Translations under genes and position numbers: made by a program
From: Buxus sempervirens
Lineage: Eukaryota; Streptophyta; Magnoliopsida; Buxales; Buxaceae
Direction: 5' to 3'
NCBI GenBank assembly: GCA_947561395.2
Contig: OX387183.1
Location: 38,236,901-38,300,900, forward strand
Length of the DNA: 64,000 nucleotides
Part shown: positions 1 through 64,000 of the stretch, piece after piece
How positions within the stretch are numbered: position 1 is the first letter of the stretch
How the letters are laid out: every line of letters begins with the position of its first letter
Notes under the pieces: model-generated
Databases searched by the model: none
The model's input: the letters and a program-made list of their open reading frames with translations, nothing else
What the model was told of the DNA's origin: nothing

Positions 1-1544
1 CCATATTTGATTGATAAGTGGATGACAACATAAGCACAAAATTTTAAAAAAAATATTCATAGGCTTGTAAATAAAACCCATTGAGCATGAAAATTAGCAT
101 TTTTATACTTGCTTGATATTTGTTTATATAGCAACCACATTAAATTAGTATCCATGATTTCATCCTCTTTTTGATAATTAGCTACAAGACACTAATTAGA
201 AGGGCTACTCAAATTGTCATGTTTTGTGCTCGTTGAAAGAGCAAATAAATTCATAACGGCTCATAGCTCGGACAAATTTATGATTAATTGGATGACTCTT
301 AAATCAATGATTCACAATTGAAGTAGTTGATCATATGATTTTTAAACCAAAGTAGACAAAACTACTTACAATGGACCTTATATTATAGATCAAGTCCCTA
401 ACTGGGCTTTGCTTTAATAAAGATTTAAGCATAGGATACATCATTCTTTCTTGAATGCATATTTGTTAGTGTAGCTCCATGTTTTATCGCGTATTTTAAT
501 GGTGAACCATGTGTACACTTAGGCTTCACATGGATGTGCATGCATGTTTCACCATTGGAATTGCCAATGAAACATTGAGATACTTTAAATAACATCCAAG
601 CATTGTGTTTGGCTAGCAATTAATCGAGGGTTTAATGATTACTTGCATTTACAAATTAACTATGTTAATAAGTATATTTGAGCTACAAGCTCATGGAACT
701 TTCTTTCTCAGTTTTTTGTTTTTATTTAAAAAATAATGAGGTTGAATAGTAGATTAGATACAAAGATCATGAGTAATACTTATAATAGTCCACTGAATTT
801 ACTTCTGATAATGGTTGGAACCCAGGAGGCAATACAATAACATGATTAATGTTGGGTTTTAAACCATAATTTTAAAAACCCTTTGGCTATCCAATTTAGA
901 AGCTATAAAATATTGGTTTAAACTAAGGACTTATCACAAAGACAAAGGAGCTCGATCATTAAACAAGAGGAAGGTTTATTGAGGAATCCACAAGATAGCT
1001 TGATGAATTGTGTAAATATAAGGTTCTTCCAAGAATAAAATCTGCATCTTCTATGTAAAACCTCGACTATGATTATGTCTAAATTATTAAGTTTATTTAT
1101 TTAAAGTGAGAATATTAGACTAATTAAGCACTTGTGATATGAAGAAGAGGTGGATGTGGATTATGTCTGAGAATTTGGGAAAAAAAATTGAAGTAGGTTA
1201 AAGGTTTTACTAAAGTAAGCTTAATTAAGGTTAGGTCTAGATTTAAATTGGCTATGGTATCCTCCAAGTAGTTCTAGTGAAGTAGGAATCAAATTTTGAA
1301 AATTTGAAGTTAAGTATGAAAAATTAGCCTTAACGCGCGGGCTTCGAATCGTGTGTTCAACGCGCATTGAGTTGTTTTCTTCAGAACCTGTTTGATAAAA
1401 ATTCAACGTTTAAACGTCCAACTTTAATGTTCACGCGTCTAGTACAAAATTTCCCAATTTATTGTTTTGTGCCCAGATTCGAATTGCAACACTTCTAGAC
1501 CTTTCTTAAACCTTCATTAACATCAATTTGGGCCAAGAATACCT
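1..1544. other. AT-rich left flank, no gene recognised
   Basis: I see no convincing coding region, RNA gene or transposon end here. Reading frames are short and have no recognisable motif. The composition is AT-rich, like the right flank. This is probably old intergenic DNA or decayed repeat. Confidence 0.5.
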
Positions 1545-1898
1545 AGGGCACACCCCCAAGTAAATCTAAAGTACACCCTCCCAAGAATACCTAAAGTAAC
1601 TCTTGCATTACCCAAGGTATCCTCTCAAATATACTCAAAGTACCCCATTGTATACCTAAGGTACACCCATGTATTACCCAAGCTACCCTCCAAGTATACT
1701 TAAGGTACACCCATTTATTACCCAAAGTATACCCATGTATTACCCAAGGTACCACCCAAGTATACCTAAGGTACACTTTTGTATTACCTAAAGTACCCTG
1801 TTGTATACCTAAGGTACACCTCTATATATTACTAAGGTACCCCCCTCATATAATTAAGGTACACCCCTTCTATTACTAAGGTACCCCTCTTGTATAAC
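1545..1898. repeat. Degenerate tandem array of 'AAGGTAC' units, left part of the target site
   Basis: Short imperfect units of roughly 18-22 bp recur, each with a core like CCTAAGGTACACCC alternating with ATTACCCAAGGTACC. The same array resumes at 62229 after the nested stack, so the stack was inserted inside it. The last five bases (1894-1898, ATAAC) are duplicated at 62229-62233. Confidence 0.8.
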
Positions 1899-2765
1899 TG
1901 TAACGCCCTGGTTCCGGGTCCATTCCTAAACCCGATGTGTTATGGTAAATAAATAAAGCAACTAAAGAAACTGGATAATTTAAAACTTTTTCTAGTTTTA
2001 TAATCAGAGTAAATGCGAAAACTTGAATTCAAATTCTCTTTATTAATCAACAACTATGATATACAAGGATTTCAACTTCTATGAGCATCCTACATCTACA
2101 TAGACTACTCAGCTACAACTAGCCCAAAATTTGACGTCCTCGCCAAGAGTACCTGAAAAATGGGGAGAAACCGGAGTAAGAATAAATCTCAACAAGAAGC
2201 AATGTGCATGATGTAAAACAGTCCACAATTTTACAGTAATAGTCATGAGGTGAACGATAAAACCAAACCACAATAAGACAATGGTATAACAATAACAAAT
2301 ATCAATCCACAACAAGCATGTGTGACATAATAGGACTCATGAATTGAAACCACTTAATAAGATATTCTTTCCCCCATAGTTCGCCACATCACAACTTACA
2401 TGATAGATGGAGCCCGCACCTGTAGTCACTACCATCTCCTCCGTCAACCATCAACGCGGACCACCCACGAATGGGTTGGCGAGTACAATCCTCAATCCAA
2501 ATAAAATCCCATACAGGGTACTACTTCCGCGGAGGCCATACCAATCCGATCAAAGATGAATGGACCCATGACAACACGTATAATACCAGTGCAAGTGCAA
2601 GTCACAAGTGATCCTCAAGCACGGCCAAATCATAGCTCCAATGTGCGAGTCACAAGTAACCTACCAACATGACCAATATAAAGCTCGTGAAAGTCGATGT
2701 CTCATTGAAGCATGTGGATGGTAACATGAATAATAAAATAAAAACCGTTTACCGAAAACAACCTC

Positions 2766-5700
2766 TGTAATGCCCCGGATCTAGGTTTACTTAACCACAT
2801 AAACCCAAATCTGGTTCGTTAGGGAAAATGGCCCAAAACACTATTCCAGACTTAAAAAATTTCATTTATTATATCAGAGTGCGGAAATAAAGCATCTTTC
2901 AGAAAACGCGGAATTAAACTACCAAAATAATCCTTCTATATTTCATCTAAAAAGTCTGGAAATGGTTCAACTAAATAACATAAATATCATCCACCAAAGG
3001 TGTGGAATAAAGATATCAATCATCCTTTAAATAATATCAAACTCCTCAATCAAAATACTAAAAATAATCCCTAAGAAAAATAAATCTAAATGTTTTTTCA
3101 TGTCCTTCTGGACCTACACAGGAATGAAATAATCTTCTTTCTGATAATCACAGTAAACCCTTGGTGTCTCTACCCCGGCAACGTCCTCTCCTTGAATATT
3201 TGAAAACAAAACCGATAAAACAATAATGTGAGAAACAACATCTCAGTAAACAATCATGCAAATAGTTGACCACAATAAAATATGCAACGCTTAATTCGAA
3301 TAATCACAATGGCTATGTTTGGATAACCGGATTAAGTTGGAAAGTCAATTGGGAAAGTGATATTCCAGAAAGTGATATTCCGGAAATTGAAAGTTAACTT
3401 TCCTGAAAGGTGTTTGGATGCATCCGGAAATTTTATGAAAATTGGTGGAAAATCCTATTTTGTTGTTCGGTTAATCCAAATTAATAGGAAAAGTTTTACA
3501 TTTTCCTATTTTACCCTTTAATTTTGTCCATATAAAATTGAAAACAAAAATACAGTAAACACTAACTCTTTTTATGAATAAACTTAACCTTTTTAATATA
3601 TATAATATATTAGTAATCCCAAATATATATATCCTCTTTTTTTTTTTTTATAAGGGACACGCAACCTAATCCCCTAATTTTTTACTTAAAATATTTTTAA
3701 TAGGAAACAAGCAACAATCCAACCCAACCCCTATTTATTTTACTTAATTTTTTTTAATAAAGTACATGCAACACTTCACCCCTTTTTTTTACTTTTATTT
3801 ATTTATTTTAAATGAAGAACACACAACAACCCAATCCTTATTTTTTTTATTTTTTACTTAAATATAAAACTCCAAAGAAAGAGGGTTTTAAAAAAGGGGG
3901 GGGGGGGTGCAAATAGGTAAGAACGCAAGTCATATTTTGTTTTCTGGCAAAATCTGACCATTTTGGTTGGAAAATGAAACCAAGCAAAAAGGCTGTTGAA
4001 AGTGGTTTAACTGATTTCATTTTTTGTGGGACCCACGCTTTCCAGTTATCCAAACGCACACATTTTGCCGGAAAGTTCATTTTCTTGCAAAGTTCGAACT
4101 ATTCCGGCTATCCAAACGTAGCTAATAAGAATTCAAGACGACAAAGAAATACAATTTGTCCACCTCATGGGACTCATGAAATAGTATACCAGATAAAGAG
4201 AGTAGACATGTGCAAATATATTACATAACCGAATTACGATGGACTGGCCGCCCTGCAGTCTAGCTATTCAACACCAACGGAAGAACCCAACCATGAGTTA
4301 GCATGTACGGCCCAACCAATCCAAGAGTGGGTAACATAGTGATCGACCAATCTAGGAGTGGTACCATCTTCTAGATGATGGAATCCCTCAGACACAAAAT
4401 TCAAACCCCTCTAATACACATTTCACTTATTAGCTATTCTATGGATCCATATAACTACTAAGCCCACTCAACAATGAGAAAACCAACCAGGGTAATGAAC
4501 ATACTTCTCAATAACACCCACCAAAATACAGAACCATATCTGTAACCAAATCCGCCCATGTGGGATATAATAAATCAGGCACTAGCCTTGTCACAACAGT
4601 GACCCAAAACCAAAACAGAATGTACCAAGTCATATGTCTAAAACTCCAGGTTTCAACGGGCTAATATGTCCTGAATGTGTATTGACTCCATCGATGCACA
4701 CAATACTTTCATATCACCCAAATACAGGTGTATGAACTCACAAAACCAACCTTGGTTAAAAGTAAATTCTTTTGGAACAATAGAATTAAGTAAAAGTGCC
4801 TCTTTAGAAACATCTACCCAAAGTCTTTATAAAATTGAATTTTAAACATCCGCCAATGCAAACACTTCCCAAATAACCCAATCTTGATGGTACATAGGTT
4901 AAAAATGAGTAGAACCACTTTCTTAGTGAAAACTAGGTTGAAAAGTCAAGTTTTCCAAAATCTGACAGACTGGTCACTCGAGCGGCCAAGGGCGCTCGAT
5001 CGGCCTTACAGAATAGGTTAATTCAGGGTAGATCGCTCGAGCGACTATTCTAGTGGTATTTCAATCTGGGTAAAATTGCTCTCGGGTTTTGAATAATTAC
5101 ATAGGGCGCTCAAGCGACTGTTCAGGCGGCTCGATACGTGAAAAATCCGTAACTTTGCGAAATTCAATAAAAATTCCACAACTCAATATTCAATGCATCA
5201 AACCATTCTAAATCATTCTAAAATACTTTATACACATGCTAGAACAATTCCCAACAAAGAAAATATCATAAATAACAAAAACAATGCATCAAAACATCGA
5301 ATAACCATGAATATCATCTAAACACGAATTTAGATTTTATGCAAGCGTCAAGGGACTACTTACCTGGTTTTAGGAACTTAAATCTTCTCTAAGAGCTATG
5401 AAATATCACCCCAAAGTTTTCCAAACGATCCCAACAAACCGATCATGTCTGTATTAAAAATCACACTTTTAAGACTCTTAAACATACGAAAATCTCCAGA
5501 ATAGAAACTTAGATCTATATGGCTCTTACCTGAGTTCTCTATGCACAAAAATACTCCTCCTTCTTCTCTAAGATGGCTACAACAGTTGTTTAGGGTTTAG
5601 TTTTGACCATAAGGAAACTAAGAGAAGGATAGAGGAAATAAGCAAGGACGCACGGCTCCTTCTATTTTGGTGTTTTGTGCTCAACATGAATACTCACTCC

Positions 5701-6063
5701 ATGCACAACCTGGTTTAGTTTAATATTTAAGGTCTTTTACTAAATTGCCCTCTTCACTAAACCAACCCAGTCAAACCATCTAATTCTTAAACTAACTTAA
5801 CCCTTGGGTTAACCCACTACCATTGGGTTCGACCAACCGCTTTTATTCTCCCTTCTTATTTCTCACTTTATTCCTACTAACATAAACCATAGTAACAATA
5901 ATTATTATATTAAATTAATACTCAGCCAATAATCATGATCTCACCTTACATAGGCTTTCCTGTCATCTCCGGTTTATCTTGAACTCCTTCGAGTTGAACC
6001 AAAATCTCATCTCCTGCATATTATTAACCATTTAGTCTAGTTACCAAAATCTGGGATTTTACA
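2766..6063. mobile_element. S1: second LTR-like sequence of the same family, nested in O
   Basis: It starts TGTAATGCCCCGGATC and ends CTGGGATTTTACA, with target duplication ACCTC at 2761-2765 and 6064-6068. Removing the ~0.8 kb inverted-repeat element inside it leaves about 2.49 kb, close to S2 (2435 bp), so both are probably solo LTRs of one family. No retroelement coding domain is present. A GC-rich palindromic block at about 4975-5140 (for example TCGCTCGAGCGA) sits where S2 and O also carry palindrome-rich blocks. Confidence 0.8.
3311..4123. mobile_element. Non-autonomous terminal-inverted-repeat DNA element (MITE-like)
   Basis: The left end GCTATGTTTGGATAACCGGA (3312-3331) pairs with the reverse complement of 4103-4122 with two mismatches. 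Further subterminal copies of GTTTGGAT and CCGGAAA occur near both ends. It is ~0.8 kb, AT-rich, has homopolymer runs (12 G at about 3897-3908) and no transposase. A clean target duplication could not be fixed, so hAT versus PIF/Harbinger is open. Its removal restores S1 to the length of S2, which supports the boundaries. Confidence 0.65.
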
Positions 6064-6840
6064 ACCTCAGCTAAGACCAGGCAACACCTGCAGCAGTCGA
6101 GGATTGCTGCCTACGTTGCCCGCACTTGCAAGTACGACAGACATCATACTGGGGAGTTCCGAACAAGAATAACTTACCAACCAATTCCCTTTCACTTCCT
6201 AGCCAAGCTATGGATCCATACTAAGCATTGCCCACTAGACACAATTCACAATCAAAACCTTGAATAACTCAACGATACAATATTCAGTGATAAACCTCGT
6301 ACCAATAATCACAACCATGTCCCAAGTGCTGTGTCCAGTAATAATTTCTAAAACCATGGTGTCCAACCAAAAGATGTTCAAAATAACCATTAAACAGTTC
6401 TTAAACAAAGTTCCAGATCATTTAATAAGAAAAGTACAAGAGTATAAACAAATTCTAAATAAAAGGTTCAGATTTGAGTCGTGTTAGTGTGGGCGTACTT
6501 AGTTTATCTTTCTAATTCAGTATTCAGGTTATTCTTTATTTCTTACAAAGTTTACTCCAAATCCTACACTTTGGTTCATCCTAAAATATATACTTTTAAA
6601 TCCTTATTTACCAACTAATACCCTAAATCTGTAAAACCTTTGGATTATGTTATTGATTCTTTCAGAAGTTAATTTAGGTCTATTATGACTTGTTAGACTA
6701 TGTTTTATACCTAGTGTGCACATCTAAATTTGACCTAGATCTCACACAGGGCGCACTTGAATTCGTGCGTGCCTCGGGACCTTCGGAGTCGCCACTTCCT
6801 GAAAGGTGTAGGCAGACACAAGGTTTGCCTATCCGGGTCT

Positions 6841-9145
6841 TGTGAGACATGGGAAAAAATCACCCGAAGATGATCATCCCTCCGTCAACACGCGGGGCTC
6901 GACATAAAGAGTGGGAGTCGCCACCATCCATTTGGTTAGGGTGTGAATGGACACCAAAAGAATTAAAAACAAGCAAAAAGAAATAAAAAGTGCTAAAAGG
7001 CAAATTCTAGAGTAAAAATAACCCTACTTGAAAATCAAATCCAGAGATGGGTAAGGGGATTAGATTATGAACGGGGGAAGGTGTTAGGCACCCCCATTCA
7101 CCCACACAAGGTGGTTGCCAAGTGTTATTTATGCTAAAAGAAAATAGAAAGCTTGCTAAAAAATCATGAAAACCTTAAAAAAGGACAAATATATGATATC
7201 TTCACATGAAAATCCAAATGAATTCCAGATCTTCTTTTATGTTAATATCACTTCTGGAATATCACAAAAAGATGGGAATCAAAGTAAAGGTTGCACAAAA
7301 CCAAGTTGAATCAAATCCGGGAATTTGGTAAAAAGTAATGCCATTTGTCTTGAAATCAATTAAATCCAATTTTAAATTAAATCAAACCAAATCCATTTGA
7401 AAGATTAGGGTAAACAATAGTCTCATGCAAAATTTCAATTAATTCCGGTTGAAATCCTAAGAGTTATGGCTCTTTTAAAATTGCTGCCGGAAAAAATCAA
7501 AAGTAGCAAGTAGGCAACTTTGGAAAATCACCTAAAAAAATCTACTCCATAGAAATCAGTGAACTTTGGTGTCAATGAAGTCTGTATGGTTATCTTTCAA
7601 AAGAAACTAGCCTCATACAAAAATTCATTCGGATGTGCCTTGGGTGACTTCCCGAACAGGTCCCGAGGATCACAGATTGACCCAGAAAAGTGCTGTTGAG
7701 CAGTTCTGAGTAAATCTGCTCTCCACGATACAATTTATATCAAAAAATTATGAAATCAATTGGATTTAAAAATAGACTCATAAAGGAGTGCCCAGAAACA
7801 AAAATCACTCGAATCGGATTTAAAACGAACACATGGCGATTTGCCGAAGTTATAAGTTCCGTATTTAAACCTGAACTGACCAATCAATTTCGACAGAGAG
7901 GTGTCAAAAATCTGCTCGATAGAAATCAATGAAATTTGGTAGGCATAAACTAGACAGCCTCACCTTTCCCATGGTTCTAGAATCACTCCAAAATTCATCC
8001 GGATGATGAAGTTATGAGTATCCGAAGTCAGGGTACAGTTGCTGTCAAGTAAAGCCTATTTTGAGTAAAACCAATGCAAAACTGTGACAAAGTGTGTGCA
8101 ATTCGTGCAAGATGAACACAAAAGCTTTAAAAATCATTTAAAGATATTCCAGAATTGATTGAGGCCATTTATTTGAGATTTATCACAATGAAAGTAATAA
8201 ATCCCCAAATGTGAGCCTATCCCGCCAAAATAGTGCTATGTATGTGCAAGTGTGAAAAACCATACAAGATCAATACAACAACATAGCATGCATACATATT
8301 CATCAAAAGAAGGTTCTAAAACAACCTAGGGTTCCGTTCCATTATCGTTTCCCTTTGTTCTCTCTCCCCATTAAACACGGTTCTTCAAGATAATCATGGG
8401 GTACTTTAAATATGAAACGGTTTATATAGAATCAAAAGGCTTATGCAAATAGGGTTCTAGTACTAGGGTCAATCCCCAGTCTCGTTTCTCCTAGATCCCG
8501 CCTTCATGTTTTACGGCTAGGGGGAGTCTCGAGATACTTTGAGCCGGGGAAGGATTTTCACACACATAGAAGGCCTTATTCTACAGAAAGGTAGAAGAAG
8601 AGATCTAGATCTAGGAAGGTAAATACAGAAAAATAAAGGAGGGTTGAGGCTTACCTGGGGTTCTGGAAGCAAGCCGGCAGCGGTTCCCTTCTTCACTCGG
8701 AGCTCTTGGATCTTCAACTTCTTGGCCATTTGCTTGAGGAGGAGCCTTCTATTTATAGGCAAAGGCTAGGGTTGATGGTATACACAACTTAATGTCTAGA
8801 GCCCACCAACCTTAACCCTAGGGCTATTTTCGAGATTTCCCCTCATTTAATGAGGGATATGATGGTAAAAAGTGATTTCTCTCGGAAAACCCTAATTTTT
8901 GAGCAAAACTTATGTATTCGGCATATCAAGCTGGATACACAAGAGCCTTAATGTATCCGGCATATGATGCCGGATACACTAAAGCTTCCTTATATCCGGC
9001 ATTTTCCACCGGATACAAAGAGGAATACTTGTATCCGGCCTGAGTTGTCGGATACAGGTAAAAATTCATTTTCTTCAATTTCTGTGCTGGCTTTCAAGGA
9101 GATAATGATTTTTGATGATTGTTTGTGCAATTTGGGGTGTCTACA
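6841..9145 (-). mobile_element. Solo LTR of the element A family, inside the B 3' LTR
   Basis: It starts TGTGAGACATGGG and ends GGTGTCTACA, exactly like the LTRs of element A, and is 2305 bp against their 2280 bp. Flanking bases GGTCT (6836-6840) and GGTTT (9146-9150) fit a 5-bp duplication with one change. The uninterrupted site is seen in the other B LTR near 52765. No internal region is present, as expected after LTR-LTR recombination. It differs from A at many positions, so it is an older copy or sister subfamily. It keeps the TATA box (CTATTTATAG near 8750) and a four-unit palindrome cluster. Confidence 0.9.
8914..9055 (-). promoter_or_regulatory. Four 25-bp palindromes at 39-bp phase in the A-family solo LTR
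   Basis: Units begin at 8914, 8953, 8992 and 9031, exactly 39 bp apart. The second unit (8953-8977) is a perfect inverted repeat with 11-bp arms (GTATCCGGCAT / ATGCCGGATAC) and a 3-bp spacer. In element A the same unit has arms ending GTAC instead of GCAT, with both arms changed together. Position matches the cluster at 24052-24193. Confidence 0.8.
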
Positions 9146-9763
9146 GGTTTAAGTCTGGTCTGCGGCTTATTAGAGATCTAGCTAAATCCTCGGTTACGTC
9201 CGGGGAAGTCCGAAGACACCCCGGCCCGCCCCATCGGTTTGACGGGTCCCTCGGGTCTTCCTAGTTTTTGAGTCAATTTCACCCTTCCTAGACCAGCATG
9301 CCACTTTTTGGTCTAGTGGGGCTCTCTAGAGGTATGGGCCTCCTTTTATTTTATTTTTATCTTTTTATTTAGGTTAGGTGGGTCGGATACGGGCCCCATT
9401 GGAAGGGCCGTGGGTTGCCAAGGTTGGGCTTAAGCCCAGCAGGGTTATTGGGTAACCCTTTTAAGTTTATTTATTTGATTAAATTATTTAAACATATTAA
9501 GGGCTTAGTGGGCTTGGATTTGGCCCATTAGCCAGGTTGCAAATGGCCTGGGCCGGTTTATTGAAACGGGCCTGGTATAGGCCAAACAAATATGGGCCCC
9601 ATAAATGGGCCCGAGAGGATCTTGGTGGGCCCATCTAGGCCCGTGGTCCGAAAGTGGACTTAAAGCAATCCATATTACCTATTGGGTCGGGTCAAAACCA
9701 ATTAGGGTTGGATTAAGTCCAACCGGGCCAAAAATTACATTTTTTAAGTTATTTTTAAAGATG

Positions 9764-9870
9764 CCCGTATTTGCCATACAGGCTGGCCTTGCTCGTAAAT
9801 GCAATACGGTTTAGGCCTGGCCGTATAGTAAATACGGGCACGCCCAAACCGCACTGTAAGTATGGTTTTC
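9764..9870 (-). promoter_or_regulatory. 28-bp phased palindrome cluster, downstream part of the B LTR
   Basis: Left arms of CCCGTA type start at 9764, 9792, 9820 and 9848, exactly 28 bp apart, each followed by a reverse-complementary arm such as ATACGG or TACGGGC. The other B LTR has the same four positions at 53375, 53403, 53431 and 53459. The cluster lies roughly 0.8 kb downstream of the TATA box on the element strand. Role unknown. Confidence 0.7.
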
Positions 9871-10674
9871 GTCCGATTTTACTGTTTGGCGTCGACTTCG
9901 GCCGAGAACAGTTTTTCTAGCCTCTTGGAGTGTCCGGAGATTTCTGTTGGGGGTTCTAGCACATTTTCGGTTGTGCCAACATCTTCATTTGTCTTCAAAT
10001 CTCCATCTCTCCTCCTTGACATTTCATCACTTGCAAACCTACATGCATGGGATTTTAAGAAAGGATATAGAAAGGGGTTTTGGGGTACAACATATGTTAT
10101 TGGAGGACAAAACCCCTCTTTAATGACTGATTAAAACAAACAAAGGAAAGAACGGTATTAGCTTAATAAAAAAAAGGTATCAACTTAAGCCTTTTGACTA
10201 AAAGTTGCTCTCCTCTCCCTTCGTATGGAGATTCCTCACTTTCGTGAGGTCTCTCTTTCTCGTAATGTGCAAAAGAAAGCAAGATGTAGTTAGAGATGAG
10301 GTATTAAGAATAAATTGAGGAAAAGAACCTTGAGAAGATACCAAAATCAATCGAATTCCACTTATGTTGAATACAAAGTTATAGAAATGCTTACTGTAAC
10401 ATTACCTGCTTGCTTTGGTTTGTTGCGATTCTCCCAGAATTTTGGCAGCATTTTTGCATTGTCGTTGATTCTCTAAAATGACTTTGAAAAGGGATCTCTC
10501 CTACTTCGGGTTAAAAGGGATAGAGGGTAAAGACAAAAGGGTATGGTATAGGGGCAAAATGGTAAAAGTTTCGGGCTAGTAGAGTTTGGGCAGAGTAGGG
10601 TCATGGAAAAACACCATAGAGGAGAGGGGGAGAGCTTATGGGGGCTGGCCTATTGAAATGGGGGGTTGGCCCCT

Positions 10675-10748
10675 CTATTTATAGGCAAAATTTCGTGCCC
10701 GTACTTGAATTACGGGCATGCCTTGCCCGTAATTCAAGTACTGGCAAG
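10675..10748 (-). promoter_or_regulatory. Element B U3 promoter: TATA box plus palindromes
   Basis: Plus-strand CTATTTATAG (10675-10684) reads CTATAAATAG on the element strand. Immediately upstream lie two inverted repeats with CCCGTA / TACGGG arms starting at 10698 and 10726, 28 bp apart. The 5' LTR copy has the TATA box at 54288-54297 and two pairs of palindromes at 54311/54339 and 54450/54478, again 28 bp apart within each pair. Confidence 0.75.
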
Positions 10749-11407
10749 CCGCCTTCGTGCACAAATCTCGCGCGAATCACCCGTACAGGACGCGTGTCTC
10801 GCCGTACAGCGACGCGTGTCCCTTCCAGAAGGTTTGCACGTTTTTAAAATGTTGGATTTCAAACCTTTTATTAAATTTGATTTTTTGTAAGATTTTTATC
10901 CGATTTTCTTTAATTATTTTTATTATAAAACGAGATTTTTTAATTAAAATATTATTAAAATATTTAATATATTAAAAAACACATTTATTTTATTTATTTA
11001 TCCTGCTTTCTGCTGCCTTTTTGCTACACGGGCAGTTTTCTTAAAACTTCGACTGCCCATAACTTCTTCATCCGGTGTCCAATTTCAGCAAACTTGGTGT
11101 CTTTGGAATCGGCTCGGAACCCACTATCCACTGGGATCAATTTGGGCAACTGCATTGGGGTCGAGCAAAAAGTCAACTTTTCGCTTCCCAAAAGTTTGAC
11201 CGGTTTAGAACTTTCTCATCTGGACTCTGATTCCAACAAATTTAGTTGCGTTAGAATCGTGTCGAAATTCTCTTTTTAATGAGATTAAGTTTGATGGCCA
11301 AATTTACTTGAATCAAAAAGTCAATTTTTTGACCCCCTCAAGGTTTGACTTTTAGTTTGACTTTTCATTTTTCTCCATTTAAGGGGTGCAAAAATCAGGT
11401 GTTAACA

Positions 11408-11420
11408 GCTGCCCCTCTTT
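11408..11420 (-). other. Element B polypurine tract
   Basis: On the element strand the 3' LTR is preceded by AAAGAGGGGCAGC. Element A has the near-identical AAAGAGGGGCAGT in the same place. This is the expected plus-strand primer site and fixes the orientation of B. Confidence 0.8.
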
Positions 11421-12559
11421 GCCAGAGTCACCTTAGGGGATGAACGGCAAAGAAGAAAAAGAACCTTATTTTTGCACCTTGCATTTCTGTCGACATGGTC
11501 GACGAGCTCAATCCTTGAGTTGTTTCCAGTGAAAATGAAGTGTCAGAAGTCTGGTATCACTTCGTGGCTTTGGAACTTCCTTATCCTTTCGCTGGTTTTA
11601 GCAGGTTAGTTCCTTGGCTTTTAGTTTCTGTTTTTGAAGTGGGAGATAAGATTGGATGTGAGCTCATCAGCCTGTTTCGGCGTTGATGCAAGGCACTCAA
11701 CAATGTTATTTTCTTGTTTGTTCCATTAAAGCTTTTAGTGACTTCAGTTTTGATTGATTTGAAATTTGTTTTTTTTTTGAAAGTTGGGTTAGGCCAAGGT
11801 TAGGGATTGAGAGTGGAATTGGGAGGACGAGAGGAGGCTTTTGCACTGCTGTCCATCATCTCGGAGATCACACATCTACTCTAGCCTATGCTATTTACAA
11901 AAGTGGGAATCAAAATTTACAAAAGAGGCAATTTCGCCTATTATTGCTTTTGTTCTTTTCTTGAAAAGCTTGTTGCTTCTTCTTGTCAGGTTCCTTCTTT
12001 GTCGAGGCATAGAGTATTCTTTCCGGCTCAAGAGTATCTCCACTGGGGAATTGAATGGGGAGTCCTCACAATTTCCCGCCCAGGAACAGTTTGCTTGAGG
12101 TGAGATTGCTGGGGATTGATGTGATTTTGAACTTTCCTAATCAGGCAACTCCGTTAGGATCTTCTGAGCTTGAATAGTGGTGCTCAACTGGGGACTCAGG
12201 CATTGACATTTCTGATTAGGTCACTCTATGGGGACACAATGAAACATGATTCGAGCCCTTTGTGGTGCAGGCCGACTCCCTGGGGATCGTTTTGATGTCT
12301 CCCTTTGCTTTTGAAGTTCTTTTTGGGGATCTTGGCAGCTTTGTTTTTTTTCTTCTGAACTACTCTGGGGACAAAAGGGGAAGAAGTCTCCACTGGGGAT
12401 TTGGAGGGAAGTACATCTGTTTCCCTTTCTCAGAGTATCCTTCTCATTTTTTGTTTTATGTCTGATCACTTCCTGCTTGAGCTTGTTGCTTCTTCTTGTT
12501 AGGCTTTCTTTGTCAAGGTACGGACTTCAGAAAGCTATTTTAGTACCTGATTATAGATC
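11421..12559. other. Element B 3' untranslated region, no gene
   Basis: This is the internal region of B next to its 3' LTR. It has several copies of 'CTGGGGA' in pyrimidine- and G-rich DNA and no retroelement domain in any frame. The short frames here look like chance ORFs. Confidence 0.5.
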
Positions 12560-12975
12560 TTTTTTAACTGTCCTAAAACAGTTGGGGAAGAGAACCCAAA
12601 GACAAATTGATCTGTTTTAATCATTTGGAATGACTGGGGAAGAGAACCCTAGACCTGATCTATTTTAGCCAAATGGCTGAGAGAGAGAACCTTAGACTGA
12701 TCTGATTTGGCCAATCAGTTGGGAAAGGGAACCCTGGATTTAATCTATTTTAGCCAAATGGCTGGGAAAGGAAACCCAAAGTTAAATTTGGTCTATTTTA
12801 GGCAAATGGTTGGGAAAGGGAACCCAAAGTTAAACTGGTCTATTTTAGCCAAACGGTTGGGAAAGGGAACCCAAAGTAAAACAGGTCTATTTTAGCCAAG
12901 CGGCTGGGAAAGGGAATCCAAAGTTAAACAAATATATTTTATCCAAATGGCTGGGAAAGGGAACACATAAACTGG
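12560..12975. repeat. Tandem array, ~47-bp unit
   Basis: About eight imperfect copies contain TTTTAGCCAAATGGCTGGG followed by AAAGGGAACCCAAAG. Phase is about 44-48 bp. Each unit has its own inverted repeat (AGCCAAATGGCT) and a second short one (GGGAACCC). It lies in the 3' region of B and codes for nothing recognisable. Confidence 0.8.
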
Positions 12976-13084
12976 TTGGTTTGAGCTCAGTATCACGGGG
13001 TTGGACCATGTAAAGTCTTCGCAGGGGGTGAGTTGAAAAACAACACCCAGGCGTGCCTCAGCCAATCTTCAGTTTAATTACTGG

Positions 13085-13858
13085 CGGCATTGGTATCACA
13101 AACTTTTGTCAACCAATGTGTGAATACATTATGATGACTCTTTCTATGTCCCACATGTGGATACATGGAGACGAATTTTGTCTGCGTCCCATGTGAGAAT
13201 ACATTGTGACTCTTTTCTCTGTCTGGTGGCTCAAAATTTTGTCAACTAATGTGTGTATACATTGTGATGACTCTTTTTGGGTCCCATGTGTGAATACATG
13301 GCGACGAATTTTGCTTTGGTGTCCCATGAGAGAATACATGGTGACTCTTTTCTCTGTCTTTTTATCTGTCTTGATTATATTTAAAGCTGACTTACTTGTC
13401 GGTGGCTTTGATTTCACAAACTTTTGTCAACCGATGTGTGGATACATTGTGATGAATCTTTTTGCGTCCCATGTGTGAATACATGGCGCCGATTTTTCTG
13501 TGCTGCCCCATGTGAGAATACATGGTGACTCTTTTCTCTGTCTTTTTATCTGTCTTAATTATATTCAAAGCTGACTTATTTGTCAGTGGCTTTAACTTCA
13601 TAAACTTTTGTCAACCAATGTGTGGATACATTGTGATGACTCTTTTTGTGTCCCATGTGTGAATACATGGCGATGATTTTTCTGTGGTGCCCCATGTGAG
13701 AATACATGGTGACTCTTTTCTCTGTCTTTTTATCTGTATTGATTATATTTAAAGCTGACTTACTTGTCGGTGGCTTTGACGTCACAAACTTTTATCAACC
13801 AATGTGTGGATACATTGTAATGACTCTTTTTTGCGTCCCATGTGTGGATACATGATGA
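13085..13858. repeat. Hairpin tandem array, left part
   Basis: Higher-order units of about 184 bp contain subunits with a constant core (GTGAAT, GAGAAT or similar) between complementary arms, for example CCATGT...ACATGG and CAATGT...ACATTG-like pairs. The array continues at 16304 after the S2 insertion. Confidence 0.82.
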
Positions 13859-14400
13859 CGAATTGTAACGCCCCGGATCCGTGTTCTTCATTAAAGATAT
13901 AACACGTCTCCTAGGGGTTAGTTAAGGATCTCAATAATGGTGATCGCTGGATAATCACCCGCCTTTTTTTATCATATCAGAGTGCACAATTCAACATTTC
14001 TATCCAGGAAAGTTATGAAATCATCAAATGGTCCCAAGTTTACTATCTTATTACAATCCTCAAAATTCAACTTAACAGTTTAAGACCGAACAACCTGCTG
14101 GACTAAGGTCGGTAGTAATAATCCTCCTCCCTATATGTATCAGCCGGATCTACCCCTGTAGGCACCTCACCACGAATATCTGAAAAACAAGTAACAACGA
14201 GGGAATGAGATACGAATATCCCAGCGAGTGACACATGCATGCATAAAATAGTTAACACAGTTATAAGACATGCTTCGACAAATAACCAACGATAATAACA
14301 ACGTAAATTTCGATAACAACTCAAACCAGGTCAATGCCATGCATATGGTTACATTGATTAATTTACATGCCAAGTAGACACTCCACACCTCCATGTACAC

Positions 14401-14525
14401 AGTTCCGGCCTACTCAGGGTATCGGAAACTCTGAAATGACGGCCTACTCAGGGTATCGTCATCCAGTGCCGGCCTACTCCGGGTATCGGCACTGACAACC
14501 AGGCCTACTCAGGGTATCTGGCTGC
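14401..14525. repeat. Four-copy repeat with a constant core and variable complementary arms
   Basis: Each copy is GGCCTACTC-(A/C)-GGGTATC flanked by arms that differ between copies but pair with each other: TTCCG/CGGAA, ATGACG/CGTCAT, AGTGCCG/CGGCACT and CCAG/CTGG. Spacing between copies is about 30-34 bp. It lies inside S2. Confidence 0.8.
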
Positions 14526-14672
14526 TCTACACTGGTCGTGGCAACACACGTGGCCATGCAATTACACCAACAAACACATACCATCACATTACTAAGCTTA
14601 ACAAGGATCCATGGGAAGCTAAACCCAAACCTATAATTAACTGTTTAAAATTCTGCATTAGTACACATCACC

Positions 14673-14763
14673 CGTGGTTCCAACCAGAACATCAACTCAC
14701 ACAAGTGTTCCAACCAGAACATCAACTCACACAAGTGTTCCAACCAGAACATCAACTCACACA
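14673..14763. repeat. Three tandem copies of a 30-bp unit
   Basis: The unit begins GTGTTCCAACCAGAACATC and is repeated three times with almost no change (first copy GTGGTTCC), which indicates a recent local duplication within S2. Confidence 0.85.
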
Positions 14764-15089
14764 AGAAATCAAATAAATAATAATTACAACCTCATTCGAA
14801 ACTTGCCATCAAAACGAGGTTCAATAAACCAAATCAGGTACCAAACAATGCACATTTCAAGAGGACTAAAATAAAGCCCTAGTATGTGAACATCCCGAGC
14901 ATCCTCGAAATATTTCTCCACACCTACCTCATAAGCTTGTACTAAAACTAGTATCTATCTCCATTGTTCTCACCAGCAAGATTTATTACCTCTAATGTCG
15001 AAATCAATTAGTTGGTTAAGTGGTTGAAGAACCCCTATTATCCAGAACACCCTTAGTTTTTGCGAAACTTTAGGATTCTGCACGAAAAC

Positions 15090-15355
15090 CACTGGGCGCT
15101 CACTTCCCTGAGGTGGGCGCCAGGTGGGCGCCAGGTGGGCGGTAAGTCCCTTCGTTTAAGTGAAGCTTGCGCTCACCCGTGGACGAGTGGGCGCTAGCTG
15201 GGCGCCAGACGGGCGAGAGGAAAGCGCGAGAAAGGCGCGAGAGTTTGAGGTAGGCGCGAGCTAGGCGCGGGGTGGGCGCTAGCTCGACGCCGGGTCTTCT
15301 TTTCTTGGCGCTCACCTCCTAGGTGGGCGCTAGGTAAGCGCCAGCTAGGCGGTAA
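15090..15355. repeat. GC-rich palindromic block in S2
   Basis: Many copies of GGGCGCTAGCTGGGCGCC-like and GGTGGGCGCCAG sequences in an otherwise AT-rich LTR. S1 (about 4975-5140) and O (about 55290-55365) have a palindrome-rich block with different sequences in the corresponding place. Confidence 0.65.
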
Positions 15356-16303
15356 GTCATTCTCGGTTCCAGGTCTCTGTTAATCCCAGAAATCCATCTC
15401 TGGCTGTAATTTTTCAGTCTGTAACCACTTATATAGCCTCCTAATATTCCCAGGATATATCCAAACCTAATTTGAATTTAATCTACATGATTTCCCAGTT
15501 ATCCCCAATTTCACTGTGCAAAACCAAATCCCTCCGTAACTGTGTTGCCCAGAAACTTCAATATCAATGCAATTCAACACCATGATATCATTCAATGAAT
15601 ATATGAATAAATCCGAAACCTCGGTTGTAAAACAATGCCACTCACCAGTGTGCGATTAATCCCAGAATGATAGCCTTTCTCGAAATCGGCCGATCACGAT
15701 CCCGAATGCGCGAAGATGAAATGGTAGCCGAAATGGTAGTCGAACTGTTCGCTGCTCACGAGAGAGAAAACCCGCCTAAATCCAACTCGAATGAGCTTCT
15801 AGTAGTCCCGCAGAGTCTTTCTCTTCCTGAGAATAACCCCAAATCGCCATTTCCGCCGCAGTCGCCAAATCGCCATTTCCGCCGCAGTCGCCAAATCGCC
15901 CAGCTCTAACTCTAACGAAGATTACCTCCGTAAGTTACGCAGGTTACGCGTATTCCTACAACCCAAACCCTACTTTCCCCCTTGGGTATTTTTACCCCGC
16001 GAGACATACGCCGTTTGATGCATTTCCTTTTTTTTTTCTTATCCGATGCGCGCTCGCCCACTAAAACCCCACATACTCGGCATCGACATATTAATTAATT
16101 AATTAATACGTAGACACTATACAATAATAATCATACGATAATACTAAATATTTTTCCGAAAAATGGCTATATAACGCCTGTACATACGAGCATGGGCTAA
16201 GCCCTCAAACCACACTAAACACCTGATAAACACAGTTTATGTATATCAACTGAATAAATAAATAATGGATAACCTCAAAAAGAAATCAGGGTCTTACACG
16301 AAT

Positions 16304-17795
16304 TTTGTGTGGTGCCCCATGTGAGAATACATGGTGACTTTTCTCTTAGGAGCTATCTTGTTCCTTTTGTCTTTCTTCATTCCTTTTTTCCTCTTTTTTC
16401 TTCTCTTTTTTTTCATTCATGTTGTCCCTACCAATCTCAGATTCATGCATCAATAGCTCTGATATCACAAATTTTGGTTATGTCGGGACATTCCCTCACC
16501 AATTTCTAACTCATCCATCAGTGGCTTCAGTTCCAGTTTCTTCTGTGTCCAATGTGTGAATACACTGTGACGGTTTTGTTTTTTCATCAGCATGTGAATA
16601 TGCTATAATGACTTTTCTGCGTCCCATTTGTGAATACACGGTGACGTATTTTTCTTTTGCATCCAATGTGTGAATACGCTGTGATGGCATCCAATGTGTG
16701 AATACATTGTGATGGCTTTTTCCGCGCCCCATGTGTGAATACATGGTGACGAATTTTGCTTTGGCATTAGTGTGTGAATACGCTGTGACGCCTTTTACTG
16801 CGTCCCATGTGTGAATACATGGTGATGAATTTTGATTTTACATCCAACGTGTGAATACACTATGATGGCATCCAATGTGTGAATACATTGTGATGGCTTT
16901 TTCCGCGCCCCATGCATGAATACATGGTGACGAATTTTGCTTTGGCATTAGCGTGTGAATACGCTGTGACGCCTTTTCTGCGTCCCATGTGTGAATACAT
17001 GGTGACGAATTTTGATTTTACATCCAATGTGTGAGTACATTGTGATGGCATCCAATGTGTGAATACATTGTGATGGCTTTTTCCGCGCCCCATGCATGAA
17101 GACATGGTGACGAATTTTGCTTTGGCATTAGCGTGTGAATACGCTGTGATGCCTTTTTCTGCGTCCCATGTGTGAATACATGGTGACGAATTTTGATTTT
17201 ACATCCAACGTGTGAATAAGCTGTGATGGCATCCAATGTGTGAATACATTGTGATGGCTTTTTCCACGCGCCATGAGTGAATTTAGGGTAACGAATTTTT
17301 CTTTGGCATTAGCGTGTGAATATGCTTTGACGTCTTTTTCTGCGTCCCATGTGTGAATACATGGTGACAAATTTTGATTTTACATCCAACGTGTGAATAC
17401 GCTGTGATGGCATCCAATGTGTGAATACATTGTGATGTCTTTTTCCACACCCCATGAGTGAATTTAGGGTGACGAATTTTGCTTTGGCATTAGCGTGTGA
17501 ATACGCTGTGATGCCTTTTTCTGCGTCCTATGTGTGAATACATGGTGATGAATTTTGATTTTACATCCAACGTGTAAATACACTGTGATGGCATCCAATG
17601 TATGAATACATTGTGATGGCTTTTTCTGCGCCCCATGCATGAATACATGGTGACGAATTTTGCTTTGGCATTAGCGTGTGAATACGCTGTGATGCCTTTT
17701 TCTGCATCCCATGTGTGAATACATGGTGACGGTTTTGTTCCTGTGCCCCATGTGAGAATACATGGTGGCAATATGCCGTGATGGCTTTTTCTGTC
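16304..17795. repeat. Hairpin tandem array, right part
   Basis: Higher-order units of about 180 bp (repeating near 16799, 16979, 17159, 17340, 17520 and 17700) are made of subunits with core GTGAAT and complementary arms: CCATGT/ACATGG, CAATGT/ACATTG, AGCGT/ACGCT and AGCAT/ATGCT. The long minus-strand reading frames here follow the repeat and are not evidence of a gene. Confidence 0.85.
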
Positions 17796-19636
17796 TGTTT
17801 CAAGTTCTGTCAATACCTGTAAAAGTTTAACTGAAATTTAATCAATTAGAATCAAAATTATGTGCAAAAGTCAAGCAATTAAAATCTTTTGGGAATTCAT
17901 CAAATGTTCAGAATTTCCTTTTTGAAATGGGTTCATGATAAGACCAGTAATCTTTGGGTCAGTCACCTGACATTCTCATTTAGACTTATGAAGTAGTGCC
18001 TCCTGGCATTCCCTGTAAGGGTCTCAACATTTCTGCCTTCAATAGCATGCCCCAGATTGAAATGAGGGGAGTTGTTTTGGTTTAGTGGGGGGGGGGGGGG
18101 TTTTTTTTTTGGCACTGCCTTTCCCTAGTTCTTTTGATTTTCTCTCTTGTTTTCTTTTTCCCACCCTTAGTTGGGGGTTTTGAAATGGTTTTTCTCTCAT
18201 TGGTTCCCTTACTTGGGCTTGGTGCCTTGCCCCAGTCTGAGGGCCTTGTCAATTTCCACGGATCATGATCCAACGATCAGAGAGGACTTATTAGTAGGAC
18301 GAAATGTAGGTTTTGGTTCCAGTGTTTAGAAATGAAGGATAAACAGGCTCAAACCCTATATAGCTTCACTCTATGGGTAGCCATTACGTCTAGCCAAAGT
18401 TTTTCTGTCTCTTTTGGTTAGTTTGTCCAAGATTCAGTGTCGCATCCTCTGTAATCAGAAAGGACTTCATAATAGGACGAAACGTAGGCTAGGTTTAGGG
18501 GTCCAAAAGAAATGACATAAAGGCTCAAAATTTGTGAGCGGGGTAAGAGCCATGTCCTGTCCACTTTCCTTGGTTAGGGCTTGATTTATCTCTTGTCCCT
18601 TTAGCTTTGTGTCCATCTTTGATTTGTAGCTCTTCTCCTTTTTTCCATCTTTGTTCTTTTCTTTTCTTGGGTTTTTTGCCCCAATCCTTGACTTTTGTTT
18701 TTGGTGTTTGCCCCAGCTTTTGTTTTTCTTTCTTTTCCTTCTTTTCTTTTCTCAAAAGGAGTTGCCCCAGTTCTTTGTTTTCTGGGTTTTATCCTATTGC
18801 TCCTTTTTTTTTGGGATACTTTTCGCTTTGCCCTATCTTCACCTTGGTCTATCTCGTGTCTCCAATTTCACGGAGATCCGTGCCCCAGTTTTGAAGACAG
18901 GACATGGTAAGGTCAATGAAGGAATTGTTAGGCCCAAAGTGTTTTGCTAGGGTTTCATGATGTTTGGAGAATATCAAGGATGGCTTTTCATCCTTTTACA
19001 GAGGATGTAACACTTACTTGTCTTTGCACAATCAACTGGCTCGAGAACCATTTTAATCTTTATTCATTTTCTTTTCTTTTTTTATTTTGCCCCAGTTTGG
19101 GGTAGCTAGACATAACGTGGGTTAGAAATGAGACGATCAAGCTCAACATGTTTGACTAGCAGAATTTGTCTGAAGTATTTCAGCCAAAAATGGCCTCTCA
19201 TCATGTCATTGGGATCGTTGAACCTGGATCATGTTAGTGACCCTTGATTGGTATGGGCACCTTGCCCTTATTCATCTTTTTTTTTCTTTTTTCCATCTCA
19301 CGGCTTGCCCCTATGTTTGGCAAGGTAGGGTTTAAATGTGGTGCTGATGGGGATCCCTTAGCTATGTTGAGACTCACACAGTAGGTGTTGTTCGGCACAT
19401 TTCATCTGTCAAATTTGATTGTTCAGGTTTGTTCCGAGATCACAGTCATGCCTTGGGGTGGTCCAACGCTCTGGTGATTTCCCAAAAAGATTTTATAAGC
19501 TTGCAAAAAGAAACATGCTGTCAAGTTTTGAAATTAAAGAAAGCATAAACAAAAGCAAAGTAGCAAATTATGCAAAAAGGTGGCTGATGCGAATCAGCAT
19601 TCTTGGAATTTGGTTGCATGTCATGGGAGGAAGCCT
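17796..19636. other. Element B 3' spacer, pyrimidine-rich, no gene
   Basis: There is a G-run followed by a T-run near 18088-18112, CT-rich stretches with repeated TGCCCCAG words, and two copies of a block containing TAGGACGAAA (about 18293 and 18472). A related block occurs at about 31549 in element A, downstream of its pol. The hydrophobic plus-strand frames at about 18600-18950 come from the CT-rich composition. Confidence 0.6.
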
Positions 19637-20182
19637 TCAGGTGCTCTCCTTATCCTCCTTTTTCACATCATCTTCTCTTTCCTGCGGGAAGATGGTTGGC
19701 TCAGACATTCGGACCTGTGCTAACTTGTCAGAGATGTCTTGTCCTTTAACAGATTCCGGTTGCCCAAGCAGTTCCTTCAAGAATCCCTGGTCGATTAGAT
19801 CTTGAACATCATGCCTCAGATCCCAACACCGGTTTGTGTGGTGTCCTGGAGCACCAGAATGGTACTCACATTGTTCTGCAGCTTTGTAGTTTCTAGATCG
19901 AATCATCCGGGGGTTCGGGGGCCTAAACTGCACATACCCCTCCTTCAATAATGTGGGCAGCAATTCTGCCGATGTATATGGTAAAGGGGTAAAAACCCTC
20001 TTCATTCTAGCCTCCGTTTCCTCTTTTGTTCTCTTTGGGGAATCATCCAAAGGATGCTGCTTTTTCATGGCTTGAGGAACACCCTCTGCTATAGCTTTTC
20101 CTTTCTCTTTTTGCATCCGACTACCTATTATGGTTGGCGGGCAGCTCACTTCTTGACTGTTCAGGGGTATCTTTCCCTTCAT
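19637..20182 (-). CDS. Element B extra ORF with a gag-type zinc motif
   Basis: This is a 181-residue open frame. Its middle part resembles the C-terminal region of Ogre/Tat Gag: a FTPLPYTSAELLPTLL stretch, then C-x2-H-x5-H-x4-C (CEYHSGAPGHHTNRC) and LRHDVQDLIDQG. The same motif set ends the separate gag frame at 20502 and occurs in the gag-pro of element A, so B has two copies of this domain in different frames. The ORF is lysine- and glutamate-rich at both ends. It may be a separate protein, a spliced extension of gag, or the start of a lost pro-pol region. No protease motif follows. Start is the first ATG of the frame; a spliced start is possible. Confidence 0.6.
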   Translation of the reverse strand: MKGKIPLNSQEVSCPPTIIGSRMQKEKGKAIAEGVPQAMKKQHPLDDSPKRTKEETEARMKRVFTPLPYTSAELLPTLLKEGYVQFRPPNPRMIRSRNYKAAEQCEYHSGAPGHHTNRCWDLRHDVQDLIDQGFLKELLGQPESVKGQDISDKLAQVRMSEPTIFPQEREDDVKKEDKEST

Positions 20183-20501
20183 TTATTGGATTTCTTCTTC
20201 AAGGACCCTTACTCGAGATCATAGTTCAAAATTTTCTTTTCCTAATGCTTCCCAGCATTTGTTCCATGTTTCTTCCCTGATTGTTATCATTCGTAGTAGA
20301 CTCCATAGAGAGGCCACTATGCTGGATATTTGTTGGGCCGCATCACGACTTGTCTCTGAGGTGTGGTCCATGTCGACTACTAAAGGGGTTTTTGCCAGAA
20401 GAAACAAGCATCAGAAAGCAGAATCCATGAAATGCTAGGCTGCATAGAGATGATTTTTTTCAATCTTTTCTCTTTTTTTTTTCTTTCTTTTCAATTTTTT
20501 T

Positions 20502-21860
20502 TCAATTTGGTAGAGGATCAATTTTGAGTTCCCCAGCTTCAAGGAGATTTTGGACTGCATGACGGAGGTTCGAACATTCGTCAGTATCATGCCCCGGTGC
20601 TTCCTTATGGTAACCACATGTCTTAGATGGGTCATACCCTTTACTTGCTGGTGCCCTCGGATTTGGTGGAACCCGTTTCAGGTGTCCCTCTTGCAATAAG
20701 GGGTGCAACAATTCTGCCAGGGTATATGGGAGTTGTGTGAACATACGGTTCTTTCTTTCTTCCTTAGTCAAGGGCTCCTTCAGCCGAGCCGGGGTGACAT
20801 TTGCACTTTGGTGATCATTTCCTCTCTTGAGCTTAGCAGATCGGACATGGTTGACAGTTTCCTCATATCTTATGTCTTCTTTTATTCTTTGGGAGGATTC
20901 TGTTATGGAAGCTCCTACTTTTCCAGCCCTAACCGCATCTTCAATCCTTTCTGCCGTAATCATTAGATCGGTGAAACTTTTAGCACACTGTCCCAACAGT
21001 ATCGTAAAGTATGGCTGCCCCAGTGATGAAATGAACAGAGAAGTCTGTTTTTGTTCGAGGAGAGGGGGTTGAACCATATTTGCTAGTTTCATCCATCTTT
21101 TAGCGTAGTCTCTTACAGACTCGCTATTTCCCTTTGACAATCTCTGCAATTCTGCCCGGGTTTGAACCGTCGGACTATTCAAACGATACTGTTGGATGAA
21201 TACAGTAGCGAGGTCGTTCCATGTCTTAACCTTCTGCTTGTCTAGACTTAGGAACCAAGAATATGTTGCCCCAGTTAGTGATCTCTGGAAGAACTGAACC
21301 ATAATCTTTTTGTCCTTTGCATATTGGCACATGTCACCAACATACGATCGCAGGTATATCAAAGGACAGCCAGTGCCATCGAATTTATGCAAGTTGGGAT
21401 ATTGAAATTTTGTTGGCAGATGGATGTCTGGGAAAAGATACAAGCTCTCCAGTGTGGTTTCCTCACGTACTGGGTTGGGCTAGAGTTGTTTCAAAATCTC
21501 GTCTCTCAGTGCGGCCATTTGGGCTTTACTGTCTTCCTTCATTGCAGTCAACATTTCCTCAAGTTGGGCCTTCTGTGCCTTGTTATGGTCTTGCTCTTCC
21601 TGCCCCAGCTGGACAGGCACGCTTGGTTCTTGTTGTGGAGGGTGGGTGGCTATTGCTGCCGGATGCGGGAATTGGGTGTTTTGTGGTGGTAGATGAACTG
21701 CCATGAGGTCCAGCTGGGGTGGTTGCCCCTGTTGGATTTCTGGTATTTGAACCCCTGTGGCATGTGTCATGGCCACTTGTTGGCTTAGATCCATCTTGAC
21801 TAATTGCTTTTTGGTTCTTGGCTGTGATGATGATGAAGTTGGAGCCTCGGGAGAATTCAT
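20502..21860 (-). pseudogene. gag: Element B gag, interrupted by one in-frame stop
   Basis: The frame starts with an ATG at 21858-21860, runs through a Q/P-rich N-terminal part, meets a TAG at 21480-21482 and continues in the same frame to 20502. The downstream part has the Gag capsid-like region (FDGTGCPLIYLRSY, FQRSLTGATYSWF, VRDYAKRWMKLANMV, FISSLGQPYF) and ends with the zinc motif CGYHKEAPGHDTDEC and LRHAVQNLLEAG. It is clearly homologous to Gag of elements A and D but distant. With the stop, this copy would give a short N-terminal peptide unless read through. It is the only clear retroelement protein region of B. Confidence 0.75.
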
Positions 21861-22003
21861 TGCAGTCCTTTTTCAATGTGAATGCGAAGTGTCTGAATTG
21901 TACCTGCTGATTAAGGATTTCAATCAGTTCTTCCACAAATCACGAATGTGGTGTCGTGTGGGACGAGATCATTACACCGTGAGTGGTGCTCTGGTGCCAT
22001 GAC

Positions 22004-24283
22004 TGTGAGACATGGGAAAAAATCACCGGAGTGATCGTCCCTCCGTCAACACACGGGCTCAACGCAAAAATTGGGAGAGTCGCCACCATTCATGATTTTG
22101 GGGTGAGAACGGACACCAAAGATTCAAAAATAAGCAAAAATAGCCAAAAGACAAATTCTAGGATAAAAATAACCCTACTTGAAAATCAAATCCAGAGATG
22201 GGTAAGGGGATTAGATTATGAACGGGGGAAGGTGTTAGGCACCCCCATTCATCCACACGAAGTGGTTGCCAAGTGTATGTTCATGCGAAAACAAAGTAAG
22301 AAAGCTTGCTAAAAATCATGAGAAACCTTGAAAAAGGAACAAGTGTATGATATATTCACATAAAGATCCAAATGGATTTTAGATCTTCTCTTATGTCAAT
22401 ATCACTTCTGGAGTATTTCAAAAGATGGAAATCAAAGTAGAGGTTGCATAAAACCAAGTTAAATCAAATCCGGAAAATTCGGTAAAAAGTATACCATTTG
22501 CCTTAAAATCATTCAAATCCAATTCTGAATTGAACCAAACCAAATCCATTTGAAAGATTAGGGTAAATAAGAGTCTCATGCAAAATTTCACTTCATTCCA
22601 ATGAAAAATCTAGGAGTTATGCTCCCTTGAAGTTGCTGCTGGGGATTTTTAAAAGTGATAAGTGGGCAACTTTGGAAAATTGTCTAGAAAAATCCACTAT
22701 ATAGAAATCCGTGAAATTTGGTGTGATTGAAGTTTGTATGGCCATCTTTCAAAAGAAACTAGCCTCATACAAAAATCCCTTCGGATGTGCCTTGGGTGGT
22801 CTCCCGAACAGGCCCCGAAGATCACAGATTTACCCAGAAAAGTGCAAATGAGCAGTTCTGAGTAAATCGGCTACCAATAATTCAAATGGAATTCAAAAAT
22901 TATGAAACCAACTGGATTTAAAAATAGACTCATAAAGGAGTACCCAGAAATAAAAATTACTCGAATCGGACTTAAAACGAACACATGGCGGTCCGTCGAA
23001 GTGACAAGTTCTGTACTTGGACCTGAACTGTCCACTTAACTTCGACAGAGAAGTGTCAAAAATCGGCTAGATAGAAATTCATGAAATTTGGTGGACATAA
23101 ACTAGACAGCCTCACCTTTCCCATGGTTCTGGAATCACCCCAAAATTCATCCGGATGATGAAGTTATGGGCGTCCGAAGTAAGGGTACAGGTGCTGTCAA
23201 GCTAAGCCTCCTTTGAAGAAAATCAAATCCGAAAATTGACAAAAAGTGTGTGATTCGTGTGAGATGAATCCAAAACCTTTAAAAAGCATTTTAAAATACT
23301 CCAGAATTTGATTGAGGTCATTTATTTGAGTTTTATCACAATAAATGCAATAATCCCCAAATATGAGCCTATCCCGCCAAAATAGTGATACGTGTGCAAA
23401 AGTGAAAAAAAACCAAGCAAGATCAATACAACATGCATATAGATTCAACAAAATAGGTTCTAGCATAGCCTAGGGTTCCGTTCCATTATCGTTTCCCTCT
23501 GTTCTCTTTAAGATAATCAAGGGTACTTTGAATATGGAACGGTTTACAATCAATCAAAAAGGCCTTATGCTACATGGGTTCTAGCACTAGGGTCAATCCC
23601 CAGTCTCGTTTCTCCTAGATCCGCCTTCACGTTTTACGGCTAGGGGAGTCTTGAGATACTTTGAGCCGGGGAAGGATTTCCACACATACAAAACAAGGCT
23701 TTACACTACAGAAAGGTAGAAGAAGAGATCTAGATCTAGGAATGTAAAGACAGAAAATAAAAAGAAAAGTTGAGGCTTACCTGAGTGCTGGAGGCGATTC
23801 CACAGCGGTTTCCTTCTTCTCTTGGAGTTCTTCTTTGCGAGAATTCAAAACAAGAGTTGTGTGCCATTTGCTCAAGGAGGAGGCTCCTATTTATAGGCAA
23901 GGGCTAAGGTCATTGGTAGACACAACTTAATGTCTAGAACCCCTCCAACCTAAACCCTAAGGTTATTTCCGCGATTTCCCTTCATTTAATGAGGGACATG
24001 ATGGTAAAAGTGAAAAGCCCTCGGAAAACCCTAATTTTGAGCAAACTTAAGGTATCCGGTATATCAGACCGGATAAAAAAGGGCCTTAAGGTATCCGGTA
24101 CATGGTACCGGATACACTAAGGCTCACATGTATCCGGTATGAGTATCCGGATACGAGAAGGAGTACTTGTATCCGGATTGAGTATCCGGATACAGGTAAA
24201 AGTTTATTTTCTTCAAATTCTGTGCTGGCTTTCCAGGAGATAATGATTTTTGATGATTGTTTGTGCAATTTGGGGTGTCTACA
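22004..24283 (-). repeat. Element A 3' LTR
   Basis: It reads TGTGAGACAT...GTCTACA on the plus strand, 2280 bp, and matches 42764-45043 except at six transitions near 22362, 22860, 22893, 23886, 23946 and 23981. It has a minus-strand TATA box, a four-unit palindrome cluster, a splice-donor-like CAG|GTAAGCC and a U5 copy of the first bases of the primer site (22075-22089). Confidence 0.95.
23887..24193 (-). promoter_or_regulatory. Element A U3 promoter: TATA box and 39-bp phased palindromes
   Basis: CTATTTATAG (23887-23896) is CTATAAATAG on the element strand. About 155 bp upstream lie four units of the form GTATCCGG-N9-CCGGATAC starting at 24052, 24091, 24130 and 24169, spaced exactly 39 bp. 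Unit 24091-24115 has perfect 11-bp arms. A minus-strand transcript would start below the TATA box. Confidence 0.85.
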
Positions 24284-24296
24284 ACTGCCCCTCTTT
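24284..24296 (-). other. Element A polypurine tract
   Basis: AAAGAGGGGCAGT lies directly before TGTAGACACC on the element strand. It is the expected plus-strand primer and confirms that 22004-24283 is the 3' LTR. Confidence 0.85.
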
Positions 24297-24679
24297 GCGG
24301 GAGCTGCGAAGTAGTGAGCTGCAAAGAGTAGACAAGCTCAAATTGCATTCCCTTGAGCATGATTTGCTCGGTTCAATTCAATTTCTGTGGAAAACAATTT
24401 TTGAGTGGAGATTTGCCAAAAAGCCCTCACTTTAAGGGGGCATCTCTCCAAGAGTTCTTAAATTCCACTGAGCCCTTTGTGGCTGTGAAGTGGATTTTAA
24501 GCCCAAAAATAGGATTTTTGAAAAACTGATTTTTTTATCAAACCAAGTTGAAAATTGAGTGAATATCATCCTTTTGACCAGGCACATTTCCCAAAGTTGT
24601 CCCAAATTCCATAGAGCTCTCGTGGCTGTGAGGTGGATTTCGAGACAAGAATAGGACCTTGAGAAAATAGAAATTGTAG

Positions 24680-24946
24680 CACAAGTTTGCTTTTTTCTTT
24701 TTTTCTTTTCTCTCTCTTTTTTTTTTCTTTTTCTCTTTTTTTTTTCTTCTTTTCTTTTTTCTTTTCTTCTTTTTTTTATTCTATTTTTCCCTGTTTTTTT
24801 CTCTATTTTTTCTATTTTTTTCTGTTTTTTCTATTTTTTTTTCTTTGGTATCCGGTAAGTGTATCCGGATAATAAAGGGTCTGCGGGTATCCGGCCTGAG
24901 TATCCGGATCCCGCAGGTTTACTTAAGTCGCGCGCGACCGCGACTT
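24680..24946 (+). promoter_or_regulatory. T-rich tract and palindrome cluster upstream of the mobile-domain gene
   Basis: A long T/C tract (about 24688-24845) is followed by palindromes at 24848 and 24887 of the GTATCCGG type. At the next 39-bp step, 24925-24946, is a palindrome with different arms (AAGTCGCG/CGCGACTT). No clear TATA box follows. The cluster lies about 1.2 kb upstream of the ATG at 26118; much of that gap can be a 5' UTR intron (donor 25251, acceptor at 26117). Confidence 0.65.
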
Positions 24947-26117
24947 TTCCTCTTCTTTCTTCTTGCTCCGATTACTCAGACCGGCCCTAAGCTCTCGTCC
25001 TCGTCCCCGACGACTCGTCTGGCTTTTTCGGCGATCTCCAGTAGCTCCGGCGACGTCTATTGCTGCCGGCGGTTGCTCCTTGCTCCGGCAACATTCATTC
25101 TTTGCCCATTTACAGCAGCAGTCGAGCCCTAGCTCGATTTTCTCAGATTCTTCCCGATTTCTCAGCTTGGCATTGGAGGTTCTGCTTTGGCGACCTGTCC
25201 CTTGATTCCCCCTTGCAGTTAGGCACTTGATTTCTCTACTGCTCGTCCAGGTTAGTGAGATTTAAATTTTTCTTTGCAACCCATTGGACGAATTTTAATG
25301 CCATGTGTGATTCTTGCAATGTGCTTTAGTGCCATATCCAAGCAATTTTGCCATGCTATGGTGTCTCTTAATTACAGTTAATTGTGGTGAATTGCCAAAT
25401 TTCTGGCATTTCTGAATTTCTGCCAAGTTTAAGCTTGAATTTCTGCCAAGTCTGGATTTTTGCCAATTGCCTGAATTTCTGCATTTCCGCCAAGTTTGGA
25501 TTTCTGCTAATTGCCTGAATTTCTGAATTGATGCTTTAACAAATCGAATCTCGCAATTGCCTTGGTTGTTTTGGACAAATCATGATGGATTGCAATGCTT
25601 TGGACTGCTGATTTTTGGATTGTATGCTGAGAACATGATATAATCTTGATCCTGCATTCTAGATGCTTCTGATTCTTCATTGCTGATGCTGCTGTCTTCT
25701 TTGCTTGGGATTTTGCCATTTATCTGATCAGACTTTAATTCATCCGATTGCCTTGATCTCCGATTTGCTGCAAATTTTTTTTGCTTATTGAAGATATTTT
25801 TCCCCTGGCCTTACTGATTACATGTTTCCGAAGGTCTTCCCATTTGTTGTGAAAATTCCTCCTGACTTTCTGAAATGTCATACCAAATTCGAATTTCTGT
25901 TGCCTTTCCTATAACTCCTGTTTTTGATCCTTTTGTCTTCACTTTTCCCATATCCTGGAACCACAATATACAGGAAATGTTAATTACTGTAGGAATCTTT
26001 TAGGAAATGTTTCAGGATTAGAAACAGAAGTATTCCCCACTTCCCAGTAAAAATTCATAATTCATGATAATTTTGAAAAATAACCATGTGAAATTCATAA
26101 AACACTTCCCTGTGTAG

Positions 26118-28798
26118 ATGGCTAGGAGTCGTTCCCGAGTTAGAGAGGAGGCTGACCCAGCTGATCAGCCCTCCTCTTCGCGGGCTCGTACGGAGGCGAG
26201 TTCCAGTGCCACCGTGTCGGAGCCATTAGGTGACTCCAGAGAGAGCTCTGCTGAGGTAGGCTTTCAAAAATTTTTCTTTCTTTCTTCTATCTTCTTTCTA
26301 CACAAATCTTCACCTTGTTCTTGAAATTTAGCCCGTGGTTGCACCTGCTCGAGGTCGAGGCCGAGGCAGAGGCAGAGTTCAGGATCAGGCCCCTGAGGGC
26401 GAGAGAGGCCGTGGCAGAGGCCGAGGCAGAGCCAGAGATACGGCTCCGGAGGGGGTTGCTGTAGCCCTTGCAGGAGTTCCTGAGGAGTTGAGGGCCTCTG
26501 TGCATGATACAGAGCTCCTCCATGGCTTGGATAGCCATCCTTCTATGTGCATCAGGGCAGATGTGCCGCTTCCCTATCATTCCTCCCACTTACGAGGTAG
26601 CTGGGGCAGATTTAGTGATCTAGCTCAGTCGCTTTCTCCAGCACTCAGGCGGGAGTTTGGGAGGTGCCACCTGGACCATTTTCTTAGCATCCCATCCTTC
26701 AGAGCCGACCGTCCGCTCATCTTTGCCATGATGGAGAGATACTTCCCAGAGACTCAGTCATTCCACCTGCCGGACGTGGAGCTGGGGATCCGCCCCTCCG
26801 ATTTTGTGATGATTACGGGCATTCCTCTGACGGGGCGGACCATTGTCTTGGAGCGGCCTTCTGCGGAGGATATGGGACTTCTCTTGGGATATCAGGCCCT
26901 GCCACCTACTGCTTGGGATGGGCGGAGCGGCCGGCTCTCCATTAGCTGGCTGCGGGAGAGTCTGGCTCGACATTTTGAGGGGAGACACAGGACTGTGGCT
27001 GTGGATGATGCTGCATTTATTCCTATCTTCCGGCACGTATTCTTGCTGATGCTGGGGAGCTGCTTCTTCCCGGAGGATACTACCGGTGTCAGTCCGCTCT
27101 TTTTGGACGCTTTGAGAGATCTCCATCAGACCCGCCAGCTAGCATGGGGTCGGCTCATCTATGGGACCATCTTGGCCGGGCTGTGCCGAGCGGTTCGAGG
27201 CTTAGCATCTCCGAGAGGTGATGGAGTTAGCAGCCGGTTCTTCTGGCAGATTCTACAGGTATTGCATTCATCTGTCTGGCTTAATTCTTTAGGCTTTTAT
27301 CCTTTCTTGACTGATTATTCTTTTGCTAGGTGTTCATGTACACCTATATGACCTTCTTCCGCCCCTCCCCGGTTCCTGAGGTTGCGGATTTCCCTGTGGC
27401 CCTGCGATGGTCGGCCCAGGTCCGGGATGCTGATAGGAGTCAGCCCCGCACCGCCCGGGTGCACTTAGACCGTGCCCGCCGATCTGATGTAAGCCTTTTA
27501 TCTTTTCCTTTTCTTTTATTTCCTGTTCTGTATTTTGACTGTACCTGACAGTTTCCCTTTTTTGCAGCTCCTTCTGTCCCGATTTGATGACGTGGATGTT
27601 GGGGTGGCTCGTGAGATGGCGGTACAGGACGCCTTCGATAGAGATCGACGACGTCAGCCCTACCAGTGCTTCCTCGGGAGGCTTGGTAGGGTGATGTACT
27701 TAGGAGAGCGTCTGTACTTCCAGCACACCAGCGCACTTCGCATCCCCGTCCCTCCTCCTCCTGTGGGTCCCGACACACTCCTTCCCGGCTTCGACGTGGA
27801 TCAGTTTGATCATTTTCTGGATGCAGAGGGGCTCACAGTAGCCGGAGATTACGACGAGTGGTTCCAGAGGGTGTCTATTGGATGCTTGATGGATCGACCC
27901 ACTCGTGCCGGGGTGACCGAGATCGGCGGGATCCGTATCCGGATCCATGAGGACACCGTAAGTCTTGTACTTTTCATATCTTCATCTTTTCTTCCTTTAT
28001 GTATTTCTGATCCTGCTTCTGTTCTTGCTGGCAGGTACACGAGCTGAATACCATCCGGGACCGGTTTGAGAGTCAGCGGGCCGCGATCGATGATATGATC
28101 GCTGAGCACGATGCGGTCGTGGCCCAGCGGGATGCCCGGATCAGGGAGCTGGAGGCCTTAGTTGCTGAGCTTCAGTCTAGACAGGTATCTGGCCTTCTCA
28201 TATGTTCATTTCTTTCATTATTTTCCTGTTTCTGCTATTCTGATATGCTTGTTTGACTTGTGCAGGGCCCGGTCCATGATCAGGATGCCTTCTTTGAGCA
28301 TGATTTCCTGATTCCTGACCCATCTCCTGCTCGGGCCTCTGATCCCGAGGATGCCCCAGCGGCTGGTCTTGACGAGCCGGATCCTCCGGCTCCTTCTGCA
28401 GACATTCCTGGTATGATCTTCTTTTAATTCTCCTCTTTTATTCTTCCTTATATCTGAGTCTTCTGATTTTTCTCTTTTCTGTGGACTCAGCTACTTCTGA
28501 TCCTGGCCCCTCTGCTGCTGATGCTAGGCCTTCTGGAGCTGCGGGAGCAGAGGATGCTTTGGATGAGGGCCCAGTTGGGCCGGTTGCTGCTGAGCCCGAG
28601 GCTTCTTCCCCAGATTCTACTCCTGCTCCTCCCCCAGATCTCGAGGATTATTGCTTGGAGTATCATCTTCAGCAGGTGGTAGGTCGGCATCCTCGCCATG
28701 CAGCCGAGCGGATCCTTGCATACTCTAGAGGCCGAGCACTTTGGGGGAGAGGCCGTAGAGGTGGACGCGGCCGAGGACGCAGGGATGATCCTGCATAG
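26118..28798 (+). CDS. Plant mobile domain (PMD) protein, antisense gene of element A, seven exons
   Basis: Predicted exons are 26118-26255, 26332-27258, 27330-27488, 27568-27957, 28035-28184, 28266-28410 and 28491-28798. All introns are GT-AG and keep frame, giving 738 residues. The ATG follows directly on an acceptor-like TGTAG. RG-rich stretches lie at residues about 50-82 and at the C-terminus. The plant mobile domain spans about 155-410 (LDHFLSIPSF, FHLPDVELGIRPSDFVMITG, RLIYGTILAGLCRAV). Exon 5 is a short coiled coil; acidic, proline-rich linkers follow. Known PMD proteins are either transposon-encoded or host silencing factors of the MAIN type. The introns run opposite to the element transcript, so they survive retrotransposition. 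Antisense ORFs are known in Tat elements (for example Grande), so the position is precedented; the function is not. RG boxes suggest nucleic-acid binding (inference). Confidence 0.8.
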
Positions 28799-29008
28799 GA
28801 GTAGATTAGGATTTTTTTCATTTTCATGTATTTATATCATCATCCCTGTACAAAACTTCCAGATATATAAAAAAAACTTTTTATTCATTCTATCATGTCT
28901 TGCACATTTTTTGTTCTCAATTTTATGCAATTATTACATGTAAGCAGGTAAAACAGGTAAAAAATTTGGATTTTTTCATCCTTAGCTCTTTTTTTGCATT
29001 TTTTCTCG

Positions 29009-29168
29009 GTATCCGGTCTGACATACCGGATACATTGATTGGTCTTTGTATCCGGTATGTCATACCGGATATTCATGGAACCCTCTGTATCCGGTATACT
29101 TATCCGGATATTACTAAAGCCTTTGTATCCGGTCTGAGTTACCGGATACGTTAAAAGATGCTATAAAT
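29009..29168 (+). promoter_or_regulatory. Promoter of the DUF7745-like gene: four phased palindromes and a TATA box
   Basis: GTATCCGG-N9-CCGGATAY units start at 29009, 29048, 29087 and 29125 (steps 39, 39, 38). CTATAAATG (29161-29169) follows 12 bp after the last unit and about 110 bp before the ATG at 29279. The same palindrome occurs upstream of the LTR TATA box, so both transcription units of the element share a cis element. Confidence 0.8.
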
Positions 29169-29278
29169 GCAACCTGCCTCGGGATTTGAGCATTTTTTAC
29201 GAGTTTTTGAGTTTAGAAACCCCCTTTTTCGCCTTTTTCTTCCTCCTCTTGAGTTCTAGCTTGCTCCCGTCAAATCCA

Positions 29279-30969
29279 ATGGAATCCGGATCATCTTCTG
29301 CCCCCTTACTATCTGTCCACACTGCCTCCCCTGCAAAACAACCTTTTAGATCAAAACCCCCAAATCTCACTAGATACAACCCTGTGGATTCCTTTTACAC
29401 AAGGTGGGTTAACTCTATGACCCTAGATGAGGAGAGGAGATGGGGTACTACCAACCTAGGCCATACCCTGCTCATTCCCAAGGTTCCCTTCAGGTGGGAG
29501 ATTATAGAGGCCATGATTGGTCATTGGGTTCCTGATCTCAACTTGTTCCGTTTTGGGACCCATGAGATGACCCCAACCATTGAGGAGGTGGAAACCATCC
29601 TGGGCCTGAGGTTTGATGAGAAGGTGGTGAATCCACCTCTTAGGCCCAGTTACAAGAAGGAAGCTTCTACTTTTTTGGGCATAGGGAAGAAGGACTTGGG
29701 GGATTCTGACACCCTTTTGACCCTATCTAAGGCTTTTTTGACTGAGAAGCTTTTGAGGGGAGAAGATAAGGAGGCCCGATTCAATGCGTTGACCCTGATA
29801 GTGGTCAACCAGTTGCTTTTCCCACGGGAGGATGACGAGGTGGACTTGGCCTTGATCTCAGTGATATGCCAGGTTCGGGAGAGGGAGAGGTTGGCCCCTA
29901 TGATTTTAGCTGGGATATATCAGGCCTTAACCGACTGCTACAATAGGAAGTCGAAACGCTTCCTAGCATGTGCCCAGATCCTGCAGGTAAAAAAAAATTT
30001 TTTTCTTGCTTTTTGGCTTTCTTTTTGGCTTTTTTTTTCGCTTTTTTTTTTTTTTATACAATGTGCTGACACCTCTCTCTTCCTTTGCAGCTTTGGCTAC
30101 TTGATCATTTGAGCCAGATTGAAGAGATCAATCGACACTTCTTCCCGAGTCTAAAAGTTCCCCTCTTGATGAGCAACAGGGGGTGTCCCGATATTCCAGG
30201 GGGCAAACAGGGCTGGTTCACTTTCTTGGGCTCGCTTCAGGATGACCAGGTGAGATGGCCTGGTACTTATCAGCCTAACGCGGAGACAGTGATTAGCTTC
30301 CGAGACCGCAAATTTTTGATTCTGGCGGGCCTGAAGCATGCAGTGCTGTATCTTCCTCTGCGGGTCCTTCGTCAATTCCGAGCGACCCAGGGGATTATCA
30401 TCCCATGTGGATATGAGGATCGTCTTGGGCCTCTTTCTATGAAGCTGAATGCCTGGTTGATGAAGGAGTGGTCCTATGTCCGCTTTATGCATGGTCCAGT
30501 CTTCTCAGAAGCCCATGTGAAGGATTATCTCTTCTGGATCAAGGAACAGATACAGACTCAGGCCCCGGTACCCGAAGATCCTCCTGTTGTCTTGGCTCCC
30601 ACCTATGAGGACATTCTAGAGTCTGCGCGGGCTTCTCATAAGCGGCTTCAGCAGATATGGGTACGGGAGGCCCAGGAGCTCAGGATACAGGGCGCTTATC
30701 TGGAGAGGCAGCTTGAGGAGCAGATCTCACGCCGCATTGCCGTGGAAGAGAAGCTGGAGGAGCAGAGGCAGGCCCGTTGCTTCGAGGTCCGTATGATCCG
30801 GCAGAAGTACCAGGATACTTTGGCCAGCCTTAGGAGTATGCGGATCAAGCAGGCCCTTTCAGATGAGGTCATTTCCTTCTTGAGTGATCCCGCTGCAGAG
30901 GGGGCTTCAGGAGTCATTGCAGCTCAGGCAGCTCGGATTCGGGAGCTTGAGGAGCGGCTAGGAGACTAG
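29279..30969 (+). CDS. DUF7745-like coiled-coil protein, antisense gene of element A, two exons
   Basis: Exons 29279-29986 and 30091-30969 are joined by a GT-AG intron whose removal links RFLACAQILQ to LWLLDHLSQ, giving 528 residues. Residues about 65-380 resemble the plant transposon-associated DUF7745 family (LNLFRFGTHEMTPTIEEVE, LLFPREDDEVDLALIS, the CAQ-LQLWLL junction). Residues about 405-528 are a charged heptad-rich coiled coil (LERQLEEQISRRIAVEEKL, ARIRELEERL), which suggests oligomerisation. The first in-frame ATG is at 29279, downstream of a TATA box. The gene is in tandem with the mobile-domain gene and tail-to-tail with pol. The family name is from memory; biochemical function is unknown. 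Confidence 0.72.
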
Positions 30970-31910
30970 CTTTATTTCCTGCACATTTTTCATACCTTTG
31001 TACAAAATTGAACTCCAATAGTGGAAATACAAAGGATTTAATTCAAAATAAAGTTTTTATATTATTGGCCTCAGAATGCTCAGATGCTTGTAAAAACAAA
31101 GGTTTTATGAAAAGTATTTGATTTCTCATCACTGGCCAAAGTATAATTTTTCCTTTTTATATTTTTTTTTGTATTTTTTTTTTGAAATTTGGTCCATGCA
31201 CTTAATCACCTATAATTAAAGGAATTAAAACCAGGTTAAATAATGAAAAGGGTAGTCCACAAAATACTGAGGGATCAGAACCGTCCATCTTAGGACCTTT
31301 AGAGTCATTCCCAAATGCCAAAACTGCCCCATTCTGCTCATGCCGATTTTGCTTCAATCTCAGATTTCCATGATCAACTCAACCTCTGATTTTCTTTCAT
31401 TTTTCTTATTTTTTTTCTTTTTGCCTTTTTGCCAATATTGCCCCTAGCGCCAGTTACGGTTTTCACTAGGGCCGGCTTCTGAATTCCGTCATCACCCATC
31501 TTACTCTGATATTTAAATGAACAAGCTAAGATCACCGAGGGCTTAAAAATAGGACGAAATAAAGGCTAGGCTCAGTTTATGAAAGAAAGGGTATTAAAGG
31601 CCCAAAAATTTTCAAGTGTGGAAATAGGTCAACCGGACTTACAGTCATGATGAATTTAACCCTTTTCCCCCAAATTGCATTTTTTGCATTTTTTTCACAC
31701 TTGGCTTTCATTTGCCATTTCCATTGCTTTTCCTCTCTTTTTCTTTTTCTTTCCTCACTTTTGCCCCAATTGATTTTGCCCCAATTTGACTGTAAATCCG
31801 GTTTGGGTTGATCAAAGAAACGAACCGGCTCAACTTGGCTAGACTAGGGATTAAAATTTTTGAAGGAAATAAAGAAAAATGGCCTCGGATCATTTCCTAG
31901 AAATATTCAC
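30970..31910. other. Spacer between the antisense genes and pol
   Basis: No gene is seen. It contains T-rich tracts and a block with ATAGGACGAAA at about 31549 that resembles two blocks in the 3' region of B (18293, 18472). The pol and DUF7745-like genes converge here, so it probably holds both 3' ends. Confidence 0.5.
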
Positions 31911-34900
31911 TCAAGGAAAATACCTTTTTACCGCATCAGAGTTAATGGGCTCAGGAAAATCTGACCCATCCATTTCTGCTAAGATGAGTGCACCCCCTGA
32001 CAGTACTTTCTTGACGACATATGGGCCTTCCCAATTGGGCTTGAACTTACCACGAGGATCTTCCAAAAATGGTAGAATTTTCTTTAGCACTAAGTTTCCT
32101 TCTTGGAAAGTTCTGGGCCTCACTTTCTTATTGTAAGCCCGGGCCATTCTCTTCTGGTACAACTGTCCATGGCAAAGCGCTTTCAATCGCTTTTCTTCTA
32201 TCAGGTTAAGTTGATCATGTCTCGACTGGACCCATTCGGCTTCTTCTAGTTCTGCTTCCATGAGCACTCGGAGTGATGGGATCTCCACTTCCACGGGCAA
32301 GACTGCTTCCATCCCATAGACTAGGGAGTACGGGGTTGCCCCAGTTGAAGTCCGGATCGAGGTTCTGTATGCATGCAGAGCAAGTGGTAGCATTTCATGC
32401 CAATCTTTGTAACTCACTACCATCTTCTGAATGATTTTCTTTATATTCTTGTTTGCTGCTTCCACTGCCCCATTCATCTTTGGCCTGTACGGAGCTGACT
32501 TATGATGGGTGATCTGAAACTGCTCACACATTTTCTTCATGTCCTTGTTCTTAATATTTGAAGCATTGTCTGATACTATAGCATTTGGCAGTCCATAGCG
32601 ACAAATGATATTGTGCTTCAAAAATTTGATCACATGGTTGCTTGTGATATTTGCATATGATGCTGCTTCCACCCACTTAGTGAAGTAGTCAATCGCCACC
32701 AGGATGAATCTATGTCCGTTCGATGCCTTAGGGGAGATCATGCCGATGACATCTATGCCCCACATAGAGAAGGGCCAGGGTGATGTCATGTTGTGCAGCT
32801 CACCTGGGGGTGCATGCTTGTTATCTGCATAGATTTGGCATTGATGGCACCTCCTGACATGTACACAGCAATCATGCTCCATGGTTGTCCAGTAGTATCC
32901 CAGCCTCAGGATCTTCTTAGCCAGCATGTGCCCACTCATATGGGGCCCACAGACTCCTCCATGTACAGTCTCAATCAGCCTTTCCGATTCCGCCTTGGCA
33001 ACACATCTTAGCAGAATGTCGTTATGTGACCTTTTGTACACATGTCCACCACTTAGCAAAAACTGACCCGCCAATCTCTGTATTGTCCTCTTCTCAGTAG
33101 CAGTGGCATTTTCTGGCAAACTCCGATTGTTCAAGAAATTTTTGATATCTTGAAACCATGGTGTTTCTTCTTCTGGTGCTCCCTCTAGAACAAGACAGTA
33201 AGCCGGTTCATCTCTAACCTCAATTTCCAGCGGTCTGATGTCTACTCCTTCTGGTATGCTGACCATTGAAGCTAATGTTGCTAGAGCATCCGCAAACTGA
33301 TTCTTGGCCCTTGGCATATAGTTGAAGGAAATTCGAGTGAAATTTGTGCTTATTTCTTCCAAATACTGGTGATAGGGGATCAATTTGTGATCCTTGGTTT
33401 TCCACTCACCAGTTGTTTGGAAGATGATAAGACTCGAATCCCCGTATACGTCAAGTTCCTCTACTCCATGATCCATGGCTGCTTGCAATCCAATTATGCA
33501 TGCCTCATATTCTGCTATGTTATTGGTGCACTGGAATCTCAGCTTTACTGCAATTGGGATGTGTGAACCATCTGGTTTAACCAAGACTGCCCCTATTCCG
33601 TTCCCATTCATATTGGCGGCCCCATCGAAGAACATCTGCCAAGAACTCTCACTGTCCTCCTCTTCAGTGTACAGAATTGCCTCATCTGGGAAGTTGGTCT
33701 TCAAGGGTTGATATTCTGGCAGAGGATGTGCAGCCATGTGATCAGCTATGGCTTGACCCTTGATCGCCTTCTGGGTGATGTATGTGAGGTCAAACTCGGA
33801 TAGTAGCAGTTGCCACTTAGCCGTTCTGCCAGTCAATGCCGGTTTCTCAAATAAATACTTCAGCGGGTCCATCCGGGATATCAATAGTGTGGAGTGACTA
33901 AGGAAGTAATGCCTTAACCTCTGAGTGGCCCACACTAGAGCACAGCAAGTCTTCTCCAATGGTGAGTATTTGGCTTCATATTCCGTGAATTTTTTACTCA
34001 GATAGTAAATTGCCCTTTCTTTTCTACCAGTCTCATCATGTTGCCCCAAGACACATCCCATCGACGTTTCCAACACTGACAAGTACAGGATCAGCGGTCT
34101 TCCTGGAGTTGGTGGCACTAGTACCGGTGGGTTCAGCAAATACCTCTTTATTGTATCAAATGCCTGTTGGCAGTCCTCATTCCAGACCGTCGGGTTATCT
34201 TTTCTCAAAAGTTTGAAAATTGGTTCACAGATAGCAGTGAGCTGTGCTATGAACCGGCTTATGTACTGAATTCTTCCAAGAAAGCCCCTGACCTCCTTCT
34301 CGGTTCTGGGTGCTGGCATTTCAATTATGGCCTTGGCTTTAGCCGGGTCAATTTCAATTCCTCTTCGGCTCACTATAAACCCCAGTAACTTCCCTGATGT
34401 AGCCCCAAAGACGCATTTAGCCGGGTTAAGCCGTAGACTGTACTTCCTGAGCCGATCAAACACTTTCTTCAGATTGATCAAGTGGTCCTCCTCTTTGCAT
34501 GATTTGGCAATCATATCATCCACGTAGACCTCCATCTCCTTGTGGATCATGTCATGGAATAGTGCAGTCATTGCCCGCTGGTATGTTGCCCCAGCGTTCT
34601 TAAGCCCAAACGGCATGACTGTGTAGTGGAATGTGCCCCAAGGTGTGATAAATGCTGTTTTCTCTTGATCTTCCTTAGCCATCTTGATCTGATTATATCC
34701 CGAGAAGCCATCCATGAAGGAAAACAGGCTATGTACCGCCGTATTATCGACCAGAATGTCGATGTGTGGAAGCGGAAAATCGTCCTTTGGGCTTGCCTTG
34801 TTCAAATCTCTGTAATCCACGCACATTCGGACCTTCCCGTCCTTCTTTGGTACTGGCACTATGTTTGCGAGCCACTCAGGGTACGTAGAGACTGCCAAAA

Positions 34901-35498
34901 ATCCAGCTTGAAATTGTTTGACCACTTCGTCCTTGACCTTCAGAGTCCACTCAGGTTTCAATCTTCTCAGCTTCTGCTTAATCGGCTTAACCCCTGGCAA
35001 AATTGGCAACCTGTGCACCACCATGTCAGTGTCCAACCCCGGCATGTCCCGATACGACCAAGCAAACACATCCTTGTAATCTGCCAAGAACAGTGACATT
35101 TCATTCTTCTGCACATCAGACAAGCATGACCCGATTTTTACAATTTTTGGGTCATCTTTGGTCCCAAGATTTATGGATATGGTCTCCTCAATATTAGGTT
35201 GGACCCCCTTTTCATGACGTTCCAATTGGTATTCAATTTCTTTTGGAACGTCTTCTTCTTCGACCTCAGTCTCTTCTTCAACCCCCATGAGATCAAAGTC
35301 GAGCTCAAGGTCGAAGTCATATTCAACCTGGTCCAATTCGGTCTGATTATATGGTTCATAAGTGGTTTGGACCTTTTTGAAAAATTTAAACTTTCTAGAA
35401 AAAATAGAAAAATCTTTTTGGTTTTTTTGTGGGCCTTCTAAACATAATTCCCCTGAAGACGAAGGCCCATTAGAACCTTCAGGGAAATGGCATTCCAC
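31911..35498 (-). CDS. pol: Element A pol: reverse transcriptase, two RNases H, integrase
   Basis: This is a 1195-codon open frame without disabling stops. RT spans about residues 200-420, with YVDD at 325-328. A first RNase H follows at about 465-590; it looks degenerate because the first acidic position reads LYLSV. The archaeal-type RNase H at about 619-745 keeps D624, E663, D687 and D737. Integrase has the zinc motif H846/H853/C884/C887 and D916, D977, E1013 with exactly 35 residues between the last two. The C-terminal part resembles the usual GPY-type region (KPNWEGPYVVKKVLSGGAL). The frame has no ATG at its start: it overlaps the gag-pro end by 20 nt in another frame, so expression needs a shift, splicing or slippage at an A8 run (35507-35514). 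All key catalytic residues are present. Confidence 0.95.
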   Translation of the reverse strand: MECHFPEGSNGPSSSGELCLEGPQKNQKDFSIFSRKFKFFKKVQTTYEPYNQTELDQVEYDFDLELDFDLMGVEEETEVEEEDVPKEIEYQLERHEKGVQPNIEETISINLGTKDDPKIVKIGSCLSDVQKNEMSLFLADYKDVFAWSYRDMPGLDTDMVVHRLPILPGVKPIKQKLRRLKPEWTLKVKDEVVKQFQAGFLAVSTYPEWLANIVPVPKKDGKVRMCVDYRDLNKASPKDDFPLPHIDILVDNTAVHSLFSFMDGFSGYNQIKMAKEDQEKTAFITPWGTFHYTVMPFGLKNAGATYQRAMTALFHDMIHKEMEVYVDDMIAKSCKEEDHLINLKKVFDRLRKYSLRLNPAKCVFGATSGKLLGFIVSRRGIEIDPAKAKAIIEMPAPRTEKEVRGFLGRIQYISRFIAQLTAICEPIFKLLRKDNPTVWNEDCQQAFDTIKRYLLNPPVLVPPTPGRPLILYLSVLETSMGCVLGQHDETGRKERAIYYLSKKFTEYEAKYSPLEKTCCALVWATQRLRHYFLSHSTLLISRMDPLKYLFEKPALTGRTAKWQLLLSEFDLTYITQKAIKGQAIADHMAAHPLPEYQPLKTNFPDEAILYTEEEDSESSWQMFFDGAANMNGNGIGAVLVKPDGSHIPIAVKLRFQCTNNIAEYEACIIGLQAAMDHGVEELDVYGDSSLIIFQTTGEWKTKDHKLIPYHQYLEEISTNFTRISFNYMPRAKNQFADALATLASMVSIPEGVDIRPLEIEVRDEPAYCLVLEGAPEEETPWFQDIKNFLNNRSLPENATATEKRTIQRLAGQFLLSGGHVYKRSHNDILLRCVAKAESERLIETVHGGVCGPHMSGHMLAKKILRLGYYWTTMEHDCCVHVRRCHQCQIYADNKHAPPGELHNMTSPWPFSMWGIDVIGMISPKASNGHRFILVAIDYFTKWVEAASYANITSNHVIKFLKHNIICRYGLPNAIVSDNASNIKNKDMKKMCEQFQITHHKSAPYRPKMNGAVEAANKNIKKIIQKMVVSYKDWHEMLPLALHAYRTSIRTSTGATPYSLVYGMEAVLPVEVEIPSLRVLMEAELEEAEWVQSRHDQLNLIEEKRLKALCHGQLYQKRMARAYNKKVRPRTFQEGNLVLKKILPFLEDPRGKFKPNWEGPYVVKKVLSGGALILAEMDGSDFPEPINSDAVKRYFP

Positions 35499-38400
35499 TA
35501 TTGGAGTTTTTTTTGGAAGCCACGTCAGTTTGCCGAACTAACGTTGCTTCAAAAGTAAGGGGAGTTTCCTCCCAATTGTTCAGTACAAAATTTTGGGGAG
35601 CAGGGGAAATAGGGAAAACCCGCTCCTCAAGCCCAGCATCCGATGCCATCATCACCGGGTGGGTACTGCCCTTTTTTGCTGCGGGGCCCAGTTCAGAAAT
35701 GACCTTGTCTGGAACCTTTACTGCGGCCCAGTCAATGAATGGTAGTTCCATGTCTACCCCTGTCTTTTCGCCCTCAGTCATGGTGAAGAATGCACCAACA
35801 TCTTCAGAAAAGTCCACCTGCTGATCGGGCTGTGGTCCAGGCCCATCCACTGCTCCCAGTATTAGAGATGGGTTATAGGGTTGTAGGGCCGAAACAGAAG
35901 GCTTTTGAAATGGGTTGACATTGTAGTAGGGAGGTTTTGATTGGTCCATAGGAGGAGAAATTTGGATTATATAAGCGGGTTTAGGGAAACTTTCCCTTAA
36001 ATGAGGGAGTTTTCCTTTGCTTCTGCTCTCCCCTTCTTCGTGCTTCATTCTTCTCCAGCCTCTGGGCTTGAAGCCCAACCCTACCCTTGGGACTAGTTTC
36101 TTAGCCGTGATTGGCTCCACCATACCCTGCAGATTGATCCCCAAGCCTTTCCCTGGGTAAAAGTGGTATTTCTCCATCACTTTCTTGACCATTTTTTCTG
36201 CAGTGGTCCCTTTTTCCTTCTTTTTCTCACACCCCCCAGGTATGTAATTTACCGCCTCAAATTGAAATGAGTGGAATGCAATCTTGTCGACAGTCAAGTC
36301 CACATTGATTAATGGTACATCAGGTGACACAATGGGCGGCACCAAGTTTTCGGCTAGGACTGTTATCACCCTTTGCCCTCTTATGTATTTCACCCTCTGG
36401 TGGAGCGTGGATGGTATTGCCCTAGCCGAATGTATCCACGGCCTCCCTAGGAGCAGATTGAAGGCTGCGGGTATATCCATCACCTCAAATGTGATGTTAA
36501 AGATATTCGGCCCAATTGTGACCGGCAGTTCAATCTCCCCTAGGGAGTGGGTCTTGGAGCTATCAAAAGCCCTCACTATCCGCCCATTTCGTTTGATCCT
36601 TGACTGGTCCAGACCCAGCTTGGTAAAAGTGATTAACGGGCAAACGTTTAATGCCGACCCGTTGTCAATTAAAACCCGTGCAACCATGCAGCCCTTACAA
36701 AGCACAGTGATGTGCAAAGGGTCCACATGATAACACCCACTTGGGCTGATCTCACCCTCTGAGAAACTTATCACATTATGTGACAAGATTTGACCAACCA
36801 TTTTACCAAGCTGGTCTGGATCAATGGTCTGGGATACGTGTGCACTCTGTAGCACCCTTAACAATGCATCCCTATGCTTTTCGGAATTCAGCAAAAGGCC
36901 CAGTATTGAAATCTGGGCCGGGACCTTGTTCAGCTGATCCACAAGATTAAATTCACTTTTCTTTATGATTTTTATGAGGTCGGCTGCCTCATTTTCTGCA
37001 CCCTGGGGGGTGTCTTCTCCCACTTTATTTTTTCCCTTCTGTTTTCTTTTTTCTTCATTCTCTTTTTCTATTTTTTCTTTTTCTACTTCTGTCTCTTTCT
37101 CTTTCTCTTCACCCCCTGCACATCTCCCTGACCTCGTCATGAGGTTCACCTCCTCCTGGTTCTGGTTCCTGACCATTGGAACCGTAGCCGTGATTCCCTC
37201 GCTGTAGTTCCATGGTACAGCGGCCTCTGAATAGGCTAATTTAGGGATGTCAACCACTAGTGGCTGGAGTTTGGACCGGGATGTATGGGCCGGTTTAGGG
37301 ATAGTATGGGCTGGCTGCACATTTACAACCAAGGGTTGAAGTTTGGATTTGGTGGGGACAGAAGAAGTGATGGAAGCAGTGGTGGGGTCAAGATTGATGA
37401 CCAGTGGAGCCTTGGACGGCTTGGATGGAGAATAAGTGGGTGGACTGCAATTGAAGACCAATGGGGGTCTTGCAGTATTTATCTGGGCCATCAGAGAAGA
37501 GACCCGGTTTAAGGAGGAGCTTATGTCCTCAGCAGCAAGATTATTTTTTTGGGAGACCATGTTGATCTCCTCTTCGTCCTCCTCTGGGAAAAAATGGACC
37601 TGGACAGTGGTCCCCACAGGTGCTATAAGCTGAGATGGGTCAAAGGCCCTTCTCGTGGTGGATATGGCAGTGATGGAGTTGGATGGGCCTGCCCCATTGT
37701 GGTAAGGCAGAGGGTTCTGCCCAATATCGTTCCCAGACTGGGCCGGTGCAGCAGTGTTAAAGACCAACGCCTTCTGGTCCAACAGGTCCTGGACCGCATG
37801 CTTCAATACCCAGCAGGTATCGGTAGAATGCCCCGGTGCACCCATGTGGAAATCACAGGTGACCGATGTGTCAAAATTTCTCCCCTTCGGGGCATTTGGG
37901 TTAGGCTCCTTCAGAGTCAAGTATTCCCCTTTCAGTAGGGTTGGCAGTAGTTGGGACAGCGATATGGGTAGAGGGGTGAAAACCCGGTTCTTTCTTGCTG
38001 CGAACCAGGCATCCCGCTCCTCCTTAGAAAAAGTCCTCCTTGTGTTAGCTGGCACGGAAGGAGAGAAGTTGACATTCAGCGGGGTCTGGTACGACTGCTG
38101 GGCCTGCTGGGCCTGTTGGGGTGCCGAGATGTTGACGTGCAGTGGCTTCTTGGCTGGAGGAGCCTGGACCAGGTTCACCTCCCCTTCTTTTCGGGCCCCC
38201 GTCTTTTTGAATCCGGCCCCTTTCTTTTGGGCCATGGAGGCCGAGGAATCAGACTGCCCAGTCAGAGTAGAGTAGTCTATCAGCCTTCCTGATCTGACCC
38301 CTTCTTCAATCCGGTCCGCTACCTGCACTAGGGCTGCAAAGTTGGTGGTGATCTGACCCACCAGATGGTTGTAAAAGGGCTGCCCTAGTGTGCCCATAAA

Positions 38401-39006
38401 TGTGGAGATCATCTCCGGTTCTTGCATAGGTGGCCTGACTTGGGAGGCGGCCTCTCTCCATCTCTTGGCGTACTGCCGTACCGGTTCATCTTTTCCCTTG
38501 GTCATCCTCATCATGTCGTACCGGTCTGGCACGATCTCCGAGTTGAACTTGTACTGGTCCAGGAAAGCGTCGGCTAGGTCCTTCCACCTCCTGATCCTTC
38601 CATGGTCCACTGTAGCGAACCACCGAAGGGCTGACCCGGTCAGACTCCTCTGGAAGAGCTGGATCAGTATGCCATCATCCCGGCCAAACTGGCACAGGGC
38701 CCCGCAGTATAGTTTCAGATGGCTTAATGGGCAGCCCGTGCCATCAAACTTGTCAAAATCCGGGCACCTGAACTTAGCCGGTAGACAGACGTCCGGGTAC
38801 ATGCACAGGTCCTCGAAGGTGGTGCCTGCATGGCTGCCTCCCCCCTTCACTTCCTTCAGCTCTGCCTGGATCCTCTCTATCCTGAGCAGCATTTTCTTTT
38901 CCATCTCATCCCTAGCCTTTTCTTTTTCCAGCTCTTTCTCAGACTCTACTGTATTTTCCCTGATCAGAATGGGCTCAGGGACTGGTTCAGAAATGGGCTC
39001 AGGCAT
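35479..39006 (-). CDS. gag-pro: Element A gag-pro polyprotein
   Basis: This is a 1175-residue open frame. The Gag capsid-like region is about residues 64-245 (FDGTGCPLSHLKLYCGALC, LFQRSLTGSALRWF, VRQYAKRWREAASQVRPPM). The zinc motif C384/H387/H393/C398 is followed by LKHAVQDLLDQ. A linker at about 510-600 has four PLVxN/D repeats, then a lysine/glutamate-rich stretch. The aspartic protease has the active-site variant D781-N-G and LLLGRPWIH at about 851-859. A G-patch-like segment lies at about 950-983 (GKGLGINLQG, RVGLGF). The true Gag start is probably 39207: that N-terminal part is in the same frame, cut off by one TAG (39034-39036). The ATG at 39006 is only the first one after that stop. 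It ends in TGA at 35479-35481. Confidence 0.93.
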   Translation of the reverse strand: MPEPISEPVPEPILIRENTVESEKELEKEKARDEMEKKMLLRIERIQAELKEVKGGGSHAGTTFEDLCMYPDVCLPAKFRCPDFDKFDGTGCPLSHLKLYCGALCQFGRDDGILIQLFQRSLTGSALRWFATVDHGRIRRWKDLADAFLDQYKFNSEIVPDRYDMMRMTKGKDEPVRQYAKRWREAASQVRPPMQEPEMISTFMGTLGQPFYNHLVGQITTNFAALVQVADRIEEGVRSGRLIDYSTLTGQSDSSASMAQKKGAGFKKTGARKEGEVNLVQAPPAKKPLHVNISAPQQAQQAQQSYQTPLNVNFSPSVPANTRRTFSKEERDAWFAARKNRVFTPLPISLSQLLPTLLKGEYLTLKEPNPNAPKGRNFDTSVTCDFHMGAPGHSTDTCWVLKHAVQDLLDQKALVFNTAAPAQSGNDIGQNPLPYHNGAGPSNSITAISTTRRAFDPSQLIAPVGTTVQVHFFPEEDEEEINMVSQKNNLAAEDISSSLNRVSSLMAQINTARPPLVFNCSPPTYSPSKPSKAPLVINLDPTTASITSSVPTKSKLQPLVVNVQPAHTIPKPAHTSRSKLQPLVVDIPKLAYSEAAVPWNYSEGITATVPMVRNQNQEEVNLMTRSGRCAGGEEKEKETEVEKEKIEKENEEKRKQKGKNKVGEDTPQGAENEAADLIKIIKKSEFNLVDQLNKVPAQISILGLLLNSEKHRDALLRVLQSAHVSQTIDPDQLGKMVGQILSHNVISFSEGEISPSGCYHVDPLHITVLCKGCMVARVLIDNGSALNVCPLITFTKLGLDQSRIKRNGRIVRAFDSSKTHSLGEIELPVTIGPNIFNITFEVMDIPAAFNLLLGRPWIHSARAIPSTLHQRVKYIRGQRVITVLAENLVPPIVSPDVPLINVDLTVDKIAFHSFQFEAVNYIPGGCEKKKEKGTTAEKMVKKVMEKYHFYPGKGLGINLQGMVEPITAKKLVPRVGLGFKPRGWRRMKHEEGESRSKGKLPHLRESFPKPAYIIQISPPMDQSKPPYYNVNPFQKPSVSALQPYNPSLILGAVDGPGPQPDQQVDFSEDVGAFFTMTEGEKTGVDMELPFIDWAAVKVPDKVISELGPAAKKGSTHPVMMASDAGLEERVFPISPAPQNFVLNNWEETPLTFEATLVRQTDVASKKNSNSGMPFP

Positions 39007-39033
39007 GGGCTGAGCCGGAGGCGGAATATAGGC

Positions 39034-39207
39034 CTAAGGTGGTGGTGCCGGATGAGAAGTCGACGCCTGATTTTGGGCTTGGCCCTGTTGGGCCTGAGCC
39101 GCTAGTAAGTCTCCCAGCATTTTGGCCAGACCGGCCACTTGCTCCTGCAGCTGAGTAAAGTCCTGAGCGGGGACGGTAGCTTGGGCTTGGTTCTCTTCAG
39201 TATTCAT
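39034..39207 (-). CDS. gag: N-terminal part of element A Gag, ending at an in-frame TAG
   Basis: From the ATG at 39205-39207 (MNTEENQAQ) the frame runs to TAG at 39034-39036; nine codons later the same frame continues as the gag-pro ORF. Element D has the corresponding sequence (SRAHAMDP, then a Q/A-rich stretch, PAPPPQINIPPP) with a glutamine codon where A has the stop. A single C-to-T change would explain it. Upstream, TTTTTACTCAG at about 39274 looks like a splice acceptor, so the frame before the ATG is probably leader. Confidence 0.75.
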   Translation of the reverse strand: MNTEENQAQATVPAQDFTQLQEQVAGLAKMLGDLLAAQAQQGQAQNQASTSHPAPPP

Positions 39208-39423
39208 GGCTCTTGCTTTGGATCTGGTCACGGGAGCAATGACTGCAAATAAGTGCACCTGGGTTGAATGTACCTGAGTAAAAAATGAATAGAACATGTT
39301 AGCTTCCATTTAACTTGAGTCACACCCCTATATATGTAAACCAGTAGGTTAGGTGAACACCAATCCAGATTTTTTTGTTTTTTTTTTGTTTTTTTTGTTT
39401 TTTTTTTGTTGTTTTGATTTTGT

Positions 39424-40806
39424 GTTGGAATATTCTAGGGCTTCCAAGGGTCCCATAATTTTTTTTGATTTGATTGATAAAAATAACCAACCAAGGTTTT
39501 CATGGAATATTCTAGGGCTTCCAAGGGTCCCAATTTTTTTTGATTTGATTGATAAAAATAACCAACCAAGGTTTTTATGGAATATTCTAGGGCTTCCAAG
39601 GGTCCCAAGTTTTTTTTTTTTTTGATTTGATTGATAAAAATAACCAACCAAGGTTTTCATGGAATATTCTAAGGCTTCCAAGGGTCCCAATTTTTTTTTT
39701 TTTTGATTTGATTGATAAAAATAACCAACCAAGGTTTTCATGGAATATTCTAGGGCTTCCACGTGTCCCACAAATGTTTTGATTTGATTGATAAAAATAA
39801 CCAACCAAAGGTGTCTTGGAATATTCTAGGGCTTCCAAGTATCCCACAAATGTTTTGATTTGATTGATAAAAATAACCAACCAAAGGTGTCTTGGAATAT
39901 TCTAGGGCTTCCAAGTATCCTACAAATGTTTTGATTTGATTGATAAAAATAACCAACCAAAGGTGTCTTGGAATATCCTAGGGCTTCCAAGTATCCCACA
40001 AATGTTTTGATTTGATTGATAAAAATAACCAACCAAAGGTGTCTTGGAATATTCTAGGGCTTCCAAGTATCCCACAAATGTTTTGATTTGATTGATAAAA
40101 ATAACCAACCAAAGGTGTCTTGGAATATTCTAGGGCTTCCAAGTATCCCACAAATGTTTTGATTTGATTGATAAACATAACCAACCAAAGGTGTCTTGGA
40201 ATATTCTAGGGCTTCCAAGTATCCCACAAATGTTTTGATTTGATTGATAAAAATAACCAACCAAAGGTGTCTTGGAATATTCTAGGGCTTCCAAGTATCC
40301 CACAAATGTTTTGATTTGATTGATAAAATAACCAACCAAAGGTGTCTTGGAATATTCTAGGGCTTCCAAGTATCCCACAAATGTTTTGATTTGATTGATA
40401 AAAATAACCAACCAAAGGTTTTCATTTTTTTTTTTTTGTGATTGATAAAAATAACCAACCAAGGTTTTCATGGAATATTCTAGGGCTTCCAAGTGTCCCA
40501 CTTTTTTTTGATTTGATTGATAAAAATAACCAACCAAGGTTTTCATCATTTTTTTTTTGATTTGATTGATAAAAATAACCAACCAAGGTTTTCATGGAAT
40601 ATTCTAGGGCTTCCAAGTGTCCCACTTTTTTTGATTTGATTGATAAAAATAACCAACCAAGGTTTTCATCATTTTTTTTATTTGATTTGATTGATAAAAA
40701 TAACCAACCAAGGTTTTCATGGAATATTCTAGGGCTTCCAAGTGTCCCACTTTTTTTGATTTGATTGATAAAAATAACCAACCAAGGTTTTCATCATTTT
40801 TTTTTA
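39424..40806 (-). repeat. 76-bp tandem array in the element A leader
   Basis: About 18 copies contain GGAATATTCTAGGGCTTCC, then GATTTGATTGATAAAAATAA and CCAACCAA. The middle copies (about 39749-40400) are nearly identical at exactly 76 bp; outer copies vary in T-run length. Because 76 is not a multiple of three, open frames appear in all three phases, so they do not indicate a protein. A different array occupies the same place in element D. Confidence 0.92.
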
Positions 40807-41104
40807 TTTGAAATCTGATGCATTTTAGAAGATTTTCAAGTTCTAAAGCTGGATTGACATATGTTTGAGTTGAGTTGGTGTAAAAAAATATGACACCTTG
40901 GTTTCCTCTTTGATTTTCAAACTTAGGTTAAATCCTGAAAGAATATTTTATTTTATTCTTTTTTTGTTTTTTTTTTCTTTGATTTTGTATTTTTGGGAAA
41001 ATTTCTTATGTTCTTTTCGGGGTGCCTAAGGATTATCCACAGTGTTTTAGGCATTTTATTCTGAAAATTTGGGCTGAACAGCCAATTTGTGCCCTTTTTT
41101 GAAT

Positions 41105-41245
41105 GTATCCGGTATAATATACCGGATAAGATATGCCTTATTGTATTCGGTCAATCTATCCGGATATGCGTATATGTCTTTGTATCCGGATATATGTACC
41201 GGATATGAATACAGTTATTATTAACCGGCCTGAGTTGCCGGTTAT
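41105..41245 (-). promoter_or_regulatory. Leader palindrome cluster of element A
   Basis: Units start at 41105, 41143, 41182 and 41221 (steps 38, 39, 39). The first three have GTATCCGG-type arms; the fourth has TAACCGG/CCGGTTA. It lies on the gag side of the conserved leader block and before the 76-bp array. Element D has a cluster in the same order relative to its array and gag. Confidence 0.8.
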
Positions 41246-41379
41246 TGCCGAAATGACCCTTTTTGACTCATTTTTTCACCAGATTTGATTTTTTTTCATT
41301 CCCAATTGATGTTCACCTTAATTTGACCTTCAAAACTTGCCCCAAATTGGGCTTGGACATTATATTTGCAAAATCCCCA

Positions 41380-41720
41380 AATTTAGGCAAAGAACATGGC
41401 TTTACCTTGCCACCTTGTATTACCTTCATTCAATATGGTATTCACATTATACCTTGGCCTGTAAAACATGCAAACGGCCTTCCCACATTTACACCCAATT
41501 CCCCAAACGCAATTGTGTGCTTTTAGCTGAAAACGTGTTTCTCCACCTTCAAGCGTATGGTTTTTGGGTTTTGGCTTAATTGGCAACTTAGAACTCAAGT
41601 CTAGTGATGCCCGGAATCGAATCACAGATCCCATTGTCATCACATCATTGACTCAAATTCTAAGGTAAATGTTTTCACTTTCGCTTTCCGAAGTCACGAC
41701 CTCGGTGCGCCAAGCTACAC
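41380..41720 (-). ncRNA. Conserved leader block with a two-part hairpin
   Basis: On the element strand this block matches 57785-58100 of element D over about 300 bases, much better than the LTR U3 regions do. It includes GTGTGTAGCTTGGCGCA, CTTCGGAAAGCGAAAGTG and a hairpin at 41604-41643: outer arms GTGATG/CATCAC and an inner stem around TGTGATTC. Insertions and deletions relative to D break the reading frame in both directions, so an RNA role such as packaging or dimerisation is more likely than a peptide (inference). Confidence 0.5.
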
Positions 41721-42743
41721 ACATTCATGGTTCAACTTCCTAATAGGTAAAGGGTAGGCTGTGCAAACTGTTTCAAGTGCTCAAGTGCAATTTTAAATTG
41801 TGGTAACATTCACAACGTCCCAGCCCCTTGCCACTCTTTTTCGTAGCCATGCATTCAGTTTCAAGCCAAGGCATATATGACAAAATAATGAAGCCAAATA
41901 CAAGCAAGCAAACACCAAAACGACTAAATATGCACAAAAAATATTACATGCCCAAAAAGTGTTATACAAAACATGTTATTTGTACAAACAACAATTAAAC
42001 CATGGAATCATGCTTGAAATCCCAAAAGCATTCCCTAAATCTCAGATTTCATGCATTTTTTTCATGCTCAAAGTGTACCATTTACCCCAAATTGAAGCCT
42101 AAAATTTTAGCACTTACTTGGCATGATACAAGAAAGGTTTTGATGATTTAAACATGCTTGAAAACCCCCAAATATGCACTGAAATTTCCAGAATTTTCAT
42201 GCTCAAAAGCGCATCCCTTATACCCCAAATTAATGCCTAAAAGTTTAGCAACTACTTGACATGGTATATTGGTGAACATGCTAAAAAAAATCTACAATGT
42301 GCACTAAAATTCCAGATTTCATGCTCTTGGTTTTCATGCTCAAATCAAATCCCCCTATACCCCAAATCAAAGGCATAGCATAACAAAAAAATTTTTAAGC
42401 ACAAAAAAGCATGCTTTATGGGAATCATGTTTGAATACCCCAAAAATTCTGAACTCCTAGATTTCATGCTTCTAATTCTCATGTTCAAACCATGGTATTC
42501 AAAATCCAAATTAGAGCATGTTATCACCAAATGCATCAAAATTATGCTTCAAGATAGGCTTCTCCTAAATCAATTTTTAGGCAACATCAATCAAAACATA
42601 CATGACTTGATCCATATAAAATTCAAAAGCATCCCAACCTGATTTGAAATACAAGAATATACACAAATAAAGTAAACAAAATAGCAAGCATTCAAAAGTG
42701 ATGAAAAAGCATGAATATACACAAAATGGCTTAAATCCACAAG

Positions 42744-42761
42744 TCCCCAGCAGAGTCGCCA
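42744..42761 (-). other. Element A primer binding site (tRNA-Arg type)
   Basis: TGGCGACTCTGCTGGGGA lies two bases after the 5' LTR end on the element strand. It differs by one base from the complement of the plant tRNA-Arg(ACG) 3' end as I know it. Element D has the identical site; element B has the C version. Confidence 0.85.
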
Positions 42762-42763
42762 GT

Positions 42764-45043
42764 TGTGAGACATGGGAAAAAATCACCGGAGTGATCGTCC
42801 CTCCGTCAACACACGGGCTCAACGCAAAAATTGGGAGAGTCGCCACCATTCATGATTTTGGGGTGAGAACGGACACCAAAGATTCAAAAATAAGCAAAAA
42901 TAGCCAAAAGACAAATTCTAGGATAAAAATAACCCTACTTGAAAATCAAATCCAGAGATGGGTAAGGGGATTAGATTATGAACGGGGGAAGGTGTTAGGC
43001 ACCCCCATTCATCCACACGAAGTGGTTGCCAAGTGTATGTTCATGCGAAAACAAAGTAAGAAAGCTTGCTAAAAATCATGAGAAACCTTGAAAAAGGAAC
43101 AAGTGTATGATATATTCACATGAAGATCCAAATGGATTTTAGATCTTCTCTTATGTCAATATCACTTCTGGAGTATTTCAAAAGATGGAAATCAAAGTAG
43201 AGGTTGCATAAAACCAAGTTAAATCAAATCCGGAAAATTCGGTAAAAAGTATACCATTTGCCTTAAAATCATTCAAATCCAATTCTGAATTGAACCAAAC
43301 CAAATCCATTTGAAAGATTAGGGTAAATAAGAGTCTCATGCAAAATTTCACTTCATTCCAATGAAAAATCTAGGAGTTATGCTCCCTTGAAGTTGCTGCT
43401 GGGGATTTTTAAAAGTGATAAGTGGGCAACTTTGGAAAATTGTCTAGAAAAATCCACTATATAGAAATCCGTGAAATTTGGTGTGATTGAAGTTTGTATG
43501 GCCATCTTTCAAAAGAAACTAGCCTCATACAAAAATCCCTTCGGATGTGCCTTGGGTGGTCTCCCGAACAGGCCCCGAAGATCACAGATTTACCCAGAAA
43601 AGTGCAAATGAGCAGTTCTAAGTAAATCGGCTACCAATAATTCAAATGGAATCCAAAAATTATGAAACCAACTGGATTTAAAAATAGACTCATAAAGGAG
43701 TACCCAGAAATAAAAATTACTCGAATCGGACTTAAAACGAACACATGGCGGTCCGTCGAAGTGACAAGTTCTGTACTTGGACCTGAACTGTCCACTTAAC
43801 TTCGACAGAGAAGTGTCAAAAATCGGCTAGATAGAAATTCATGAAATTTGGTGGACATAAACTAGACAGCCTCACCTTTCCCATGGTTCTGGAATCACCC
43901 CAAAATTCATCCGGATGATGAAGTTATGGGCGTCCGAAGTAAGGGTACAGGTGCTGTCAAGCTAAGCCTCCTTTGAAGAAAATCAAATCCGAAAATTGAC
44001 AAAAAGTGTGTGATTCGTGTGAGATGAATCCAAAACCTTTAAAAAGCATTTTAAAATACTCCAGAATTTGATTGAGGTCATTTATTTGAGTTTTATCACA
44101 ATAAATGCAATAATCCCCAAATATGAGCCTATCCCGCCAAAATAGTGATACGTGTGCAAAAGTGAAAAAAAACCAAGCAAGATCAATACAACATGCATAT
44201 AGATTCAACAAAATAGGTTCTAGCATAGCCTAGGGTTCCGTTCCATTATCGTTTCCCTCTGTTCTCTTTAAGATAATCAAGGGTACTTTGAATATGGAAC
44301 GGTTTACAATCAATCAAAAAGGCCTTATGCTACATGGGTTCTAGCACTAGGGTCAATCCCCAGTCTCGTTTCTCCTAGATCCGCCTTCACGTTTTACGGC
44401 TAGGGGAGTCTTGAGATACTTTGAGCCGGGGAAGGATTTCCACACATACAAAACAAGGCTTTACACTACAGAAAGGTAGAAGAAGAGATCTAGATCTAGG
44501 AATGTAAAGACAGAAAATAAAAAGAAAAGTTGAGGCTTACCTGAGTGCTGGAGGCGATTCCACAGCGGTTTCCTTCTTCTCTTGGAGTTCTTCTTTGCGA
44601 GAATTCAAAACAAGAGTTGTGTGCCATTTGCTCAAGGAGGAGGCTTCTATTTATAGGCAAGGGCTAAGGTCATTGGTAGACACAACTTAATGTCTAGAAC
44701 CCCTCTAACCTAAACCCTAAGGTTATTTCCGCGATTTCCCCTCATTTAATGAGGGACATGATGGTAAAAGTGAAAAGCCCTCGGAAAACCCTAATTTTGA
44801 GCAAACTTAAGGTATCCGGTATATCAGACCGGATAAAAAAGGGCCTTAAGGTATCCGGTACATGGTACCGGATACACTAAGGCTCACATGTATCCGGTAT
44901 GAGTATCCGGATACGAGAAGGAGTACTTGTATCCGGATTGAGTATCCGGATACAGGTAAAAGTTTATTTTCTTCAAATTCTGTGCTGGCTTTCCAGGAGA
45001 TAATGATTTTTGATGATTGTTTGTGCAATTTGGGGTGTCTACA
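42764..45043 (-). repeat. Element A 5' LTR
   Basis: 2280 bp, with the same ends as 22004-24283. It holds the TATA box (44647-44656), the palindrome cluster (44812-44953) and the predicted splice donor (44541/44540). The primer site follows directly on the element strand. Confidence 0.95.
44647..44953 (-). promoter_or_regulatory. Element A 5' LTR promoter
   Basis: CTATAAATAG on the element strand at 44647-44656, with four 39-bp phased palindromes starting at 44812, 44851, 44890 and 44929. This is the copy that would drive the genomic RNA. Confidence 0.85.
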
Positions 45044-45048
45044 ATGAC

Positions 45049-45169
45049 GGGCGAAAACAAATACGAGGCGGTTCATGCATGAAAATCACAACCTCGACAA
45101 AACATCACTGTGAACAGTGTGTGATAGTGCCATAGCCAATCAAGAGTTCTTCCTGAAAATTGCGATGTT
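45049..45169 (-). other. Element B leader fragment next to the element A insertion
   Basis: This continues 21998 across the A insertion. No ORF or motif was recognised. The 12-mer CCGTGAGTGGTG occurs both at about 21978 and at about 45244, so a small duplication may exist in the B leader. Confidence 0.4.
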
Positions 45170-46424
45170 AAAAAAACTTGCAGTTCGATCTTTCAGAGAT
45201 TGAGACTCTGGAGATCATATCATGTCTGATGGTTTTCAAAAACCGTGAGTGGTGATGGGGTGCAGGCGGACACCTGGGTGCCTAACCTTGTCTATTAGAG
45301 CTTTTGGTCTGCGGCTTTGAGATTCTAAGTAGGGTCTCGGTTGTGGTCCGGGGAAGTCCGTAGACACCCCGGTCCACCCCGTCGGGTGACGGGTCCCTTA
45401 GGTTTATCCTGGTTTGAGTCAGCTTATTTGGTCTCACCCGATTCCTAATCTGATATGCAGTTTGATTAAGCCTGGCGGGACCACCTGAGTGGTGTGGGTC
45501 CCTTTGATTGCTTTTATCTTGATTTAATTAGGTGATCTGGGTCTGGTTGGGTGGGCCCCGTTGGAAGGCCCACGGTGTCCTTGGTGGGTTTAGTCAAACC
45601 TGTGTGCCCTTGTGGGCCTCGACCTATCCTAGGAGGCCCTTTGGGCATTGGTTAAGTGAGTTGATTTTGTCTTGGAGTTCAAGTTGGATTATTAAGTGAT
45701 TTATATGCAAAGCGGGCCGGTTTGGTTTGTGGGCCCATTGGGTGGGCCGCACATGGGGGCCTGGTAATTTATTGGATTTTATCTTACTTAAGTTTCCAAA
45801 AAATGGGTAGGACACTGGGCTTGGGGCCCGTAGTCCCTGATTAGGGCTTGAAAGCCCAGGTTATGTGAGGTTAGGGTTTTGAACCCTTACTCGGTTGGTT
45901 CGTGGGCTTTGGCGGGCCCGATAGGCCCTTTGCCCTTAGTCTCGGCCAAACCACGCATTTCATGCATCAATATCACAAGTCCGGTTCGGGTGGACCACCT
46001 TAAGTTTGGCCCGCCCGGTTTAATCGGTTAATTTCGCTTATCTTGATTAAGTTGCATGCATACATGTTTATTGGGCCGGGTGGGCCCCCGTTGGAAGGCC
46101 CACTGGAAATCAAGTTGGATCGAGGTTCCAAGTCCCATGTTGGGTTTCCGGGTGACCCGGAAACCCTATTGGTTCATTTGGCTCGATTTAGGAATGCCAC
46201 CCATACTTAGCAAAAGTTACAGAATATAGGCCACAGAAACATATCAAAATCAATACTTAGTAAGGAGAGATTAGCTCATTATGCTGGGTCCAAGACCAAG
46301 GAACTAGTTGGATGCGTAGTGAACAAAGGGGGTGGGGGGGTTCGCCCCCCGCGGTATGGTAAAGGGTGTTTTTGGAATTTCTCAAAAATATAGCAATCCG
46401 GCATGTTTTAGGGGTATGCGCCGA

Positions 46425-46655
46425 CCTCAGGCACTAGGCGCAAGGTCAGCGAGGTGGGCGGACCGAAAAACCACAGAAAACGAATCGCGGGCGAAGTGGG
46501 CGCGAGCTCAGCGCCCCAAAAAGAAGTGGGCGCGAGCTCAGCGCCAAGTGGGTGCGAGCTCAGCGCCCCCAAAAGAAGAAGTGGGCGCGAGCTCAGCGCA
46601 CCCAAAATAAGTGGGCGCGAGCTCGGCGCCAAGTGGGTGCGAGCTCGGCGCATAC
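46425..46655 (-). repeat. GGCGC-type palindrome array in LTR C
   Basis: Five to six units of GTGGGCGCGAGCTCAGCGCC type recur at roughly 20-40 bp spacing. The position in LTR C corresponds to the 28-bp phased cluster at 9764 in the B LTR, but the arm sequence is different. Confidence 0.7.
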
Positions 46656-47419
46656 CCTAATTCCCTGTTTTTTCTTTCCAAACTCCATTTTTAAGGTTTT
46701 AAAGCTCTGTAACTGTTTTTTTTAAGCTCTGTAAGAACTTTCTGGGGATCCTTAGAACCCCAGAAGACCTCTAAACACAAATGGAAATTAATCTAACCTA
46801 ACATATCCTCACCACTCATCACTCAAATCTCTCTAGAAACTTACAAATCCGAAACAAAATATTAACAGAACATGAATAAACTTCCGAAATCAAAACCCTA
46901 ACTAACAGAACATGATTATGAAGAAGGGAACAGGGGGTTTTATGGGGTTACAACAACAGAGATGGAGAAATCATGGGGAACATGCTCCCGTTTCGAATCA
47001 AACAAACAAGTAATAGCAGTGAAGAACAAAAATGCTAGAAAACAAGATATTGCAATAAACTTATTTATTTTGGGACAAGAGTTCGTCGGAAACATAACAT
47101 GGGTGTTTCAACACCTCTCCGAAGTGGGTGGAGCCTCCTTGGAGCGTGCGAGCAGCCACCGGAGCAACACCTCTCCCCACCAACGGCTCGATCTCCTCCG
47201 GGTTTGACAAGGAAGAAGAGGAAGAGAGGGAATGGGGTCGGAGAGGCTTCTGTCAGAGGGTTTGTTTGTGGAGGCCAGGGAGGTAAGCTGAGAGGGTTTT
47301 GAGCAAGGGGGAATGAGGAAGAAGGCTCGAGCAAAGGGAGCCGACCCCCAGAAATCCCGAACCCGAGAACTGCCAAACAAAAAAAAACGCCGAACCCTTT
47401 GCAATGAATCCTTGCGTAG

Positions 47420-49884
47420 TGTGCGCACCTGAAATCGGTCGCACGACGAGGCGCACGTGGTGATGCGTGTGCCTCGAGACTGTTTTGGAGTCGCCATTGC
47501 CTGAGAGGTGCAGGCAGACACAAGGGGTGCCTATACAGGTCTAAGATTTACCGGTCTGCGGCTTTATTAGAGATCTGAGCAAGTTCTCGGTTACGTCTAG
47601 GGAAACCCGAAGACACCCTAGCCCGCCCTGTCGATTGACAGGTCCCTTGGGTCTCCTTGGCCTTGAGTCAACTTAATTCTCACCCTTCCTAGACCAGCAT
47701 GCACACTTATTTGGTCTCAGTGAGGACCATTGGAGGTGTGGATCCCTTTTATTTTGATTTTATCTTTCTTATTTAGATGAAGTGGGTCGGACCCGGGTCC
47801 CGTTGGAAGACCCGTGGGTTGCCATGGTTAGGCCTTGGGCCCAATTGGGTTATTGGGTAACCCATTTGGTTATCTTATTAAGTTTTATTTATTTACAATT
47901 CAATTTGGGCTTAGTGGGCTTGGAATGGGCCCATTAGCCGGGCCAAGTGGCCTTGGGGCCCGTTTTGTTAAAAAACGGGCCGAGTGTGGGCCGGTCTAAG
48001 GTGGGCCCCACAAGTTGGCCTAGGAGAATCTTGGTGGGCCCACCTAGGCCCACAGTCCAAAATGGATTTTAAGAAATCCCATTTGTTTAAGAGGCTGTTT
48101 TAAGCCATTTCGGGTTGGGTTTAATCCAACCAAGTCAAGAAAACCAATTTTAAACTCACTTTTTAAATCGAACCGCACTGTTTAATCCAACCAAGTCAAG
48201 AAAACCAATTTTAAACTCACTTTTTAAATCGAACCGCACTTACAGTGCGGTTTAGTCAGAACCGCAGATATACTGCGGTTTCGCTTAAACCGCTCTGTGT
48301 ATGCGGTTTCTGCCCAGTTTCCTCTCTTAAGCCGATTCTGATTGGGATCACTCCAGCAACCTTTTTGGGGTTTCCAGCAACTGCCGTAGGCCTTCTGCTT
48401 TCCTTCCAGATGTTACATTTTCTTCATATGGCTTATAAAGCCATTTTTCTTTACCTTTGCACTTTTGAGGGATGGAGACTTCTCTTAATTACCCACAGCC
48501 AAATTCAAGAAGGGAATGAAGGGAATTTACAGGGGCATCAGTGATTTTAAAAAAAGGTCAAGAAAATGGGTTAGTAGAATTGACTTGACAAGAGCATCTT
48601 TTCCTTTTCCTTAAGACAATTTCTTCCTCCTTGGGTTGGAGCTTTTGAGAGATTCAACAATCAGCAAACAGGTTAGATGTAAAAGAAAACAGTATGTATA
48701 GAACTTAAATGGAAATTTCAAGTAATCATATCATGCTTATATTGATAAAATAAAAAAAAATGCTTACAATGGATCCACTTGTTGGTTTTGATGTGTTGTG
48801 GTTCTTCCGAGCAAATTCGGCAAAGCTTCCGCGTCCCGTTGGTTTTCACAAGATGATTTGAACAGGGTTTTGCTAGGTTCTTCAGTCAAATGGGTGAAAG
48901 GAGAGGGTTTTAGGCAAGGTTTAGGCTTACCATGGGTAGTTTGGGCATTTGGGATTTGATTTTTGGGAGGGACAGAGTTTGGACAGGTTTTCGAATGAGT
49001 AGAAGATAGAGGGAGAGAGTGGGGACCAAAGGGGGGCCGACCTCTTCCAAATGGGGGGGCTGGCCCCCTTTTATAGGCAAAAATTGGCCGGAACCGCACT
49101 TTAAGTGCGGTTTGGTCACAACCGTACTTAAAGTGCGGTTGTGACAAGATTACACCAAAAAATCAAAAACCGCGTTTTAAGTGCAGTTGGCATTCGACAC
49201 GTGCAAATCTGCGCGAATCTGCCAGCTGTGGCCGTACAGGACACGCGTCCACCTTCTAGAAGATCAAACCGTATCTGAAGTGCGGTTCAGACCAAACCGT
49301 ACTTCAAGTGCGGTTTCGCACGTTTTTTAAATGCCGGATTTCAAACATTTTATCAAATTTGATTTTTAAAAAGATTCTCATCCGATTTATTATTATTTTA
49401 TTATAAATATCTTTAGATATTTATTAAAATATTATTAAAAATTAAGATATTTTCAATAAACACTTATTTTATTTATTTAGTCCATTTATTCTGCTTTCTG
49501 CTGCTGTTTTTGCCACACTGGCAGTTTTCTTGAAATTTCAACTGCTCATAACTTCTTCGTCCAATGTCCGATTTGAGCAAACTTAGTGTCATTGGAATCA
49601 GCTCGGAACCAGCTATCTATTGAGATCAAGTTTGGCAGTTGAATTGGGGCCGAGCAAAGGGTCAACTTTTTGCTTTCTGGAAGTTTGACCGGGCCATATC
49701 TTTCTCACCTGGACTCCGATTCCAGCAAACTCAGTTGCGTTAGAACCGTGTCGAAGTGCTCTTTTTAATGATATAAAGTTTGATGGCCAACTTTCCTTAA
49801 TTGGAAAAGTCAATTTTTTGACCCCTTCAGGGTTTGACTTTTCATTTTTCTTCATTTTGGGGGTGCAAAAATCAAGTGCTAACA
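47420..49884 (-). mobile_element. B-like solo LTR with AACCGC-type palindromes
   Basis: It starts TGTGCGCACCTGAAAT and ends AAGTGCTAACA, 2465 bp. Flanks CGTAG (47415-47419) and CGCAG (49885-49889) fit a 5-bp duplication with one change. It follows the B LTR plan: a cluster at 48233, 48261 and 48289, a TATA box at about 49069 and clusters upstream of it at 49093/49121 and 49268/49296, all 28 bp apart. Arms are AACCGC/GCGGTT rather than the CCCGTA/TACGGG of B. No internal region. Confidence 0.82.
48120..48241. repeat. Perfect 61-bp tandem duplication
   Basis: Two back-to-back identical copies begin TTTAATCCAACCAAGTC and end in the left arm of the first palindrome. The junction falls at the palindrome, so only the second copy continues into a full unit. 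Confidence 0.85.
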
Positions 49885-49913
49885 CGCAGCTTTTATAGGC
49901 AAGGGAGAAAGGG

Positions 49914-49943
49914 GTATGCGCTCAGCTTACGCTGAGCGCATAT
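49914..49943. repeat. Long palindrome upstream of the LTR C TATA box
   Basis: TATGCGCTCAGC and GCTGAGCGCATA are perfect 12-bp arms separated by four bases. It lies about 20 bp upstream of the TATA-like sequence on the element strand, as in the B and B-like LTRs. Confidence 0.75.
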
Positions 49944-50224
49944 CCGCATGCCACGTCCATGCGAGCGGCAAAATCATGACAAAAATTAATGCGGCCGCTC
50001 ATTTGTTTTAAAAATCTGAAAATTAGGATATAGTCCCTGGGATATTTGGATTTAATATTATTTTATTCAGATATTTTCAAATATCTTCAGACTGGTCCCT
50101 GGGATCTTTTGAATGTTTGGATATTTATGGATTTGATCCCCGAGATATTTTTCTGCGCAACTTGCCACGTGTGTAGCTTTTTGCCACGTGCGCAGATTGC
50201 CGGTTTTGCTGCTCGAGAATTTCG

Positions 50225-50640
50225 TCAGCTCATATTTTCTTCACCCGGGCTCCGATCTAGGCAAACTTAATTGCGTTAGAATCGTATTGGAGCCCTCTAT
50301 CCCATGACCTAGGGGTAGGCCTTTGGATCGGATTTTAGCAAAAAGTCAACTTTTGGCTTTGCTCAAGTTTGACCGCCCGCAGAACCTTCATCCGGACCCC
50401 GATTCCTGCAAACTCAGTTGCATTGGAACCGTGTCGAGATTCTCTATCCAATGACCTAGGGGTAGGCCTCTGGATCGGATTTTAGCAAAAAGTCAACTTT
50501 TGGCTCTGCTCAAGTTTGACTACCCGCAAAACCCTCATCCGGACCCCGATTCCTGCAAACTCAGTTGCGTTGGAATCGTATCGGAGCCCTCTATCCAATG
50601 GCATAAAGCGAGGTGGCCAAATTTCTCTTGATCAAAAGGT
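50225..50640 (-). repeat. ~140-bp tandem units in the U3 end of LTR C
   Basis: Three units share CCGATTCCTGCAAACTCAG, GGAACCGTGTCGAG and AAAAAGTCAACTTTTGGCT. The B LTRs have about two related units in the same place (11060-11340, 54715-55010), as does the solo LTR (49545-49830). Confidence 0.75.
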
Positions 50641-50725
50641 CAACTTTTTGTCCCCTCGGGGTTTGACTTTCTGCCAGGGTTTTCATTTTCAGCAATTCCA
50701 GGGGTGCAAAAATAAGGTGCTTACA

Positions 50726-52624
50726 CCATGCAACATTTGCTTTATAAGTGGAAATCTTATAAGATCATGCCACGAGGATTATCCCTTAAAATCCATGCCT
50801 TGATGGGTGGCGACTGCAAATTCCTTTAAAATCATTGAATGGTAAACAAATCAGGAAACGTGTCCTGGACAATCCACATCACGCCATGAATGGCATGGAG
50901 AATTTACGCCGCAAGATGAGGGATTTGATTTACGTCTAAACAGCTAGCTCAATATAACCACGAATGACGGTTTCATTGCGCATAGCAAAAGACAAAATTC
51001 GTCTTGAAAGATGATTCCATGTAGGCCTGGAGGCCATTTTATTGTATGCTTTGAAAAGCAATTTTGATGTGTGCCTCGAAAGGTGGCTTGATGTATGCCT
51101 GGAGGTGATTTGATGTACACTCAGAGGCGATTTTGGTTTTGAAAATTCTTTTGGGCATTTTTCAAAAACAATTCGGCTAAACAGGCTGGTGTAAATGATC
51201 TCAAAGTGCGTGTGCTTAACACATGAACATGTATATATACAATTAAAATGAAGGCTAAATGCTATTACCATCCTGAAAGCCTATGTTAACAAACAAACAT
51301 CCAAAACACCCGCAAGTGTGTGTATAGTCCTAGAAGGATTGGTGCCAATTAAGGCACGACTCCTAGACATACTTGTGTAAGGAAGTACATCCAAGTCTTG
51401 ATCAGCCTTTGTCTCTCATTTGCCCCTGGTGTCGAACCATGGCAAAAGTATTTACAACTTGCCATCGAGGGCGAAATTAACATGATATTTACAAAATCTG
51501 AAAAGAATTCATCTTAAGGGCTGTAGAGAGCCCAGAAGAAGGGTACAAATTTGCTTAAAAAACAGGTCAGCTGAATTCTTAGATCTAGGGTTTTGCCGCT
51601 GTTCTGATCTGGCCTATTTTCATCTGACTGTCTGATCTGGCCGGCTTTCATCTGCTCAAAAAGGCCAATCAGGACTTGATGTGCTTTCTGCGGACTCAAT
51701 GGGTCAAGGCCCACGGCTCACAGGACTTAAATGCATGAATCTGGGGTGGCACCCCTGATCGAAATTGGGTTAGGCTTCCTAAATTAGGGCTAAGACAGCC
51801 CATGGTCTAGGGATCACTCAGTTTGATGCAAAAGGACGGGGATTGCTGCCCCTAATAGACTCTTAGGTTTTAAATTGATTTTACCTTTCTTCATTTCTCC
51901 ATCCACATTCTCATTCAGCATCAAGGTTTATCAAAAGCAATAGGTGGGGAAGGATACCCAGTTCGAGGCATCTGCCTACAAGGGTCTGAGCCAAGTACTA
52001 GACCTCTCGCGTACCATAGCAAGAAACTAGTGGCGCTTGACGAATCCAAAAACCTGGGGATATGGGTTTACCCTGCTTTCCCCAGCAAGCCACGGGAGTG
52101 TAGGGCTAATACCATCCCAAAAATAAGTTCATCGTTTCAAGAAGGGTGGCTGCTAGAGAGGTCTAGGTTTTGGTTGAGAAGAGCATTCACAGAGTACCGA
52201 GACATTCAGTTTGGATCATCCATGCAGACTCCCTCGTGCATGTCACCCCACGCAGTTAAAAGTCCATTAACGGTGTAGTGAAGTGCTTGTGTGTGTAGTT
52301 AGGCAGAGTGCTGTGTCTATTCCTGTGATTCTCGGATAATGAGCTGATTAAGGGTTCCTTAATGTCTCTTTTATAGCGAAAGTACAGAACAGCATGCAAT
52401 ACGATGTCTGGGTGGATCCCCAGGTAAGTGGACGGGTCACATCGGTCCCATTAAAATCCACTTTCCTTAGGTGATTATCATGTCAGTTTGACAGGATCCC
52501 CCAATATCATGTAATTGCAAGCGTTCCGTAATTCACTAAAGTTGGACAAGAAGCATTTCCTAAATCTGCTTATATCCACCTAGGTTGACTCATTTTCTAA
52601 CCAGGGTCTGACTGGGTTGAGGGA
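50726..52624 (-). other. Element B leader next to its primer site
   Basis: This is the region between LTR C and the B primer site. Several short frames exist, none with a recognised domain. A few short repeats of GATTTGATGTA and TGCCTGGAGG type lie near 51000-51120. I see no gene. Confidence 0.5.
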
Positions 52625-52642
52625 TCCCCAGCGGAGTCGCCA
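52625..52642 (-). other. Element B primer binding site (tRNA-Arg)
   Basis: TGGCGACTCCGCTGGGGA, followed by TC, lies three bases from the LTR end on the element strand. It matches the complement of the plant tRNA-Arg(ACG) 3' end, including CCA, as I know that sequence. Confidence 0.85.
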
Positions 52643-52645
52643 AGC

Positions 52646-55069
52646 TGTGCGCACCTAAATTTGACCTAGATCGCACATGGGGCGCACGTGAATTCGTACG
52701 TGCCTCAGGATTTTCAGAGTCACCACTGCCTAAGAGGTGCAGGCAGACACAAGGTTTGCCTATCCGGGTCTAAGTCTAGTCTGCGGCTTATTAGAGATCT
52801 ATCTAAGTCCTCGGTTACGTCCGGGGAAGTCCGAAGACACCCCGTCGGTTTGATGGGTCCCTCGGGTCTTCCTGGTTTTTGAGTCAATTTCACCATTCCT
52901 AGATCAGCATGCCACTTTTTGGTCTGGTGGGGCCCTCTGGAGGTATGGGCCACCTTCTATTTTATTTTTATCTTTTTATTTAGGTTAGGTGGGTCGGATA
53001 CGGGCCCCATTGGAAGGCCCGTATGTTGCCAAGGTTGGGCTTAAGCCCAGTAGGGTTATTGGGTAACCCTTTTAAGTTTATTTATTTGATTAAATTATTT
53101 AAACATATTAAGGGCTTAGTGGGCTTGGATTTGGCCCATTAGCCACGTTGCAAATGGCCTGGGCCCGTTTAATGAAAACAGGCCTGGTATAGGCCAGACA
53201 AAGATGGGCCCCATAAATGGGCCCGAGAGGATCTTGGTTGGCCCATCTAGGCCCATGGTCCGAAAGTGGACTTAAAGCAATCCATATTACCTATTGGGTC
53301 GGGTCAAAACCAATTAGGTCGGATTAAGTCCAACCAGGCCAAAAATTACATTTTTTAAGTTATTTTTAAAGATGCCCGTATTTGCCATACGAGCTGGCCT
53401 TGCTCATAAATGCAATACGGTTTAGGCCTGGCCGTATAGTAAATACGGGCATGCTCAGACTGCACTGTAAGTACGGTTTTCGTCCGATTTTACTGTTTGG
53501 CGCCGACTTCGGCTGAGAACAGTTTTGCTAGCCTCCTGGAGTGTCTGGCGATTTCTGTTGGGGGTTCTAGCACATTTTCGGTTGTGCCAACATCTTCATT
53601 TGTCTTCAAATCTCCATCTCTCCTCCTTGACATTTCATCACTTGCAAACCTACATGCATGGGATTTTAAGAAAGGATATAGAAAGGGGTTACAGGGTACA
53701 ACAGATGTTATGGGAGGACAAAACCCCTCCTTAATGACTGATTAAAATAAACAAAGGAAAGAACGGTGTTAGCTTAATAAAAAAAAAATGGTATCAACTT
53801 AAGCCTTTTGACTAAAAGTTGCTCTCCTCTCCCTTCGTATGGAGATTCCTCACTTTCGTGAGGTCTCTCTTTCTCGTAATGTGCAAAAGAAAGCAAGATG
53901 TAGTTAAGATGAGATATTAAGAATAAAATAAGGAAAAGAACCTTGAGAAGATACCAAAATCAATCGAATTCCACTTATGTTGAATACAAAGTTATAGAAA
54001 TGCTTATTGTAACATTACCTGCTTGCTTTGGTATGTTGTGATTCTCCAAGAATTTTGGCAGCGTTTCCGCACTCTCGTTGATTCTCCAAAATGACTTTGA
54101 AAAGGGATCTCTCCTACTTTGGGTTAAAAGGGATAGAGGGTAAAGACAAAAGGGTATGGTATAGGGGCAAAATGGTAAAAGTTTCGGGCTAGCAGAGTTT
54201 GGGCAGAGTAGGATCGTGGAAAAACACCATAGAGGAGAGGGGGAGAGCTTCTGGGGGCTGGCCTGTTGAAATGGGGGGCTGGCCCCTCTATTTATAGGCA
54301 AAATTTCGTGCCCGTTCTTGAATTACAGGCATGCCTTGCCCGTAATTCAAGTACGGGCAAGCCACCCTCGTGCGCAAATCTCGTGCGAATCGCCCGTACA
54401 AGACGCGTGTCTCGCTGTACAGCGACACGTGTCCCTTCCAGAAGGTTTGCCCGTATTTGAAGTACAGGCATGCCCTGCCCGCACTTCAAATACGGGCGAG
54501 CACGTTTTTAAAATATTGGATTTCAAACCTTTTATTAAATTTGATTTTTTGTTAGATTTTTATTCGATTTTCTTTAATTATTTTATTATAAAACAAGATT
54601 TTTTAATTAAAATATTATTAAAATATTTAATATATTAAAAAACACATTTATTTTATTTATTTATCCTACTTTCTGCTGCCTTTTTGCCACACGGACAGTT
54701 TTTTTGAAACTTCGACTGCCCATAACTTCTTCGTCTGGTGTCCGATTTTAGTAAACTTGGTGTCGTTGGAATCGGCTCGGAACCCACTATCCACTGGGAT
54801 GAATTTGGACAACTGCCTTGGGGTCGAGCAAAAAGTCAACTTTTCGCTCCCAAAAGTTTGACCGGTTCATAACTTTCTCATCCGAACTCCGATTCCAGCA
54901 AATTTAGTTGCGTTAGAATCGTGTTGAAATGTTCTTTTTAATGAGATTAAGTTTGATGGCCAAATTTACGTGAATCAAAAAGTCAATTTTTTGACCCCCT
55001 TAGGGTTTGTCTTTTAGTTTGACTTTTCATTTTTTTCCATTTTAGAGGTGCAAAAATCAGGTGCTAACA
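52646..55069 (-). repeat. Element B 5' LTR
   Basis: 2424 bp, homologous to 6715-11407 without its insertion. The TATA box is at 54288-54297 and palindrome clusters are at 53375-53480 and 54311-54500. It has an extra pair of palindromes (54450/54478) lacking in the 3' LTR, and differs from that copy at several per cent of sites. Confidence 0.9.
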
Positions 55070-55074
55070 CCTAG

Positions 55075-55392
55075 ATTCCTAATGGAAATAGTCTGAGTGC
55101 ATAGGTATACCTAAACTAGTCTTTTTTTTTTTATCCTTATTACATTCATTGTCCCAAATAATTACCCTTTTATCCGAATTTAATTCTGTCACTTCCTATA
55201 CCTCAAATTACCATATTTACAGGTGTTACAACATTAAAATTCTAAGGGAAATTATTAGAAATTGAATCTGGGCACAAATCCCAAGTTTTGAAATTTCGGA
55301 CAGTTGGTTGCTCGAAGGTTCACTCGAGCGACTGCTCTAGCGGTTAAGTTTTAGGTTCTGTTATTTTTCGAAGGCCTATCGCCTGAAGTAAC
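55075..55392. other. Segment of outer sequence O between B and D
   Basis: It begins after the CCTAG duplication and ends where the D LTR starts. It contains CACTCGAGCGACTGCTCTAGCG, resembling the CTCGAGCG block of S1 (about 4975-5050). No gene. Confidence 0.6.
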
Positions 55393-57203
55393 TGTAGACC
55401 CCGCAAATTGCACTACAAAATGAGAAAATAAAGAAAACATATAATTGGGATTTAAAACAGGCAAAAAATTCATGAAATTCAATAATTTGAGCGTTGCCCA
55501 TATTGTACCTACGGGCTGAGCGCGCCCGAATTTTGTATACGGGCATGCAGCGCCTGTAATACATATACGGACAACACTAGACCGTAAATCATTTACGGGT
55601 GCATTAGATTTGTGCGAGTTTTATCCTTTCTTGAGTTCTGAGCCTTATCTTTAGTCCAATATCCCTTTAAATGAGCGAATTATATCTTTTATTCGTTCGG
55701 ATTATCCTTATTGACCATGGATGGGCATTATCCTTGTGTTTAACTCAATCTGAAACTCTATCTTGCCAAACCCTGGACCAACCATGCCCCTGAGTTTGCC
55801 TATAAATAGAGGGTCTCTCCTTAAGCATAAGGCCACGAAATTTTGAAGTCTAAGGAGCTCCAAGAGAAGAGAGGAATCCTTGCTGCTCTGCTTGCTCAAT
55901 CCAGGTAAGTCCCTTTTCCCTTTTATTTTCTGTCTTCAATTCTAGAAGTAATAGGATCTTCTCCATTGTTGTAGAATAAGGCCATCTTTTATCTTGTATT
56001 CCTAAACTTGCCTCTAAGTACCTCAAGAGTCTCTCTAGCCATAAAACGTAAAGAGAGCTAGGGGAAGGGGAACAGGTGGATCCCTAGAATAGAACCCCAT
56101 AATTTGTTTTTCTCTTCTTTTTTTTTTCTAGAATAAGGCCTTTGATTGTGTTTGTATCATCAAACCTGTCTCCAAGTACCTCAAGAATCCTCTCTAGCCG
56201 TAAAATGTGAAGAGAGAGCTAGGGGAAAAGAGAACAGGTGGATCCGTAGGGTAGACCCCATGTGCTCTAATCTGTGAGATGTGGCTGCTTTGGATATCCT
56301 GATCATGTTTTAATTGTTTTTATGTTGAATCTGAATGAATCATATGAATCCATGATGTTTATAACATGAGATCCCCACTTTTTGCTAAAATTTGGATTTT
56401 CACCACTTTTGCACCTACAGCACTGTTTTCGTGATTTTTGTGATATTAGGCTAAGATCCTGGATCTATCATGATCTATATGATAGATCTGGATTCAGAAG
56501 CCTGAAAGTAACTTCTAGGGTTTCATGATATGGTTTTCGAGTTGTTTTTCACTTTTGAGAGAAGACCCTACGGTCTAAGTTCTTCCCTTTTGATGTTCTT
56601 CATCAACGTGGGTATTTTTGGTTTTGATTTCTTGATTTAATGTGAAATTTGGGCTATATCTATATCCTGGACTGTTCAAGTTCAATTCTGAAATGTTTTA
56701 TAAAAATCATATTTTTCTAAATTTCTAGAATTTAACTTGAAGCCAAAATTTTGAAGTTTTCACTTTAAATTGGTTTTATTTGATTTTATCTCAATTTTAT
56801 TTTAATCATGAAACCCTAGGAATGGTATGATCATATTTGAAAGTTCTGGATCAATCAGGTTATTCGTATGAAAAAACCATACACTTTTGGTTTTTTGTGA
56901 TTTTTTATGATTTTTTATTAGCAAGCCCTTTTTTCCTTTGAAAAACATGAACAATACCTAGCAACCACCTTGTGTGGATGAATAAGGGTGCCTAACATCT
57001 TCCCCTGTTCATAACCTAATCCCCTTATCCATCTCTGGTTGTTTTTTTAAGAGGGTTATTTTTACCCTAAATTTGCCTTTTTGTGCTTATTTGATATTTT
57101 GGTGTCCATTCACACCTAAACAGAATGGTGGCGACTCTTTGTTTTAACCAAACCCGTGTGATGATCAGGAAGTCATTGAATTGATTTTTTCCCATGTCTC
57201 ACA
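55393..57203 (+). repeat. Element D 5' LTR
   Basis: It starts TGTAGACCCCGCAAATTG and ends CCCATGTCTCACA, 1811 bp. The last ~200 bp are similar to element A (AACCTAATCCCCTTA, GGTGGCGACTCT, the same final 14 bases), while the U3 part is not. A splice-donor-like CCAG|GTAAGT follows 55904. Confidence 0.88.
55497..55808 (+). promoter_or_regulatory. Element D promoter: four palindromes at 28-bp phase and TATA box
   Basis: Left arms start at 55497, 55525, 55553 and 55581, exactly 28 bp apart, for example GCCCGA...TACGGGC and ACCGTAAA...TTTACGGG. CTATAAATAG lies about 200 bp downstream, at about 55800-55809. Confidence 0.8.
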
Positions 57204-57205
57204 AC

Positions 57206-57223
57206 TGGCGACTCTGCTGGGGA
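57206..57223 (+). other. Element D primer binding site
   Basis: TGGCGACTCTGCTGGGGA, identical to element A, two bases after the LTR end. Confidence 0.88.
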
Positions 57224-57784
57224 CTTGTGGATTTCAGCATTGTGGTTTTTGTTCATGTTCTGGTGTTTTTGCTTGCTTGCTATTTTTAGCATGTTTGATA
57301 TGTTATATGGTTTTGCTTGCTATTTTGTGTTTTTAAGCATGCTTGGTATGTTTTAAATCTGATTTATTGCTTAAGAGTTCATGGGGGTAGAAACATGCTT
57401 AATTTTGATTTATAGGATTGTTTCTAGAAACATGCATAGGGGAGGTTTGTTTTGCTAAACCATGCTGATTTCTTGCTGTATTTTTATAATAGCATGTTTT
57501 AATTTTCAGCATGATCTCCATGATGATTTTTTGGTGTATTACATGATCACATGTTTGTATGATTTTGGGTGATTCTTGTGAGCATGTTTTAGGTGCTATA
57601 GGATTACTTTATTTTCTTGTATTTGCTTACTTAAATATGCTTTCTTATTATGCCTTGGTTTGTATATGCATGGCTACGAAAAGAGTGGCAAGGGTTTAAG
57701 ACGTTGTGAATGCACCCAATTTTTACAATGCACTGTGCACGTTTTATTTTTTTACACAACCTACCCATAACCTATAAGAAGTTG

Positions 57785-58100
57785 AACCCGAATGTGTGTA
57801 GCTTGGCGCAACGAGGTCGATACTTCGGAAAGCGAAAGTGAAAACATTCACCTTAGAACTTTAGGCTAATGATGTGATGATAACGTGGATCTGTGATTCG
57901 ATCCTGGTCATCACTAGGCTTGAGTTCTAAGTTGCTATTAAGCCAAAACCCAAAAACCCCTACGCTTGAAGGTGGAGTTACACGTTTTTGGCTAAAATAC
58001 ACAATCACGTGGGGATATGGGTTTGTAATTGTGCGAAGGCCGTTTGCATGGTTCGCAAGCCAAGGCATAATTTGGATGCCATATTGAAGGTAAACAAGGT
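57785..58100 (+). ncRNA. Conserved leader block of element D
   Basis: Counterpart of 41380-41720. The hairpin at 57874-57914 has outer arms GTGATGA/TCATCAC and inner stem GGATC/GATCC around TGTGATTC. In A the inner stem reads GGGATC/GATTCC, so pairing is kept with a G-T wobble. It lies inside the predicted leader intron. Confidence 0.5.
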
Positions 58101-58467
58101 AACCTTAATTTTTGCATTATTTTCATGTCATAGGGGGTGTCATGGTTTCCATTGGTTTGGGATAAAATTGGTCCCAAATAGGCATGTTTCCTAAAATTGG
58201 TGTAGCCCATAGGAAGAGTTTTTAACTCTGTTCAGGATCAATCCTACCCACTGTTCATACAAGAGGCAACCAAAGGGTACCATACTCCTGAATATGGTGT
58301 CAATTTGGAGGGAACATGTGTCCTCCTAAACATGTTTTTGCAAATAGGTCAAAGTCCACTTTGGGACAGTTTAGAAGCTTTGCAATGGGTGAACCGTATG
58401 TTTGGATGAGCAATCAAAGTGATCAAATCATGTAAAAATTGAAAAAAAACAGAAAAGAGTTCCGTAA

Positions 58468-58603
58468 ACCGCAGTTATAACACGGGCTGGGCTCGCCCGT
58501 ATTGGTTATACGGGCTGGGCTCACCCGTGTTGACTATGCGGTCACAGCTTGCTCGTAATTTAAATGCGGGCAAGGCCAGACCGTACTGAATATGCGGTTT
58601 TTG
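58468..58603 (+). promoter_or_regulatory. Leader palindrome cluster of element D
   Basis: Five units start at 58468, 58496, 58524, 58552 and 58580, all exactly 28 bp apart, with CCCGTA/TACGGG or ACCGCA/TGCGGT-type arms like those in its own LTR. Position relative to array and gag matches element A. Confidence 0.8.
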
Positions 58604-58740
58604 CGGAATATTTAATTTTAATCAGTTTTTCCCACTAAATCCTGTTCCTTTAACCTTTAAATAATGATAAAGGGAAATGAGTTTGAATAAAATGTTTCAA
58701 AAAAAAAACAAAAAACAAAAAATATATGTAAAAGAAAATC

Positions 58741-59245
58741 TTTTGGGCCTCTGACAGCCTTTGAATTTCAGATCTTTTTCTTTTGGGCCTCTGAAAGCCT
58801 TTGAATTTCAGACTTTATCTTTTGGGCCTCTGAAAGCCTTTGAATTTTAGATCTTTTTCTTTTAGGCCTCTGAAAGCCTTTGAATTTCAGATCTTTTTCC
58901 TTGGGCCTCTGAAACCCTTTGAATTTTAGATCTTTTTCTTTTAGGCCTCTGAAAGCCTTTGAATTTCAGATCTTTTTCCTTTGGGCCTCTGAAAGCCTTT
59001 GAATTTCAGATCTTTTTCCCTCGGGCCTCTGAAAGCCTTTGAATTTCAGATCTTTTTCCCTCAGGTCTCTGAAAGCCTTTGAATTTCAAACCTTTCTCAA
59101 AATCCTCTGAGCCTCTGAAAGCCTTTGAATTTCAGACTTTTTCCAAAAATGTCCCTGGGCCTTTGAAAGCCTTTGAATTTCAGACTTTTCCCAAAAATAT
59201 CCCTGGGCCTCTGAAAGCCTTTGAATTTCAGATCCTTTTCTCTTT
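58741..59245 (+). repeat. ~40-bp tandem array in the element D leader
   Basis: About a dozen copies of GGGCCTCTGAAAGCCTTTG followed by AATTTCAGATC and a T-rich linker; later units are longer (~59 bp). It occupies the same place as the unrelated 76-bp array of element A. The open frames across it follow the repeat. Confidence 0.88.
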
Positions 59246-59463
59246 TTGTGGGACCTATTGGAAGCCTTAGAAAATTCCAACAATTCTAAAAAAAAGAAGC
59301 AAATAAAAAAACAAATCCAAACTCGTGTTCACCCAGCTTGCACATAGGCATTCATAGGCATGTGAATAAGATTAAATGGGCACTGATATTTTTCTCTTTA
59401 TTTTTTCTAGGTACCAATACACTTGCAATCATAGCTCCTGTAACCAGATCAAGAGCTCACGCC

Positions 59464-62140
59464 ATGGATCCCATTGAGACTGAAGCTGATGCTCCTCACC
59501 CAGATATTGTCCTACTACATGAGCAAGTGGCAGGACTACCCCGAATGCTAGAAAACATACTGTCGGTGCAGGCCCAACAAGTGCAAGCCCAGAACCAAGC
59601 ATCCACTTCCAACCCAGCACCTCCACCCCAAATCAATATTCCACCTCCGGTTCAATCTATTCCTGAACCCATTTATGAACCCACCCTTGAACCTATACTG
59701 ACCAGGGATGAGACAATGGAATCGGAAAAAGCAAAGGAAAAGGAAAAATGAGGGAAGAAATGGAGAAGAAATTCATGCACAGACTAGAGATGATCCAAGA
59801 TGAACTCAGAGAGGTAAAAGGGGTGAACAACTTTGGGGGCACCAACTTTGAGGACTTGTGCCTATACCCTAATGTTAACCTGCCGGCCAAGTTCAAGTGC
59901 CCAGACCTAGACAAATATGATGGCACTGGCTGCCCCATAAGCCATCTGAAGTTGTACTGTGGTGCCCTATGCCAGTTCGGTCAGGATGAGGGTGTCTTGA
60001 TTCAGCTCTTTCAAAGGAGCTTCACTGGAACAGCTTTGAAGTGGTTTGCCACCTTAGACCACGGAAAGATCAGAAGATGGAAGGACCTAGCAGATGCCTT
60101 CTTAGCTTAGTACCGGTTCAATTCAGAGATCGTGCCAGACAGGTACGATGTAATGAGAATGAGTAAGGGAAGGGATGAATCCGTGAGACAGTATGCCAAG
60201 AGATGGAGGGAGACTCCCTCTCAGGTCAGGCCACCCATGCTAGAGCAGGAGATGATTTCCACTTTCATCAGTACATTGGGTCAACCATTCTACAACCATC
60301 TGGTGGGTCAGACCACAACTAACTTTGCCGCCCTGGTACAAGTGGCTGACCGAATCAAGGATGGGATCAGGTCAGGTAAAATAATTGACCACTTTGCTAT
60401 GGTCAATCAGCAGCACCCCAATTTGAAGAAAGGAGGTGGGCTGAAAAAGAATGGGAACAAGAAAGAAGGGGAGGTGAACGTGGTACAGCCACCGTCGGGC
60501 CCTAACTAGCCCACACAAATCAACATACCTGCTCATTTTCCTACTCCATCTGCTCCATCTACCCAGGCCCCCATGAGGGTCAATGTTCCAGCAGCACCCT
60601 CAGACCAAAAGAGGGTTTTTATTAAAGAGGAAAAGGATGCCTATTTCGCAGTAAGGAGAAATAGGGTTTTCACCCCTATTCCAATGACTCCTTCTCAGTT
60701 GCTTCCCACTTTATTGCAAGCAGGGTATATCACTTTAAGAGAATCCAATCCGAATGCATCCAAGGGGAGAAATTATGACCCCTCCACCACTTGTGATTTC
60801 CACTTGGGTACACCTGGGCACCCTACTGACAAGTGTTGGCCGTTGAAACACGCTATTCAGGATTTGCTTGACCAAAATACCCTGTCTTTCAATACAGGGG
60901 CTCCTAATCCTCCCAGAACAGATATTGGACAAAACCCTTTACCTCAGCATCATGGGGCAAGCCCATCTAATGTCATAGGGGTCATTTCTTCTGATGAAAT
61001 AACCTTTGACCCATCCCAGTTAATTGCTCCAGTAGGGACAACGGTCAAAGTTTATTTTGACAGAAGAAATAGCAATAAAGAAATAAATGTAATTTCAAAA
61101 GGGAACGATCGTGCTGCTTAGAGCATTAGCTCTTCTCTGGACCGGGTCTCATCTCTCATGGCCCAAATGAATATAGCCAAGCCGCCTTTGGTTATCAATT
61201 GTAGTCCATCCACCTTTACTTCACCCATTTAGTCAAAACCACCATTGGTCATAAACTGTGACCACCTTAATGCATTAGTCACTTCTGCAACCCCTCAACC
61301 AAAACAATTTCCACCATTGGTTGTTAATGTTCCCCTTACTCAGACTTCCATATCCAAGTCCAAACTTCCCCCATTAGTGATACATGTCCCTAAGCCTTCC
61401 TACTCTGCATCGGCTGTACCATGGAACTACAGTGAATGCTACACCACCACATTCCCTGCAGCTGAGGCAGAAAGCAAGAAGGAAGTGAATCTCATGATGA
61501 GGTTAGGAAAATGTATGGGGGAGGAAGAAAAACAGAAAGAAATCAAAAAAGAAAAGAAGGAAGAAGAGAAAAATAAAGGAAAGGCCAAGGTAGGGGAAGA
61601 TGCCCCTTAGGTAATTGATAGTGAGGCTGCTGACCTCATTAAGTTGATTAAAAAGAGTGAGTTCAAAATTGTCGAGCAGTTGAACAAAGTCCCTGCCCAG
61701 ATCTCAATATTGGGCTTATTGTTAAATTCTGAAAAACATAGGGACTCCTTGTTAAGGGTACTTCAGGGGGCCCATGTGCCTAAAAATATTAAACTAGACC
61801 AACTAGGCAAGATGGTTGGGCAAATTTTATCCCACAATGTTATAACTTTTTCTGAGACTGAAATCAGCCCAGCAAGGTACCATCATGTGGATCCTTTGCA
61901 CATAGCTGTGCTCAGTAAGGGTTGCATGATAGCCTGGGTTTTAATTGATAATGGGTCGGCTCTGAATGTCTACCCGTTAATAACCTTTGTTAAGCTCGGT
62001 CTGGAGCAAAATAAAATTAAACAAAATGGAAGAATCATAAGAGCCTTTAATAGCTCTAAAACACGTTTCCTAGGGGAGGTTGAACTGCCGGTCACAATTG
62101 GACCTTAAATTCCTATTTTAACCTTTATATCTCTCTTTAA
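59464..62140 (+). pseudogene. gag-pro: Element D gag-pro, decayed and truncated
   Basis: Gag starts at ATG 59464 (MDPIETEADAP). A frameshift occurs at about 59750 and stops at about 60108, 60507, 61119, 61230 and 61608, several of them TAG where element A or context has a glutamine codon. Recognisable parts are the capsid-like region (FDGTGCP-like YDGTGCPISHLKLYCGALC, VRQYAKRWRETPSQVRPPM), the zinc motif CDFHLGTPGHPTDKC, PLVIN-type repeats and the protease start IDNGSALNV. Similarity ends at about 62135. It cannot give a full protein. Confidence 0.9.
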
Positions 62141-62228
62141 TTTTGCTACCATTATCTTTCTTAGTATTTCCTCCCTAATTTATTTTTTAATTATTTATTT
62201 TATTGTTAGGAAAATCCAGGGTTTTACA

Positions 62229-62395
62229 ATAACTAAAGTACACCCCCCAAGCATACCTAAAGTATACCCTTTTAAATAATTAAGGTAAACCCCCTTGAAA
62301 CACCAAGGTTCCCCTCAAATAACACTAAGGTACCCCCCACGTAACACTAAGGTACCCCCTCGATAACCCTTAGGTACCCCCAAGGGTTTAGTGAA
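62229..62395. repeat. 'AAGGTAC' tandem array, right part
   Basis: Units such as CACTAAGGTACCCCC continue the array seen at 1545-1898. It starts with the ATAAC duplication of outer sequence O. Confidence 0.8.
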
Positions 62396-63686
62396 ATAAG
62401 AGACTTGTTGAGGGGCATCCTTGATAAACAAAAGAAAGGCATCTAAAAGTATGCCCTAGCTTAATGTTATAGGTGTTTTTGGAACCCCTTCTTGTGTTCT
62501 ACGTATAGAGCAAATGAGAGAATGTGTTTGGGGTTCTTGAAAGCTTGAAGAAGAAGAAGAAATATTGAAGAGAAGTTGAGCTTCTCCATTAAACAAGTAG
62601 CAAACCTTTTAAACCAAAATGTATTACCAAAATTTGTATTCTCTCTAGGGTTTGATTGATTTGAAGAAATGGTCTTGTATGTCGGTTTTAGCTCTTAAAT
62701 TTCGTAGGGCTTTGGTTTTGTAACAATCTTGTTTGGTTTTCTATTGAATTGTTATGGATTTCCAACCTACATGATTATATTTCAGATTTGAGTTTGAGTT
62801 TGGTATGTTAAGAGAGGTTTCATGTGTTGGATTTGTTTTTATATGTATTTTGGATGGATCTCTGTTTTGGAAGGTGTTTTTGAGCATGTTGGGATGTTCT
62901 ATAATCATCCCATTTAGTGTTGGAAAGGTTTAAAATGGTTTGTATGAGTTTGGTGTTGAAAAATAGCCAAAAAAATTTCAAAATTCGAGCTAGTGATTAA
63001 TCCTAAGAATTGACGATTAATCCTGAGCCAAAACCCCCCAAAAACAGTCCCTATTAGGAACAAGATTAGGTCACGAGAGTAATCACGAAGCAGGATTAGG
63101 TCGGCGACTAATCACGGACCTAATCGTGAAGCTAATCCCCCCTGGTTTTAACAATTTTTCACCCTTTTATTTCCCAACAGCTTCCAAAAAATGTCATGTG
63201 TATTTTATGTTTTTATTTACTTAAGTTTTTACATGTAAGTAAGGTTTTACCCCCCATTTGGAACCATTAAAAATACTCACAGGACCTAATTCCTTACCAA
63301 TAAAAAGTCAACTTAACAGTTCATGCCTAAAATTCCAGTTTTGTCCGATTTTCATCAAAACCCACTTTTTGAGTTTGATACCCAAATAAAGGATTCAAAA
63401 ACCCATAAAATTACAGAAAATTTGTAAACCCTTCACTAGACTACGATCAAAATTTGAGCTCGAAAATCCTAGTTGATTTGTCCAGAAAAATCATATACCT
63501 AAAAAGTCAACGTTTTTAACCAAACTTAGAATATTTTTCAAGGTCGAAAACTTTTTGTCTCGGAATCCATTGATTTTTGGTATGGTGACTTTATTGTGAA
63601 TCCTAAGACTATCCCACTCATCAAATATGCATTTTGTAGATTTTATAGTATTCGTTTTGCTTGATTTGGATTTTATGAAAGTGAGG
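62396..63686. other. AT-rich right flank, no gene recognised
   Basis: No coding region or transposon end could be supported. T-rich, with short frames only. Confidence 0.5.
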
Positions 63687-64000
63687 TTGAGATCTCTTAT
63701 GTGATTTGACGAGGTGCTTAGCCTTGGTTTTATTGGCAGTGAATGGGTAATCTCACTTAGTCTTGGTTGAATGGCAGTGGATGGGGAATTCCACTTGGCC
63801 CTGGTTTGTGTTTTGTGGACTTCATGGTGTATATGTTTTACTTTGATTTGGCTTTGGATGAAGTGATTATTGATTACTCTTACACTTGTGAGTATTAATT
63901 TTGATTTGGTAAAGGTATAGTGAGCTCTCTTATGTGATTTGACAAGGCACCTGGCCTTGGATTTGATTGGCAGTGAATGAGTAATATCACTTGGTAGTGA
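63687..64000. repeat. ~233-bp repeat running out of the window
   Basis: CTCTTATGTGATTTGAC followed by GGCAGTGAATG occurs at about 63692 and again at about 63925, with similar surroundings. Only one full and one partial unit are visible, so the extent of the array is unknown. Confidence 0.55.

Follow-up and report, generated by a model that had tools for sequence, protein, structure and literature searches.

Phased palindrome arrays with family-specific two-base codes in Buxus LTR retrotransposons: predicted sites for a trans-acting, perhaps element-encoded, protein

Among the described systems closest to the one considered here are the VANC proteins, anti-silencing factors of the Mutator-like VANDAL transposons (Hosaka 2017, PMC5735166; Sasaki 2023, PMC10398659). 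According to the available parts of both reports, short family-specific motifs are clustered in the non-coding parts of the element and differ between related families, and coevolution of the motif with the element-encoded protein has been proposed. A family-specific repeated motif in non-coding DNA is likewise found in the elements described below, but VANDAL is a DNA transposon with same-orientation 9-mers, whereas here an LTR retrotransposon carries phased palindromes with a fixed N11, and the candidate proteins are of the PMD/DUF7745 type. The Tas protein of foamy viruses acts, as stated in the accessible text of PMC8670036, on both the LTR and an internal promoter. It shares with the present case an accessory gene with its own internal promoter and a regulator, here a proposed one, for the LTR and that promoter; the differences are that Tas belongs to an animal retrovirus and that the plant element has accessory genes in antisense orientation and phased palindromes as its candidate sites. 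Retand is a Ty3/gypsy element with antisense TRP28 ORFs between pol and the 3′ LTR, which have been suggested to be DNA-binding regulators (Vicient 2025, PMC11963269); the available part of that paper describes no binding sites for them, and the string "palindrom" occurs there just in a reference title, twice. The Ty3/gypsy type and the position of the antisense genes are the same in the element studied here, but its genes encode PMD/DUF7745 proteins without a match to PF04195, the TRP28 family.

Two further systems are instructive. The Spm/En element encodes TnpA, which binds repeated subterminal motifs and relieves silencing; an element's own protein acting on repeated motifs is the point of likeness, although Spm/En is a CACTA DNA transposon with another motif and another protein. 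The retrotransposons Tnt1 and Tto1 carry repeated boxes in U3, upstream of the TATA box, as is the case here, but these are bound by host factors, and to our knowledge they are not repeated at accessory-gene promoters. No report of arrays such as those described below appears among the titles and abstract openings listed in capped searches of open-access literature. By analogy, the candidate system is probably an LTR-retrotransposon counterpart of VANC or of foamy-virus Tas. With it, the question of what the accessory antisense genes of giant plant Ty3/gypsy elements do gains a short DNA target, and a predicted specificity switch between AT, AA and GC makes it reducible to a simple binding test. 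If true, a self-directed regulatory code could carry a retrotransposon family to thousands of copies, and the case would show how sister families keep independent.

The window, a stretch of 64,000 nucleotides from Buxus sempervirens, contains element A, a Tat/Ogre-like LTR retrotransposon of ~23 kb with two antisense genes. Its 5′ LTR (42764–45043, minus strand) and 3′ LTR (22004–24283, minus strand) are 99.74% identical and are flanked by the target-site duplication ATGAC at 45044–45048 and 21999–22003; a PBS-like TGGCGACTCTGCTGGGGA adjoins the 5′ LTR, starting at 42761 and running down. The gag ORF (35479–39033, minus strand; Retrotrans_gag, G-patch) is preceded in its frame by a 91-aa ORF (39034–39309), separated from it by a stop, and pol (31911–35537, minus strand) encodes RT, RNase H, a second RNase H and integrase. 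A second RNase H is given in the accessible text of PMC9289625 as a mark of the Tat clade of Ty3/gypsy, and the pol ORF indeed has both RT_RNaseH/RT_RNaseH_2 and RVT_3. Antisense gene 1 (26118–28799, plus strand; seven exons in the present reading, 738 aa) encodes a product with a PMD match (PF10536, E 8.7e-19), RG-rich ends and a coiled-coil-like segment, while antisense gene 2 (29279–30969, plus strand; exons 29279–29986 and 30091–30969, 528 aa) encodes a DUF7745 (2.5e-25)/PMD (4.9e-20) product with a coiled-coil-like C-terminus. Pfam matches up to E=1 for both spliced genes comprise PMD/DUF7745 and weak coiled-coil matches only, with no PF04195 among them, and the best PDB match was a keratin chain at E 0.35, with nothing else found. 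In a homologue search with gene 2, just 2 of 7,998 scored candidates matched at E ≤0.001, which is not enough to allow a comparison with a protein tree; for the DUF7745 exon, the predicted structure (pLDDT 39 from 4 sequences) was unusable and was set aside.

The repeated unit of element A is GTATCCGG-N9-CCGGATAC, organized in arrays with a 39-bp step, rarely 38. The five groups listed in a first-pass annotation of the window are all present where it had placed them, in U3 of both LTRs, in the leader and upstream of both antisense genes. Four AT-code units with 39-bp steps lie in the 5′ LTR (44812–44953, minus strand), upstream of its TATA box (44655), and four in the same manner in the 3′ LTR (24052–24193, minus strand); two units precede gene 1 (24848–24911, plus strand) and four precede gene 2 (29009–29149, plus strand). 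The leader array (41105–41245, minus strand) has three AT-code units and a degenerate fourth (41221–41245, AACCGG...CCGGTT) with a symmetric AA code, which is added here to the earlier list, as is a sixth array of AT code at 8914–9055 in a solo LTR of a related A subfamily (6841–9145, minus strand; 83% identity). With up to 3 mismatches the window holds 22 matches against 0.09 expected, the largest count in 100 shuffles being 1, and 21 of them lie in arrays; the lone one, at 30794 with 3 mismatches, is inside gene 2. All steps between these units are 39, except for a single 38 in each of the gene-2 and leader groups. The window also has inverted repeats without the CCG-N11-CGG core, such as GGGCGC-N7-GCGCCC at 46493; these were set aside.

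The geometry is maintained throughout the genome, where the exact unit occurs 20,444 times and its reversed control 0 times. Half-site pairs with a gap of 0–30 are separated by exactly N9 in 20,444 of 20,703 cases (98.7%). Outward pairs between units number 13,009, and among the 50 distinct ones listed 34 have a gap of 14 and 2 a gap of 13; the other 14, with a gap of 27, come from reading the same arrays at an offset of 13 bp. Groups of at least two units from 50 sources step only by 39 (155), 38 (38) or 37 (1) in 72 of 76 cases, and the remaining 4 hold an extra 4-mismatch match. The annotation had asked for such a scan and had named two possible objections, that other copies might lack the units or that spacing and pairing might be no better than in shuffled sequence. 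Neither holds: both properties are far from chance, and 3 or 4 units were found in 29 of 30 gene-2 loci picked by protein match (L005–L034, the best matches and thus young copies), L008 having only 1. In another sample, 17 of 20 stretches had been selected by the location of units or of A-type gene 2, and it cannot give the frequency of array-less A copies.

The annotation had placed the arrays beside every promoter, which the sequence confirms for the LTR, with 156 bases between array and TATA, and for gene 2, whose TATA-like TATAAATG at 29162 lies 12 bases past the last unit. On the other hand, the gene-1 array is ~1.2 kb upstream of the ATG, its promoter being presumed, and the leader has no known promoter. 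The operator-like proximity at gene 2 (29149 to 29162) would fit an element-encoded binder that represses through the same sites, as autoregulation or copy-number control, but the LTR arrays, at their distance from TATA, resemble upstream activating sites. Moreover, at least 150 near-identical gene-2 copies and 8 young LTR pairs differing by 0–0.64% point to recent amplification, a poor fit to strong self-repression, and we regard repression as improbable. A ninth LTR pair, E8, differs by 5.5% and probably does not come from one element. CpG transitions in LTR pairs (half-sites 1/160 sites and outside the array 14/735 with E8; 1/142 and 7/640 without it) had no power as a readout of methylation.

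Beyond what the annotation had noticed, arrays are found at comparable places in neighbouring families, built on a common core, XXCCG-N11-CGGX′X′, with different XX: AT in A, AA in D and G, and GC in B and C. The CCG-N11-CGG core is common to all six families or subfamilies read, and XX is complementary in 38 of 43 intact cores, counted in array slices that were selected visually once the arrays were known. Family C has GC-code arrays in U3 (54310–54497, minus strand), upstream of TATA, and a second cluster of two GC-code units within the LTR, downstream of TATA (53374–53450, minus strand); no pol or accessory gene was found in this copy by similarity to the proteins of A. Family D has AA-code U3 arrays (49092–49315, minus strand) at positions that align with those of C, and a second AA-code cluster with a 28-bp step (48232–48308, minus strand). 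In the C/D alignment, 8 of the 11 U3 half-sites marked in either family can be identified in the two sequences, and 8/8 of these differ in both XX bases, against a divergence of 23% outside the half-sites; a further half-site in the alignment reads CGATT in C and CGGTT in D, that is, the D flank with a broken core. Family B, with a partly degenerate GC-like U3 array of 28-bp step (55496–55600, plus strand) upstream of TATA (~55801) and a degenerate leader array of like code and step (58480–58600, plus strand; GC on both arms in 1 of 3 intact cores), is poor evidence, having GC on both arms in just 2 of 5 intact cores overall. Element G, the one G element read in letters, the others being known as places only, has AA-code units both in its U3 and ahead of its gene 2. 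Each LTR uses one code nearly exclusively, and in elements with several arrays read the code agrees between them. A mixed-code unit, AACCGTA-N7-TACGGGC, was counted 370 times; it has no fair expectation and is left out of the evidence.

In each of the four arrays of A, variability is lower in the half-sites than in the spacers and flanks. Mean pairwise differences for half-site/N9/N14/flank are 5.1/32.5/27.6/9.2% in U3 (n=14), 2.4/4.2/13.7/5.5% at gene 2 (n=36), 1.4/15.6/16.7/33.5% at gene 1 (n=9) and 4.5/16.4/10.8/8.3% in the leader (n=7); array conservation was also examined by Fisher on variable columns. Fast spacer turnover is what would be expected if the arrays were neutral tandem repeats propagated by slippage and conversion, and tandem repeats are common in plant Gypsy elements, as the available text of PMC11963269 reports. 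Nevertheless, the slower half-sites in every array and a core geometry that is constant across families of different step leave this the least credible of the explanations considered.

The annotation had left open whether the partner binds DNA or RNA. Every unit can form a hairpin, and the full-length RNA would include the arrays of the leader, the accessory genes and the 3′ U3, so that a function in packaging, export or translation of genomic or antisense RNAs could be envisaged; the symmetric double change in the fourth leader unit is in line with it. Against this stand the location of arrays upstream of TATA boxes and the use of the same XX by nearly all units of a family, which pairing does not require. 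In addition, compensatory changes seldom preserve the outermost pair: of 145 changed units, 136 are altered on one side only (45 of them to G-T, still pairable in RNA), and just 2 of the 145 show an A-T double change. The evidence thus leans to DNA, and RNA hairpins appear highly improbable.

Genome-wide, the type of the DUF7745 gene is matched by the code that precedes it, 480:0 against 4:108, the four being the G-type starts, out of 112, that stand behind an AT code. This linkage joins adjacent sequences and could be caused by pure descent. Among the G gene-2 starts listed in the C1 stretch, any other exact AA unit is more than 25 kb away for 2 of 4; the GC code precedes a gene-2-like start in 1 match. 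One G-type start (C1:9459680) has an exact GC unit at a distance of 14 kb (C1:9445724). Host transcription factors are a serious rival as binders, if a rather unlikely one: the arrays would be ordinary U3 enhancers, also at other promoters, with families adapted to different related factors. Repeated U3 boxes with host binders, as in Tnt1 and Tto1, speak for it, and the GC code is found in two LTR lineages (B and C), as is the AA code (D and G). However, the codes differ in the same two bases on one N11 geometry at a family's separate arrays, and host factors offer no obvious reason for matching differences that track a diverged accessory gene.

The preferred reading is that of a trans-acting protein specific to each family. 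Within a family one code recurs in array after array, and between families the code differs in several places together; this supports the annotation's idea of one partner for all transcription units, while the annotation's likening of the arrays to iterons holds in look only and its nomination of the PMD or DUF7745-like protein remains plausible. Layout and code matching within families suggest, from sequence, that a dedicated DNA-binding protein is in control, perhaps one that the element itself encodes. In this model, a sequence-specific protein would bind the clusters as a dimer with two-fold symmetry and act in trans on the leader, on the LTR promoter and on those of both antisense genes, and the likeliest binder would be an antisense-gene product (the PMD or the DUF7745/PMD protein, with their coiled-coil-like segments). 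By activating or un-silencing its own genes and the LTRs of copies with the right code, this protein would close a self-reinforcing loop, and families would diverge through the two XX bases, presumably together with protein specificity, each thereby acquiring a private key, much as has been suggested for VANC and VANDAL. We consider it very likely that the arrays are DNA sites for a trans-acting factor; given such sites, an element-encoded binder is reasonably probable and, given that binder, positive regulation is likely. The full reading, with family-specific dimer sites, an antisense-gene product as binder and a self-reinforcing loop, is favoured only slightly. The extension to plant LTR retrotransposons with their own sequence-specific transcription system, in which PMD/DUF7745 proteins act at every unit, codes are private and gene-less elements exploit the codes of others, is more tentative still.

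A motif-blind scan for phased inverted repeats recovered seven of these arrays in the window and one simple tandem repeat (58947), whereas 10 block-shuffled windows gave no match; it misses the two-unit gene-1 array and the D U3, C and B-leader arrays. It also yields no match in L054, whose G gene-2 array is irregularly stepped and whose gene 2 is interrupted by a stop in exon 1. In other fetched loci the scan detected a 19-bp-step repeat near gene 1 (L038, L040 and L049), a 49-bp tandem repeat (L050) and a 60-bp-step match in L053, which led to element G.

The five groups of palindromes phased at 39 bp that the first-pass annotation had described (at 24052, 24848, 29009, 41105 and 44812) are present in the window, far above chance expectation. 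The main advance over that annotation is the recognition of family codes on one shared frame: all arrays read follow XXCCG-N11-CGGX'X', in which the two variable bases outside the CCG core (XX, the code) are AT, AA or GC. XX is complementary in 38 of 43 intact cores from 15 slices, all five exceptions lying in arrays of the LTR families B and C, and the CCG...CGG pairs in the rest of the window show no peak at spacing 11 (8 pairs). Across the 676.5-Mb genome, exact AT-code units number 20,444 (reversed control, 0), GC-code units (TACGGGC-N7-GCCCGTA) 7,417 (control, 0) and AA-code units (AACCGCA-N7-TGCGGTT) 3,706 (control, 2); relaxing the half-site gap to 0-30 adds just 259 AT-code pairs genome-wide. 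Steps are exclusively 37-39 bp in 72 of 76 unit groups (50 sources read), and the outward gap between units, at 50 distinct listed places, is 14 in 34, 13 in 2 and 27 in 14. Among the 266 units in these groups, 92 are perfect and 152 carry one mismatch, with 153 of 209 mismatches falling on the outermost base of either arm. That the units act as RNA hairpins is less likely, since a single XX runs through most arrays and compensatory change has seldom preserved the outermost pair. The two CpGs of the unit stand 13 bp apart in the arrays of A, B, C, D and G, so that the 39-bp step of A (3 x 13) places its half-sites on a 13-bp lattice; the unit centre is often like CTGAGTAT in A, D and G.

Element A (22004-45043, minus strand) is flanked by the 5-bp duplication ATGAC, and its LTR pair shows 99.74% identity. 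Its gag and pol ORFs encode Retrotrans_gag, G-patch, RT, two kinds of RNase H and integrase, the same domain set as Tat/Ogre-like Ty3/gypsy elements. An N-terminal ORF of 91 aa shares its frame with the gag ORF, a stop at 39034-39036 dividing the two. The region from pol to the 3' LTR carries, on the opposite strand, the antisense genes 1 (PMD) and 2 (DUF7745/PMD), both of whose products contain coiled-coil-like segments; PMD is already reported from plant Gypsy elements (in the parts of PMC9289625 considered). With the gene-2 first exon as genome query, the best 150 of 5,693 first-look candidates, which were scored, all showed 99-100% identity, 147 of them without a stop, which indicates at least 150 near-identical copies. 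Among 30 gene-2 loci selected through protein similarity, four units are present at 28, three at one and a single unit at another (L008).

In all four arrays of A, half-sites vary less than the N9 spacers, the N14 spacers and the flanks (Fisher tests, one-sided and over the variable columns, gave P = 2e-10 (U3), 0.0005 (gene 1), 0.003 (gene 2) and 0.003 (leader), values that are descriptive because the sequences compared are related). The U3 spacers show about three times the flank variation (27.6-32.5% versus 9.2%). From these alignments, which sample young copies and few elements read with full letters, the array turns over fast while its half-sites stay conserved.

The LTR of family B (about 55393-57204) is related to that of A at its end and around the TATA box, and its array occupies A's U3 position with GCCCG-type half-sites at a 28-bp step; a similar array lies in the B leader. 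This copy is degenerate, with GC on both arms in 2 of 5 intact cores. Long tandem arrays, of 76-bp period in A (39421-40811) and 40-bp period in B (58739-59240), separate the leader palindromes from gag. The family G element (locus L053, from 8558) is an insertion into an A copy, within the intron of that copy's gene 2, and bears AACCG half-sites both in U3 (L053, 8671-8936) and upstream of gene 2 (L054, 5498-5622), the diverged gene 2 of L054 being assigned to this element by strand and distance. Relative to A, its pol is 91% identical in protein and its gene 2 75%/63%. The LTRs of families C (GCCCG) and D (AACCG) carry arrays at aligned U3 positions, and both contain a second palindrome cluster with their own half-site type (53374-53450 in C, 48232-48308 in D) about 0.8 kb 3' of the TATA box, so that in several families the start site may have arrays on both sides.

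Aligning the C and D U3 regions marked 11 half-sites in either, 8 of them recognisable in both. Both XX bases differ at all 8, and the CCG core at 2, each time by a C to T change in C; the remaining three comprise one missing from C, one missing from D and one reading CGATT in C and CGGTT in D. Exceptions to the codes also occur. The fourth leader unit of A (41221-41245) has AA/TT on both arms, the code of D and G, in 7 of 7 leaders scanned, that of L039 with an altered core; it is possibly a relic, or alternatively a second specificity within A. Family C has one AA-like unit, with three mismatches, amid its GC units.

Codes also go with gene type. An AT-code unit lies 115-145 bp before the A-type gene-2 start (ATGGAATCCGG) 480 times and an AA-code unit 0 times; before the G-type start (ATGGCTTCTGG) the AA code is found 108 times and the AT code 4 times. 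As code and gene adjoin, descent alone could yield both ratios, and the same code at distant arrays of one element is more telling. Such agreement is seen in A among U3, the leader and both genes, in B between U3 and leader (a single degenerate copy), in D between two clusters of one LTR, and in G between U3 and gene 2, as read in a single element. Four G-type starts fall within the part of C1 covered by the AA-unit listing. One has AA units at -15,753, +170 and +5,275 bp, matching the layout of A; another has them at -18,439, -18,379 and +170, and two have the adjacent unit only.

A site of two-fold symmetry whose central spacing is constant, whose core is conserved and in which two bases vary in concert at the separate arrays bears the signature of read-out by a protein dimer. 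Such a dimeric factor would act on the LTR and the antisense genes, with the products of genes 1 and 2 as candidate binders, and the concerted change of XX would be explained most simply by a factor that the element encodes. Host factors of one family could also read the codes; B and C share one code and D and G another, and such sharing between separate lineages is compatible with host factors as well as with an element-encoded factor. Under an element-encoded binder, it would mean that a code was borrowed or arose by convergence, for example where an element lacks the accessory genes. In the C copy of the window (11408-22003), gag alone was matched by similarity to A's proteins and no pol was found; this element may be non-autonomous. 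The proposed system would work like VANC/VANDAL (PMC5735166, PMC10398659) and like foamy-virus Tas (PMC8670036), in the portions of those studies considered, as an analogue rather than an established member of either. Antisense TRP28 ORFs have been described in Retand elements, with regulation suggested and function left open (Vicient 2025, PMC11963269); target sites for TRP28 are not described in the parts of that study considered.

Other CG-rich inverted repeats lie outside the CCG-N11-CGG frame: GGGCGC-N7-GCGCCC at 46493-46651, with steps of 22, 30 and 33 bp, and ATGCGCTCAGC...GCTGAGCGCAT at 49917-49945, adjoining a TATA-like TTTTATAGGC. They may represent additional codes, belonging to other families of LTR. 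Finally, a solo LTR of an A subfamily lies inside a C LTR at 6841-9145, where the flanks GGTCT/GGTTT form a 5-bp duplication with one mismatch.
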